Assembly (NCBI GenBank): GCA_039545355.1
Contig: BCJJ01000001.1
Span: 2,354,570-2,418,569, forward strand
Reading direction: 5' to 3'
Origin: Trichosporon coremiiforme
Taxonomy: Eukaryota > Basidiomycota > Tremellomycetes > Trichosporonales > Trichosporonaceae
Length of the DNA: 64,000 nucleotides
In this document: positions 1 through 64,000 of the stretch, in pieces
Layout of the letters: every line of letters starts with the position of its first letter
Position numbering within the stretch: position 1 is the stretch's first letter
Program-made: the position numbers and the translations under genes
The notes under the pieces: generated by a model
The model's database searches: none
What the model saw: the letters and a program-made list of their open reading frames with translations, nothing else
What the model was told of the DNA's origin: nothing

Positions 1-275
1 TCTTATCTCACGTGAATGAGACGGTGAGAGGATCACATAAAGGTTTACTGGTGGCTGCCACTTGCCATGCCATGGCTGGAACGAGGCTGACGGACGGTAT
101 GATGGCGCCGAAGGAAGAGATCTGTGCACAAAACGCACAATGGATGCCCCAGCAAGATGAAGCTGTTGCCACCAACATGTTGCCTTTCACTGACCTGCAG
201 TTCACGATCACTGGTCGGCGACAATAAACCGGGACGACACATCTCGAAACACGCTACAGAATCTCACCAACTGTC

Positions 276-988
276 ATGACCGGAGTATCAGCTGAGGAGG
301 TGACCCAGCACCCAAAGTGGACGGGAGGTGACTTCGAGATCGTTTCAGGCGACAACGTCAAGTTCTGCGTGCCTTCGCTTCTCCTGCTGTCGATCTCGTG
401 AGCCCCGCGTTGTTCGGCAGCACTCTGACACCGCACAGCGAGGTCTTCCGCCACATGACCGAAACCGGCTCCGGCGTCAAACACATCCAAATCGATGAGA
501 CGGCAGCAACGATCGAGCTGTTCCTCGAGTTCGTGTCGACGGGGAAAGTGACCTTCATCACGAAGGGCGAACCAATCTGCTACGACAGGCCGTTGAATCT
601 GGTGCGCTTCGTGAACAAGCTTGATTGTGAAGTCACGCTTCAACACCTCAAGAACTTCGCTCACGTGTCGGTCACCGGAAAGGACAACAACTACATGCGC
701 ATGCTGCTCGCAATGCATCTCAACCTACCCCGAGTCGTAGCCGAACTCATCCAAGACCGACCAGGGATGTTCAACTGGCTACATCCCATTGACCACCGGC
801 GACCAGTCGACAGGCTGATGAGCCAGTTATCATTCGACATCTTCCAGCGCATCCCGTACCAGTACCTCTGGGCGCTGAACGCGGCGGGGCTGCACCTCCA
901 TGATCAGCGGGACCCCGACTACGTCCACGACCGTGCGCCGGCAGAGCGTTTCCTTTGGTTCATGCGGGAGTGTCTGTTTATCGAGTGA
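276..988 (+). CDS. BTB/POZ-like domain protein (intact family copy)
   Basis: Two exons, 276-397 and 439-988, joined by a 41-nt intron (398-438, donor GTGAGC, acceptor CACAG), give 223 residues. The start fits the BTB pattern: a short leader, then a GGDFEIVS-type first strand and a hydrophobic VPSLLLLSIS helix, after which the splice restores SEVFRHM. This corresponds to the 'SKVFRDM' segment of the paralogue at 16.9-17.4 kb. The C-terminal part carries a family-specific block (LLAMHLNLP, GMFNWLHP, FQRIPYQYLWAL). Such proteins usually mediate dimerisation or cullin-3 recruitment, but here only the fold is suggested. It is the only copy of four in this window that keeps both the N-terminal exon and the C-terminal YLWAL block. 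The BTB assignment rests on pattern recognition, not on an alignment. Confidence 0.6.
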
Positions 989-2725
989 GCAGTTGAGGGT
1001 GTTTGCAAACGCAGAGAGTGCGAGGATCACAACGTCGGACTATCCAAGGGAGTCTGCTCGTCAACAGGAAGGACCTGGTCTGGTAATCTGCAGAACCCCG
1101 CGGGTATGGACCTCAACTTTGGCGCGGCCGGAGCGGCCGGAACACGAGCGGAGAAGCGAAGATCGACAACCCACGTCGCCTCCGGGGAATCTCACCCAGC
1201 CCTGGGCGGCGACGTCCACTGTGCGATATGTGGAATGCAGAGCGACTTCCCCTACTATCGGCGCTTACATTACGTCAGCTCTAATCGTCAAGTCAGACCA
1301 CTGCATCAAGAGGGGCGCGACGGGCCCTGGTCGCGGTCGTTCGTTGCTTCCTCTTAGATTTAATGGCCTGCAAGGAGCTGAACGTCATATTATTTTGTTT
1401 AGATATATGCTGCTGATGTAAAGATCATTGGGATAAGCGTCGTTTGAACTCGTCCTGACAAGGCACCAGTGGCGCCCGAAGCTTCGAAACGACGCTGCAA
1501 ACTACATGCTCTGTCCTGTTATCCGCTGCGGAGTGTTCTCGGACTCTCTCGGACCCGTTGCCGCCGGCCGTTACAGGCCGTGACGACTTCTCCGAGAGTA
1601 TCGGGCAAGCCGTGGTGGGCAGTGTGCTTGCTCAGCGCGTCGCCGTCGTGTAACTGCCCATCTGCGATCTCGATGGTGTCGAGTTCGCAGACAAAACCCG
1701 CGTTTGTCGCGCAATCCCTGCGGTAACCTTGTAGGTGCCTCAGGACCCGACTTATCAGAGGTCTAAATATAATCGGACAACCCCGAAAGCCGCTACTCTG
1801 CGGCGAAGACGCAAAGAGGAGAGCGCTAAGTGCCGCCAATGCCGCCTCTGTTCGTCCACCATCGCGGAGCATGCCCACCTTCTGTGGCCACGTCGAATTC
1901 CAGCGGCACGGTGCCTGTGACGCCTGCCCTTTCTTGGCTCAGCTTCCCGCACACCACCTGACTGCAAGCCGCCGCACTCGCACACCACCTGGGACCAGGT
2001 GGGCCTCGAAGCGAAGGCACAGCTCCCACACCTGGCTTGCATGAGGCTAAATCGAGCATGCCAAGAAACGCTAGCTGGGTGTGGGCAGGGTCAATCTGCG
2101 TACGCCAGTGTCACCTGCCTCCTACAGAATGACTTCACTCGTCCAACTCGCCCGTCGCGCCCGTTCCAGACACCTGCGGCCCTTACCCAAGCTCCTGCGA
2201 TGTCCGTGGCGCTCGCGGCTGCGCCGGGTTTCGGGGCAGCTTTGGTACGCTTGTCGATGCGAGGCATTTTGTGGAATCACGGAGTCGCAGGCGCAGGAAT
2301 CGCCACTTAGGAGCCGAGCACTCCCTGGCCCCCACTTCGTCTCGCCTGTTCTGCGCCGTCGTCGTGTAATTCAAACGTGGCCCTACGTTACCAATGCCGC
2401 CTCTTGCCGCCTCCAAGATGGGCAAGGCGGAGAACCCGGGATGGCGCGCGCTCCACGGGGTCGTTCCTGGGACCCCGCGCGTTGTCCCTACACCCCCGTG
2501 CGTCTGGGGAGGTCTCCGTTAGTTGCTCTTGGGGTGCAGAAGGTGGAGGGGAGTTCTTCGATCTCTGACGGGATTGGAAACACCGAGATCAACACGGCAC
2601 GCACCGACGCACAGAGAGTGTGACGGTATGAAGGGGCTGCAGGTCTTTATAAGCTGGCTCGACTGCGGGCAACTTCTGGCCCCCACGTCTCTCCGCCCAC
2701 CACTACCACTGGACACACCACAGCC
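989..2725. other. Intergenic, no gene recognised; 3' end is a promoter
   Basis: I see no coding region with splice support here. The many short open frames on both strands overlap each other and have no recognisable motifs. A TATA-like TTTATAAG at 2646-2653 lies about 73 nt before the permease start and is probably its core promoter. Confidence 0.5.
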
Positions 2726-4628
2726 ATGTCCGACTCTGAGAAGGGATATGCGGACTCGCACGTCGAGCACCCCACGCCGCACCCCGGTCACGGCTCCATC
2801 GGGGGCAACCTTACACAGCAGCTGAAAACCTGGCACTCGAATCGCGAGGACCGCTCTATTCTCATGTCCATCCCGCCATGGCCGACACGGACGCGCGCCC
2901 ACGACCTGCCCTCGAACCCCTTCATGATCCTCCGTAACATGTCTTTCCTGTCTTACTGCTCGTTCTTCACCGGCTTCCTCTGTTGGTTCTGCGATGGTCT
3001 TGACTACTTTTCGGTGAGTCTCGCGCACCGTGGATACCAGAAGTTTTTCGGTACCACCTCGTATCCACTGCCACTATTCCTGCTCCATCTTCGGTCGTGA
3101 TCTGTGCAAGGGCGCATACCTCGCGTCGGCCTGGACCTTGGAGCGTCGCGTCGATCTAATCTGGATTCTCGTATCGCTCTCGACGCGCGTAGATGGTGCA
3201 CCTCCACCCGCTCCACTCGACAAAGTTAAACTGCTTGCTGCCGCCCACTGCCGCCGCGTATCGCCGCCTCGCTAACGATTACAGGTCCCCATCACGCTGT
3301 CCCAGCTCATTGAGGCATTCGACAAGGAAGACAAGGACATCACCTGGGTTCTAACCGTAACTACGCTGGCGCGACCAGTCGGTGCCATCGTGTTCGGTAT
3401 CCTGGGTGACCGCTACGGACGACGATGGACGCTCGGCATCAACATGTCCTTGATCTGTGTGTTCGAGCTTGGATCCGGATTCGCGCAAACATACGAGCAG
3501 TTCCTGGCCATCCGCTGCGTCTTCGGCATGATCATGGGCGGAACCTGGCCCCTTGCCGTCGCTACTGGTCTCGAGACGATTCCGATCGAGGCCCGCGGCT
3601 TTGCGTCCGGTATCATCCAGCAGGGCTACACGATCGGCAACCTGATCGCCGCCGTGCTGGGCATGTCAGTCGCCCAGACGTCGCAGTACACCTGGCGCAC
3701 GCTGTACTTCTTCGGAGCGGGATTCTCCTGCCTCGCCGCCATTTGCCGCTTCGCCCTCCCCGAGAGCGAGCAGTTCAAGCTTGCAAACCAGCAGCGCAAG
3801 GAGTCTGGCGTTTCGGGCAAGGAGGCGTCGAAACACTTCTGGCACGAACTCGTCGCGATGGTGCGCACAAACTGGCTCAGGTGCATCTGGTGCATCTTCT
3901 TCTGTGCCGCGTTCTGTTTCCTCGCCCACGGCTCTCAGGACATGTACGCCCGGTACCTCCAGAAGTCGAAGGGTCTCGGCCCCAAGCCCTCCAACACCAT
4001 CGTCATCATTAGTAACTGCGGCGCCGTCGCGGGCGGTATCATCAGCGGCAACATGAGTCAATACCTCGGTCGTCGGTTCGCCATCTGCGTCTCGATCCTG
4101 TACACCGCGTGCTGGATCCCGCTCTGGATCCTGCCCGACAGCTTTGCTGGTCTCGCGGCGGGCGGTTTCTTTCTCCAGTCCGGCGTGCAGGCTGCCTGGG
4201 GCATTGTACCCGTGTACCTGTCCGAGTGCTCTCCCCCCGCCTTCCGCTCGCTCTTCATGGGTCTCTTCTACCAGTTCGGAAACATGGCCTCCGGTTCGGC
4301 GGGGCAGATCGAGGCTGTCGCCGCGCACGCCAACCCGCTCATGAAGAATGGCAAGCCCGTGCTCGACTCGAAGGGCGCCGTGCTCCCCGACTACGCCAAG
4401 ATCCAGGGCATGTTTGTCGGCATTATCCTCGCCATTGCGCTCGTGTGCACGATCCTTGGTCCCGAGGCGGACAGCTCCCACTTCGAGCAGAGCAAGGTCG
4501 CGTACATGGAGGGAGCGGGCGAGATGGACGCGCGTGAGTTGGTTGAGCACGAGGAGAAACACGGCGCGACCACCCACGTCGAGAACGTCGACCTCGAAAA
4601 GGTCCGTAGCAAGAGCAGCGTTTACTAG
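2726..4628 (+). CDS. Jen1-like MFS monocarboxylate/proton symporter
   Basis: Exons 2726-3013 and 3285-4628 give 543 residues. The 271-nt intron (GTGAGT ... CTAACGATTACAG) is long for this window. The protein has a soluble N-terminus, then MFS helices with the loop 2-3 motif GDRYGRRW, a WPLAVATG helix and a long central loop. The second half contains HGSQDMYARYL, which keeps the H-x-S-Q-D core of the Jen1 carboxylate-permease signature, although the flanking Asn and Thr of that signature are replaced. Family knowledge suggests uptake of lactate, pyruvate or a related short acid across the plasma membrane. The C-terminal tail is acidic and cytosolic. Substrate cannot be read from the sequence; a sialate-type symporter is an alternative. 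An upstream TATA-like box supports the start. Confidence 0.8.
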
Positions 4629-5865
4629 AGAGTTGAAGCATAAGTTGTTAGAAACATAGGTACCGGGAACGAGGTAGGCTCCGTCAGTAGTATGAACATT
4701 CAAGTGTAATCGCGCGGCGTGGTGCAGGTGGCAGTGAGCGAGCGTGGACTGTGGAAGGTCGGCAGCGGTGGACATTGCAGCGTGGCTTTCGAAGTAGGTG
4801 AGCTGCTGTAGCCGAGTGTTGGGATCGCGAGTCGTTCATGCGGTGATCTCCAAAGCTATCGTGAATGTTGCGATAGAGAGGACAGCCTAGCACTCCCACG
4901 CGAACCTCGATTACGATCGGTAGAAGTAATCGGGTCCCAAGCGTCGGCAGAACAAGCTGGCCGCCGCACGTTCGTCCTGACCTCCTTTGTCCTCTGCTCT
5001 CCACGCTCATCCCTGACAGAGGTTCTACCTGTTGCGCAGTCGTCTGACTTCCCCGCACGAGGTGATAGACGAGAGGGGGAGACGTCGGTGCAGGGCGAGC
5101 GGCGTCTGGATCTGGATCTGGATCTGAGCAAGTGTCGGTGTATTCTCCTCTCAGGGCTGGGAAATCAACCGTCCAGCTCGTCGGCAGAAGCTGCAGCATT
5201 CTACGCGTCGCGATTCGCGCGTCGGTGCTGGAGACATTGCCGCTTCAGCCATGTACTGCCGTGCCGGTGCCGGCGCATTGTCTTCGCTGTGGTGCACCAT
5301 CGTACGAACAAACACGAGCACATGGTCTGAAGTGCCGCTCGGCAGATCTGAGTGCGGCACAGGCAGCAGAGGCGGTACTCGAAAATCCGCGACTTCTACC
5401 GTGGGAACAGTCGTTCCCTGCAACAGCACTCGGCTAATCCTCCGACCGCTGCTCACCAATGCATGGGCCCTTGACTGTCCCCTTGGAGATCTGGCTGCGC
5501 AGGACCCATTGCCAAGCTACGGTGCCGCCCGCCGTCGAGCGTACGTCCTCGTTCGCGATCAGAAGGGCGGTGCTCGTCGCCGTTTACCAGTTCTTCACCG
5601 TTTGCTAAGCGCTGGTTACTGACTGCTGATAGGCCCGCTTGGGCGCTGGGCCCGCTTACTCCCGCAACTGGGCTAGCCGGGAGCACTAGGGCTTTGCAGG
5701 CGGAATCTTTTTCCTCAGCTTCCCGATGAATAGGATGCATCGACGACGTGCATGACCATAACTGCACCCAAGACGCACTGACCTCGACCAACATCGACTT
5801 CAACAAGCCAAGGCCGTAACGGCCACGAACCTCATCGTCACGCGCACCTCCGAAAGGCAGGCAGA
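4629..5865. other. Intergenic, nothing recognised
   Basis: No supported gene. Overlapping open frames on the minus strand are antisense shadows of GC-rich sequence. The only local structure is a short GATCTG hexamer run near 5106-5129 (about four units). Confidence 0.4.
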
Positions 5866-7750
5866 ATGGCCAGTGCGGTGAGCCATGTGCCCAACAACGC
5901 CGCGGCGTGGTGGTTCCGCGACCCCGGCCTTAGGCGGTTGAGTCTGGGTATACTTGTCGGCTTCCTTTCGAGCGTGAACTATGGTGAGTCCGAGTCCGAG
6001 TGCGAGCGAAGCGAGCATGAGACAATGCAGAAACAGCATGCAGGCGAGCACGACAGTGGCACTGGCGCCATCTCTGGACTAGCGGTATCGCGTAAACAGT
6101 CGTCTCGGTGATCGTGTGATCGCCGCGCTATGGCCTGCGCTACGACGCGGGCTGCGATCTGGTCGCGTGCGTACTTGGGTAATGCATGCGTAGAGCACGC
6201 ACACTCCGCACCACGGGGTTCTTATCAGATAGCACTGCGGCGATCAGCTCTTCGGCGATCACTCAGGTCACCGCGTCCCCTCCAAACCAGCTCTGATCTG
6301 CGTGTGGACGAATGGCTGACGTCAAGGCTACGACTCGGCGCTTATTAACGGTCTCCTCGCGAACAAGGTCTTCCTCCATTCCCTCGGTATGACCTCAACG
6401 TCGCACATTGGCGTCGTCGTTGCCGGCTTAGCTCTTGGGTCCATCCCCGCCCTCTTCCCGGCCTCGTACATCTCGGACCTGTTCGGGCGGCGTATCTGCC
6501 TCGCGTGCGCCTTCACCGTCATGATCGCCGGCACGCTCGTGCAGACCTTCACCCTGGGGGGATGGAAGATGTTTGCCGGCCGGTTCGTGCTCGGATTCGG
6601 CGCCGGATTCGCGCAGGTCTCGGGACCAGCGTACTGTGCCGAAATCGCGCATCCCCGCAATCGGAGCCAGGTCGCGGCACTCGTGAATACGTGCTACTAC
6701 GTCGGCGCCATCGTCGCGGCGTGGACGACGTTTGGCGCGACGTACATGACCCGAGCGGGGAACTGGAGCTGGAAATTGTGCACTCTGTTGCAGCTCGCTA
6801 TCCCCGTGCTTTGCTTGGGACTGCTGCCGTTCGTGCCTGAGAGTCCCCGCTGGCTCGTGTCAAAGGGGCGGGAAGAGGATGCACTGCGAATGTTGGCCAA
6901 GTACCATGCCAACGGGGACGAGGACGACCAGCTGGTGCGGTTTGAGATGGACCAGATCCGCGCCGCGATTCGACAAGAGCGACGCGCGAGGCAGACGAGC
7001 TGGACGGCGTTCCTCAAGACCCGCGGAAATCGACATAGGCTGCTCATTGTCATCCTGACGGCCATATTCAGCCAGTGGGTCGGCAACGGCCCAATCTCCT
7101 ATTATCTCGTCCTGATCCTCAAGTCTGTGGGCGTCACTTCCCCTCCGGCGCAAACGGCATTCAACGGTGGGCTGCAGGTCTGGAACTGGATCGCGGCCGT
7201 CTCTGGAGCGCTTCTCTGCGAACGACTCGGAAGACGCACATTGTTCCTCACAAGTTGCGCGGGCATGTGCGCCTGCTATGCCATTATCACGGCCTGTTCT
7301 GCAGCGTACACGGACCATGCCAACGAGGCCGCGGGCAAGGTCGTGCTCGCGTTCCTCTACGTCTACTTCGGGTTCTACGACATGGCGTTCAACGGCCTGA
7401 CGCTCGCGTACCCGCTCGAAATTCTCCCCTATCAACTTAGGAGCAAGGGCATGGCGATCCTGTTCTTCTTCATGATGGCCGCGGGATTCTTCAACGCGTA
7501 CGTGAACCCGATCGCGATGGAGGCGATCGGGTGGCGGTACTACCTCGTTTATATTGGGGTGCAGGTGTTTGCGTTTGGAGCTATCTACTTCCTCTTTCCC
7601 GAGACCAAGGGACATACGCTGGAAGAGGTGGCTTATCTTTTCGACAGGCGGGACGGGGCGCCTCTACCGCTGGACACGCCGGTGATTGAGAAGGACAGAG
7701 AGGACGGGCGGAGTAGTTCCAGCAGAGAACTGAGGAAGGAGGGGTTGTAA
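5866..7750 (+). CDS. MFS sugar porter (lactose permease/hexose transporter type)
   Basis: Exons 5866-5983 and 6327-7750 give 513 residues, the usual size for fungal sugar porters. Splicing joins VNYG to YDSALINGLL, rebuilding the GYDS...NG motif of helix 1 that is diagnostic of the family. Later motifs are SDLFGRR (loop 2-3), PESPRWLVSKGR at the end of helix 6, CERLGRR in loop 8-9 and the C-terminal PETKGHTLEEVAYLFD. The 343-nt intron is much longer than the 31-50 nt norm here and could hide a further exon or regulatory element. The ending resembles Lac12-like permeases, so a disaccharide or hexose is likely, but specificity is inference. The product is expected in the plasma membrane. Confidence 0.88.
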
Positions 7751-8817
7751 TTTTTTGTTTGTTTTTGTTCTAAAGTTCATAGTATTTCGATGCAGTGCGA
7801 CTGCCTAATCTATCCAAGCCCAACCACCCAAGACGCAGGCTGCACTGTTGCATGGCAATGAGCCGATAGATAACGAGACAGACTATCATCGGCCCGATTC
7901 CTACCTCTCTTCACGATGCTCACGGTGTCGATACGATCCACTGGAATCGGCCCAGGAACCCATGGTGCCGGAACCTGAGAACGGACCTGAGACGCATAAT
8001 CCTCGGGAAAACAGTCAAGGGAATCGTTCCTCGCACCCATCTCTAGTTCTACCGTTCCTCGACCGAGCCCCTTGCTCCCCCTTGCTTCCCCCTTTACCCT
8101 CCTGCGATGCCTTGGGTTCCCTTCGTGAGGGGTCGGCTGTTTCTCTCCTCCAAAGGAGGTATGCGCCATGCGCTCCATGCGCGCCATGCGGGCAGTTCTG
8201 TGCGGGCGACCAGTAGCGTCGTAGCGTGGGGGCGGGGTATGGTGTGCGGAGACGGTTGGCCCCGTCCCGTTCTAACTTGGGCATCATGTGGGTCTATGTG
8301 GGTCTGGCCCTCGTGTCTCTCGTCTCCCTGTTGTCGTAGGTCAAGTAGCACCTACCCCGTACTCTGTTCGGAGTGCGGGCCGATGCATCGGTAGATTCTA
8401 TTGTGCCCCGAGCCGCGTCCCTCACGTCCCCCTTTCTCACCCAGCCCTCGGTCCAGTCCACGCTGCAGGCCACGCTGCACGGCCCAGAACGCGGAGTACA
8501 TAAGCCCAAAGACCCCGCCCACGCGCTCGCTGCCCGGCTCATATCACGTACTTCACATAGTGTCTACTACTTCTACAACAAAAAAACCCGTGTTTTTGGG
8601 AAATACTCTCTTGGGATCACTGAAGATACTGGTCTAACCTTACACTCTAGTCTATCGCCACGACGTCGACTTGTTCCATCACTCAAGCTCGACTCGCGAC
8701 ACGCTCACTTTTCGGTCTGTTAAACGTCGCGGCTCGCTCGACTCACGAGACGCTCGCGATCGCCACGCTCGGGCTGCGTTCAAGCAAGCACTCGCTACGC
8801 TTGTGCTCACGGCTCGC
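7751..8817. other. Intergenic between convergent genes, nothing recognised
   Basis: This region lies between the 3' ends of the sugar porter and the minus-strand Zn2Cys6 factor, so it should hold both terminators. No coding region with splice or motif support was found. A TATA-like ACATAAGC near 8500 is followed by no convincing reading frame. Confidence 0.4.
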
Positions 8818-11254
8818 TTACCCCAACGTCACCGGGAACATCCAGTTCCAGTCCTGCGTCGGGTCGGGCACCATGTCGTTGAACAGCAGGGGCGCATTCG
8901 AGTTGGACGTCGCCGACCATCCGCCAGAAAGCAACTGATTCAGTTGCATCATCTGATGTCAGTCACGGTACGTTGAAGAGGTAACTTACAATGTCGTTCT
9001 GGCTCTCCTGGGCACCGGCGCAGAGACGCTCAAAGGCCGCCCCGAGACGGCTGTACAGCCTCTTGTTGTAGGAGAGCGCGTGGTCCGCGATCAGGTGCTC
9101 GGGAAGCGTCTCAAAGGCGCTCGTAACGTCCTTGCACAGCCGCTCGATGCGCGCCAGGTCCTCGACGCGGAACGCGTTGCGCGCCGCCCACATCAACGTG
9201 CCCATGCCCGAGAGCATGGTGCACGACATGTCGGACCAGTAGATTGGCTCGCCGCCCGCCACGATGTCGCGGATCACGACACCGATCTCCTCCGCCAGGC
9301 CGAGCACGTCCTCCGTCGAGATCGCGCCGTACTTGAGTCCGCCGACTTGCATCTTCAGCACCATCGTCTTGCCCAGCACGCCGGACAGGAGGCGGTACAC
9401 GCCCCGAAGGTTGGGACTGCGCATCCAGTCGTCGATGGCGGAGCTGATCACGGTAAGGCCGACGACGCCGTCGTAGTCGGTGTGGATTCTCGGATCGTCT
9501 GCTGGCGGGGGATACGGGTAGAGGGACGCAAGGCCACGAAGACTGTGCGGTTAGCTAAGCGACTCTGGAACACAGCTTACTCGTTCATGAAGGCCTTGAA
9601 GTAGTCGCCCGCGACGTCGAGGTGTCGGTGTTGTTCGGCCCACGCCCGCAGGCCGGGGCCGTCGGGGATGATCGATCCGCTCATGAACGGTAATCGGAAC
9701 ATGCCCGAATACGACCACTCCATGCCGAAGGCGTCTAAAATTAGTTTCCGTCCGGTACAGCACAACTCACTGTATATCGTTCGCTCAACGTCGACCGCCG
9801 CTCTCTCCTGCTCTTCGGACGCAAACGTCCGAGGCTCGTTCGGCCACTCCACACGCATCTGCTGGATAAGACGGACAGCCGTGCCAAGCTTGACGTAGGC
9901 TGTCCGGTCCTTCGGCTTCTTCCAGTACACGAGCGCAAGCAGAGCCTGCACAAGCGGGATGGTGGCGGCACCGATTCGCAACATACGGCCGATAACCGTC
10001 TCTGCGAGGTCGAAGCACTGCTCGGATAGTTCCGGGCGCATGAACCGACATGTCGCGTACATGACCGCATTAAACAGGACAGGCGAAGCGCGTACTCGCT
10101 CATACGTGTGGTAGTACGGGTCGAAGATGTGTGAACTCGGGCTTACGCGGTCCTCGAATCTGGGTGATCAGTTACGCGACTCGCATTTTTAACTCACTGC
10201 TTGAAGAGGGCGCGGGCTTCGAGTTCCGAGAAAAGACCTGTGTTGACCGGGTCGGGATAGTGGACGACGGGGGGGCCGACGCGGGGCGCAGCAGCCGAGT
10301 CGTTTGGTCGGTCGTTCTCCACAGACTGTCGCCTGCTTTCGGTGTCAAGCGCCGGCTCCAGAACATTCTCAAGTGTCACGTTACGATCCGCACTCGGCGA
10401 CGGGCCAAGAGCGAGAGTGAATGGACGGAACGGTGCGGCGGGGGAAGGCGCTTGGCGATGACTGGCGACTGGGTCGTACGCCCTCGAGGAGGGCTGTGAC
10501 GAGGCTGGGCCCGAGACAACGGTCTCGGCCGAGGGATGGTCCCAGTACGCTGGCGGCGGCGGTGCTGATGGGTGCTGGGGATGTTGAGGAGGGTGATTGG
10601 GGTGAACCGAGTGGCTCGGGGGGTTTTGTTGGTTCTCGTGACCCGGGTGACTGGGGATGGGATGCGGAGGGTGATTCGGAGGGCTGATGTTGTTGTGATT
10701 CGGCGGGCCGTGCATCGGCTTCATGTCATCTGTTTCGTGATCAGTAAATGTTAGTTGCACAGCGTACTCACAAGGGACATCGTGGTGAGAAGGAAGATGC
10801 GGCGGTGGTCCATGGTTGTTGTTGTCTACTCGTTGCCGGACAACGCGCTGGTCTGCAGAGCCTGTCGAGCTGTTGGACGGCGGACCGGCGTTCGGGTCGG
10901 CATTGCGCTTGCGCCCTTTTGGCGGACTGGACTCGATCAGCATTGAGCGTCGTTCATGTACTCACCCTCTCTTGGCCCTGTAGTACTGGCAGTCAAGATT
11001 CAGCCTCGCACATCTTGAACACCGCGATTCCGGCGGCGCCGTTGCACTCTCCGGTAAACAGCGAGTCTGAGATTGTCAGCTTGGAAGAGCCATCAGTTGG
11101 CAGCACATACCTTGAGGGCTCTGCAGATGGTGCACCTGTTACAGTCAGTCTAATTCTCGAGGGAAGACACTCACGCTGTTCTTGGGCGGGGAATGCGCTG
11201 ACGGTGCTGGTTGTTGTGGCGTGAAGATTCGGCCGGCGACGAGTCGCTGTCCAT
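8818..11254 (-). CDS. Zn2Cys6 transcription factor with fungal-specific middle homology region (nine exons)
   Basis: Minus-strand exons 11175-11254, 11111-11135, 10966-11066, 10772-10926, 10198-10729, 9771-10159, 9581-9734, 8990-9542 and 8818-8952 total 2124 nt, or 707 residues. The zinc cluster is split across exons 2 and 3: Cys28, 31 and 38 (CTICRALKTRC), then Cys51, 54 and 61 (CSRCARLNLDC), spacing 2-6-12-2-6. Next come basic PPKGRKR, a long His/Pro/Ser region, and the regulatory domain with ERTIYNAFGMEW. All introns are 36-44 nt. Introns 10730-10771 and 9735-9770 are multiples of three without stops, so their retention would stay in frame. An upstream in-frame ATG at 11401 would add 49 Ser/Pro-rich residues. 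It shares its exon structure around the zinc cluster with the 23.3-kb factor. The target pathway is unknown. Confidence 0.85.
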
Positions 11255-13224
11255 GCTTCTCGGAGTGATGCTTGAGATTTGGTTTGGTTGAATGGTTGTA
11301 GAATTCGATTGGGGGGGTGGTCGGGGTGTAGTCGGTGGAAGGGGTGTCGAACAGTCGAGTGATCGAGGAATGGGTAATGTGATATAGAGAGGGGATGTCA
11401 AGTGATAATGTTGAAGGGGTTGATGAGATTCTTGATGTCGGTGTGTCGGGGTATGATTTAATCATCCCGGAATGAGGTCGGTCGGTCGGTCTGTCAGTAG
11501 TCGGCGGAAAAAGATCCGGGGTCCTGCGCGATTCCTCGATTCCTGTGTGGGCGGGCGGAGGTGAGCGGCTTGTGCCTGGATGCGGAAGCCAAGCCTGTAC
11601 ACTGCTTCGTGGCTGCAGTGGCCGGTCGCCGCCGGGCTGGAGCGGAGTGTGCTGACACATGGACGATGCTGCGGCGATAGGGCTTGCTCCGATGCATGGG
11701 GGAAGGAGTATGGAGGCTGCTCCGCGACATTGAATGAGTGAGAGTGCGGCTTGTTGCGGGGTTTGGTTGTGGGCGTAGAATGCTCTGTAGTGGGGTCGGA
11801 CGCCGTTTCACGGGAAGCATCGAGCACCCCGTTGGCTGCTGGCTGGAATGCTCTCTCTCGCGTTGCACGCCGCTGCGTCATTCCTGGTTCCTCGACCCTC
11901 TCTCGATCAGACGACACACCCCCCTCGCTTAGAACGCCGAGTCCCGTCTGCTCCTCCTCCATGCCTTCTCTCTCGACCGAACCGCTGTCTACTGACTGCT
12001 CTGCACCTTCCCCTCCCCGCGCCCATCCGCTTCAACTTTTTCCAAGTTCATCCAGATGCATAAACTTGGCCGCAATGCTTGGCCTCGCATTCAGCTGACT
12101 CCTAGGCACACTCAATGCACTTCCTGCCAAGCAAATCCAATCCCTTCTTGCCCGCAGATCCCGCATGCGCGTCTCTTCGGCATCATGCTTCACGCTTGAT
12201 GCAGAGGCGCAAGGCGGTGCTGTGCTGAGACAGATCTCGCTCTCGACCGTGGCATAAGGATCGCCGTGATCGAGGGCGGCCGAGATGCCTCGACGATCAC
12301 TGCGCACATCGTCCATGTGCCCCGCTCGGCCCTCCTCGTGTCCAGTGTCTACTGAGCAGGCAACCAGTGTCTGGTGCAGCCAAGTCGTCACCACCTCGTT
12401 GCCCATGCCTCAACACAGTGTCGCTACCAAACCCGGCAACGTGCAACGCCTCGTTCCTCGTAGGGCACTGCTGACCATCACTCCTGTCTGGGATCTCGGG
12501 GTATCCGCAATGTTCCTCGATCCTCGTGTTGCATTCCCTGACGGAATCCGTTGGTGATCTGCAGGAACGCCGTCCGGAAACAGGTACACGGCGACCGGTA
12601 GTTCTTCGCCATCTCCGCGCCGAGCTCCGAGTTATCTGTTATCAGCTACATCGCTTAGCAGTGAGGGGAGTTAGGTCGCAGTTACCGCCTCTCCTTGCAT
12701 CTCCGACCATTCACCCAAACCATTCATCCCAATCTGGTGGCGGTGGAGGGGCGCACCCCGACCTGCTCCGGCCCTCCGCGGGTCTCCGAACGTGGCCGCT
12801 CACATGGCCGCCGGTCTGCCTTGACTCCGCCAAGCATCTACAGGGTCAGCCATCAGCCATGTGATCTCCCTGCTCCCCCTGTTTGTCGCCTAGATCTCGA
12901 AGCTGACTGCGATGCATGCATTCATCAGTTCTGGCGACTCTGATCCTCGTGGTGGTGGAGGCTGATGAACTTGTCTGGCGAAGGGCGGGATTATTTTCTC
13001 TGAACGCTAGTGGCTTTAATCCCATGAGACCACGTGGCTTCCCATACCGTCACACCAAACAAGTCAGTCGCGGTCAAAGACAACAACAACAATCGTCTTC
13101 CTCATCTATCCATCTCCTCTCTCTACGCCCTCTACGTTACGACTCTAACACACCCTCTTACCATACCCAAGTTGCCTGATCATCGAAAACATTCTGAACT
13201 ACCCATCCTGAAAGTAGCGCCACC
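11255..13224. other. Long divergent intergenic region
   Basis: This separates two divergently transcribed genes (Zn2Cys6 factor left, Cep57-domain protein right) and should carry both promoters and leaders. The right end is a pyrimidine- and CAA-rich stretch (about 13080-13224) typical of a 5' leader, ending in the strong start context GCCACCATGG. No additional gene was recognised. Confidence 0.45.
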
Positions 13225-15637
13225 ATGGACGCTCCGCCCATCCTCCCTTCCTCGTTCGACCTCGAACGCCAGCGTCTCGAATCCACCCTCGACCATGACC
13301 TGTCGTCCCTCTCCCTCTCCATGACAGGCACTACGTCCACATCGTTTGCCTCCTCTTCTCTCTCCACCATCCCCGTTGGTCGTGCTGCTGTCGCCCCGAT
13401 GCCCCAGCTCGACGAGTACCCTCGATTCCCCACTCACCACGACCGCACGCCTCGTGCGTACAAGAAGCCGTCCTACGCCAACCGAACAGAGACGAGCGTC
13501 GGTATGTCTCCTGCAAGCACCGCCGGGCACCACATTAGTGCTGTGACCCTCGGAGCTGGTGTCTTCCGCCGACCAGGCGCCGACATGAGCGAGCGAACAG
13601 AGGAGTTTGATCCCGACCGCTCCCTGGGGAGGTTAACGAGGGAACTGGCGAGGACGAGGCAGAAGGAGGTGAGTTGGCTTAGATTGACTTCCAAATTGAC
13701 ATGCAGGCTATTGCTCCCAAGCCCGCTTCGCCGTTCCGGACAACGCACCCCCACTCACCCCGATCACCATCACCCGCACCCTCCGTGCTTCCGAACCTGT
13801 CCCTCTCCCTCGGACGACAGGACCCGCTTCCCTCGCCACCGAACTCCCGTACGGTGTCGTCGTCGTCCACCAACTCTCAGTCATACGGATACCAGAACCA
13901 GAAAAGCTATGTCTCAGGGAAGCGCCCCGTGCTCGTGGAGACCACGAACAAACAGGCGCGTGTGCCTGAGCGAGTCACATCTCGGCCGAAAAACATCCGT
14001 CAACAACAGATGAACGACTCTGCAGATGTGACAGGCATCACCGCGCTGCTTGCGACTCCAGCTAAGGGCATGGGCATGTCGGACCTTGACAAGAATGGCG
14101 GTCCCGTGGATTCGGCGGGAGCGAGCATACCGCATTCTCTCGCCAGCCTCCAGGCTCGACTCCGCGCCTTGGAGACTGAGAACAGCGTATCGCGCCGACG
14201 AGTTCGCGAACTGGAGAGCGAGATCGAGCGCGCCAACCACGAGATTGCTGAGGCGAGGAAGTCGCGAGAAGCTGAGGCGCAGCTGCGTGAGGTCATTCAA
14301 GAGAAGACAGGTGAGCGTTCGTGAAGGCGGAACACAGCTGACAGACAGCCCTCGAGGACTTGGTCGAGTCGCTCCGTGCTCACCTCGCCCGGCTGACTCG
14401 CGAGCTGGAGCAAAACAAGGCGCTCGTTTCTGAGCTGCGCCTCGCTGCTGAGGCCGAGTCCCGTGCTCCTCCCTCGCCGGTCCGCCGCCATGACGACTCC
14501 AAGGAAGAGATCGCCAAGCTCTGGGACGAGGTCGACCGTCTTACTCGCGAGGTCAACCGCTTGAACGACATTGCAGAGCGCGGCCTTGCGGAGCGGACGC
14601 GGTCGCGAGAGGAGCGCTCCATGCGCATCGATGCCCTTGATTTAGCTGAGGACGCCGACACCCCTCGCCGAGAAGCTACCAAGCGCGTTGAGTTCTCCCT
14701 CAAGCCCTCGCAACTGCGTCAGGGTCTGCATGCCGCAGCCGCTGCCGACACGCATCTCATGCCCCCTAGTACCAAGTCGAAGCGTGTCACCTCCCAGGCT
14801 CCCGACGTCGACAGCACTGACGGCTACGAGAGCCCTACCCCTAGCACCCCTGTGTCGCGTAACACGCGCTCAGCTTCCAACGGGTCCAACCACTCCCTCC
14901 GCTCCAACCGATCAAACAGGTCCCATCGATCACACCGCGAACCCGAGGGACCTTCCTCACCGTTCCCGTCCATTCGCATGGAGGACGAGCCCGAGTTCTT
15001 CTCTCCGGTGTCGCAGCGAGTCGACCGTGCTGTCTCCCCGCTGGCTGCTCCTGAGCGGGCTCATCGTGCCTCGTCGCCGATCACATCGCCACTCGCTGAA
15101 CGCCGGGACCGCAGCCACCGCGGCACGTCGCCCTTGGCTTCCTCGCCTCCTCTTAACGCCGACGAATCGTTCGTTGCCGAGCCTTCGCGGCCCGCTAAGA
15201 CCCAGCGCCGCAACGTCTCTGCTTCCAAGAAGCTTCCCCGCGGTGCACCCGCCTCTGTTCGCGCCTTATTCAAGGACGGCTCAATCCCGCCACAGACAGT
15301 TCTGACCCGCGTCATCTCGGAGCTCGAGGCCGACTTCCATCACTTCCGGATGATCTATATTGAGCTCGCGGACCAGTACAAGGTGCTTGATGTCGCGTGC
15401 AGCACGGAGAAGCGCCAAGTTCTTGCCGAGCACCTGAAGGAGGTCATCGACTCGATGGAGCGGAAGGCTGAGCAGGTCTCGGCCCTCTACTCGCTCATGA
15501 CGGTCGAGGACCGGGCGGACGACCTGCTCCCTCAGCCGCCTGCGCGGTCGGCTAACGACCTCTGGCGCTCGGTCCGCAACAGCCTCAGCGAGGAGGCCCG
15601 GCGGCGACTGGAGGCTGACGGCCTGTTCTGTGCGTGA
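13225..15637 (+). CDS. Cep57/Ppc89-like microtubule- or spindle-pole-body-associated coiled-coil protein
   Basis: Exons 13225-13668, 13707-14310 and 14349-15637 (two 38-nt introns) give 778 residues. The start has an ideal GCCACCATGG context. The N-terminal third is Ser/Pro-rich and presumably disordered. Residues around 290-460 form coiled coils (SLQARLRALETEN, then ALEDLVESLRAHLARLTREL), followed by a Ser/Arg-rich linker. The last ~110 residues (PASVRALFKDGSIPPQ, VISELEADFHHFRMIY, EHLKEVIDSMERKAEQ) match my knowledge of the Cep57 microtubule-binding domain found in fission yeast Ppc89. The expected role is organising the spindle pole body core. This is a housekeeping gene inside an otherwise accessory-looking window. 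Family assignment is by motif recall only. Confidence 0.72.
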
Positions 15638-15949
15638 GCGTAATCGCGAGCCCAGCGAGCCGCCCCCAGAGCCATGATGTGCTAGCGTAAGCGATGCACC
15701 GACATCTGCCAACCATCTGTCCCACTGATCCGCGACACATAGACACAATTTCAGAGTTATCCCAAGGGATATCACCACAGGGCCTGAGAGTAGAGTACAT
15801 TCCCGATCCTGCCTTGCCAATTCGTTGTCACCGTTGTTGTTTCCCCACTTCCTTCATTCACTCTTTCATTGCATATCAAGATCTTGCCTCTTACGACCCA
15901 TTAATGTAGACTGTCTTCGAACTTGAGCTGGCTGTCCGCTCGAACAATG
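15638..15949. other. Short intergenic region downstream of the Cep57-domain gene
   Basis: This should hold the 3' end of the Cep57-domain gene. Nothing else recognised. Confidence 0.35.
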
Positions 15950-16560
15950 TATTTTTGACACGGCTCTGCTGCAGATCAGATCCAATGGCTCTCTTGAGCT
16001 CCTTCAGGAACCGGCTCCCAAGATTTATGTGGCATCTCCACCGCTCGTCGTGAGCGCTCCCCGATCCAACCCGGGACGCCGAGATTATGGCCCACAAGTA
16101 CTTGAGGGAAATGTACTGGAAGGCGTCGAAGGACATCATTGTCGTGGGACCTATCCGGGAGGCGGACGGTACACAGCCACCTGAACAGACCAGGATGGGT
16201 GCGGGGGATTTCAGCGCACACGACCGGCAGATAGAGGTGTATCGCAGCCAACAGGCGCAGGGTGGCGTGGGAAAAGAACAGAGAGGGCGAGAGAAGTCAC
16301 TGCTCCAGATGCCCCAGTGCAGCAGTGCACTCGTACTTTGGACAGGAAGTGGACGAGGGCGATGTGCTGGGCATACTGTAGTCGGGCGGCGTCGTAGCCT
16401 CAAAGTCTGCCTCCCACGACATCGTGCCTTTCGTCGCCAGCTCAAGGAAATGTGAGATGGTCGTGGAGATCTCGTCGAGCTCGGTGCGTCGTCTCCCTCG
16501 AGCATGCCTCGATCATGCTGCTGAAGACGCGGCTTAGGCGTCAGCACACCTGACACACCT
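15950..16560 (-). pseudogene. Decayed BTB-like paralogue
   Basis: On the minus strand, fragments of the family protein appear in order but in different frames. They are VFSSMIEA (like VFRDMIGA of the next copy), ELDEISTTISHFLELATKG, SKYECTAALGHLEQ followed by a stop, LRLLAAIHLYLP, HPGLFRWLC, and SFDAFQYISLKYLWAI in yet another frame. At least three frame changes plus stops interrupt it, including a single-base slip just before KYECTAA. No N-terminal exon was found. It lies directly beside the truncated copy at 16.9-17.4 kb in the same orientation, so a tandem duplication is likely. Confidence 0.65.
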
Positions 16561-16873
16561 GACAAGCCAGGACCTGGCTGGGAGGCTCGGGAGGACTCCC
16601 GAGCCAGACTGGAGATGGCACGTGTGCACGGCAAACTTGACGCACCATGCATGACCTCATTCCCTAGCCTGCAATTTCCTACAGCAATCATTAATACGGG
16701 GACTCCCCGGTCTGCGACGGCAGAGACAAAAAGCGCTCACGCGGCGTGAGAGGCTCCTCGTTAAAACCGGAATCATAGTACCGCACCGGTTTCCGGGGCC
16801 GGAAGAGATCCGGTGTCATCAGCGCCCACAGAAAACGATGCGGTATAACCCGGAAGAGGTCGTGCGGGGACAG

Positions 16874-17428
16874 CTAGGCGTGGGGGGAGGTCGAGGAGGG
16901 GCACAGCCATTTGAAAATCCCCGGCTCGCTCTCCACCATGTCGGCGAGCTCGTGGGTGAGGTCCAGGTGCATCGCGATGAGGGTGCGCAAGTGCGCGTTC
17001 CACTCGTGAGGCGAGGCCATGCGCAAATAGAGCCTGAGCTGGTTGATGGCGCTGGCGCTGTCGTACTTCTTGACAAAGTACAGGAGCTCAAGCGTTCCGG
17101 GCCAATCTGAGGTCTGAGCCAGCGTGTCGAGGACGAGGAACGACACGTCGCCCGTAGTGAGGTGCAGGAACCAATCGATTGTGCTGCTCTTCTCGTCGAG
17201 CTCGACGCGCTTCTCTCCCGAACCCGCGCCGATCATGTCACGGAATACTTTGCTGTTGACAAGTCAGTCTGGCAGGCTCGGGGGGTCAACTCACGACGCG
17301 GTTTGCAGTTGATAGGACGGGACACGGAAGCTGGTGCCGTCGTTCGAAATGAGCTCGAAGTCGCCCTTCGTCCACTGGCTCTTCAGGGTCATCGGAGTCT
17401 GGGTCCTGGCCTTCTTGCGGGGAGGCAT
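16874..17428 (-). CDS. BTB/POZ-like protein truncated by an in-frame TAG
   Basis: Exons 17295-17428 and 16874-17252 with a 42-nt intron give 170 residues beginning MPPRKKARTQTP. The BTB core is well preserved (KGDFELISNDGTSFRVP, SKVFRDMIGAGSG, STIDWFLHLTTG, FVKKYDSASAINQL). The family block IAMHLDL...GIFKWLCPSS is followed by a TAG at 16874-16876. Beyond the stop the same frame continues with LFRVIPHRFLWALM, homologous to the intact copy's FQRIPYQYLWAL, until a TAA at 16691-16693. So roughly 60 C-terminal residues have been cut off by a nonsense change. The BTB domain itself could still fold, so the gene may be expressed as a truncated protein; a recent pseudogene is equally possible. Confidence 0.6.
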
Positions 17429-17976
17429 GGCAGTGGTTGTCTTTTCCAGAGAGCTTGGGGGGGCCCCCTCGTTCAAGTACGAACTGAAATGTCTCGAGGG
17501 GTCTGTGGAGAGGGTTCTTGATCGGGCGGGGACTCCGCGCCACCCATGCCTGCGTAAGTATGGCGGAATCGGAAGGTACGGTGCACTGTGTCCGCTTCCG
17601 CGACTCAAAGGCGTGCGCCTGAAGTATGGTGTGGGATCTGAAACTGTGCACTCTAGCCTGAAAGTCTAACGCTGTCCAGAAGGCTTTAGGGGCATGAGAG
17701 TCGAGAGGAGTCGAGCTCCTTCGCCCCGTGTGGGCGAGGGGGATCAGACTGGCTCGACCGAGATGCTCCAGAGCCATTTCCGTCAACTGACTCAACAGAC
17801 ACTCTCCCATAACCCAATCCCTGTTTATCAGCCTGTCAGGCAATCAGCACAGAATCGGGCGTTGCTAAATCCTCGAAGGTATCGGTGGCCCATATCTGCG
17901 CCAGCGCCACGCTTATGCCATATTACGTAAGCGCGCGTCAGGATGTGAGTTTACACACATGAGGTGATCACATCAC

Positions 17977-18057
17977 GGGATGATAGCTCAGTTGGGAGAG
18001 CGCGAGAGTGAAGATACTCAATTCTTGAGGTCGGGCGTTCGATCCGCCCTCGTCCCA
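17977..18057 (+). tRNA. tRNA-Phe(GAA) with 8-nt intron
   Basis: A complete cloverleaf can be folded by eye. The 7-bp acceptor stem (GGGATGA with TCGTCCC, one G-T pair) is followed by a GCTC/GAGC D stem. The anticodon stem is CGAGA/TCTTG, the anticodon GAA is at 18010-18012 after U33, and the T arm contains GTTCGATCC (B box). The A box TAGCTCAGTTGG is intact. An 8-nt intron, 18014-18021, sits at the canonical position after base 37. Mature length is 73 nt without CCA, the same as yeast tRNA-Phe. Confidence 0.95.
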
Positions 18058-18064
18058 TTTTTTT
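18058..18064 (+). terminator. RNA polymerase III terminator of tRNA-Phe
   Basis: A run of seven T directly follows the discriminator base of the tRNA, as expected for Pol III termination. Confidence 0.85.
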
Positions 18065-20516
18065 GGCTCTTCTCTGCTTCCCTTGCCAGCAGTCATCTGA
18101 ACGTCTCTTCAAGTGAAAATCACGACAGACTTGGTGATCGTGCGGAAACCTTGAAACTACCCAGGGCTTCCTCCGACCTCGATTTTTGAGTTTTCAATGA
18201 TGAACCCTAGACTACCGTGCGAGGTCTCCATGCCAGGAGTCGTGATCCCACCGGCCCGCGGCCCGGGCGGCCCGGTGCACCCCCGGCACACCTGCCGATC
18301 ATCCCATCGCCATGTCCAGGAATAGCCTCCGATGCTCATCTGTGATGGTTATGCTGTGCAAGAAGCTTTGGAAGACGGTGTGTATCTGTGTGCCTTTTAA
18401 GAAGGTCCGCATCGTGCCTCCGCGCTCCGCTCTGAGGCTGAGCAGAGCCTTCGACTGGTGAGGGAGACCAGGGAAGCTGCCGCGGTTCCCGGATGCAACG
18501 GCCCGGAGTGGCGCGGGGGGCGGGGGGCTTGGAACTGCGACTTCTGCTCCCAACGCCCATGGGGGCCATGAACTGATGTTTCTTAGATACATGCTTCGCC
18601 TTGACTCGCCTTTCTTCCAAGATTAGCCAGAGTCGTCGGCCTCGCTGCTGGTCCAAATACGCTTTGATGCAAGTCAGCGTGAGACCCCTTCGGTGGCTCC
18701 ATGCTCCTTGCAGCTACTCTCGACCTGCGGACCGTAGCGTTGCTTTGCCAGTCACTAGCGTACAGACTAGAATGTGGCTCCGCAAACACTAGTCCGCAAA
18801 AGAGTCCGAACAAGCCAGATCCAACCCCGTCCGGTTGGGACGGATGAGCGAGACACGAGAGCGGTGCAGGCTAACCTCAAGCTAGGGACTGGCTGATCAG
18901 CGAGGTATGCCGGCTCCTTTCTTCGGTGGCATGGAAGCTTGCGATATGCACGTAGACCGAAGCGGACACTGCTAATGAAGCAGCGGGCGTATTAGCTCCA
19001 TACGCTCCATACACGATCACATTGTACGGTGGAGAAGCGAAGAAGGTATGCGCTAGCAACTGTGCACGTTTGAGAGTGCGTGGTGTCGGGCGCTTCGCCT
19101 AGCTGCTTGCCTTATCGAGCGCTGGAACGAGCACTGGAGCCCCTGCTGCTGTCGAGAGGTCAGCGTCGGCACCCGGATCTGGTAGCTAGTGGGGAGGAGG
19201 CAGCCTTCATAGACGGTGTTAGCACTGCAAGGCTAGCAGGTCTTACTTGCCCGCACTCTTCTTCGACTTCGACAGCCATTGGGTGCCAGTGCTCAGCTCG
19301 GTGCAGATCTCGTACCTTCTGGGGCCTGAATGATCAGCGTGCGGTGCAGTTCCGAGAGAGCTGTATACATCAAGCTCGATAGGCATACCCGGTTCGCCTA
19401 CCGGAGCAGAGTAGTACAGCTGTGAGCTCGGTGTGGTGTGCTAGTCACCATGGTGCTACGGTTTGGAGGGCTGTGCGGGAGATCGACGCAGGTACAGCGG
19501 TGTGCAGCTGCTGTCATCTCAGTGCTCAAAGGAGGCAGAGCGGTGGTCCTTACGCGGAGTGACGTACACCCGCAGACTGTAAAGGTGATGGTGACAACAA
19601 ACGGACGCCAGGGAGACAACGGAGGCATGGAAGCCAGGAGGCACCGCGGAGACGGAGACGCGGTCCGGAGACCGCTCGAACAAGGTTTAAGTGCTGGGGA
19701 TTGGTTGTCAGTGAGCCGGTGCTGGAATTAACTGAGCGGTGCAAGATGGGCATGTGAAGTGATCTGCGATGGGAGGCCGAGGTACGGCCGCCTTCTTGCA
19801 AGGACCGGAGTAGAGTCGGGAAAGACGGTCAAGACTGTGCATGGTGGAGAACAGCAACTGCACCGGACTGGCGCTTGTCAGGGTGGAGATAATGGATGTC
19901 GGACGGAAGTATTACCTGCTATCGTGACAAGTGACAGAGCCACTATGGGGCCACCCCACATACCACATACCACACAGGTGACCCTTCCCTTGGGCGCCGC
20001 CCCTGGCCCATGACTCCCTCCAGTCCCTCCCATGTCATGTTGCTCACTCATCCCTCGTCCCTCGTCCCTCGCCTCGCTCGCTCTGGCCCTCCCCTCTGCG
20101 GCCTCCCTCTGCGGCCTCCCTCTCCCCACCACACAATGCACTGACCCCTCCCTATCTCGACATCCCTTCATCCAGACCTCACTCATTCTCTATCAAATAT
20201 CCATTCGTCTCTCTCACTCATACACGACTCTACGACATTCTTAAGCACCCCTAGACCCCGTCTTAGCCCCCCTTCACGACAGTCGAATTTCTCCTCCACC
20301 CACCACACACATTTCGGCTCCCCCCGCATTCCATTCCGACACACTCACTCCCTTCCCACCTTCCTCCATCTCATTCCAACATTCATCAAGGCTATCCCCC
20401 GGAAGTTGCCTCATCTCACCTGACTCCCGGCCCTCCTCTCATCTCTTATCGCGACTGACATCCGCCCTCACTGCAACACTCGCGACGCGCGATCTGCGAC
20501 CCCCCCCCACCTTGGC
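18065..20516. other. Gene-poor 2.4 kb ending in a pyrimidine-rich leader
   Basis: No gene with motif or splice support was found on either strand. The last ~490 nt (20030-20516) are strongly C+T-rich on the plus strand, with runs of CCCTC and CCACC. They lead directly to the start of the Zn2Cys6 factor at 20517 and are most simply its promoter and 5' leader. Confidence 0.45.
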
Positions 20517-22511
20517 ATGCAGGCTGTCATGAACCCCCCACCTCCACCTCCACACAGCGCTAACGGCGCTACCTCGAACGGCCATTCCAATGCCCAACCC
20601 GCGTCCCAGGCTGGCCCAGAACGACGTCAGCCGCAGCGCCGCTCATCCAAGGCGTGCGAGACGTGTCGCGTGCGCCGAATTCGATGCGTGGGCCCGCCGC
20701 CATGCGAGCCATGCCGCTCAGCCGGACTCGGCACATCCTGCACCGTCCGACAGAAGGCGAGGCCAAAGCGGTGAGTCCCCCCAGGGCACACAGACGTACT
20801 CTTACGCACTCCTGGAATACATTTTGCGTGCTCGATCAGGTAAACTCTGCCTGGGGAGTGCATAAATGCGGACCGGCACTTCGCCCGGGATTTCCGGGTG
20901 GGGCGAGTCACGGCGTTCATTGGTTGCAGTGCGCGGAGTTCATGAAGACCGAGGAAGACGCTGACACAACGCAGGGCACCGTCGGCCAAGCTCTTCCTGC
21001 GCCGGCCAGTCGCGGCGGACCCGTCGACGAACCCGCTGCTGAAGACGGACGTCACCGTGTCGCCACCTGCGCCGATTGATAAGCGGAACCCGATGGAGGA
21101 GATCGAGGCGGCTCTCGCCGCGTGGTGCATCGAGAAGAACGTCCCGTTCTCGTCGCTCGTGTTCACGGTCGAGACGAGACTCGCCCAGTTCCCGCACACA
21201 CCGCTACCGCCTGCAAGTGTTCTCGGCGACTTTGAGGACCAGCTCATCGACGAGCTCTTCACGCAGCCCGAGGTGCAGGATCGGCGCGAGCAGGACCGTA
21301 CCCTCCTGCGGTCGCTGTACGCGCGCTACCGCGCCGTGCCACACAGCCTTACGGATGACCAGCTGGCGCTGATCTACGCCGCCCTCTGCATCGCGCGGTA
21401 CAACCAAATCCGCAACTCGATGCCGGACGGGTCGCACATCATTGCCGAGGGGGTGCCGCGAGAGGACGTGACGTATTACAAGATGGCGTATTCTGCGCTC
21501 GCGAGCTGGCAGAAGCCGAGTCTTACGGCACTCTGGGCGTACTTCTATCTGACGCCGTACACGATCGGGAACGGCGGGCCGGGCGAGACGCGCGACTTGT
21601 TAACGCAGATGGCGTGGCAGATCCGGCAGCTCGGTATCAACCGCCAGCAGACGGCGAACCTTTACACGGAGCAGGATCAGGTCGGGGCGCTCTTCAGCGC
21701 ATTCTTCTACACGGAGATGTTCCGTGCGAGTCTGACGGACATGTCGCTCGTTATGCCGTTGTCTGAGATCGATGTCGACCCCACCCCACCGCCGATGATG
21801 TTCTCGCCGTGCCTTGCGCGAGGCAGCTACTTCACCGCCAAGCTGATGGCTGACTACAACGACCCGAGCGTGGACACAACGTCGTTGCAGTACATCACCG
21901 CGACTGAGGCGCAGTGGATGCCCTACCTCCGCGACATTCGGCACAACAACCCCGAGTCCTCAAAGGCGAAGAGCGGCTGGGCGCAGTTCCGGTACAACTG
22001 GCTGCGAGTGCTGCTCTACATCCCCCATATCGGGCACGCGCAGTACAGCAGCCAAGCCTTCGGCGCGATCGTCCGCGCAGTGACCCAGATCATGTACACG
22101 TACAACGACCTGATCGCGGCAAAGCAGCTGAACACGTCGTGGCCGCAGGTGAAGCGGCTGGTGGCGTGCGGGCACCTGCTGATTCTGAGCTACGAGGCAG
22201 GCGAGATCCACCGCCGCGAGGCGCAGAGTCTGTTCCAGATGCTCGTCGACATGCTGGACAAGCACAAGGAGACGTGGCCCGCTTGTGCCGACCTCATCGC
22301 CGGATTCGTGCACGCCGCAGCGTGCTTTGAGATCGAGGTCGGGCCCGAGTTTGCGTTCCCACCCCCGCTGCCGTTTTTTGGAGACCACCTCAGCAATGGG
22401 AGCGAGGAGAACAACATCCACATGCAGCAGAACGGGCAGCCGCCGCTGCAGGCGATGCTTCCGTTCGACCTCAGCTTTGCGTTCGATTATCCGACCTTCC
22501 CGATTGGGTGA
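20517..22511 (+). CDS. Zn2Cys6 transcription factor with fungal-specific regulatory domain
   Basis: Exons 20517-20770 and 20975-22511 (204-nt intron ending CTGACACAACGCAG) give 596 residues. The zinc cluster lies wholly in exon 1: CETCRVRRIRC, then CEPCRSAGLGTSC (spacing 2-6-5-2-8), followed by basic RQKARPKR. The large second exon reads as the middle homology region (QMAWQIRQLGINRQ, then LFSAFFYTEMFRASL). The C-terminus is short and acidic-aromatic (PFDLSFAFDYPTFPIG), a plausible activation tail. A second in-frame ATG at 20529 is an alternative start. Unlike the other two Zn2Cys6 genes here, no intron interrupts its cysteine cluster. No pathway can be assigned. Confidence 0.85.
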
Positions 22512-23326
22512 GTGTCGACGGACGTGTGCGCCGGTGGGAAGGAGCAAACCATGTGCATAGGACCGGTATGAGAGTTAGTTGTAGTAGCATAAAAATGATT
22601 GTATCATCGGACATTTAAATTATGACATGTATGAACCAGTAACTCGACTCCTTGCCTCGGTGACGCATTGCTGATGCTCATGACTGGGTGCGGAATGGCC
22701 ATCAGGTGACCCAGCGACCTACCTCGTAACGAGCGAGGTCCGTGCGCTCTAAAATGTCTCGCGGGGCTCACGTTTTCACGAGATGACAGGACCCGGATCA
22801 CGGGGCTCACCAACGAACCGGGTAGTTTTGCGCGACATATCTGCGGCGATACGGGATATCCTCGGATAAATGATTTGCGGGAGACAACGCAGCTCCGCAA
22901 GTGACAACGAGGGACCTCGGTACAATGCTGCGGGGCTCGTATCCTTGAAGCCGGGGAGGGGTCTCGTGAACACGCGTGCCGGCGGGATCGATAAGATACG
23001 AACTCTCCTCGGTTGTCTACGAGACTTTCTCCTCAAAGAGAGTTTCTTGCAAGAAATGGTCAGACGACCGAAAAGGAGATATGGGATGTGGGATGGTACC
23101 ACTAGTCTGGAAAAATAGGCCCGCTCTGTACTCCCACTCTCCCCCGCTCCCCCATCCCCCCCATCCGGCCACCGGCCACCCCTTGGTCATGCCGCCCACA
23201 GCCTAACTCGCTGACTCGCCGCCTGCAGCCTGGCACAGAAGCCGCGACCGCGTACCCGCATCCATACCCGCAACTACCGCCGCTCACATCTTCATCCACT
23301 CTGCACATCCACCACCCATCGACACC
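22512..23326. other. Intergenic between two Zn2Cys6 genes
   Basis: No gene recognised. The right 200 nt become C-rich and end in the CACC ATG start context of the next gene, so this part is probably promoter and leader. Confidence 0.4.
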
Positions 23327-26056
23327 ATGTCTCCGCCGGCCTCACCGAAGGAGGGCGCAGACGGTAAACCACCCCCACGGTCAAAGCTTGCGTAAGTACC
23401 GTCTTCCGTGACGAAGAAGGGGGCGAAGAGATAGCAAACGGCGGGGCATTGGGATTGGAGAGAATCGGGCCGTTACTCAGGACGATCATACTGTGGTCGG
23501 CGTCCTCACGAGGTCGCAATCAGACACCATCGATAACCTCCACGGCACCGAAGAGGGGGTAGAGGATGGGGAATGGAGTTGGGGAAAGCGGGGAGGACGC
23601 GGGGGATGATAAGACGGGGAGAGGGTTGGTGCTGACAATACCTAGGTGCAAGACGTGCCGCGCTATCAAGGTGAGATTCATTCCTGCTTATCAACATCGT
23701 CTCGGTCACAGTCTCGGTGTTACCTCGCCGCTGCCGACGTCCAACACCATCCCCGACACCACCGTTCCTGCATCCACTGCATGCTGCCGAGCCCATCGCG
23801 TCATCGACGTTTGGTGCCTCCAGCACTCCCCTGCAGTCCATACAATAGGCCGATGCCAGCCAGCCCACACCCGCCGCCGGACGATGAACCGAACACACAT
23901 GCTGACCCCAGGTCCGATGCATCCGCCCCCCGGAGCCTAACACGCCGTGCGCCCGGTGTGCTCGGTACGGCCTTGTGTGCTCCGATCCACCCGTTATCAA
24001 GCGTAAAGGGCGACCGCCCGGGAGTAAGCAGTGAGTGTCCCTCAATCGCAGCCAGTGGCGAGTGCCTCTTGTTCGACGGCTTGGCGCGGAGTACTCCGAC
24101 AGCTGAGTCAGGCATGAGCCGAGCTGACACTGCAGGCAACGTGAAGCCGCCGCCGCTGCAGCTGCCGCAGCCGCAGAGCGAGGGGAGAACAAACCACCCC
24201 GTATCGAGCCGTCACCGCCCAGCCGGCCTGGATCGCACCACTCGAACCCGCAAGAGCACCACTCGCACTCGCACTCTCATCACTCGTCGCATCACCACTC
24301 GTCGAATCACCACTCTCACAATGGGCCCGGTCACGCTCATGCCCACGGCGGGGCGGGCCAGCCGCACGCATCCAGCAACGACCCCTCTACGTTCCCCTTC
24401 CTCCGTCCATATGCTCCGCCCTCCAGCGCCAGCTCGCAAGTCTCGCCGCCAGGGTACGGAAACCCGGGCATTTCTCCCCCTGTCGCTGTTGCGGGAGAGG
24501 CTCCACCAAGGCGTAACCACCATCTGAGCATGGCTGAGCACCTCGACCCGGGTAGTGACCGGGAAGTGATCGCTGCCGCGCCGTTCTTCAACAATGCGCC
24601 CACGGGACGGAAGCGGTCCCCGGCCGCAGACGACGACAAGATCAACGAGGAGCACGACCCGGTCTCCCTCCGCGCGCTGTCTGAGGTGGAGGCGACGTCG
24701 CTGGTCTCGCTGTTCCACCAGCGGCTGAACCCGCTCGTCGCCGTGCTCGATGAGAACCTGCACACGATGGCGTACCTCCGCCGAACGAGCAGTGTGCTCT
24801 TCTCAACGGTGCTGGCTAGTGCTTCGCGGTTCTTCCGACACGACCTGCACCCCGCCCTTCTGTCTCACGCGCGGACACTGCTCGATCGCGCGCTCCAGCT
24901 GGGCTCTACAGACATTGGCGTGATCCAGAGCCTGATGCTGCAGACGTACTGGAAGGATCCCGAGGACACAAGCGGCTGGATGAAGGTCGGCATCGCCATT
25001 CGGCTCGGCTACTCCTTATTCTGGCACATCCCCCGCGCCGACCCTCTGCCAGAGGACGAGCGCGCGGCGCGCGAGCTGCTGAACGCGGAACGGACGTGGT
25101 TCACTTTGTTCTCCTTCGACCGGGGCCAGAGCTACATCCACGGCCTCCCCGCCCTGATCCGGCTGAACCACCATGGCGACCCCGAGGTTTGGGCCCGGGA
25201 CCACCTCTACCTCGGCCGGAGCGTGGACATGCACATCGCAGCGAGCATCCAGCTCTGCAAGCTGAAGGACGAGTGGGGCGCTTTGTGCGAGCGAGCACCC
25301 GAACCCGCCCTGTTGGAAGTGGCAATTGACACCCTGACGACGCAAGCGGAAAACCTCGTCGCGAAGTGGTTCAACCGCGACAACCCCCCGCCGCGGTTCG
25401 AGCAGGACCTCGAAGGCGTGCTGCTCTGGAGTATCCTCGATTTCGTCCTCGTCATGAAGCGGTACCGGTACGAAATGGCGCGCGGGCCGAGAGATCCACT
25501 CCGACTCGACCAATGCCTCCACGTCGTGTCTCGCATCACGGCCGAGATCGAGGCACTGTCCGCCAACGGGCTCCTGATCATCATGCAGGACAGCGCGAGT
25601 TGCATGACGTCAAGCCTCATCGTGTTCATAAGGAACAGCTACCGGAGCGCGACCCGCGCCCAGAAATCCTTCATGCTCACGACCCTGCACCGCATCTTCC
25701 TGGCGCACACCAGTCTGCTCCTGGAAGAAGACTCAAAGACGGCCCCGGGTTACGTGGTGCGCTTCATCCGGCGCGTCCTCAGTGCCCTCTCGACCGAAAG
25801 TCGACAAGCCAGCCCTGGCCCCGCTCCCGCGGCCTATGCGCCGAGCGGCGACGTGGGGAGCAACGACGCCCAAGGCCCGGCAACGGGCGACAGTGCCGGC
25901 GCAGGTAACGGGGGGGTGTTTGACTTTTTCGCGGAACTCGGGCTGGAAGAGTTCATCCACGTGCCCGAGTTTGTGGCGCAGAATGAGGCGGATGACGGGC
26001 GGTACTGGGCCAACATGCTGCTGAGCGAGGTCGTGCCGCCTGCGCCGGAGGTGTAA
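23327..26056 (+). CDS. Zn2Cys6 transcription factor with poly-Ala and His-rich linker
   Basis: Exons 23327-23391, 23646-23670, 23912-24030 and 24136-26056 total 2130 nt, or 709 residues. The zinc cluster is rebuilt only by splicing three exons: Cys23, 26 and 33 (CKTCRAIKVRC), then Cys43, 46 and 53 (CARCARYGLVC). Exon 2 is a 25-nt micro-exon coding CKTCRAIK. Exon 3 ends in KRKGRPPGSK, an AT-hook-like basic stretch. Exon 4 opens with a nine-Ala run and then a linker with dozens of His and Ser residues (24230-24360). After it comes the regulatory domain (TYWKDPEDTSGWMKVG, LNAERTWFTLFSFDRG). Similarity to PrtT/War1-type factors is my impression only. Introns 1 and 2 (254 and 241 nt) are unusually long for this window. 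Its middle region resembles that of the 8.8-11.3 kb factor. Confidence 0.85.
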
Positions 26057-26268
26057 CCTGCACGGTGCGAGCTGGTGCTCGTGCTCGTGTCGCTTGCCAT
26101 CACCTCTCTCGTTCTAGTTTCGATGGTCGACGGTCGACTGCTCATCGACCCTCGTGTCCACCCCTCATTTGTCCCAAGAGGACTATTTGGTTTTGTATGT
26201 ACGCTACTCAGTTTGTATTGGTTTTTTTAGGTGTCATGTACGGCTTTTTGTTCTGGTTACAACATGTT

Positions 26269-27411
26269 CTAGGCGAGTGTGGAGATGGCAGCGGAGAGAA
26301 GAAAGAAAGCGACGCTAATACGAGCGCGGGATGCGGACGAGATGTGCGGGTTGTCCGTGCAGACGGAGTAGGTCTGATGGCTGGCGATGCACTGATCCCA
26401 AGCCTGTCGCTTGGATTTGGGAATCTTGCATGTTCGCGGTGGTGGTGGGGGTGGTGGTGGCTTTCCTCCTCCCTCCTTGCCTCCCTCCTTGCCTCCCTCC
26501 TTGCCTCCCTCCTTGCCTCCCTCCTTCCCCTCCTCTGGGTCCTCAGCGTCCACCTCCAGTCCATCCCCATCCTGCCTCTTCTCTTGTCTGCGGTTCATCT
26601 CTCCTCCGGCCTCCCTGCAACAATCATCCACGACCTCGCCCCCAAAGTCGGCGCATACCTCCTCATCCCCCTTTATCTTGCCCTTCCACCCCATCCTATT
26701 CCTCAACGTCCCCTGCCAATCTTCGATGATCCGGTTGAAAGCGGTACATTTCGCCCATCCCACGCCCAGTCCCAGTCCTCTTACGCACCGTTCCCACCCC
26801 CGTATTCCGTCAGCACTTCGGGGGAGACGGCATTGGCCGCCCAATTGAGCGCCGGGGGCAGAGTTGGACACGAAGAGACCCGAGGAGGAGGTGCAGCACG
26901 AGGACGTTACGCTGAGTCGGGTGGAGTTGCAGGACATTGTTTCGTTGGGCGTTAGAGTGCTGTTCCAATACAATTGCTCTTGGAGTGCGAAGGAGGGTGG
27001 CTGCGAGCCTGATGGGGAGGGTTCGACTGGGGTTGAACTTGAACTTGAACTTGAACTTGAACTTGAACTTGAACTTGAACTTGAACTTGAACTTGAACTT
27101 GAACTTGAACTTGAACTTGAGGATGAGGATGCGGAAGCCACGGAGGATTCAATGAAGGAGGCAGGCGGCGCAGAAGAGAAAGCTGAAGAAGAGGGAGCTG
27201 AAGAAGAGGAGGGTGCGGCGGAAGCTGAGACAGTGGAAGGCGAGGATGATGAGACGGCTGAGGACGTGGAGATCGGCGAGCCGTCGAGATAGGGGATGAC
27301 GCTGCTGTCTGGGTAGGCTGGGACGATGGGGATGGACGAGTATGTCTCTCTCGGAGGCCGATAGGGTGGAGGTGGGCCCGTGGGCCAAGTGATCGGCGGG
27401 GCGAGGTCCAT
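26269..27411 (-). CDS. Low-complexity Ser-rich protein with Cys-containing domain and hydrophobic C-terminus
   Basis: A single open frame gives 380 residues from the first ATG (27411). Order: Pro-rich N-terminus, long Ser/Ala region with an uninterrupted Ser tract encoded by a TCAAGT hexamer repeat, a ~120-residue Cys-containing domain (WNSTLTPNETMSCNST, SCCTSSSG, DDCCREAGGEM), an acidic GKEGG repeat, a poly-Pro run, and a Cys-containing tail. It ends in a hydrophobic stretch (ISVAFFLLSAAISTLA) that looks like a GPI-anchor signal. No signal peptide is visible, so an upstream exon may be missing from this model. N-glycosylation-type sites (NST, NET) favour a secreted or cell-wall location. The function is unknown to me. 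The frame's Cys-rich blocks and continuous openness support it over the opposite-strand frames. Confidence 0.5.
   Translation of the reverse strand: MDLAPPITWPTGPPPPYRPPRETYSSIPIVPAYPDSSVIPYLDGSPISTSSAVSSSSPSTVSASAAPSSSSAPSSSAFSSAPPASFIESSVASASSSSSSSSSSSSSSSSSSSSSSSSSSSSSSSSTPVEPSPSGSQPPSFALQEQLYWNSTLTPNETMSCNSTRLSVTSSCCTSSSGLFVSNSAPGAQLGGQCRLPRSADGIRGWERCVRGLGLGVGWAKCTAFNRIIEDWQGTLRNRMGWKGKIKGDEEVCADFGGEVVDDCCREAGGEMNRRQEKRQDGDGLEVDAEDPEEGKEGGKEGGKEGGKEGGKEGGGKPPPPPPPPRTCKIPKSKRQAWDQCIASHQTYSVCTDNPHISSASRARISVAFFLLSAAISTLA
26471..26526 (+). repeat. 12-bp coding minisatellite
   Basis: CCCTCCTTGCCT is repeated four times perfectly plus a partial fifth unit. Read on the minus strand in the Ser-rich gene, it encodes the acidic-basic GKEGGKEGG repeat. 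Confidence 0.85.
27033..27120 (+). repeat. CTTGAA hexanucleotide microsatellite
   Basis: About 14-15 near-perfect copies of TTGAAC/CTTGAA. On the minus strand it encodes alternating AGT and TCA serine codons in the Ser-rich protein. Because the unit is six bases, copy-number changes keep the frame and would only lengthen or shorten the Ser tract. Confidence 0.9.
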
Positions 27412-27869
27412 CCTGCCCAAGTCCCAGTTCTCAACCGTTGATGGGCCTCCGGCGAGCCCGTCGCTCAAGTCAGTCGCTCAGACGTGAGGTGTGTGTCGCG
27501 CGAAGGAGGAAGTGCAAAAAGGGAGAAGAAATTTGCTATGCATTCATCCTTCAGCTTCAATATACCACGTCGCAGTACATGGCTCCATGGAGACGAGGGC
27601 AAAGGCTGGCCTTTTGCCGCTGTTTCGAAGGTTGTTCTGTGTTTCATCTGGAGGCAGTCCGGGAGGAGGGACGGGATTGGGTTTTTGGTTTCTTTGCCCC
27701 TGGCCCCGCCCAGTCACTCCCGCTCACCAACCCAGGCGGCTGACGTGGGCTGACGACTCAGGGATCTCCCACGGTCATTTCTAAGCTGCTCACAGAGGAA
27801 GGAGGGGACTCAGGTGCATAGAGCATGCTTGCTCGAGAACATGAGATCATCGCGATGACGGTGGGGGCC
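27412..27869. other. Intergenic, possible missing 5' exon of the Ser-rich gene
   Basis: Expected to contain the promoter of the minus-strand Ser-rich gene. I could not find a convincing signal-peptide exon here, although the lack of one in the annotated frame suggests it might exist. Confidence 0.35.
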
Positions 27870-28470
27870 AATCGGTATTTGAAGTCAGGGCGTTTTGATA
27901 GCCGAGATAATCGGCCACGACCGCCGAGCGCCCCGTCTTAGGCGCCCAAAGGACACTGCGTTGCGTATCGTGCGTTCGGCAGACACAAGCGCCAAGGGTG
28001 CCACGATCGACTTGTTCTTGACCCTTGTCACCACCGGCTCGACGTCGTTCATGCCTGACTCTGCGAAGAAGCCAGACTACGGCACCGCCGTCGCTCTCGA
28101 TTACTTTCTGAAGGAGTACGATTGTCAGGCCGCCATCACGCAAGTCAAGCTAAAAGGGCCTTCGTTACCTTCCTCGAGGGAGGACACGGCTCGTCTTCTG
28201 ATCGCGATGCATCTCGATCTGCCCGACGCCGTTGAGGCTATGATCGATAAGGAACCTCACATGTTCAAGTGGCTCTTGCCATCTGCAAGTCCAAGGTACC
28301 AGTACGACATCATTGATTACGCGGCCTTCAAACACATGCCACCCCAGTAGGTGTGGGCGCTGAGCTCTGCGGATGTCTCCCCCAATGACTCTATGACCAT
28401 TGCTCGGCCCCGCATTGTCAAGAACTTGTCCCGAACGGATTGCGGTTTCCGGTCGAAGCGGAGGAAGCGC
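27870..28470 (+). pseudogene. Third decayed BTB-like paralogue
   Basis: From about 27892 the plus strand reads VLIAEIIG, ATIDLFLTLVTTG, YFLKEYDCQAAITQVKL, LLIAMHLDLPDAVEAMIDKEP and MFKWLLPSAS. These correspond in order to the intact and truncated family members. A TAG at 28348-28350 interrupts it just before VWALSSAD, the counterpart of the conserved YLWAL block. The N-terminal exon with the first BTB strand is not recognisable upstream. The frame stays open after the stop, so the nonsense change looks relatively young compared with the copy at 16 kb. Confidence 0.6.
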
Positions 28471-28945
28471 ATTGATGTTCCATGTGTTCAGTGCCGCTGT
28501 GCTGTAAGCCGATGCATGCCGATACGAGGACATCTTCTCCTTGGATGCGTCCCCGAAGCCTTGCAGACGTCTGGACCGAGCAGAGGCTCCCACGCGACAG
28601 CGTTTCACGTCGAGGTGTGCACATCACAGCATCCGCTCAATATGAGAGCTAGAAGGCCGATCGACGCCCCGCCATGGGGCTCTAGGCACGCCCAATCCCA
28701 CGCCGCTGTCGGGCAGAACTTCTGCGGATCCGGCGGGTGCAAACGGGACCGAAGCGGGTTCCGACACTTATGCCGAGATCAGTCCCCCCGGGCATCGCGT
28801 CCCGGGGCATCGACTCCAGGCTGTGCAGTGTTTTCGGTCATGTGCTCTCAGAAGCTCGGAGTCCGCAGCGGCAGCGAGCGCTATATCAACACCGGTCTGT
28901 CGGTGCACATGCATCGCCCCCCGCTTCGGCTTTAACTCCTCCATC

Positions 28946-29518
28946 ATGCTGACTTACCTCACCATCCTCGGCTTTGCCAGCTCTGTGGTCGCGAAGGGTG
29001 CATACATTGAGTGGGCAGGAGGTGGCGACAACCGCTACCTCTCCGCCGCCTCCGACTACCTCTACGACGGCACCACAGTTGGCATGTGGGTGTCGACCTC
29101 TTGGCCATGACTGACCACAGCATCCCCAAGCGGTTCGAGTACATCGGCGCGGGCACCTGGGCCTGGAGTCAGGCAGCGGGAGACGCACCCCTGCGCTTCG
29201 AGTTCCTGGACACCGGGCTCTGTCTCTCGGTGTACAACAAGGAGCCGAAGGAGACCGCCAGTCTCGAGCTCAGCAAATGCGAGGCAGCCAGTCAGTGGAG
29301 ATTTGAGAAGGTTGACGAGCACGGGTCGCGCATCAAGCTCGACAGCAGTAGTGAGTGGACTGCAGGTGATCGGGAGGCGTATGATGCTGACTGGGTAAGA
29401 CTTCTGCCTTGAGAATACGGAGAAGGACGGACTCGAGCTTCGAACGTGCTACGCGGCAGACCATGCCGATGCTATCCGGCAGGACTTCATCACGACGTGT
29501 CCAGCCCCTGCAAGGTAG
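28946..29518 (+). CDS. Small secreted beta-trefoil-like (ricin-B-type) protein, copy 1
   Basis: Exons 28946-29085, 29121-29350 and 29400-29518 give 162 residues. The N-terminus MLTYLTILGFASSVVAKG is a signal peptide. The mature part has the trefoil-type repeat TGLCLSVYNKE...LELSKC...QWRFEKVDEHGSRIKLD, then FCLENTEKDGLELRTCY. Intron positions and phases match those of copies 2 and 3, which proves common descent. A TATATC box at 28882-28887 sits about 60 nt upstream. Ricin-B-type folds usually bind sugars, but no QxW triplet is clear here, so carbohydrate binding is an inference. It is the first of four same-strand genes of similar size. Confidence 0.72.
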
Positions 29519-30063
29519 TATGTACGACAGACTAAAGTTACATGGCTGAGTGAGGGTCCGAGAGATAGTGCCGTTAAGGGTGAGGCGGTACTGGCTTCTG
29601 TGCATGTAATTGAATGCTGATTGCGTCAAGGGGTGGCAGGATGCACGATGAGTCTTGCTCGTGGGGCGGCTGATCCTGTGCCGATAGCAGAGCTGTGCGC
29701 TGGGGATGTCGGATGTCCTGTGAAGTCCCCAAGGCACGCGGCAGCTCGACGTCGATGCGCCGCTGCGGATGGAACACATGCTTCGACCTCCCCGGCGTGG
29801 GCCGCGCCACGCGAGAAGCCAACCAGTATTTAGTGGATAAGCCCCCTGTCTCGCAGTGAAAGCGGTGCATTCACCGCGCTCAGCGGTCATGTGCTGTCAC
29901 AGCGCTGTCCCGCGCTCGGACGACGGGCGGGCATCCAAACTTGCCCGCTGGCCGGGTTCTTGCCGGCCGGTTGGCCTCACGGTGCGCCGCCCATATCAGT
30001 CCCGGACCGACCATGCTGTTGGATCAGCCCCATCTACTTCCTACTGCACCACTCGAGCATAAC
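29519..30063. other. Spacer between trefoil-like copies 1 and 2
   Basis: No gene recognised. It contains the 3' region of copy 1 and the promoter of copy 2; the unit length of gene plus spacer is about 1.1 kb. Confidence 0.4.
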
Positions 30064-30628
30064 ATGTTGACAGACCTCATCCTCGCCCTCGGCGTGCTCG
30101 CTGGCTCTGCCGCCGCGAAGGGCGCGTTCATTGTCTGGTCCGGGGGAGGCGAAGCGCCCTACTTCACCTCGCCGAGCGACGTCATTGCTTCCGGCAACAC
30201 GGTCATGATGTGGGTCTCACCGTCTCGGCGTCGGCAGGAAGGGCAACTGACAGCTAGGTCTCCGAAGCGTTTCGATTTCTTCGGTGCGCAGCCGTGGACG
30301 TGGGACCAGACGCCGGGCAAGGCGTCCCGCTTCGAGCTGAATGGGGACACGGGCCTGTGTCTTGCGCTTAGGGGCGAGGCGAAGGTGGACGCCGACTTTC
30401 AGATCATCGAGTGCGACAAGGCCCCGCTGTGGAGTCTCGCAAAGGTCGACGAGCACGGGTCCCGCATCAAGCTCGATGGCACTGGTATGTCGACGACGGG
30501 GAGTGAGCTGACGGACAGACTTCTGTGTCGAGAGGACAGGACTGTACGATGCCGTGCTCAGGACGTGTTACCCGGCCGACCACGCCGATGTTGTCAACCA
30601 GGATTTCCAGGTCCAGTGTTCGGCGTAA
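30064..30628 (+). CDS. Small secreted beta-trefoil-like protein, copy 2
   Basis: Exons 30064-30209, 30258-30484 and 30519-30628 give 160 residues. The signal peptide MLTDLILALGVLAGSAAAKG is near-identical in layout to copy 1, and AKGAFIVWSGGGEAPYF parallels its AKGAYIEWAGGGDNRYL. The block KVDEHGSRIKLDGT before the second intron is almost unchanged between the two, and the ending RTCYPADHADVVNQDF corresponds to RTCYAADHADAIRQDF. This pair is clearly a tandem duplication. The first donor is GTGGGT in both copies, an uncommon donor here. The product should be secreted; the ligand is unknown. Confidence 0.72.
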
Positions 30629-31858
30629 CTTTGAGAAGGAGACTGTTGTTTGGCTCGCGCAGTGATGCATAATATACATAAGCGAACTGAGAAGTGGAAA
30701 CCCAGACGTGTTCAGGTGGTGCCTGTAACGGGGATGGTGAGACTCTCGGCATCTCAATGGCACAGCCTTGCGAACGATGAAACCATAAGCGCACCCTGAC
30801 CAGCGCCGCTTGCCCATGGCTTTGTGTGAGGTCGTGGTGTTCGATTCGGATCCGAGGCCTCGTTCCGGATGAACGCGGTGCATGCGTCGAGCGTAGTGAC
30901 ATCACCCGTGAAGACAGTCGGCACTGGTGTCTGATCTTGACCACCCTGGTCAACCCTCGGCATGAGATCATGGATACCGACCTCTGCTTCCGGTGTGCAC
31001 AATCGGGGTGCGTGACGGAGAGCATGAAGCCCCTCATGGCTTCTGGTGCATTATCTGAGTTCCACCGCCCCATCATTCTTGGGCAATGACTGTTCGGTCA
31101 GTAGCCATACCTTGAGCTACCATCTCGCCTGACTGCGCTCCTGGCGCAAAAGGGGCACTAGGGTTACAACGATCGGTGGACCTGCGCGGGAATGGGCACG
31201 GTTATTCCAAGGGCGCGGACCATCCTCGGTGTGCGCGGGCAAGGGTGCGAAGAAAGATAAGCTTCCATTATTCCTGCAATCTGCAAGGACCTCCGAGCGA
31301 TGAAGGGTAGCCAATCCTGTGCGAATGACACCTCCGTAGGATCAGGCAGAACCTCCTCACACAGGCCAATCGACCACCAACGGAGTGTGAAGGGTGGAGT
31401 TTCGAGGGGCAGTCTCGCTCGGAAAGCGCTCGGAATGGAGCCCACTGTGCATTCCTCGAGGCACGTTCGATCGAAGGAACAGGCGCTAGGCGTTCTGTAG
31501 GGTTCAGTGCCTGGACGCCGACCGTACTGCCCCTTGTCCTGAACGGAACGCCGAGTCTACTCTGTCCGCACCTCGGTCAACCACGACAGCGTGCGATGGC
31601 CCAGCTTCTTCTCCAGCACGTGTGTGCACGGATGTTGTTCGGCGGCGAGCGGGGGCTAACCTTGTCGCAGTAGTGCCATTCAGGCTGCTCGATGTGAGGT
31701 CATGAATCCATGTCGCCCATGCGGTCGTCCTCGTTGTACTCTGAGAAGTGCAGGGTGCGCAACCGTTCGGCGTGTTCCACGCCCCGAGCTCCAATGGTGG
31801 AACGACCATAAATAGCGAAAGCTCTGCGCGTTGCCTCCGCAAGCCCTCTCAGCGGACA
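30629..31858. other. Spacer between trefoil-like copies 2 and 3
   Basis: About 1.2 kb without a supported gene. The right end has a TATA-like CATAAATA at 31808-31815, about 45 nt before the start of copy 3. Confidence 0.4.
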
Positions 31859-32413
31859 ATGTGGTCCCCCCTCATCACCCTTTTACCCCTTATGACCGGC
31901 GTGCTCGCACAAGAGGAGGGCACGTATATCCAGTGGGACGAGCCATGGGGCGATTACTATCTTTCCGTCGAGGGTAAGCCGGTCGCCGGCGCCGAGGTCA
32001 CCTTGTGAGTTCTCAGCTGCTCGCCGCTGACGCCCCAGGACGAACCGCACTGCGGCCGTGCCCTGGCACTGGCGAGAGCCGCGCAACTCGCCCTACCTGC
32101 GTGTGGACGAGACTGACCTGTGCCTCTCCGTTGACGGCGCGGTGGGCGATGGCGCCAAACTCGCGCTCACCCAGTGCCCCGGGTTCCCCTGGGATTTCGT
32201 CACCATTGGCGACACGCGCATCGTAATTGACCACACGTGTACGCACTTCGCCGCGGATAAAAGCAGCTGACATCAGTGTTCTGCATCAGCGTCGACACGG
32301 CCAACCGCAAGTCGCCCATCGAGATCCGGACGTGCTACAGCGAGTGGAGCGACAAGGCAAAGCTGCAGGCGTTTGTTAGGAAAACAGCTGAAGAGCTGGA
32401 CCCAGAGTGGTAG
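31859..32413 (+). CDS. Small secreted beta-trefoil-like protein, copy 3
   Basis: Exons 31859-32004, 32039-32238 and 32277-32413 give 160 residues. The N-terminus MWSPLITLLPLMTGVLAQ is a signal peptide, followed by EGTYIQWDEPWGDYYLS, which parallels the AYIEWAGGG start of copies 1 and 2. The middle contains DLCLSVDGAVGDGAKLALTQC, matching the CLSV...L.L..C pattern. It is more diverged than copies 1 and 2 but has introns at the same relative positions and phases. The second donor is modelled as GTACGC because the more consensus-like GTGTAC two bases earlier would break the frame. Secretion is well supported; ligand unknown. Confidence 0.68.
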
Positions 32414-32631
32414 ACGAATAGCTGCGGTCCTGGACCATGAGCAAATGTCATTACGAGTGCCAAGCATTCCGAGCGAGCGGATCCACTTTGCACCCGTGTC
32501 GGGATAGTGGGCGTCGAGAACATGTCGTAAGCCCGGTTCGTGTTCGGCTCTTGCCACCAGTGGCTCTGTCACTTTGGATGAAGGCCCCTCTTCTACCCTC
32601 AGCCGAGGCTAAGTGCTGCGGATCCGAAGTG

Positions 32632-32640
32632 ATCAGATAA
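32632..32640 (+). promoter_or_regulatory. GATA-type iron-repressor-like site
   Basis: ATCAGATAA matches the ATCWGATAA consensus known for fungal SreA/Fep1-family GATA factors and lies about 180 nt upstream of trefoil-like copy 4. A single short match may be chance. Confidence 0.3.
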
Positions 32641-32818
32641 GCGGTGTCACAATGCTCCATCAGGTGGGCATCTGCGGTCAGGTGACGGGTCAACAACGGA
32701 TGGAATGGAGCAGAATGGAACAACCCGAGGCGAGAACCGTGCCCTCGCCAAGGCATAAGAAGCAGCAGCCTGACACCCGTTATCTTAGCCCCCTCCCCCT
32801 TGAAGAACTCACATCACA

Positions 32819-33381
32819 ATGTTGACACTCGCTCTCCTCATTGCACTCGTATCCCTTGCCGCTGCGCGTCCGGCCGATCTCGAATGGGGCGCCGGTCAGG
32901 GCTTCATCCGTCCCTACCTCACCAACTCCATGACCCACGCTCCTCCCTACCCCAAGAACGGCAACGATGTGTATATCCAGGACGCAGCCGACACGACAGT
33001 CTACACCACTTGGACCTTCGGCCAGAACCAGGTCATCAAGTGGGCCAGCCCTTACAGCCAGGGCGACTTCTGCATCGACGCAGGACTTGGTCAGTCCACC
33101 GTATTCCATCCCCTTTGACCGTGCCCCGCTGACCATCAGAACCCAAGGACGGCACCCGCCTCAAGATCTGGCAGTGCTACCCCGGCACGCCACAGCAGAC
33201 GTGGAACGTCGCCGACGGCCAGATCAAGCTCGTCGGCAAGAACCTCTGCATCGACGTGCCCAATGGGAACAAGACGGCGGGCTTCCTCCAGCTCTGGACT
33301 TGCGACAAGCGAAACCCGAACCAGATCTTTGGCGAGTTCTGCGGGTCGAGGGGCTCGGGACCCTACCCTTCTGGTGGCTAG
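32819..33381 (+). CDS. Small secreted ricin-B-type lectin-like protein, copy 4
   Basis: Exons 32819-33089 and 33140-33381 (donor GTCAGT, 50-nt intron) give 170 residues. The signal peptide is MLTLALLIALVSLAAARP. This copy shows the clearest ricin-B features: FCIDAGL..., LKIWQCYPGTPQQTWNV, then LCIDVPNGNKTAGFLQLWTC and NPNQIF, i.e. repeated CID, LW/WC and Q-x-W-type spacing. It differs from copies 1-3 in having only one intron and a longer first exon, so it is a sister or older branch. A carbohydrate-binding secreted protein is the best guess; what it binds is unknown. Confidence 0.75.
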
Positions 33382-33879
33382 GTGCACGGACGATCGGTAA
33401 TATGCTTGAACCAGGACAATGCAGCGCTTTCAGTGATTGATGGGGAAGCAGCATAGAGGGCTCGAACCTGGCCGACGCCGACAACACGGACGACGCCATG
33501 TTAGATTGCTAACCAAAGTATGCCTGGCATTAGCTCCATCACAGGTCACTAACAGCCGCAGCCGCAATCTGAGGTGCGCCGTTCATCCGCCATGACCCGC
33601 CTCAGATCTGACACGTCGAAGCGACAGAATACGCCTGCTGATCAGCTCGAACAGGGGCCCGGAAGCTGTACGATCTCCCACTGCCGATAGCTGCAATGGG
33701 ATGGCGGCCTGAGCGAGAAGCTCAGAAGTCTGCTAACTGGTTCGCGCTCCCAGCCGCACTGGTACGTACGGTGCGGGGCTCACGAGACATGTTGCCAGCT
33801 TGCTGGGGTCTCGGTATGCATATCCTCCGCAACAGCTCTGAGTCGGGAGTGAGTTAAACAGCAACCTGACTGCCTTTCA
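33382..33879. other. Intergenic, nothing recognised
   Basis: No gene with support. It separates the trefoil-like array from the decayed repeat region. Confidence 0.35.
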
Positions 33880-35950
33880 TGTCCGCCAGTCAGCCAACCT
33901 TGGAACTCTCTGAATAACTTCACATCTGCATATCTGCTGATCTCAGCCTATGCAAGTCTCCATCACAAGTCTGACTGTTGGTCGCGCAACATTGCAGACT
34001 CTGTACACACACCTCTGCTTCCGGCAGCTTGCGAGCTGTGGTTAGCTTCCCAGCTTCGGTAGCAGCTCACAAGTATGGATCTCTACTAGACGCGTCATGA
34101 AGAGCTGCACCTGTGTCTCAACTCCGGCCCGGCTTGTCCCAGACAGCGTCGTGAAGAGTATGACGCTGCATGTCAGCTCCAACGTTGTGTAAGCGCTAGC
34201 TTTAGGCCGTCTGGCCAATCTCACCCGTGTAGCCTCAGCCGTGCTCTAGTGTCTGACTATCAGCTTTGCAGTTGGTAGACCAGAGCTGTTCTTCCGCGAC
34301 ACATGTTCAGAAGACTTGGTGTGAGCTACACCGGCTCGAGCATCTTACAAGTCTGCCAGTTAGCTATGGGGTCTGGAATGGGGCAAGCTCACATCTGGTC
34401 GTCAGCTACAGTGCAGCGTAGCGCCGAATAGCTTTCTCGGAACTACGGCTCCTAACCACAAGGTGGCTCTAGGGTACGGACCTGTGCGTATGCGGCGCTG
34501 CTTGTCAGCTCTTGAAGGGCCGTACCCAGCTGTGCCTCTACGTCTTCCGAGTTGGAATGAGCTAAGAGAGGCGGCATTGCAGCTCTCGAGTCTGACTGTC
34601 AGCTAGGACAGATCTGTACCTCTGTCGCAACTCGCGGAGTCTACTATGGCCTGACGAGCCACGTTGTAGCTCACATGTCTGTCTGTTTGTCAGCAATCAA
34701 GCGAACAGGGAGGCTGTCCGTTTGCGTACTCGAGGCAACGTTCAGATTTTCTGGCAAGCCGAGCTCACGACTCATCTTCCGGGCTATTTGCATTACAAGC
34801 ATGGCTTGCAAGCGTACCTCCACAACGCCCTGCGATGAGCTGAGGCGATAGCGGCTGCAGCTTGCGTCTCTATCGCAAGCCATCACACAGTGAAGTAACG
34901 ATGCCCTTGTACTGCCGTTGCTGGAGTGAGCTATTGGAGCGGACGAGCAGCTCACGAACCTCCCGGTCAGCTACATCGCGAGGGAATCGAGCTGAGGCTC
35001 CCTCGACAGCAAGGGCTGGGAGGGGACGCAGCGTACGGAGCTGCTTGTTAGGTGAAACGTGGCCACCGAAGCTCTACCCGGGTGGTCTGCTGATGCCAGC
35101 TACTAGACGTTGGGCTGTTCTCGTGTCTGGATGTCAGCTTTATCCACGACGCCTGGCAGCTGTACCTCTCCTCGGTCCGGACTGGCAGTGGTAGAGAAGC
35201 CCCTGACGAGCTCGATGATTGCTGTGAGCGGAAGCTCACCAGCTCACCTTGCTGCTCGCCTGTCTCCACCCCTAGCTACGGAGCTGTACTTCTTTCCTTC
35301 GGCCCCTGGGGTTAGCTAACGAAAACAAAACCTCGGGGAAGCTCACCACGCTGATCAATAGCTGCAGTTTAGCTAGCCGAATGCCGCACTTCTACCACTC
35401 CCTTCCCGGTTCACTGGGAAGCCTGAGTTGAGCTTGACCGCGAACAAAAGAAAGCTCACAGGCTTGTCTTCAGCTGCTTGCCATGGCTGGAGAGTTGCAT
35501 CCGTCATGCTTGTGGAAGGGACTGCAATCAGCTATGCCGCCTTGGGATAAGCAAGCTGATACGAGGTCTGGTGGTCAGCTTCACACAGAGTTTTCTAGCT
35601 GACTTGGGACTTCATCGCTTGAGCTCAGCTTGAGAAGGAAAGGACTATCTAGAGCTTACGCTTCGTTGTGATGGCCTGGGATTAGCTGTAGATGGCAGCA
35701 CAGCGTACGCTTTGTCGTCTGCAGAAGATCTGGAGCCTAGCCCACGCTCTCAAATCTGCAACCGGCCTGGGTTCAGCCCGTAAATTCGCCCCCTCCAGCT
35801 CACACTTCCGCTTTGGTATCTCTTAGTGGTTTGATGTCAGCTCGACGATACTGCCCCAGCTTACGCATGTGTTACCTGCTGCTGCCCCTGGAGATAGATG
35901 AGGAGCTCATAAGTCCTTCGTGAGTTTGCTTATTCAGGTGGAGTGAATGA
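33880..35950 (-). pseudogene. Decayed array of ~100-120-nt coiled-coil-like repeat units
   Basis: The minus strand shows the same peptide theme again and again in shifting frames. Examples are AEVCVQSLQ..NSQTCDGDLHRLRSA, VETQVQLFMTRLVEIHTCEL, VEAQLGTALQELTSSAAYAQV, VEVRLQAMLVMQIARKMSREL and EVQLPGVVDKADIQTRE. At DNA level this produces a striking excess of AGCT, because GAGCTG (Glu-Leu) codons recur: on the plus strand TCAGCT appears about a dozen times and AGCTCAC about ten times in 2 kb. Stops and frameshifts occur in nearly every unit, so no single protein can be read. The pattern (E-V-Q-L, then E-L-T/T-C-E-L) suggests an ancestral helical repeat protein. It may be related to the secreted coiled-coil family at 61-64 kb. 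Confidence 0.55.
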
Positions 35951-37070
35951 GGTGGCGAGTGAAGAGGCAATGTGATAGATGTGAGCGGTTGAAGGTGAAG
36001 TGTGAGCAGCATGAGCGGGAGCAGGCGCAGTACGTAGTGGTGGTAATCCGGTGCCGCTGCACGAGTGCGCAGGGGTGCTGCGGCGGCAGACGAAGAAGCA
36101 GGTGGTTGCGTCAGGTTGAGTCGACGCAGATCGATCTGGAATCTGGTCCAGACCCTCAATGTGGAGGTGGCACGTCTCAGGCGGTTTTTGTTGTCGACGC
36201 TGCATGCTTTGGTCAGAAAAGTCAACACTTGTTGGCCCTATTAATGAACAGCTGCTCGTGCAGTGTGAAGATGCATGCAGGCTTGCGGCCGAACGGGTGC
36301 GCCGGATGTGCAAGAGTGCTGACTGGGGATGATAAGGCGTTCGGTGTCTAACAATTCGCCGACCGCCGATATCACAGTTCATCACTCACCAAAAGCCAGC
36401 CATCTTCTCTGCGGACTTTGCTTCGGAGATCTCAACGGAGATAGCGAGCACTGGTATGTATCACAGAGGGCGACCTGGATGCTCGCTGGCTCCCGCCGGA
36501 ATGTCGGCTCCGGCCTCCGCACGTGATCATCATTGCTCCGTTTGCCGCATTGTTGCTCCGCCGCTTTCCTGAAGCGCTGCATTCTCGAAGTCCGTGCCCT
36601 GGGCCGACGCCGAGATGACATCTTCTCTAAGCCTGATAACGGCAGTCCCGCATCGCCTTCAACACGGGTTTAGCTGACAGTTCCATTTGTCTACGAGATC
36701 TCCGCACAGTCCCAAGTCGTGGCCAAGCCGTGATCGAGCGCAGCTGTTTGAGTGCGTCCGCCCCCGCCCGCAGTCGCTCGGTGCCGAGATACCCCGCTAT
36801 GTCTCACTCCGTGCGGACCGTTATGGCACTGCAACGGCTTGGCATGACGCCGAACTTTCCTATGCCGCAGCGGTGCTGTCAAAGCGGGGCTTGGATGTAG
36901 ATGTCGGACCCGCAGCGGGCTGGTCTGCGGAGTAGAGTCGTTGAGAAGGTAATCCAGCTGCCAACCGCAACTATATAACGAAGACCTCCAGCAACGACGA
37001 GAGTCATCACCAATTCTCATCGCTTCCTTCCCTACAGCACTGTCCAACTCTCATTCCTTGTACCACCAAC
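35951..37070. other. Intergenic; promoter of the secreted protein at its right end
   Basis: No gene recognised. TATATAA at 36972-36978 is about 95 nt upstream of the next start codon and is a good TATA candidate. Confidence 0.45.
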
Positions 37071-37595
37071 ATGCGTCTCTCGGTCATCTTCGCGTCTGCC
37101 ATTGCCATCTTCGGCATCAACGCCCTGGCTGCACCTGCCGCTTGCCCCGCCTCGGTCGACAAGCGTGACGACTCCCCCCTCCCTCATATCGCAACCGATG
37201 CTAAACTGGGCACTCTCATCACACGCGCCGAGAGCCCCACCCTCAAAGACGCGATCAAGGCCATCAACCACCCGGAGTCGGACTACTTCCACCGCGACCA
37301 GTGGCTGAAGCGCATCGTCGATGGGCTGCGCGACAAGTGGCCCGACCACAACGTGTTCGCCTTCCACCGCTTCGGGGGCGACTTCAAGTGGGGCGTCACG
37401 GACAAGAAGAGCATGGAGGCCGAAGCTGCTTTCTTCGACTTCAACTCCAAAACCGAGTACTTCCAAGTCGTGGTGTTCAAGTCTGCTGGTATTTTAGAGA
37501 GGAACGGGGGCGATGGCGGGTGGGCCAACTGGGGCTTCTCCGGGTGGTACGACCGGGATGGCGACAAGGTCACTTTCAAGAACCCGCCCAAGTGA
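37071..37595 (+). CDS. Secreted protein of unknown function with Kex2-type propeptide
   Basis: An intronless frame of 174 residues. The N-terminus MRLSVIFASAIAIFGINALA is a signal peptide. It is followed by a short pro-region with a dibasic DKR site at about residue 34 and an ITR site near residue 52. The mature domain has one conserved-looking core: YFHRDQWLKRIVDGL, NVFAFHRFGGDFKWGV, and the C-terminal GGWANWGFSGWYDRDGDKVTF. No cysteines occur in the mature part after the pro-region. I do not recognise the family with confidence. A TATA box upstream and good codon use support expression. Confidence 0.7.
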   Translation: MRLSVIFASAIAIFGINALAAPAACPASVDKRDDSPLPHIATDAKLGTLITRAESPTLKDAIKAINHPESDYFHRDQWLKRIVDGLRDKWPDHNVFAFHRFGGDFKWGVTDKKSMEAEAAFFDFNSKTEYFQVVVFKSAGILERNGGDGGWANWGFSGWYDRDGDKVTFKNPPK

Positions 37596-37790
37596 GCCTC
37601 CAGAAGCGGCCCTCCGTAGCCTGCGCCACACATCACCACCTCCACAGGCAAAAGTGAAGAGCCATCAAGCAGTCAGCAGTAGTATATATCGCCATGCATG
37701 GACATCGACTGAGCTCTTCTTCTGTCACCCTCGGGAGCTTGGAGCTTGTACTCATCCAGCACCCGCTGCGACTACGTTCTCCAGTCTACT

Positions 37791-38099
37791 TCAACAAGGC
37801 GGCAGACCCATGACCCGAGCTTTGTCATTATTCACCCAAGGATGCCAAGAGCGATTGGATATCCAGCATCCAAACTCGGAAAAGTACCAGACATCATCCG
37901 AGTTCCCGTTGTACCAGTTGTAGCAGTTGAGTCTGACCCACGAGTTGGCTTTGAAATCGGCGACAATGTCGCCGTACGGCACCTTGCGGCAACCTGCCCC
38001 CCATAGGAATTGGGTCGCGACGCCCCGCGTCTCAATTTCGACCGGGGCTGCAGCGGCGAGAGAGCAGAGGAACAATGCTGAGGCGATAGTGAGCTTCAT
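37791..38099 (-). CDS. Small secreted cysteine-containing protein
   Basis: A 102-residue intronless frame. The N-terminus MKLTIASALFLCSLAAAAPV is a signal peptide with an Ala-rich cleavage site, then a possible short pro-segment ending ETR. The mature ~75 residues contain four cysteines (GCRKV, LNCYNWY, FGCWIS, LPPC) and an aromatic-rich sequence (NWYNGNSDDVWYF, SWHPW), features common in small secreted fungal effectors or antimicrobial-type proteins. Function cannot be assigned. It is convergent with the neighbouring 174-residue secreted gene. Confidence 0.6.
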   Translation of the reverse strand: MKLTIASALFLCSLAAAAPVEIETRGVATQFLWGAGCRKVPYGDIVADFKANSWVRLNCYNWYNGNSDDVWYFSEFGCWISNRSWHPWVNNDKARVMGLPPC

Positions 38100-38530
38100 C
38101 TGTTGTTAGTGCCATCTGGGCATGGTGGACGGACGCACCTTGAGGTGGTTCGGGAAGCGATGATTCCTGAGAACCACTCTCGCCTCTCAGTCCTTTTGTA
38201 CTTTACCCCTCGGCTTGGACTTGAGTAGGGATCCTCATCCACGAACGCTCGCATTCAGGTTGCCAACTGCCCACATCGCGATAAGGTTTGCCAAGACGCT
38301 AGCGAACATGAACTCTGCACCCGCGGAGTCACATTATGCATCTCGGCAGATCACCTGACGTAGGATAGTACCCCCGAGAAGGCGACCACAGCGGGGCAAG
38401 AGGGTATCTGTCCCACGTTCGTAAGATGCTGAACGCAGAAGCCGTACACCAAGTCGATGCAGCACAGGTCCAGCTGACCATGGCTTCCTCGTATCGATGT
38501 TCCGCTTCAAGCCCAGAAATCATACATGCA
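38100..38530. other. Intergenic, nothing recognised
   Basis: Holds the promoter of the small secreted gene and the 3' end of the DHA1 transporter. No other feature recognised. Confidence 0.4.
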
Positions 38531-40653
38531 TTACAGAACTCCGACCTTGTCCTCCTTCCTATCCTCGGCGACCCTGATGCGTGCCTCGACCCGTGGCTCA
38601 ACGCTGCCTCCACCGACATACGAGTGCTGCGACAGCGCACGATGCAGCATATTCTCCTCGAACGGCCGTGACCTCGAAGCACGGCTCATGGCGCGCTGCA
38701 GCGCTCCTGCGTCTTGCAACGGCCCCGCGTCGTCAGTCATCTCCGCCTTTGTCTCTGGGTCCGCGCTGGTCTTGCGGGAGACATTTGACATGGCGCGGTG
38801 CAGCATTGCCTCCTCGACGCCTACGGGGACTTCGTTCTCGAGCGTCGCGATGCCGCGCTCAGCGGCGAGTTTCGCCTCGCGTTCCGCCCAGAGGTCGTCG
38901 GCTTCGCGCCCGTGCTTCGTCAGGCGCCGGATGCGTCGGCCGTACAGCACGAGCAGGAAGGGGACGGGCACGAAGACGAGCGTGAGGCCCGCGACGAGCG
39001 TGCCGCCCCAGTTTATGCCGAGGGCGTCGTACATGTCGAGCGTGAAGAGGGGGAGCACACAGCCCGCAATGGAGCGAGTCACGGTGCCGCCGGCCAACAC
39101 ACTCGCCGCGTTCGGCAGGTACGCGTCGACGAGGTAGTTGTTCATGCCGAGGAAGGTGAGGACCATGGCTGCGCCATACGGGATCGTGGCGAGGATGCTG
39201 ATGATGAACGGGATTCGGACGGGGACGCACGTCCATGCGAAGATGATGAGACCGATGGGCATGAGGACGGCGCCGATGATGGCGGGCTTGAGACGGGCTT
39301 CCGGAGGCAACATGCCGTGTCTCTTCAGCAGGCGGGCATACCCAGGATTGCCCCAGAAGATGAGGTAGATGATGGCACTGTTGCTCCCGACCGCGAGGCC
39401 GAGGAAGCTCAGCGCTCCGACGCCTGGCGACCACCCCCGTGCGACCTGGAACACGAGCGGGAAGGACGTGAAGGCCATGTAGAGCGTGGCGCTGACGATA
39501 GCGAGGTACGTGCATAGTGTGGCGACTATTGGTTCCGTGAACAGGAGGATCCACGGCACCTTCATCTGGCTCACAACCAGTTCCCTTCGATTGAACTCGT
39601 GCAGCAAGTCGTGTTCAGACACGTACGTTTGTCCAGTGATGCGGCTGAGTGCGGCGGCCCTTTTGCGCAGGATTACGGGTGCGTAGGTCTCCGGGAGCCA
39701 GACGATATGCGGAATAGTCACCCCCAGGGCGAAGAAGGCTGCCGTCGCCGCTACCCACCTCCATCCGGCCGCTGCAGACACGAAACCGCCGATAACAGGT
39801 CCTATAACCGGCCCGAGCCATGGCATCGCCCCGAAGACGCCCATAGCTAGCCCGCGATCAGCTGCGGAGAACATGTCGGCGATGATTCCGCCGGCGTTCG
39901 TCATGGTGGAACAACCGAACATTCCTGCGAAAAACCGCAGCACCAACACTGCGGTAAGGCTAGGGGCTCCGCACACGGCAGCCTGGAAGGCAGTGAAGGG
40001 GATCAGCGTGATGATGTATGCTGGTCGCCGTCCCCAGATCTCGGATATCGGCGCCCAGAGGAAGGGACCGATGACGAACCCCGCGACCTGTTGTTAGTGC
40101 CGATCAGTGTTGTTTGACGTTACGCACGTAGATGCCCGTCACTGCTGTTAGCTCATGGAGTGCTTTGGGAGACTTACCGAGGATGTATAGTCTGTTGTCA
40201 TAGCCTGGGAAGTCGACCTTGATGCTACCGACCGCGGCCGAGAGGGTCGAACTTCCCATCGTCATGGCGAGGGTGCCGATCGCCGCTAGCCCGTCAGCTT
40301 TGTCTGGCAGTCTACTCACACATCATGGTGATCGCCCACTTGTACCCGAACTTGTAGTTGTGCGGGTTCTCGGCGTCTCCCTCCAGCCATGTCACGACGT
40401 ATGGGTCGCTCTCGGTGCCAGCACCGGCGTACGGATGATTGCGGATCGCATCCCAACTCGTCGCCTTTTTGCGCCACGGCCGTTCTGGGAACGGATTTCG
40501 TGCTGACTTCTTCTCTGTTGTTGTGCCAGCCTCAGACCCGACGACCGTGTTGCTCGTATTACTTGTGTTGCTCGCCATACTGTCGAAGCGCTGGGCGGGG
40601 AGGCGCTCGTCGCTGAGCTTCTCGATCTTCTCGTCGTCTCGTATTCCTCCCAT
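38531..40653 (-). CDS. DHA1-type MFS multidrug/metabolite exporter
   Basis: Exons 40320-40653, 40178-40285, 40128-40141 and 38531-40087 give 670 residues. Exon 3 is only 14 nt and introns are 34, 36 and 40 nt. The N-terminal WAITMMSAIGTLAMTMGSSTL and VGSIKVDF start the first helix pair. VAGFVIGPFLWAPISEIWGRRP is the DHA1 motif A region, and PWLGPVIGPVIGGF is the antiporter motif C (G-x-x-x-G-P-x-x-G-G). The C-terminal 170 residues are a cytosolic tail with repeated LHRAMS/LQRAMS/LHRALS motifs. Family members export drugs or metabolites; yeast Dtr1, the bisformyl-dityrosine exporter, is in this family. Its place at the edge of the isocyanide-synthase cluster makes product export an attractive inference. 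The start could lie at a further upstream ATG. Confidence 0.82.
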
Positions 40654-41781
40654 GACGTGTATGGGGTAACAGCAAGATGCATTCGGTTCTCTCAGCATGC
40701 AGTGTCCAGCAGCCGCAAAAGTTGGAGCCAGACCAGAACCTGCCCGCATCGGACGAAGCCGGGGTCCCCATGCGTCCGGCTACATCGGGGTTGGCCGACA
40801 AAGTGGGCCGCGCCAGCAACAATCAGCTTTCAACGAATGGCTGAGCCTTACTCAGCTGGAATTCGGCAGGGAACGAGGGAGGGCCCCAGCGTACCCAGGT
40901 GCAGCACCCTCCCAGCTGGGCCGTGTGATCGCACCAGGCCGAGGCGAGCCGGAAGCAGGACACATGACGGTTCCAAAGTCATACCCCAGCGCCCAAGCGC
41001 CGGCGGCGTCTGGCGTCAGCCGCCGCACCAGGCGCCCACAGGCGCCCAGTCGTGTGACTCGGGGCCCAACTGGGCGTCGATCTCGGTTGTTGACTCGAAC
41101 ACTGGGAACCGTCGTCATTGGCTGAACAGTGTGGTTTTTTCGGCACCAGCGCCAAGACTTTTTCGGCACGGGAAGCAGGAAAGAAGGGTCGCGGCAGGGG
41201 CCGCTGCTAGTTACTGGCCGCGGCCAGCTCCCCGGGCAAGGTAAATCCGGCCACCGGACTGTCATGGAAGGTATGTACCGAACCGACAGCTGAGAGGTGT
41301 GCTAATTCCTGTTATAAGCATGAGGTCAGTTCCCGTAGAAGCAAGCATGGAAGCATCGAGGTCGAAGGGGCGAAGCGTCGAAAAGTCACGCTGCCCTGGT
41401 GGGCGGTGGTGCCTGACGCCATGGCCGGACGCGGAGGAACGTTGAAAGGAACCACTAGTCTGCGGTGATGTGTGCGATTCCGTGGAACGCGCGCGACTTT
41501 AAAGCTTGACACATCGCTCTTATAACCTTGCCCTTCGGCGTGCTGACGATATGGACAAAAGGAAAGAGTGTGCCGTCCGTCGGCGCCAGTCCACCGCCGA
41601 GCGCCGAGGCCGACACGGTCCCGCTCAGTTCCGCATTCCGCACCTGACCCACCTGACGTAAGCGCTGACATTCGTGACCGAGCGGATCGACAAAGTTCCA
41701 CATCGCCGAACGTCGACGAACGCACTTAAACAGACAGCGTACTCGCTCATCCTCATCTCCCTCCATCCCAATCAACGCATC
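40654..41781. other. Divergent intergenic region
   Basis: Separates the divergent DHA1 exporter and the SRPBCC gene; expected to hold both promoters. No other gene recognised. Confidence 0.45.
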
Positions 41782-42321
41782 ATGGCGCCCGCATCGAACA
41801 CGAAGACGAACCCGAACGACATCGACTACACGACGGGCGGCTGGGCGAAGACGGTCATCGACCGCCCGCCGCAGCTCGTCTTCGACGTTCTCACCTGCGT
41901 CCCGAACTGGCCCAACATCAATAAGGGCGTCACGATCAGCGTGACCCCAAAGAACGCCAAGGTTGAGGTCGGCGCGCAGTTTACAGAGACGATCCAGGCC
42001 CCCGTCGAGGGCATGGGACAGTGGAGCAACACGTGGACGGTGCAGGAGCTCGTCGAGGGGAAGAAGTTCGTCATGACCGCCATGGACAACTTTGCTTCTA
42101 TCCCAATTCCCTCTCGCCTGACTTACACGTTCACGGCCGTCGAGGGCAGCAATGGCAGCAAGACAACCTTCTTCCGTTCCATCGACACGGCACCGACGGA
42201 GGAGTTCTGGCACAAGGCCACGCCACAGGAGAAGGAGGCGCTGTACCGGTTCCAGGGCAGCCAGGCCGAGATGGCCGCACACCTCAAGCAATACGTCGAG
42301 CACAACACGCCGGCGTCCTAG
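41782..42321 (+). CDS. SRPBCC (START-like, polyketide cyclase-type fold) protein
   Basis: An intronless frame of 179 residues. After a short polar leader, GGWAKTVIDRPPQLVFDVLTCVPNWPNIN has the helix-strand start typical of the SRPBCC fold. Then VEVGAQFTETIQAPVEGMGQWSNTWTVQEL and RLTYTFTAVEGSNGSKTTFFRSIDT follow as beta strands, and a C-terminal helix (EKEALYRFQGSQAEMAAHLKQYVEH) closes the cavity. Such proteins bind hydrophobic ligands or act as cyclases or dehydratases. Sitting between the exporter and the P450, it may handle an intermediate of the cluster. No catalytic residue can be named, and the fold call is by pattern only. Confidence 0.6.
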   Translation: MAPASNTKTNPNDIDYTTGGWAKTVIDRPPQLVFDVLTCVPNWPNINKGVTISVTPKNAKVEVGAQFTETIQAPVEGMGQWSNTWTVQELVEGKKFVMTAMDNFASIPIPSRLTYTFTAVEGSNGSKTTFFRSIDTAPTEEFWHKATPQEKEALYRFQGSQAEMAAHLKQYVEHNTPAS

Positions 42322-42554
42322 ATGATATCTGCATGTTTTGTACCCCTTATCTGATTTGCCTTCGGGCTGTCAGTCCGATGCTGATCCCGGAGCTACTGAC
42401 ATCAGGAAGGGAGTAGAACACCGCGTCCGATGCGGCGTCTAACAGCAGACTCTTCCTTGGAGACCTAAACCTCGGCGGTCACGCAGCCTTGGCATGCGGC
42501 TTACATTCACAACGTCATCGGGTCGGGAATTCTACAGGAACCATGGACTACGAC

Positions 42555-44065
42555 CTACGCCCTCTTCTCAAACTTCAGCTTCAGGTCGCGTGGCGCCATG
42601 AGTCCGCCGGGCGTCAGTTCCGTGCCCTGCTCCGAAATCAGCGACACCTCGTACGCCGCAAGGATAGCGCGGATGACGCGGTGCAGCGACGCCATTGCAA
42701 ACAGTTGGCCAGGACAAGTCCTCAGTCCGCCATGGAAGGTGGCGAACTCGCCCTCGCTGCGCCATTTGCGGAGGTTCACGTCCATATCCTCGATGCTCTC
42801 GCCCCAGCGCTGTGGCCTCCACTCTGCGTCAATGGCGCGGTGCAGGCCGAAAGCCGACCAGCCGACATACATACCCTCCCTCAGCGGCACGTCCAGCCCA
42901 GGGAGGGAGAGGACTGTGTAGTGCGCGACGCGGCGGTTGATCAGCTGCGGGATCGGCGGATATAGCCTCAGTGCCTCGAGAATGGTCGCCTGCAGGGTTG
43001 GGCTGGGGGAGATGTCGGCGCGGATACGCGCTTGCAGCTCGCGATCGTGCGAGAGGATCCAGAGCAGAGTCAGGAGGGCTTGCTGCGCGTTCTCGTGTCC
43101 GGCGATGAAGATAACTGACATTAGCTTAGCTGACAGCAGACTCACTCTTGACGTTGTCGATGTACTCCCTCTCGCTGAGGAGGCCGGAGAGGAAGGCCTC
43201 GTCGAGCTTCCGCTGAGCGTTGCGCGACTCGTTCTTCTCATCTGTTGGGAGACCGAGCTTGACCCGTGCTTCGCTGCCGGGGAGAGCCTTCAGGAGCTCG
43301 ACCTCGAGGTCGCCGATCAGATTGCGGGCCAGCGCACGACTGGGAAAGAGACGCGGGAAGCGGTCCAGAGCCGGCACAGACAGGAAGAGGGGATGGAAAA
43401 TGTGGCGCTTCACGAGGGCGTGGATCCTGTGAACGGCCGGTGGAGAGGGAAGGAACTGATGTCAGCTTGACCACATCAGGACTAACTTTGAGGTCACGGC
43501 CGAGGACACAGAGACTGACTGCCTCCATGGAGTAGCGCTGCACGAGGCCCATCACGCTGCCAGCGTGTCCGTCAAGCTCATCAACAAGACGCTCCGCTGC
43601 ACCTTCAAGCCCCTTCACGTCGACGTCGTCCTTGAGTGCGGGCCGGATGATCTGCGCGTACTTCCGCCACAGCGCACCCGTCTCGCTGATGATGTTTCCG
43701 CCAGTCAGCGCGCTAATGACAGCATCGGGGAGTTTGCGGTGGTTGCCTTGCTTCTGGTATGTCGTGCCTTCCTGGCTGAAGAGCTGCTTCATGCCCTGCG
43801 GACAGGCGATCAGGACGTTCCATTGTGAGCCGAAGTAGACTACGACTGCGCCGTGTTTCGCCATCAGCGGCTCGACGTAGCGCGCATACGTCTCGTCCTG
43901 GCCTGGTAGAGGGAGGTTGAGCCATAAGTGCAGGAGGGGGAGGAAAGCGACCCAGAGCGGGACGACGGGCAGGCCAGGGGCAAAGTTGCGCGGAGGCTGG
44001 AGGTACCAGTACGCCAGTAGCAGGGTGAGTGGGACCGTTGCCGCTGCAGTTAGGAGTAGCAGCAT
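42555..44065 (-). CDS. Cytochrome P450, CYP56/Dit2-like
   Basis: Exons 43487-44065, 43146-43455 and 42555-43114, joined by two 31-nt introns, give 482 residues. The N-terminus MLLLLTAAATVPLTLLLAYWY is a membrane anchor and PPRNFAPGLP a proline hinge. Diagnostic elements are the oxygen-binding helix IIFIAGHENAQQ, the ExxR motif EALRLYPPIP, and the haem loop FHGGLRTCPG with Cys430 as the iron ligand. The overall look and neighbourhood (isocyanide synthase 6 kb away) point to the Dit2/CYP56 type, which in yeast couples N-formyl-tyrosine to dityrosine. The 31-nt introns are close to the minimum for spliceosomal introns. The promoter contains the motif AAGTCTCCGAA at 44187-44197. Membership of the CYP56 family itself is inference. 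Confidence 0.85.
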
Positions 44066-44510
44066 GGTGTGCGCGGGAAGGGGTTAGCTCTGGAAGAGGA
44101 GAGTTGTGCATGACCACGGCCGAAAGATGGCTTGAAGAACACTGCTGGTGTGGACGGTCGGAGCGATAGCGCAGACTTTTTAGCAAAAGTCTCCGAACTG
44201 CATCCTTCCGAGATTCGAAGAAGTCATGCCGTGCCTCAGGCCCGAGATAAGCTCCGCACAGTCGGAAACGGGCTGAATGCGCTGCACGATGCATGCTGCG
44301 TTCGGCCGATGCACGTTCTGTCCGATTCGTTTCTCAGAGGCTAGCTTCCACGCCAAGCAGCCGCACTTCCATGAATAGACCCCATTCCGCGCTCTGCTGC
44401 TCATGCTGCCCAGCTGGCCCATGTGTTCTCCCAAGCTCCGCGGACAGGGGTGCGTGCCCAGGAACCTTGCCGTTGTTCCGAAACCCATGCATCACTATGA
44501 AATCTACCGG
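44066..44510. promoter_or_regulatory. P450 promoter with cluster motif
   Basis: The P450 promoter region. AAGTCTCCGAA at 44187-44197, about 125 nt upstream of the start, is the same motif seen in the promoters of the glycosyltransferase, the methyltransferase and the Atg22-like/ABC pair. Its CCG core is typical of Zn2Cys6 half-sites. Confidence 0.5.
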
Positions 44511-46499
44511 CTACTGAATGGTCGTCCGCTTCTCCTCGGCCTCGACCTCGATCTTGGCCTTCTCCTCTGCCGCCTCGACCTTCTCGCGCAGGATCTCGCT
44601 GTCCGTCTCGCTCTTGGTGCGCATGCGCACCTCCTTGTGCCGCTCGATGTCATTGTGCGCGCGGCCCAGGTTCATGTCCTTGATGAAGAGGGAGAGGATG
44701 AGGGCCACGCCCGTCGTGCAGATCGCAATGATCATCATGGGGCGATATGCCTCGGTGTAGGCGCGCACGACCATGTCGTGCGGCTGCTGCCGGCGGGCGA
44801 GTCGGACCGAGCCGAACACCTTGGAGCGCGCGCTATCGCTGAGTTCCGGGAGGTACTTCTCCAGGTTCTTGGGCACGTTCGTATTCCAAATGCTCGCGCT
44901 GATGCTGCCCGCGATAGAGCCGGCGAGCTGGGCAACCATGTGCAGGATCGACATGGCGCCGGCCATGTCCTTATGCGGCACGGAGGCGGGAGCAGCAACG
45001 GCAGTGGTGGTGATGATGAAGCCGGCGCCGCACGAGATCATGAGCTTGGCCATGACAAGCACGACATCCTTCTGGTTGTAAAGCGAGTAGTAGTTGAGGC
45101 CCTCTCCGATGAGGCGGATGACAAGGCCTGTCATCTGGATGTACCGGTATCGGTGGGTGAAGCGCATCAGGAGACCAGCGCACACAGCGAAGAAGCACAT
45201 GCCCATGTTGTGAATGTTGGAGAAGGTGCTGTAGTTGTATTCACTCCACGTCGGCTTGATGATGTAAATCCACGAGTTGTAGTAGGCCTCGTGCAGGCCG
45301 GTCGAGAAGAAGTGAAACGCGTCGACGGCAGTGCAAAGCAGGAAGGTCCGGTTCATCAGGCGAGCAGCCCAGATGGGGGACTTGGCGAAGAGCGTGTCCC
45401 AGATGATGAAGGCGATGAAAAGTACACCGCCGACCACATACATCGCGATGAGAGAGGGGTTGGCGTACCCGCCCTTGGCGAAGGTGGTGAGCGTCGGCGG
45501 GCAGAGGAGAAGGGCGAGGGCAAATCCGAAGAGGAGGAGACCGAAGCCGTCAAGGTCGCTCCAGAGGTCGAGGATGCGGCGCCACCACGCCTTCTTGGGC
45601 GGCGGCTCGATTCCCTCAAGAGCGTGGCGACGAGCGTAGGACGAGGAAGCGAGCGACAGGGCACCGAGCTTTTTGGCCCTTCGGTGGCCCCAGAACATGA
45701 CGAGGATGGACGGGGCGATGGCGACGGGAATAATGATGGTAAACATGCCGTAGCCCCATCGCCAAGTCTGTCCATCAATGGACGAGGTAACACGAATCCC
45801 ACTCGTGATCTTTGCTCCCAGGAAGCCGTTCATAATCCACGGCAGCGAGTAGCAGCCGAGCACGATACCACGCCACTGCAGCTGGGTCATGTCACAGATC
45901 AGGATGTGCATGATCTGGTAAATGCCCGTGCGACCAGCGGTGAAGAGGGCCTCTCCGGCTGCGACGGCAACGACCGTAGGCGCAGCAGCAACAACGACGT
46001 AGCCGAGCGTGAACAGCCCCGTCGCGACTGTGAGCGCAAGTGGGCGCGAGGCAAAGTCACAGATCTTGGAGAGGAACGGCAGCGCCACGGCGCTCATAAT
46101 GTTGTTGATGACGGCCATGAGGCCAACGACGGTGTGCTTTCCGAAAGACGACGTCGCGAAGGCACTATAGAACGACGTCGTAATCGTTGCAAGCGACCAG
46201 ACGTACGCGATGAGCGCGATCGACGTCCACAGCAGAACCAGCTTCCATCCTCTCGGAAACACAAGGTCTGGTTGTCAGTATGCCCATCAGCCGACGTGGG
46301 ACTTACACAGAGCCTCTATTTTCGTCACACCGATGTACTGCTGGAACGACCGTCTTGAGCTGTTCGACACTGTCCGCTCGAGCTTGGTATCCGACTCTGT
46401 CGACGGGCTTTCCGGGGCGAACTCGACATCGTCGACCTTTTCCGGGAGGACAGCAGACCCGGCGCCGACTTCTCTTCCGACTGACGTGACGGCGGACAT
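44511..46499 (-). CDS. Siderophore-type MFS transporter (SIT/ARN family)
   Basis: Exons 46307-46499 and 44511-46267 (39-nt intron) give 649 residues, the usual size for 14-helix siderophore transporters. Splicing creates KIEALYLVFPRGWKL, the conserved entry to helix 1. Later features are NNIMSAVALPFLSKICDF, AGRTGIYQIMHILICDMTQLQWRG, and in the last third the loop WNTNVPKNLEKYLPEL followed by a final helix. These match what I know of the ARN/Sit1 family. The expected role is proton-coupled uptake of ferric siderophores or a related metallophore. The shared upstream region carries two GATA-type sites, fitting iron control. Within the cluster it might instead re-import the cluster product. Confidence 0.82.
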
Positions 46500-47525
46500 G
46501 GTATGTGGTGGGTTGACTTTTGACTCTGGTCAGAAAAGGTTTTTTATGCAAACGGGTTGGACAGCCTTGGCTGTGGTCACGAGCTAACTCTGCATGGGTA
46601 GGCATGACAAACGGTTAAAACGGCACGGCGTCCCTTGACTCTGTCCTGTCCTGGCGCAAGACCCCGCTGGTGCCAAGCGCATGAGGGCGGTATCCGGGCC
46701 TTGCATCGGGGCCTGAGACACAGAAGAGAAAGACAAGCCAGCATACCTCAGGTCCGACGATGCATGGGAGAGAGAGGGAAGAAGGCTCAGGCCGAGAGGG
46801 GGGTCCCAACCGCGGCTCATGATTGGCCCGAGGGGTTTATCTGATAGACGGCGAGTTCCGTGTCGGCCGATATCTGATAATCCCAGGCACCGCACCCGGA
46901 GTCAACCCGCAGTCCTTGTTGCTCGCCGACATGCATGCGCCGCTCCTGCTGTCGCCCTCGGCGAGCAAAGTCCAGGGTGCACGGCGCCCGTCGCGGCGAA
47001 TGCAATCCACATGCAAGCGCACGGTCGCGTAAGACAAGAAGAACGGCCAACTTGGCCGAATGTGCTGTCGAAAACGGTGCCAAGAACTGTCGGCCGGGGC
47101 GGGCTTGGCGTCTTTTCAGAGGTGACTCAAAAAGGCGTTGTCACAGGACGGCCATGGTCCAGGTTCCCGCCAGACCTGTCATCTCCTTACACACAGCAAT
47201 GTCACCATGCCCGGTCAAGGAGAGCCTCTAGCGCCACGCCTTGGCGCGAAGAGACCGCATCCCCTGGGACTGTCTGGGCAGCCGGGGCTGACTATGGGAA
47301 TAGTCCTCGGGAACATCCTTGGGACCTGGCTGCTTGTCCCTACAGTCGTACGCGAGAAACTCTGAGCCAACCGACGAGCAGACAAATCAGCGCTCAGACC
47401 CGCCCCGGAACGCCGGGACGGTACGCGCCGGCGCTTGGCCGGTGCATTTATCAGATAACTCGTCCCGCTCACACTTTTTCTTCTTTCTTTCTCTCCATCT
47501 CATCTCTTCGCAAAACATTACCGCA
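46500..47525. promoter_or_regulatory. Divergent promoter region with GATA-type iron sites
   Basis: Separates the divergent siderophore-type transporter and eight-cysteine secreted gene. ATCTGATAA at 46872-46880 and ATCAGATAA at 47450-47458 match the ATCWGATAA consensus of SreA/Fep1-type iron-responsive repressors exactly; ATCTGATAG at 46839-46847 is a near match. The 47450 site is only 68 nt upstream of the secreted gene. No additional gene recognised. Confidence 0.5.
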
Positions 47526-48298
47526 ATGCGCACTTCTGCCGTCCTCTTCACCGCTGCCATCGGTAAGTCCCATGCTGTGGAAGACACGATCGCGAAGTAG
47601 CGCTGACAGACCAAGCCGCCTCGGCTTCCGCCTCGAGCATCCTGATCCCGCGCCAGGACTGGCTCAAGAACTGCGAGGACGAGTGCAACCCGATCGCCGA
47701 CTGGGCGCTTGGCTGCCGCACCGACACTGTCGGCTGCATGGAGCAGTGCACGTCCGAGCTCCTCCAGCAGGCTGACAAGTGCGGCGTCTGTGTGCAGGAG
47801 AAGAACCCCGACTTCGGCAACACCGTCCAGCAGTACGTCGGCATGAGCAAGCAGATGTGCGGCAAGGAGGGCGTCACTACCGAGGGCGACTCTTCCGAGG
47901 GCTCCGACTCGGCCGCGACCCAGCCTTCCGCCTCTGCTTCGCCTGCTGGCGAGGCTTCCGCTTCGGCCACCCCCGAGGCTTCTGCCTCGCCCTCCGCCTC
48001 TGCTCAGGCCGGTGAGGCTTCCGCCGAGTCTGCCTCGGCTTCTGACGTCGTCGCCTCCGCCTCCACCCAGGCCGCTGAGGCCTCCAAGTCGGCTGAGGTC
48101 TCCAAGTCTGCCGAGGGCTCCAAGTCCGCCGCGCCCTCCGGCTCCGCCACCCCCTCGGCCTCCAAGGTCTCCTCCGCTCCCTCGGGCGCTTCGTCCTCGG
48201 CCGCTGCCGCCGCCTCCTCTACTCCCGCCTCCGGCGCCGGCACTCTCGGCTTCTCGGCCGCTGCCGTCATCGCCGCCGTCTTCGCTGCTGTCTTCTAA
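47526..48298 (+). CDS. Eight-cysteine, Ser/Ala-rich GPI-type cell wall protein
   Basis: Exons 47526-47562 and 47616-48298 give 239 residues. The signal peptide MRTSAVLFTAAIAASASASS is split by the 53-nt intron after residue 12. The ~85-residue mature domain holds eight cysteines in a compact pattern (NCEDEC, LGC, VGCMEQC, KCGVC, QMC). It is followed by a ~120-residue Ser/Ala/Lys-rich stalk and a hydrophobic C-terminus (GTLGFSAAAVIAAVFAAVF) typical of a GPI anchor signal. The cysteine count recalls CFEM haem-binding proteins, but the CFEM spacing with its DxxC is not evident, so this is only a loose analogy. Divergent from the siderophore-type transporter and sharing its GATA sites, it may function at the wall in iron acquisition. 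Confidence 0.72.
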
Positions 48299-48721
48299 GT
48301 TCTTGGGTGTCTGTAGCTCTTAATGAATAACGAATAATGCGTGCGAATCGAGTTGCAGAGATGACAAGATGGGCATTCCGCAACTTGGATCGTGGCTGAC
48401 AGCATCTGGAGACATGGAGCCACCCCCACTCCATTGGATGGCCGGGCCGCGGGCCGGAAAGTCTGCGAGTTGCTCTCGGGTGGTCTCGAACGGCAGACTC
48501 AAGGGCCGCGGTCAATTCCTCGGCGTCAGGGACGTCGGCCCAGGCACAACCCCTGCAAGCTGGCGTCGTATACCGAACGACGAGTGACTCGATGCGACGA
48601 AATCCGACATGTCGGCTCTCTGGTGCACGGGACAGGAGAGGCTTCAGCTTCGGGATGAGTCAACTTGCATGGCTCGGACCTAGAGTCACAGTTTTGTCTG
48701 ATAGGTGCGTTATCTGATACG
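48299..48721. other. Convergent intergenic region
   Basis: Holds the 3' ends of the GPI-type gene and the glycosyltransferase. No gene recognised. Confidence 0.4.
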
Positions 48722-49983
48722 CTACTTGAAGGTAGTCTCGATCCACTCGTCCCAGTTCGCCTGGCTCTGCCCCTGGGCCGCCTTCACCTTCTCGGCCAGA
48801 CGCTCAGCGTTCTCCGTCTCCTTCGCCCATCCCCCCTTGGCCCAATCCTTGATACCTTCCGGTCCGCCCTTCCGCCCTGTGCCGTATTTCTCCTCAACGA
48901 CACGCGCGTTTAGCCACTGTTCAGCGTGCGCAGGCTTGAGGAGCATGGGCACGCCGCCAGCGACAGCTTCGAGGACGCTGTTCCAGCCGCCATGGTTGTA
49001 GAACAATCCTATGGCGGGATGCTGCAGAGCCGCAGCCTGGGGGAGCCAGCGCCGAGTAATGCCGTTGGGCAGGGGGTCGACTTCGGCGCTCATGATCCAG
49101 ATGAAGGGCACGCCAGTGTCCATCAGAACCGAGTGGATCTGCTCCATGAGCGCGTCGTCGCGCACGCTCAGAGTGCCGAAGGCGATGTACACGACCGACC
49201 TGGGCTGATGGCCGTCGAGAAACGACGCAATGTCGTCCGGCAACTCGGTGGGTGAGTGCAGGAACAAGGGGCCGATGGGGGATCCGAGCTCGGAATCGCT
49301 GAGCTCGTCTAGACCCGGGATCGCATTGGCGAGCATGGCGCCGCTATCCTTCACGAGTAGAGCGAAGCCGCTCGCGAGCCAAACTGTAGGACCGGAAGGC
49401 GTGATGCCCTTCTCGCCAAAGACGGCGATGACGTCCTCGGCCCCGACGTGCATGTATCCCTTCACGTCCAGGCCGTCGGTGCACAGCTGCTCGTCGGGAT
49501 CCTTGCCTACTGCAGCAGCAGCGACGCGCAGAGTAACCGCCGCACCGATGGGGGACACGTCGACGAGGGTCGTCCAGTGCATGCCCAGCTTTTTTGCAAT
49601 GGGCGGGCCGAAGAAGATGAACGGCGACGCGATGACGGCACTCGCACCCTCGGACGCCAGACGTTCAAGCTCGGCGGAGGCGGGACCGATCATCTGCTGG
49701 TACAGCGGCATGACGGCGTGGGGACCCTTGGCGTAGTCCTCGTACGTGACACCGGTGGAGGGCAGGGGGATGAAGGTCAGGTCAGGGTGTGAGATGACCG
49801 GCGCGCGCTTGAGAAAGACGTCGGAGGCGAGGAAGGTCGCCTTGATGCCGGACTGGGCGGCCCAGTGAGCCAGGTGTAGGAGGGGAATGACGTGCCCCAT
49901 GCCTGGAGCGGCGACAAAGACTGGTGGTGTCAGCGGAGTCCCGGGGTGTGCTCACCTGCATGCTTGAGCTTGTCCTGTGTCAT
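48722..49983 (-). CDS. UDP-glycosyltransferase
   Basis: Exons 49956-49983 (28 nt) and 48722-49920 give 408 residues; the 35-nt intron restores AVFVAAPGMGHVIPLLHLA, the N-terminal GT1 motif. The C-terminal half has SVVYIAFGTLSV, RRWLPQAAALQHPAIGLFYNHGGWNSVLEAVAGG (beginning of the UGT signature) and VPMLLKPAHAEQWLNAR, i.e. the nucleotide-sugar site with its HGGWNS and E-Q residues. This is a GT-B fold enzyme that transfers sugar from UDP-sugar to a small acceptor. It is shorter than many GT1 enzymes (~450-500). The promoter has two overlapping copies of TCGGAGACTT at 50065-50083. Its position next to the isocyanide synthase suggests glycosylation of the cluster product. Confidence 0.85.
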
Positions 49984-50064
49984 GGCGGTGTTCGTGGGTG
50001 GCTTGGTGAGTATTGAGGCTCTGTGTTTTATGGTATGGGCCGGAGGGCTGTGTGCTCGGGTGGC

Positions 50065-50083
50065 TCGGAGACTTCGGAGACTT
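50065..50083 (-). promoter_or_regulatory. Tandem copies of the shared cluster promoter motif
   Basis: TCGGAGACTT occurs at 50065-50074 and again at 50074-50083, 82-100 nt upstream of the glycosyltransferase start codon. The complement AAGTCTCCGA is found in the other cluster promoters. Confidence 0.5.
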
Positions 50084-50234
50084 TATACTTTCGTGACATT
50101 CACAGAGGCTACTGAAGACTACCAACGTCCGAATCGTTTTCGCACCGCCACGAGAGATTCGAAGGGCACTTGGTGTGTGAAGTATGCACATCGGAAAGAA
50201 ATCTTACAACGTCGTGGGGGTGTGGAGAGGATGA

Positions 50235-51483
50235 CTACAACACGAGACGGAAGTATGCGCCCTCTCCCCTCTCGGTGGGGCGGACGAAGCGTACCTGGTG
50301 CTCGGTCGTCTCGAGGTTGCGCAGCATGTACCGCTTTAGCATGACGTAGCCGCCTTTGGGGAGCTGGAGCACTACGTTGTGCCAGGGAGTTGGGATGTGG
50401 AACAGTTGCGCCTCGACGGGGGCGCCGAGTCCGGAGCGGAACGAGGGGTGCACGAGCGAGATGGGGAACTTGGGACCGGCGTTGTCGTGCCTGGCTGTCA
50501 GCGGTGATATGATGGGTGTGGTGGACTCACGGATGGATGCTGAGACGCACAGCGGTGGGGAAGCAGATTTCGACGAGACGCGAGTACGCTTCGTTGCGAA
50601 GGATCATGAGCTTGGCGGTCGACCAGGCGACACGCTTGCGCTTGCTTTGGCTCATCGCCTTCATTGAAGGATGCTGCAGCGTGTCCTCAAAGACGAAGCG
50701 GCTGAAGCCGCGGCACAGTCCGAGCAGTGCTTTATCGTTTGCAAGGCGCTCGTCGATGGTGGCCGGAGGCTGGCCGTACAGCTCGAGCAGGGTGGCGCGG
50801 GCGGCGTCGGCTTCAGCAGTGTGCTTCGTGGCCATGGGTCCTGTGGTCGGAGTGTTGCCAGGCGGTGCGTCGGGTATATGCGCAATGAGCTCGTCGAGAC
50901 CGGCAAACAGGACACGAGCGTCGATGCCGGCAGCCATGTCCTTCAGAGCGGCGTTGTACTCGTCGACAGCGCAGTCGTCGGTGCCGACGAGATCCGAGAA
51001 GACGTGGCCGTCTGAGACGACGCGCACAAGAACGCCGGGGGAGTAGAAGGAGGCGACATCGTCGGAGAAGAGCTTGAGGGTGCGCAGGGCGAGCTCCTCG
51101 CCCTTGTCGGGAAGGGCGCCGGAGACCTTGTTGAGGTTGCTCGACTTGCAAGGGAAGGCGGGCAGGACAAACTCGACTGCCTTGCCTGCCGTCACGAAGG
51201 CAGCCGTGGTCTTGGTGAATGCGGCACGGCCCTCGGTGGCCCAGCGGCAGCCCTCGGGGGTGAACTTGAGATGGCGCTCGTAGGCGTCGACGATGGAGGC
51301 GGTCAGGCGCTCGGTGAGGGCTTCGGTAACCTTGGAAGCGGCGGCGGGAGAGATGAGACTGTCTGTGGAGACATTGGCGGGAACACTAAGGGTGGGGAGA
51401 GAGGGGCGCCGGAGCCCGAGGATCGAGTCCATGGAACGACGGATGTCGGGATCGACGTCGACGGCCGCGGGGGTTCTCAACAT
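50235..51483 (-). CDS. Isocyanide synthase-like protein (Dit1/PvcA family)
   Basis: Exons 50531-51483 and 50235-50490 (40-nt intron) give 402 residues. The central block FVLPAFPCKSSNLNKVSG, then LPDKGEELALRTL, VLVRVVSDGHVFSDLVGTDD and VDEYNAALKDM is the pattern I know from the Dit1/PvcA family. Its members condense an aromatic or other amino acid amine with a sugar-phosphate carbon to make an isocyanide or N-formyl product. The C-terminal part with FPISLVHPSF and TPWHNVVLQL continues the family. In yeast Dit1 starts dityrosine synthesis; in moulds similar enzymes make xanthocillin-type or fatty isocyanides, some of which bind copper. The start at 51483 is the first ATG; the frame opens slightly earlier without one. 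A partial motif match (TGTCCGAA) lies ~275 nt upstream. Confidence 0.8.
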
Positions 51484-51976
51484 GGTGATCGCAAGAAGAG
51501 GGTGGGAGTTCAAGTCAAAGGCTCGCCATTGCGTCCTTTTAGTAGCCTGAGCTCGAAGCGAGTGGCAATGAGGCTGACGGTCTGCCCATGACTGACGGAA
51601 TGGTGGCGGTGCGGAGCGACATTGCCACCTCGCGCTAAAACTCGCCGCGAATCACAAAGTCACCGAACACGCACCGTCTGTGATCGGCGGTCTCGTCAGC
51701 CCGTCAAATTTCGGCGCGTCATCTCCGTACACCGCCTCCGTGCACGGGCATGTGAGGCTGTCCGAACGTATACATGGCGGCCGCTCTAGGCGTACACAAC
51801 TCCCTCCGCGCTTCGTCCGTAGCAAGTCACAACAATAGCCAACAGGGGTGTGGGAGGCGAACGCTCAGCCCTGACTCGAGGATCGCAGACAGACTCATAC
51901 CATGATGCTCATCGCGGCTAATGTCCCTCCACACTTGTCACGCTTTCAACAGTGCATGGCACTAGATAAAAACATT
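51484..51976. promoter_or_regulatory. Isocyanide synthase promoter region
   Basis: The 493-nt stretch before the isocyanide synthase start. CTGTCCGAA at 51758-51766 matches only the core of the cluster motif, so this gene may be driven by a weaker or different site. No extra gene recognised. Confidence 0.35.
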
Positions 51977-52901
51977 CTACTGAGGCTTCTGACCGACGGC
52001 GGTGTGGAAGTTGTGGAACCCCTCGATGCCATCGCAGTCCGCCATAACCTTGCGGCCCCACTCCACGACCTCCTCGGCAGTCATGTCCCAGCTCTGTGCA
52101 AGAACAGGCGCGAGAGTGGTGATGAGCGCCTGGTAGTCGGCATTCATGTGAGCGCCAACAGGTCCGACCTTGGAGTTCATCGGCGCCGACTTGGCTTTGT
52201 TGTCGATGTTGGTAAGCCCAGCAGCGGCCATGAAATCGTGCAACTTCGGGCCGGCGTTAGGCTCGCCGCCGCGCTTCTCGAGGGAGCCGCGCATGCCGCG
52301 CTTGTTCCAGTCGGCGATGGCATCGGTGATGCCCCGCTCGGAGCGGAGCGTGCCGTCAGGCTCGACCATCTGGACCCAGCCTCCGGGACGAGTGATGCGC
52401 GCGAGCTCCTTGGCGGCCACGGGCCATTCGGCAACCTTGAGCGCGCCAGTGAAGAAGCGCATGTGCACGAGGTCGAAGGTGTTGTCCTCGAAGGGTAAAC
52501 CCTTGAGAATGTCGCCGTGCACGAACTTGACGTCGGCGTCTGAGGGCTTGAACGTGTCGGCGAAGTCGGTGGCGTACGCCTCCACCTCGGGGTGCTCGGT
52601 CTTGACTTGCTTGATCCAGGAGCCCGGGCCGCAGCCGACGTCGAGCACCTTGGTGCCCTTCTTGAACTCAATGGGAGCGGAGACGGTGCCGCCGAAGAGA
52701 AGGCCGATGAGACGGTGCTGGGCTTCGAGACGGTCGAACTCCTGGCCATCGGCGGGAAGGGCGTAGATGCTCTGGGTGTCAGGGATGTTGCTGGGAAGGG
52801 CGGCAACTCACCTCAAACTTTGAGTGGTACTGGCGCGACTCGGTGCCCGGAACGAGCCTGAGACCGGTAGCGATGTTTCCGTCAGCAGCGGGGAGAACCA
52901 T
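51977..52901 (-). CDS. SAM-dependent class I methyltransferase
   Basis: Exons 52812-52901 and 51977-52771 (40-nt intron) give 294 residues. Motif I is VLDVGCGPGSW, an exact glycine-rich SAM-binding loop. The acidic end of strand 2 is YATDFAD, motif II/III lies around FVHGDILKGLPFEDNTFDLVHMRFF, and the post-motif is ITRPGGWVQMVEPDG. The substrate is unknown; small-molecule methylation is likely, given that it lies between the isocyanide synthase and two transporters on the same strand. A regulatory methyltransferase of LaeA type is an alternative. Its promoter holds the richest set of the shared motif (53029-53114). Confidence 0.83.
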
Positions 52902-53028
52902 GATGCTAGAGTTGGAGTGCTGGGTGTTCGAGGATCATGAAGTGGTCAGCGCCGTTGTGAATGCAGCCCCCGATGCTTTAAACGGCTGGTGACTCAGGGT
53001 CTCGGTGACTTGATAGCGACTCGGAATC

Positions 53029-53114
53029 TCGGAGACTTCTTCCGGAGCCTTTTCACAAGTCTCCGAATCTGCTTCTCGCTCTGCAACTGCACCGGAGCGT
53101 TCACAAGTGTCCGA
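53029..53114 (-). promoter_or_regulatory. Cluster motif array in the methyltransferase promoter
   Basis: TCGGAGACTT at 53029-53038, AAGTCTCCGA at 53057-53066 and AAGTGTCCGA at 53105-53114 occur within 90 nt, the first two as an inverted pair. A near copy, CTCGGTGACTT, begins at 53001. They lie ~130-215 nt upstream of the methyltransferase start. Confidence 0.55.
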
Positions 53115-53166
53115 GAGATGCATGCAGCGCGACTACGGCACGATAGAGATGCGGAGGTATGGACAT

Positions 53167-54882
53167 TCAGTCGCAGGCGTCGGGGTGTCGCTCGGCTTCG
53201 GCGACTTCCTCGCGCCGGATGACCGCGACGCCCTCCTTGTCGTTAACCAGCCAGACGAGCGAAAACGAAATAATGAAGAAGACGAGCGAGATGACCGCGG
53301 GGAGGCGCACGTTGTTGGTTGCCGAGACAATCGGAGCGTTGGCAATCTGCGGGATCCACGTCGTACCGCACGACAGCACGAGCTGGAAGCCGAAATACTG
53401 GATCTCGTTGCCGCGCGGGAACATCTCAGAGAACAGCACGCGGAACAGCGGCGAGATGATCGAGCCAGCCAGGTTCATGATGACCTGGAACACATAGAAC
53501 TCTGCACGGTGCTTGTATCCAACCTTGGACGACGGGCTCATGCCGAGACAGCACCAGAACGTTGTGAAGATGGTGAGGCTGTATGCGATCAGTGCCCACT
53601 GGCGGAGCGACAAGCGCGAATACGGGAAGATGTACATGAAGATGAGCGAGCCGACGATTGAGGTTGCGGTGCCGGTGATTGAGTATGCGGTGTACTCGGT
53701 CATGCTTGGTCGCGCATTGAGGTTGAACAGTGTGCCGATGACCGAGCCGTAGGCGAAGTGCGAGTCATTGTAGATGACGTAGCTGATCAGGAAGAGCATC
53801 GCGTTGCGGTACCTGCTGAGACCGTGCCAAAGCTCGATGAACGTCCGGATCGGCAGCATCCAGAAACTGCCATTGTAGGGCTTGCTGCCTGGCGAGGGGA
53901 GGAAGCGCCAACCGAGAAGCGCACAGATGATGCAGATGCCCCCAGCAGCAGTCGACATGTACATGCCGGCATTGCGTGCGGCGGTGGCTCCAGCGTACGA
54001 GATACCGATGGTGATGCAGTAGAAGATGACTGTCGCCACGTTCATGGAGACACCACCCCAGACGGACATTTTAAGACCCTCCCTCTCGCGCTTGGCCCTG
54101 AGTGCCTCACCCTCGACGTCGTCGGTCTTGGCTAAGGCGTCGACCTTGGCCTGAGTGCTGAGCTCGTCGATGGGTGCAGCCGCATACATGGTGTATGGGA
54201 TAAAAATGTTCATCCACGCCATGGCGAGATAGCCGGTGATGCTGAAGATGGTGTACAAGGCGATGAGGGCGGTGTAGTTGGCGTATGTGTAGGCGGTGAG
54301 GCCTGCTGCCGGGAGACAGAGAGCGCCGTACAGCACGAGCATGAAAATGTACTGCTCTCGCTTGTAGGCTGCCGTCAGCAATGTGTTAACCTGGTAGCTC
54401 ACAGAAGTGGTCGCCCCAGCCCGAAATGAGGAGGGTAAGCACGCCGCTGACGCCGTAGGCGATGGCGTTGAGATACAGCAGGAGACTGGTGAGGTTGAGG
54501 TCACCCTTGCCGAACGGAACGCGGCACGGAGCACCCTTGTCAGGACAGCCGGAGCCCTTCGGTTGACCGGGGTGGTGGCCGACTGCCATGAAGGCGATGG
54601 TCTGGATTTGGAACGAGACATAGACAATGTGGGCGCCGAAGGCGGGGCCGATCTATGGTCAGCGGTGCCGAAATGCATGCTCACTCCGAAGGTAGTGACG
54701 GCGTAGGCGAGGTTGTATCGCTTGAGCAGCTTCTGGGGCACTGGCTTGTGGTGCGGTTCAATCGGCTCGATGAGTTGGGCGTCTTTAGTGTCCGACTCGT
54801 TCGGCACAGCCTTGGCGAGAGACGAGGTGCTCTCGTAGGACGGGTGCTGGGCAAGGACGGGGGCGTCTTCGACTGGGGCCAT
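53167..54882 (-). CDS. Atg22-like MFS transporter
   Basis: Exons 54685-54882, 54403-54652 and 53167-54368, with introns of 32 and 34 nt, give 549 residues. About twelve hydrophobic segments are visible. The middle block KPYNGSFWMLPIRTFIELWH, then NAMLFLISYVIYNDSHFAYG resembles the Atg22 family, whose yeast member exports amino acids from the vacuole. A loop with four cysteines or prolines (GSGCPDKGAPCRVPFG) is unusual. The start at 54882 has a good context (ACAATGG); an upstream in-frame ATG at 54921 would add 13 residues. It is divergent from the ABC transporter with a 161-nt shared promoter, which suggests co-expression. A role in moving an amino-acid-derived product or precursor is inferred. 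Confidence 0.68.
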   Translation of the reverse strand: MAPVEDAPVLAQHPSYESTSSLAKAVPNESDTKDAQLIEPIEPHHKPVPQKLLKRYNLAYAVTTFGVSMHFGTADHRSAPPSAPTLSMSRSKSRPSPSWQSATTPVNRRAPAVLTRVLRAAFRSARVTSTSPVSCCISTPSPTASAACLPSSFRAGATTSVSYQVNTLLTAAYKREQYIFMLVLYGALCLPAAGLTAYTYANYTALIALYTIFSITGYLAMAWMNIFIPYTMYAAAPIDELSTQAKVDALAKTDDVEGEALRAKREREGLKMSVWGGVSMNVATVIFYCITIGISYAGATAARNAGMYMSTAAGGICIICALLGWRFLPSPGSKPYNGSFWMLPIRTFIELWHGLSRYRNAMLFLISYVIYNDSHFAYGSVIGTLFNLNARPSMTEYTAYSITGTATSIVGSLIFMYIFPYSRLSLRQWALIAYSLTIFTTFWCCLGMSPSSKVGYKHRAEFYVFQVIMNLAGSIISPLFRVLFSEMFPRGNEIQYFGFQLVLSCGTTWIPQIANAPIVSATNNVRLPAVISLVFFIISFSLVWLVNDKEGVAVIRREEVAEAERHPDACD

Positions 54883-55043
54883 TGTGGGTTGTTTCGGGGG
54901 TTGCTTGGGAGAGAACAGCATGCATGGTCACTCTTATGTGCTCCGAGAGGGGCCTCGGAGACATTGTCAAAAGTGTCCGAAGGTGATTGCGTTAAAACAA
55001 CTGGCACATACCACGTCCTGCCCGCGCTAACCCTACCCACATA
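54883..55043. promoter_or_regulatory. Compact bidirectional promoter (Atg22-like / ABC)
   Basis: Only 161 nt separate the two divergent starts. TCGGAGACAT at 54955-54964 (one mismatch) and AAGTGTCCGA at 54971-54980 are copies of the shared cluster motif lying near the midpoint, so one site could drive both transporters. Confidence 0.6.
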
Positions 55044-58000
55044 ATGGCTCTCTCCCAGGTCCGCCTCCTCTTGCGACAGACGACCGTCAGCGAGCGGTTG
55101 CTGCTCATCGTCGGACTGGTGGCGTGCATGGGCGCCGGCGCGGTGCAACCGTTGATGAACTTGCCGTTCGGCGCCGTCGTCAACGATGTTGTTGATTTCG
55201 CCACGGGAGCAAACGACGCCCAGCGACGGACCAACAACAACGTCGTCATCTTCTGCTACCTCGCCGTTGGATCATTCGTCACCACCTTCGTCTACACCAC
55301 CCTCTTCAACTGGGCAGGCGAGAGCATTACCAACCGCCTCCGTGGCAAAGCTATCCGCAGCCTTCTGTCCCAGGAACTCGCTTATTATCAAGATGGAACA
55401 GCTACAACTCGTGCGACCGAACTGCAGAAGGACCTCGACACGATCCAGTCGGGGATCAGCGAGAAGCTCTCAAACAACATCATGTATCTCTCGCTTGCCC
55501 TGACTGGCTTCATCATTGCACTTGTGAAGGCTTGGAACCTCGGTCTCGCGCTCCTGTCGATGTTGCCGTGTCTTCTTATCATCGGCTTTTTCGTGAGTAG
55601 CACCGGCGTCCAACCCTGACGATCAGTTGACCAAATACGGTTTCGCATACATCGGCAAGTTCATGATGGCACTCGGTCCCATCAGCAGCCTGACGCAAGA
55701 GTCGCTCGCAGGCATTGCGACGATTCGCAGTCTCGGCGCCGAAGCGAACCTCGTCGAGAAAGTGCGAGTCATTCAGCACTCGGCACTACGTACGGCACGC
55801 AGGAAGGCGATCATCTGGGGTCTCTGCATGGCTGGCATCACATTCGTCATCTACGCCGGCTACGCCCTCTGTTTTGCCTACGGTGGCCAGCTTTTACGGT
55901 CCGGTGACCTCGCACCCGGCACGCTTATCACGGTCTTCCTCTGCATCATGATGGGCAGCTTCTCATTCGGCCAGGTCCCGCCGAACCTGCACGCCTTCAT
56001 GTCGGCTCTCTCCGCAACGACCAAGCTGCAGGAGATCGTTGAGCGCAAGCCGGAGATCACATCTCCGCCGAACGCTGTCACCCTTCCTGCCCTTCAACAC
56101 GGCATTGAGATTCGCAACGTTTCCTTCGCCTATCCAGCTCGACCCGATGTCCCCGTTCTACGCGACGTCAGCATCACCGTCAACGCCGGAGAGACGCTCG
56201 CAATCGTTGGTCACAGTGGCTCCGGCAAGTCAACCCTGGTCGCCCTGCTGCTCTCGCTTTACCGCGTAGACGACATCTTCTACGACAGCGTCAATGTGAA
56301 GGACATGGATCTGCACAACTTGCGCGGCGACCTCATCGCCTCCGTTCTGCAGGAGCCCCAGCTCTTCGATGTCTCGATCTTCGACAATGTCGCGCTCGGT
56401 CTGCCGACCAGCGCTCGTGGCCTGACCAGAACGAAGCAGCTCGCACTTGTGACTGAGGCATGCCGCATCGCCCAGGCCCACGACTTCATCACCGCCTTGC
56501 CCAATGGGTACAACACCACAGCCGGTGATGGTGGTGCCAAGTTGAGCGGTGGCCAGAAAGCTCGTATTGCCATCGCCCGTGCTCTGGTGCGGCGTGCACC
56601 CGTCCTGCTACTCGACGAAGCGACGGCGAACCTGGACACAGTTTGCGAACGAGCTCTCCATGCTGCGCTAGAAACGACATCTGTAGGTCGCACGACCGTG
56701 GTGATCGCCCACCGCCTGAGCACTGTCCGCAAGGCAGACCGCATTGTCGTCATGCATGACGGTGTTATTGTCGCCGAAGGAACCCATCAGTCTCTGCTGG
56801 AAAACGACCACTACCGTTCCCTGTTTCACGCTGAAGAGACCAACTCCGATGCCTCGACGCTCATGAACGAGTCAACCAGCTCTTTAGCCCTTCCGAAGAA
56901 GGAGCTTGAGGCTGTCGACACTGTCCCGGCAGCCGAAGCTCGTGACGGACCCAAGACATGGAGGAGCATCAGGCTGATGGCCCCTTACGGCAATGGAACC
57001 CTCATCCTCGTCGGTGTTGCGGGCAGCATTGTCGCTGGAGCCCTCTACCCAGTCTTCGCTATCATCTACGCCCTAGCCTACAGCACGTTCAGCACGCACC
57101 CTAAGGACGCGCATCTGCAGAACATGAATGCCCTCTACTTCTTCATCTGCGCCATCGGCGGCGCCGTCAGCATCTTCCTGCAATGGTTCTGCCTCGGGTA
57201 TGCTTCCGACCGCCTCGCGTGCGCGCTTCAAGGTGCCATGCTTCGCCGCGTCCTGCGCGCACCCATGGCCTTCTTCGATGAGCCTCGCAACTCGTCGTCT
57301 CAGCTCGCCGACGTCGTCAACAACTCGCCCAACCGTGTTGCAACGTTCTGCGGAACTGCCATGGGCACCTTCATCGCCTCGCTCAGCACTCTGATCGGCG
57401 GCTGCATCGTCGGCTTAGTCTACAGCTGGAAGCTCGGTCTCGTCAACATGGCCGTCCTTCCGCTGACACTCGGCACGGGCATCGTGCGCTTGAAGGTGCT
57501 CGACTCGCGCGAGGCCAAGTTCAAGAAAGCCCATGAGCCTGCGAATCGCGTTGCCGTCGCCGCCGTCACCAACCTCGAGACTGTCGCGTCGCTCGCGGCC
57601 GAGGACATCGTGTACGACGACTACATGAGCAAGCTGAACACGAAGGGGAATAGTATCCTCGGCTGCGCTCTGTTCGGTCTCGCCCAGAGCAACATGTACT
57701 TTGTCATCGCGCTCGGTTTCTGGTACGGCAGCAAGCTGGTGTTCTCGGGCGAGATCAGCTCGCGCGCTTTCTTCGCCACCTTCACTGCCATCGTCGCTGG
57801 GAGCTTCCAGGCTGTCAACGTCCTGACCCAGGCGCCCGAGCTCGGCCAGGCGCGTGGCGCCACCATCGACATCGGACGCCTTCTAAGCCTCCCCGAGGAA
57901 CACCTCAGCGGTGACCACCCCGTTCCTGCAGGTGACATCCGACTCGACGGCGTCTCGTTCAACTACCCCTCTCGGGACGATCCGAGCCTGCGAGACCTCT

Positions 58001-58659
58001 CTCTCCTCGCCCAGCACAACGGCTTCACGGCTCTCGCGGGTCCGAGCGGCAGCGGCAAGTCGACGGTGGTCCGTCTTCTCGAGCGGTTCTACGAGCCCTC
58101 ATCGGGCAGCATCACGCTCGGCGGCGTGCCACTCACCGCGATCGACGAGACAGCGTACCGTCGCTCGGTCGCGCTCGTGACACAGGAGCCCGTGCTCTTC
58201 AACATGACGATTCGCGAGAACCTCCTACTCGGCTCCAACGGCCAGGCGGATGAGGATCTGACGCGCGTACTGAACGTCGTGAACCTGTCCGAATTCGTCG
58301 GCACGCTTTCCGATGGACTCGGTACCAACCTCGGCGCCAAGGGCATAGCGCTGAGCGGCGGGCAGCGGCAGCGCCTGGTCATTGCGCGCGCGCTGCTGCG
58401 TAACCCTTCCATTCTGCTCCTGGACGAGGCGACTTCGTCCCTCGACAACGTGAACCAGCGCGCGGTGCAGACTGCCCTCGACGTGATGGCGAAGGATGCG
58501 CATCTCACCGTCATCGCCGTCGCGCACCGCCTCAGCACCATACGTGACGCTGGGACTATCTACGTGCTCCGTGCAGGCCACGTTGAGGAGCAGGGCACGT
58601 ACGACGAGCTCATCGCGAACCGCGGGCTGTTTGCGAGCCTCGCTGCGAATGTGGAGTAG
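55044..58659 (+). CDS. Full-size ABC-B (MDR/Ste6-like) transporter
   Basis: Exons 55044-55592 and 55627-58659 (34-nt intron) give 1193 residues in the order TMD1-NBD1-TMD2-NBD2. NBD1 has Walker A GHSGSGKST near residue 380, signature LSGGQKARIAIARAL and Walker B VLLLDEATANLD. NBD2 has GPSGSGKST near residue 990, LSGGQRQRLVIARALL, ILLLDEATSSLD and the H-loop AVAHRLST. All catalytic elements are present in both halves. The N-terminus is short, so the protein is at the lower end of the family's usual ~1200-1400 residues. Members export lipophilic drugs, peptides or pheromones. Paired with the Atg22-like gene and carrying the cluster motif, it probably exports or detoxifies the cluster product. 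Confidence 0.9.
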
Positions 58660-59101
58660 ATTCTGAAGCATCAATAGACATTTGTGTGGAAGCGGATCAG
58701 TAGAATCATGCATGAGCATCGCAAACATCCGTTTCCTCGTAGTTCTGACTCGCGCTGATTGTCCGAGCGCTATTGCCGCAACTGGTCAGTCCCCATGCCC
58801 AGGCACCGTCTGCTCATGCGTCAGAGACTGGGCCGGAGACATTCGTGAAAAGCCTGCGAGATCTGAGACGAGGGCAGGCAGGGGTCAATGAGGCCAATGA
58901 CCACCCCTCAAGCCCGCAAAGAAGAGCACATGCACAATTACGCCGAGCGTCCCGCAAAGCGTTCCTAGAGGCATTTACAAAGTGCCGCAACCCATCCAAC
59001 TATTATGTGAGCGTGCTGCAGGCGGATGCTGGCTAGAGTCTAGTTGCATTGTTTAAATGTCTATAGTAGTATTTAGGTAGGGAGCACGAGGCTCAGCGAC
59101 C
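58660..59101. other. Convergent intergenic region
   Basis: Contains the 3' ends of the ABC transporter and the minus-strand trefoil-like gene. No gene recognised. Confidence 0.4.
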
Positions 59102-59782
59102 TCACTCTGCCTCATCGGCGCCAGGGGCGTCAGTCGCGCGGGCGGCAGGAGCGGCGGCAGTCAGGCAGTCACCGCTCTCAGGGCACCACTCATCCTTCTC
59201 CTTGCTCGCCTCGAAGGTGAGTTCAATGTCCTGGGCGTACGCGATCTTAACAAACTTGCTCGGGTCCTCAGCGACGGTAAGTCTGTCGCCAGCCTTGGCG
59301 TTCTTCGGGTCGTTGACGGAGATGCACCCGAAGTCCTTCGAGCAGAGTTCGCCGGTATTCGCGACGAACCACCTGTCGCTGTCTTCGGCATCGCACACGC
59401 TGAGCTTCACGTTGTCGGGCTGGGGCACGTTCTGGGACAGACACCAGGACTCGGAGCCGGCGAGGTAGAACTGGTTCTGCGCCTCGGTCAAGCCCCATAG
59501 CTGGGCAGTGTTCTCGCGCGGCTTGGAGCACTCGGCCAGCGCGACCGGCGTGCCGTACGTCGGGCTCGTTTGGTTCGTGGACGTGAAGCAGAGGTTGGTG
59601 CCCGCTACCTTAAGCTGGGAGGGGATGTAGCGGAACGGAGCGCCGGTGTAGTCCCCCGAGGGCTTTTGGGCGGGGATGATGCCGACGGAGGGCGCGGGGG
59701 CCGCGGAGGCACTGGCGGAGGGGGCGGGGAGGGCACTGGCGGTGCCGAGCATGAAGACGGTGGTGATGAGTGAAGCGATCAT
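59102..59782 (-). CDS. Secreted beta-trefoil-like protein, distant fifth copy
   Basis: An intronless frame of 226 residues starting at MIASLITTVFMLGTASALP, a signal peptide; the longer open frame upstream lacks one. After an Ala/Ser/Pro linker the domain shows GTNLCFTSTNQT..., VALAECSK, QLWGLTEAQNQFYL, SWCLSQ and VKLSVCDAEDSDRWFV, a repeated C-L...L..C...W pattern like the trefoil array at 29-33 kb. It ends in an acidic Ala-rich tail. It lacks the introns of the tandem copies, so it is either older or arose by a spliced intermediate. TATATAAG on the minus strand (59883-59890) is a good TATA box. Confidence 0.65.
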   Translation of the reverse strand: MIASLITTVFMLGTASALPAPSASASAAPAPSVGIIPAQKPSGDYTGAPFRYIPSQLKVAGTNLCFTSTNQTSPTYGTPVALAECSKPRENTAQLWGLTEAQNQFYLAGSESWCLSQNVPQPDNVKLSVCDAEDSDRWFVANTGELCSKDFGCISVNDPKNAKAGDRLTVAEDPSKFVKIAYAQDIELTFEASKEKDEWCPESGDCLTAAAPAARATDAPGADEAE

Positions 59783-60999
59783 TCTGAAGTTGATTGGAGC
59801 TGGGGAAGGTGTTGGTGAGGTTGGAGCGGGACTTGGCTTGGCTGTTGTGGTCTGAGGTTCGAAGACACCTCTGAGACCTTGTCTTATATACGAGTCGACG
59901 TCGTCAACGTGCACAACATGGACGTATGTCTCAGATGATCGTAGTGGTGGAGATATCTGATTCCAGATGAGCGGTGTGAACTTGCCCAGAGCCGCGGAGT
60001 CGATGGATCATTCACTCGGTTCACTGGAACGGCGTCAGTCCACCCGAGACTCTGGATGCGTGCCTGGTCCGTGGGACCGGCGCCGATCGACATCCAACCC
60101 CGCTCCGCACGGCTGCACAGCATAGCACCGCAAAACCTGAGTCTGCAATGTATACGTCACCCGATATCCAGACGATATCCTGGCACGCAACGCCGGAATC
60201 TCCAGCGTTCTGACCCCAGCTATTAACATCGGTGTACTAGGTCAATGACCGCCCCGCATGTAGGCACTCCGCACTAGAGGCACTATGCACCACGGCGTCC
60301 CGGAAAACAAAACTCTTGTCCGCCCTCACGACGAGGCACCAGTGGACACCGAGCTCGGTGTGGTCTGCATCGCCGATGCCGTGTGCGAACGGCGCACGCA
60401 GCTCTAAAGTTTATCAGGATCATGTCCGTCCCCCGGCCCGGCAGAGCCGGCCACGCTGGCGCCGCTGTTCTGCAGCCACTCCATGTCGATCCATCAGGCA
60501 CGCTGATCTCGCTTGCGTCCATCGTGTCTGCGGGGTTAGAAGCGTAGATGCGGTGTTGCGGAGCATGATGAGGCAGGCCCATGGTTGCTTCCAGCACCGC
60601 AGAGGACTGTAATCTGCAGGACCAGGAACGGACTTGAGCGGTGGCATTGGGCATTGGGGAACCGGACACTGCATTGTACTGCATTGGACACGGACAGACA
60701 GCTATATGCGGCGTTCAGCTTTCATCTACAAGGCGGACTAGCTTACCTCTAACCAGCCCGACGGCCAATGGTCAGCTCGGCGGAGCATCGTTTGTACCTC
60801 CAAATTTCGGCTCGGAGGCAAGTACAGTATGTACCCGCTGCTCTCGTCAGGACAGGCGGTGTGTTAACCAAAATTGCGATTCCCTGTCGGTCAGATACAG
60901 GCAGAAGCCATCGAATCTGTCTAACCGCTTGGGCTGTCTTGACCGCTCCCCGCCAGCTTGTAAACCACCACATCTCACCCACTGTGACAGCCAACTAGC
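59783..60999. other. Intergenic, nothing recognised beyond a TATA box
   Basis: Apart from the TATA box at 59883-59890 (minus strand), no supported gene or RNA was recognised in this 1.2-kb stretch. Confidence 0.4.
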
Positions 61000-61457
61000 T
61001 CCTCTCCGGGCCAACTGAAATCTCCATCCGGGAAGTCTCGTTGGCGTACGGCACGTCTGTGAGACAATGAACTTGGTCAAGGTCGGGAGTTTCACTGTGT
61101 CTAGCTGTGGGGCTGTCAGCTGAATCTCAATGACCGCCCAGCTCACTGCATAGAGCCTGGGTGCTGCTGCTGATTTTGGAACAGACAATCTGGTGGTCCA
61201 CTCAAGGAGCACATTTGCTGTACTCAACAACATATGTCTAGAGTCAGCTACTGTAGCGTGAAGCCGAATGCAACTCAGGCCCAAGAGGCTGTTTCCTGCA
61301 TCGCTCACAGTGTCGGCATGTCTGTCAGACTCACACAAGAAGCTCGCCCCACTTTGTACAAGACTTGTCTCAGCCTCAACGTCAACTGATCGCACGGAAC
61401 GGGCGCACCGACGGCGGCGAGCGCAAGAAGAACAGCGAAGAGGGCCTGGAGCTTCAT
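61000..61457 (-). pseudogene. Decayed secreted coiled-coil family member
   Basis: From 61457 the minus strand encodes a clean signal peptide, MKLQALFAVLLALAAVGAP, followed by VPCD. A one-base shift then moves the sequence into VDVEAETSLVQ, comparable to the VNVAELETRMRQ module start at 63.96 kb. Downstream the open frame contains no consistent heptads, and the original frame stops early. Further degenerate fragments (VIEIQLTAPQLD, FIVSQTC) resemble units of the 34-36 kb array. Reading: a pseudogene of the 62-64 kb family, possibly linking it to the decayed array. Its weak point is the short matching segment. Confidence 0.45.
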
Positions 61458-61501
61458 GGTGGGAGTAGAGTAGTATTTTTAGGTGTGATGTGATTAAGGT
61501 A

Positions 61502-61577
61502 GGGGAACGTTGCATTGTAGGGGGCTGCAAGATGGGGAAGGGGAACGTTGCATTGTAGGGGGCTGCAAGATGGGGAA
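61502..61577 (+). repeat. Two tandem copies of a 38-bp unit
   Basis: The 38-bp unit beginning GGGGAACGTTGCATTGTAGG occurs twice head to tail with no mismatch, just upstream of the relic's start codon. Confidence 0.85.
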
Positions 61578-62007
61578 GGGGAAGGAGGAACAGGGATGGA
61601 TAGAAAAAGACTATGTCGGGTGCGAAACTTCGGCTTAAGACTCTGTCAGGAAGTCAGTCGGGCAGCGGTGGCCCATGCGGGGACGCCGCACAAGGTGCAC
61701 ATGCTCAGTGCTGTGGGGCTTGCGGACTGGGCATCGCTGCTGAGCAGAGCGGAGAAGTCAGTCGGACCGCCGCTGTGACGGCGCGAAGATAGCGCTAGCG
61801 TGCGCCATGGACGCCGTCAGCTGCGCGATTGGGGCGAAATTGCTCCGCACTTCCGCCAATGTTGGGGGCGTGGACTGTTGACTGCGGTCGGCATCCTATG
61901 CATGCGACTCACTACGGCGGCGGCGCACTGCACATGTGCTCTTCTGACCTTCTTCTCGCGCAACTCCCGCGCCGCGCTCCTTATCTCCATCACTTCGGTG
62001 GCGGACT
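61578..62007. other. Intergenic, nothing recognised
   Basis: No supported gene; contains the 3' region of the coiled-coil gene to its right. Confidence 0.35.
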
Positions 62008-62373
62008 TTAGCTCATGCGGCCAAGCTCGAGGGCGTCAAACTCGCCCGCGCTGCGCTTGAAGTGGCCAGCGGCACCCGAGTCTGCGTTCTGGTACGCCTT
62101 GAGCTTGGCCTTGAGCCCGTTGATGTACGCGAGCTTGCGCTTGGCGGCCGCATACTCGCCCATGTTGCGGAGAGTGTTGTACTCCTTCTGCGCCTTGGCG
62201 ATCTTGGCCTTGAGCTCTGCAATGTTGACCTTGACCGAGGCGCGGGGCATGGGGTTCTCGAGAGCCACGACGGGAGCGTGGTTCTCGCGGACTGCGAGGT
62301 TGTCCGAGGCTGGGATGGCGGCAGCCGACACCGAGGCAGCGAGGACGGACAGGTAGACGAGGCTGAGCTTCAT
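62008..62373 (-). CDS. Small secreted single-module coiled-coil protein
   Basis: An intronless frame of 121 residues from the ATG at 62373. MKLSLVYLSVLAASVSAAAIP is the signal peptide, then a pro-region. Residues 49-95 are one copy of a 47-residue module: it starts VNIAELKAKI, has a central LRNMGEYAAAKRK and ends LKAKLKAYQ. Charged heptads and a Gly in the middle suggest two helices folding back as a hairpin. The tail contains GHFKR followed by SAGEF, a Kex2-type dibasic site. The same module with the same length occurs at least twice in the gene at the right end of the window. I do not recognise a described family. A longer upstream frame lacks a signal peptide and was not used. Confidence 0.65.
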   Translation of the reverse strand: MKLSLVYLSVLAASVSAAAIPASDNLAVRENHAPVVALENPMPRASVKVNIAELKAKIAKAQKEYNTLRNMGEYAAAKRKLAYINGLKAKLKAYQNADSGAAGHFKRSAGEFDALELGRMS

Positions 62374-63349
62374 GGTGCTATGAATGAAGGTGGGTGGTGC
62401 GTTCTGGGTGCTGACAATGGGCGGAAGGCCCTCTTTTTGTACTGCGTGATGGATGCTGCTGCGGAGTGACTTGACTAGAGGCTGGCAGAGCGTCGGAGCC
62501 GAACCGTGACTGGCGTAAGACATGTCGTGGTCTGATGAGTTCAGATTGCATTGCATGGGTTGGTGGTGGGCGCACGGTGCACATACGGCGTGCATGGCGC
62601 CCAGGTCGGCGATGCAAAGTGACGAGTGAGCGAGAAGTGACGGCCGGAGATGGAGAGACACTGACAATGTCGCGCCAAGAGCTTCTCGGAATGCGGTTTT
62701 GAGTTGATCGAGTCCGCTGACGACAGGACGGAGTGCTCTCAGGTCATTGTAGTCTTCGGCGGTGCTCGTGGCAGCGACAGACTGCCGGCCTGTGCTCTCC
62801 CGGATCCCGGAGCCGATTGACGCATTGGCGTGTCAGCGAGACCCGCACCGAGCTCAGTACTCGGTGCGCTCGGACCGTCATCTCTCCGAACTTTCTCGTC
62901 CGATGTCAGGAAGATCTCCGAGCTTATCTTGTCTCGTCGTAACTGACGCATCATATCAAGTCGCCGAGCGGAGCTCCATGCATCTATGCTCCGCTAATCT
63001 CTAGTCGTCCGTCGACGTCCGTCGACAGGCACATGCAGCATTCGGAAGAGCTTAAGACTGATGCAGGCTTTTCAGCGACTCTGTCACTCGACCGATCTCG
63101 TCGAGAGATCCATCCCTCAGCCATCTCCTCCATCCGAGACACCGTCACCACCGTTAACCAACCTACGAGACATCCGTCCCATGCAATGCCCACACTGTCC
63201 TGACACCATTCCAGCAATTATCCTATGCATAAGACTAACCACATAGCGTACTCTGCTATCATGAGAACTCTCCCCGCCACGCCTTATGAACGCACTCGCG
63301 AAGCCACTTGATCAGCGCCTTGATCTTCTTCACGGCCTCATCACGCTTC
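62374..63349. other. Spacer between two coiled-coil family genes
   Basis: Contains the promoter of the single-module gene. Short open frames on the minus strand just downstream of the multi-module gene (to 63259) include an amphipathic stretch, but no splice joins them in frame. Confidence 0.4.
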
Positions 63350-64000
63350 TTAGTCACGAAAATTGGTGCGCTCAGCATCAGCGTACGAGTCGCCCATGGC
63401 GCGCAACTGGTCCAGTTCGCGGTGCAGCGCCGCCGCCTCCTCCCTCTGTCCGGCAGCTCGCAGGGCCACAATCTCCTCGGTCAACTCGGCGATTTCGTCC
63501 TGCACTTCCTGGAACGTGGTTGCCGTGCTTTGACGCTTGTGCTTGGCGTGACGCTTGTGACGTTTGCTGATCCCGGCCAAGATATCGGCGTTGCTCTCCT
63601 CTGTAGACTGGAACAAAGCCAACTGGACCTGGAGAGGCTCGATCTCGGCTGCCTTGCGGGTCGCGGCCTCAGTCTCGCCGAGGTTGAGGAGGATGGCACG
63701 CTCCTGCTCCAGTTTGTGGATACGAGCCTGCATTTCGGGGATGTTGACGACGACAGCGGCACGGGAGCCGAGGGCGCCGTTCCAGAGGTCTGCGACGTCA
63801 TCTTCCTTGCCATGGTAGCTCTGGTAGCCCTCCAGCTGGGTCTTGAGCTGCTCGATCTCGTAGCCCTTGCGGCTCGCGGCATCGGTCTCGCCGAAACCGA
63901 GGAGGGTGTTGCGCTCGTGCTCGAGCTGGCGCATGCGGGTCTCGAGCTCGGCTACGTTGACGCTGTAGATTGCGCGGGCCTGAAGGGAGTGGTCGTCGCG
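63350..64000 (-). CDS. Multi-module secreted-type coiled-coil protein, 5' end outside the window
   Basis: The minus-strand frame is open from the window edge to a TAA at 63350-63352, giving 216 visible residues. Two perfect-length 47-residue modules occur at 63821-63961 (VNVAELETRM...LLGFGETDAASRK...LEGYQ) and 63608-63748 (VNIPEMQARI...LLNLGETEAATRK...LALFQ). A more diverged third one starts near 63520 (FQEVQDEIAELTEEI). The linker between modules 2 and 3 is strongly basic (SKRHKRHAKHKR), offering several dibasic sites, and ARA precedes module 1. By analogy with the neighbouring gene a signal peptide is expected beyond the edge. The repeat-plus-dibasic design resembles Kex2-processed repeat proteins of fungi. 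Function unknown. Confidence 0.65.
   Translation of the reverse strand, partial: RDDHSLQARAIYSVNVAELETRMRQLEHERNTLLGFGETDAASRKGYEIEQLKTQLEGYQSYHGKEDDVADLWNGALGSRAAVVVNIPEMQARIHKLEQERAILLNLGETEAATRKAAEIEPLQVQLALFQSTEESNADILAGISKRHKRHAKHKRQSTATTFQEVQDEIAELTEEIVALRAAGQREEAAALHRELDQLRAMGDSYADAERTNFRD

Follow-up and report, generated by a model that had tools for sequence, protein, structure and literature searches.

What does the group of genes around a Dit1-type synthase make in the basidiomycete Trichosporon coremiiforme, and which of its neighbours belong to the same pathway? The window analysed here is a stretch of 64,000 nucleotides from this fungus, whose order (Trichosporonales) includes human opportunistic pathogens. 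A first-pass annotation had proposed an isocyanide cluster of nine genes in it, and the gene types that it named are all present in their places according to Pfam (PF05141, p450, UDPGT, SAM-methyltransferase families, AHSA1, MFS_1 twice, ATG22 and ABC). A tenth gene, encoding a GPI-type protein, had been missed, and the DHA1 gene extends further, to about 40653. Each of the ten genes has a continuous reading frame, after removal of short introns in nine of them and without any intron in the SRPBCC gene:

38531-40653, minus strand: DHA1-type MFS transporter, four exons (40653-40320, 40285-40178, 40144-40128, 40087-38531), start codon tentative
41782-42321, plus strand: SRPBCC (AHSA1-like) protein, single exon, divergent from the DHA1 gene
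42555-44065, minus strand: CYP56/Dit2-like cytochrome P450, exons 44065-43487, 43455-43146 and 43114-42555 (Pfam p450)
44511-46499, minus strand: SIT/ARN-like MFS transporter of the siderophore type, exons 46499-46307 and 46267-44511 (Pfam MFS_1, 35 bits)
47526-48298, plus strand: Cys-rich secreted GPI-type protein, exons 47526-47562 and 47610-48298
48722-49983, minus strand: GT1-type UDP-glycosyltransferase (UGT), exons 49983-49956 and 49920-48722 (Pfam UDPGT, 66.9 bits)
50235-51483, minus strand: Dit1-type PF05141 synthase, exons 51483-50531 and 50490-50235, 402 amino acids
51977-52901, minus strand: SAM-dependent methyltransferase, exons 52901-52812 and 52771-51977 (Pfam Methyltransf_25/11/23)
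53167-54921, minus strand: ATG22-like MFS transporter, three exons (Pfam ATG22, 177.6 bits)
55044-58659, plus strand: full-size ABCB-type ABC transporter, exons 55044-55592 and 55627-58659

Two of the checks proposed in the first-pass annotation, a PF05141 profile search and a P450 phylogeny against CYP56, came out in its favour. The synthase matches PF05141 with 217.4 bits (curated cut-off 26.4), and its residues 93-318 align with PvcA (3e59, E 5.6e-26), with common stretches including LPAFP.KS.N, PD..E, SDG.VF.DL and RLSIHP; a 21-row alignment that includes it has 50 invariant columns. Homologue searches returned Dit1 family matches (449 found, 120 listed). In a tree of 47 of the 120 listed proteins, the two own copies and 12 of 80 bacterial loci (98 confirmed), eukaryotic sequences (49 rows) separate from bacterial ones (12 rows) with 100/99, and the window synthase falls with fungal Dit1, where a Basidiomycota group (98/92) stands beside an Ascomycota group (100/98); the labels of P0001 and P0003-P0006 (Trichosporonales) were assigned from similarity alone. 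The enzyme groups with fungal Dit1; that it is not of the xan/crm kind is suggested by match names and domain make-up, the tree having been sampled without xan/crm synthases. Since yeast Dit1 is reported, in the available part of PMC7345447, not to be an isocyanide synthase and probably makes formyl-tyrosine, this grouping weakens the name "isocyanide" for the product, which we regard as doubtful. What stands of the cluster as first proposed is a Dit1-type synthase, a CYP56-type P450, a UGT and a methyltransferase in a conserved basidiomycete block.

The P450, whose Pfam match lies in two open frames, has homologues named P450-DIT2 and CYP56F1, and the bit scores of its matches drop from 174 to 73 after 13 of the 33 (one of these being the window's own fragment). 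In a tree of 21 of the 33 listed proteins and the two own copies, single-exon fragments excluded, it belongs with named CYP56/Dit2 P450s to an 11-row group (100/100), other fungal P450 families being scarcely sampled. The locus thus has in common with DIT1/DIT2 of S. cerevisiae and C. albicans a monodomain PF05141 synthase grouping with Dit1 and a CYP56/Dit2-type P450. However, dit1 and dit2 are divergent in these yeasts (available text of PMC5974471), and this Saccharomycotina orientation was not seen in the window, where both genes lie on the minus strand, 6.2 kb apart, with the SIT, GPI-type and UGT genes between them. Furthermore, the window adds the UGT, the methyltransferase and other transporters. 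A 2023 fungal survey, in the part available (PMC10153163), places the dit superfamily (Clans 1-3) in Ascomycota and gives no basidiomycete with a dit cluster; it does report other isocyanide-synthase clusters from basidiomycetes. The superfamily described there likewise has co-located dit1 and dit2 and neighbours with common promoter motifs; the window differs in its basidiomycete host and in gene orientation. Because that survey found no such cluster in basidiomycetes, the present one is, as far as this source goes, a new tailored variant: a dit cluster, described as an ascomycete trait, is now found in a basidiomycete, and the phylogeny suggests that it is older than the split of Ascomycota and Basidiomycota.

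A collinear homeologous block is present on another contig (C25), where nine of the ten genes are free of internal stops; the ATG22-like copy is broken by a transposon. Comparison of the two blocks indicates purifying selection in all nine genes measured (dN/dS 0.052-0.198; the GPI-type gene was excluded, and for the ATG22-like gene the value refers to the part before the insert), with 0.052 for the SIT transporter, 0.061 for the ABCB transporter, 0.062 for DHA1, 0.066 for the methyltransferase, 0.106 for SRPBCC, 0.119 for the synthase and 0.198 for the P450. The first-pass annotation had named scattering of the genes in relatives as evidence against a cluster. We found linkage instead: besides the two homeologous blocks, two or three of synthase, P450 and UGT were matched together on four other contigs (synthase and UGT on contigs of length 15930, 4179 and 16689, synthase and P450 on 15930, P450 and UGT on 15930 and 40517; matches on contigs of the same length were taken as lying on one contig).

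The best PDB matches of the UGT include cyanohydrin and flavonoid glucosyltransferases, and two copies of its gene were found in the genome. No protein named Vanrija was among the 80 listed UGT matches (22 of which, with the two own copies, entered a tree by a quick method), and therefore the UGT may have arisen later than the dit genes. The ABCB protein has two stretches each of ABC_membrane and ABC_tran in the second exon frame. For the ATG22-like protein, a start at 54882 is more likely than at 54921, because the first ATG is absent in C25. The ATG22-like, SRPBCC and Cys-rich proteins had no match in NCBIfam. The tailoring genes suggest that the product is glycosylated; to our knowledge, no such product has been described from a dit pathway.

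The sequence TCGGAGACTT or close variants of it occur at ten sites upstream of the genes for P450, UGT, synthase, methyltransferase and ATG22-like/ABCB transporters, and no such site was found upstream of the DHA1, SRPBCC, SIT and GPI-type genes:

44187-44196, minus strand: TCGGAGACTT, P450 promoter, identical in C25
50065-50083, plus strand: tandem TCGGAGACTT (two copies), UGT promoter, identical in C25
51657-51666, minus strand: variant TCGGTGACTT, synthase promoter, identical to C25 in 9 of 10 bases
53002-53114: four sites (53002 and 53029 on the plus strand, 53057 and 53105 on the minus strand), methyltransferase promoter
54955-54980: two variants, TCGGAGACAT and TCGGACACTT, ATG22-like/ABCB divergent promoter, identical in C25

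All five exact copies of TCGGAGACTT in the window lie in core promoters, and none of 1000 shufflings gave any 10-mer with five copies; if one mismatch is tolerated, the window has 16 matches, 6 of them outside core promoters. The ten sites agree with C25 in 98 of their 100 bases; of all promoter 10-mers there, 11.7% are conserved in full. A weight matrix built from the same window sites found 11 matches in C25 (a homologous and thus non-independent sample), three of them outside core promoters, and the synthase promoter there has a weaker variant only. Genome-wide the motif is barely above its reversed control (110 vs 85 copies, 10 of the 110 in the two clusters); the inverted pair TCGGAGACTT..AAGTCTCCGA within 30 bases occurred in the whole genome solely in the window's methyltransferase promoter (53029-53066) and in C25. 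By promoter motifs, the cluster core is 42555-58659, within which the P450, UGT, synthase, methyltransferase, ATG22-like and ABCB genes would presumably be switched together. Nothing consistent was seen across core promoters for copper, Ndt80, CCAAT or AP-1-type motifs, and an Rfam search of 38-60 kb returned no match above the gathering scores. A Zn-cluster-like stretch at 35947-36351, considered as an in-cluster regulator, had no Pfam match and is not claimed.

We propose, with a probability of roughly 0.6, that the cluster serves to make and export a (di)tyrosine product bearing a sugar, a methyl group or both, and that the SIT and GPI-type genes form a separate iron module. Judging from its family, the synthase would convert tyrosine to N-formyl- or isocyano-tyrosine; the P450 would join two such units or oxidise one; the UGT could add a sugar to a phenol and the methyltransferase could cap an O, N or carboxyl group, and the ABCB and ATG22-like transporters would export or store the product. 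The six core genes would respond together through the TCGGAGACTT-type sites, and the SIT and GPI-type genes would be driven as an iron-starvation pair by ATCWGATAA boxes in their divergent promoter, four in total, including:

46837-46880: two iron-type ATCWGATAA GATA boxes, identical in C25
47448-47458: palindromic double ATCWGATAA box on the GPI side, identical in C25

In the window ATCWGATAA occurs 8 times (0.31 expected), and genome-wide 466 times vs 76 for the reversed pattern. The transporter, which we take to be of the SIT/ARN siderophore family, is matched by MFS_1 only in Pfam and far below cut-off in NCBIfam; its next paralog has 24% identity. SIT searches gave 27 matches, two of them the cluster copies, and the box occurs upstream of 9 of the 11 SIT-like paralogs from which upstream DNA was taken (15 sites in 18.7 kb; distances from the matched frame rather than a modelled start; some of these loci look like homeolog pairs and are hence non-independent). 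The GPI-type protein has, by inspection, an 8-Cys domain, a Ser/Ala-rich stalk and a GPI-type tail, and no Pfam family match; two copies were found in the genome, with the Cys domain 97% identical. A single-sequence fold model of this domain was too poor for use (mean pLDDT 54). A box of this type has been described for SreA, and U. maydis sid1 agrees with it (available text of PMC2610380).

The two genes are most likely a separate iron-starvation pair. By analogy with yeast ARN/FIT, they are probably a module for siderophore uptake. With the SIT/ARN plus FIT uptake of fungi they have in common a transporter of the SIT type and a wall protein of the GPI type, with iron-type GATA boxes upstream. 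Unlike there, the two genes lie inside a biosynthetic cluster, and the wall protein is without a Pfam family. Such interleaving of two promoter codes is new here, and it offers a testable means of telling the metabolite genes apart from those for iron uptake.

The same pair lends itself to a metallophore, one of the two products that the first-pass annotation had considered. In this reading a chelator, either a tyrosine isocyanide with a sugar attached or a catechol-like compound, would be exported, bind iron (or copper), be GPI-held at the wall and re-enter via the SIT transporter. The iron-type boxes, conserved in both blocks like the position of the pair between P450 and UGT, speak for it, as does the lack of a strong genome match to PF13434, the ornithine monooxygenase of hydroxamate siderophores (11 partial matches over a loose cut-off, best 34.7 bits), a result that says little because a fungal positive control was lacking and the family also gave matches in 12 of the 14 prokaryotes used as controls. 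However, ATCWGATAA is absent from all five core promoters in both the window and C25, the SIT/GPI promoter has no copy of the cluster motif, and the synthase groups with Dit1, which is not known to make metal products. Iron-type boxes do stand at the gene of the siderophore-type transporter, but because the biosynthetic promoters are without them, the metallophore is weaker than was first assumed; we consider it unlikely. A dit cluster turned to metal capture, with a glycosylated, methylated tyrosine chelator under one regulator and GPI/SIT recapture under an iron regulator, seems to us equally doubtful. If true, dityrosine synthesis, an ancient pathway, and the uptake of siderophores would be joined in one locus.

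If the product were plain material of the dityrosine type, destined for the walls of arthroconidia or hyphae, it would resemble that of ascomycete yeasts, and the UGT and methyltransferase would have some other substrate. This reading agrees with the Dit1 and CYP56 kinship and with the nearby transporters. Yet 6 of the 10 motif sites stand in the UGT and methyltransferase promoters, and the UGT is linked to synthase or P450 on the four other contigs, which makes such a monomer decidedly unlikely.

A xanthocillin-like product, meaning a genuine isocyanide dimer (vinyl or aryl) with antibiotic or copper chemistry, would fit PF05141, the PvcA similarity and the A. fumigatus xan cluster, which also combines its synthase with a Dit2 homologue (XanG) and a methylation step (XanE) (available text of PMC5974471). 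But the xan enzyme has two domains, a synthase and a dioxygenase, and its products are copper-responsive (same source), whereas the window enzyme is monodomain, groups with Dit1 (in the tree sampled without xan/crm synthases) and has another promoter motif. PvcA, moreover, is reported not to replace yeast Dit1 (available part of PMC7345447), and profile search of the 42 Mb genome gave a single PF05141 locus on the window's contig, another on C25 and no third synthase. We regard this product as quite improbable.

That the genes are chance neighbours without a functional cluster, held together by general subgenome collinearity, would suit their distribution over both strands and the collinearity of the homeologous blocks beyond the cluster, but is highly improbable given the motif common to six genes, the linkage on other contigs (UGTs of 47-78% identity) and the retention of the block between flanks (30.6-36.8 and 58.7-62.0 kb) that have no counterpart in the compared C25 stretch.

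The DHA1 and SRPBCC genes are inside the conserved block, but their promoters are without the TCGGAGACTT motif; they stand at its edge and are doubtful as cluster members. The SRPBCC protein exceeds the Pfam cut-off for AHSA1 (25.3 vs 22.1 bits) but not for Polyketide_cyc2 (25.4 vs 27.4) and has 88.9% amino acid identity to its homeolog in C25; its single-sequence fold model was unusable (mean pLDDT 39.7). DHA1 (MFS_1, 119.7 bits) is 94.8% identical to its homeolog in amino acids, and the Dtr1 family, to which the first-pass annotation had assigned it, is a tentative label. The one relevant solved structure among its matches, named Quinidine resistance protein 2 (E 1.7e-5), scores lower than three entries named as antiseptic or multidrug resistance proteins, in a comparison made without a Dtr1 sequence; Dtr1 is described as similar to Qdr3 and Qdr1 (available text of PMC3744438).

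The T. coremiiforme genome (42.0 Mb, 134 contigs) carries the cluster in contig C1, at 38531-58659 of the window, where spliced models were built for ten genes. Nine of these have introns of ~30-50 bases, and the SRPBCC gene is intronless. Every gene type proposed by the first-pass annotation was matched by Pfam within the cluster, and the PF05141 profile scored 217 bits against the synthase. A tenth gene was overlooked in that annotation (47526-48298). Its product is a secreted protein with eight cysteines and a stalk rich in Ser and Ala; judged by inspection, the tail is of the GPI type. No Pfam family matched it.

Genes of the cluster, with dN/dS between the window and contig C25 where calculated
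DHA1, left edge: MFS transporter; 0.062
SRPBCC, left edge: AHSA1/SRPBCC protein; 0.106
42555-44065 (-): P450, CYP56/Dit2-like; 0.198
44511-46499 (-): SIT, siderophore-type MFS transporter; 0.052
47526-48298 (+): GPI-type gene, Cys-rich secreted protein
UGT: UDPGT; 0.120
50235-51483 (-): Dit1-type synthase, PF05141; 0.119
Methyltransferase: SAM methyltransferase; 0.066
ATG22-like: transporter; 0.074 (from the portion preceding an insert in C25)
ABCB: ABC transporter; 0.061

A second, collinear copy of the cluster region is present on contig C25, with a mean protein identity of 89.9% (nine genes). The blastn match of 38520-58691 to C25 is near-continuous (79-85% identity), the gaps being short ones and a 1.76 kb stretch found only in C25. 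Further to the left, 36768-37628 matches at 75%, and no counterpart of 37629-38519, 30.6-36.8 kb or 58.7-62.0 kb was found within the 60 kb of C25 compared. Nine of the ten C25 genes are free of internal stops; the transferred boundaries were partly off (the DHA1 intron 2 acceptor, the P450 and ABCB stops), and a different acceptor is needed for the GPI-type gene. The tenth, the ATG22-like gene (C25:51701-54661, homeolog of window 53167-54368), is broken by a 1760-base insert whose ends are inverted and which holds long frames in two phases; one of these frames matches DDE_3 transposase. As dN/dS is low in nine genes, both lineages of the cluster have been under purifying selection. The two copies would be best explained by a hybrid genome: hybrid Trichosporonaceae genomes average 40.5 Mb in a family ranging up to 42.4 Mb (PMC7026411), and parental protein divergence is reported as 7% for T. 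coremiiforme and 17% for T. ovoides (PMC6642101). If the genome is hybrid, this selection would mostly predate the hybrid.

Several neighbouring frames were noted as well. A small, apparently secreted protein without a Pfam match (36945-37595) lies at the left margin of the block that is conserved, and is kept at 84% in C25; another apparently secreted protein, likewise without a Pfam match (59102-60007), lies in a stretch lacking a counterpart in the compared C25 region. A frame resembling a Fungal_trans transcription factor (26.9 bits) and its neighbour, which has no Pfam match (24128-26056 and 20946-22511), are 94-96% identical in C25. They lie at least 12 kb outside the cluster, and no evidence connects them to it.

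The iron-type GATA box ATCWGATAA, an SreA-type iron element that fits U. maydis sid1 (PMC2610380), occurs eight times in the window (0.31 expected) and 466 times in the genome (76 for the reversed pattern). Four boxes, all identical in C25, are in the SIT/GPI promoter; the others are at 6222, 32632, 42347 and 48710, the last two at 3' ends of cluster genes and the one at 48710 present in C25 too. Among the SIT-like paralogs examined, 9 of 11 have at least one upstream box, and the 18.7 kb upstream of all 11 hold 15 boxes, ~70 times the genome rate. Judged from the promoter sites, SIT and the GPI-type gene are very likely part of the iron regulon, and the biosynthetic genes of a different one.

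Alignment of promoters between the window and C25 revealed a cluster motif, TCGGAGACTT, with one site upstream of P450, two upstream of UGT, and two exact sites plus two variants upstream of the methyltransferase; close variants lie upstream of the synthase (one) and in the ATG22-like/ABCB divergent promoter (two). The 64 kb window contains five exact copies, each in the P450, UGT or methyltransferase promoter; with one mismatch allowed there are 16 sites (4.49 expected), 10 of which lie in the five promoters named above. No other window position scores as high with a ten-site matrix, a circular result, as the matrix was built from the same sites; in C25, 8 of 11 matrix matches are in the corresponding promoters. 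None of 1000 dinucleotide shuffles of these five promoters gave a 10-mer with five copies, and of the 100 bases that make up the ten sites, 98 are conserved in C25, against a background of 11.7% of promoter 10-mers fully kept. Genome-wide, TCGGAGACTT occurs 110 times (85 for the reversed control), ten of them in the two clusters, and an inverted pair within 30 bases is present nowhere but at the methyltransferase promoters of the two copies. No cluster-motif site lies in the DHA1/SRPBCC or SIT/GPI promoter. Two small contigs carry an inverted pair 625 bases apart (C38:19407-20041 and C58:19551-20185), probably repeat ends.

Gene identity, conservation, linkage (read from contigs of equal length) and the motifs are observed; the pathway proposed here is inferred. 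The synthase would make formyl- or isocyano-tyrosine, which the P450 would couple or oxidise; UGT and the methyltransferase may decorate the tyrosine-derived product, and ABCB and the ATG22-like protein may move it. The name isocyanide cluster given at first holds as to the Dit1 type, but an isocyanide product is contested in yeast: such an intermediate was proposed for the Dit1 pathway (PMC5974471, PMC10153163), whereas PvcA failed to replace Dit1, whose product is most likely formyl-tyrosine (PMC7345447). The label Dit1-type cluster is therefore preferred. The basidiomycete Cryptococcus neoformans has a tyrosine-derived wall constituent that is not dityrosine (PMC7712904), which would speak neither for nor against a wall role here.

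A survey lists other isocyanide-synthase clusters in basidiomycetes but states that the dit cluster occurs in none of them (PMC10153163); proteins of the synthase family were reported from four basidiomycete species (PMC5974471). Titles and abstract openings, in a search with most subscription journals outside its scope, did not mention a dit cluster in a basidiomycete. Vanrija P450s already carry the DIT2 name in public records. New here, in comparison with known dit clusters, are dit genes with a different order, added tailoring and two probable regulons.

The synthase search returned 449 proteins, 120 of them listed. Among the matches listed are ascomycete and Selaginella proteins that carry the Dit1 name, others from chytrids and, from basidiomycetes, those of Vanrija, Violaceomyces, Tilletiaria and Tilletia; the closest named one is from Vanrija albida, also of the Trichosporonales (55% identity). 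In a tree of 61 rows rooted with 12 bacterial sequences, the eight rows labelled Trichosporonales (two from this genome, one from Vanrija and five more) form a single group (100/99) and, together with four Ustilaginomycotina that are not one clade, a basidiomycete group (98/92). The ascomycete group (100/98) adjoins it at a node of 90/86, with chytrids and Selaginella outside. The synthase tree roughly follows the species tree, which makes old vertical descent with many losses the simplest history. Four Dit1-like proteins of the lycophyte Selaginella moellendorffii (P0009, P0010, P0012, P0021) group with six chytrid proteins (95/91, internal order unsupported), which suggests a transfer from a chytrid-like fungus.

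The P450 search gave 33 proteins, with scores dropping from 174 to 73 bits after the first 13, one of which is the window's own fragment. These 13 include CYP56F1 and proteins named P450-DIT2 from Tilletia horrida and two Vanrija species. The proposed kinship with CYP56 was borne out by an 11-row CYP56-like group (100/100). An Ascobolus (ascomycete) P450 stands beside basidiomycete P450s (94/81), and to that extent the P450 tree differs from the synthase tree.

For linkage in other assemblies, matches on contigs of equal length were taken as lying on the same contig. By this measure synthase and P450 share a contig in V. albida (3975977), as do synthase and UGT on contigs of 15930, 4179 and 16689, the first also with P450, and P450 and UGT on one of 40517. 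None of 80 UGT matches was named Vanrija in a word-limited search, which leaves absence unproven; UGT may therefore have joined the cluster later. One UGT copy was found per homeologous block. Its clade is isolated in the UGT tree, and its best PDB matches include cyanohydrin and flavonoid glucosyltransferases.
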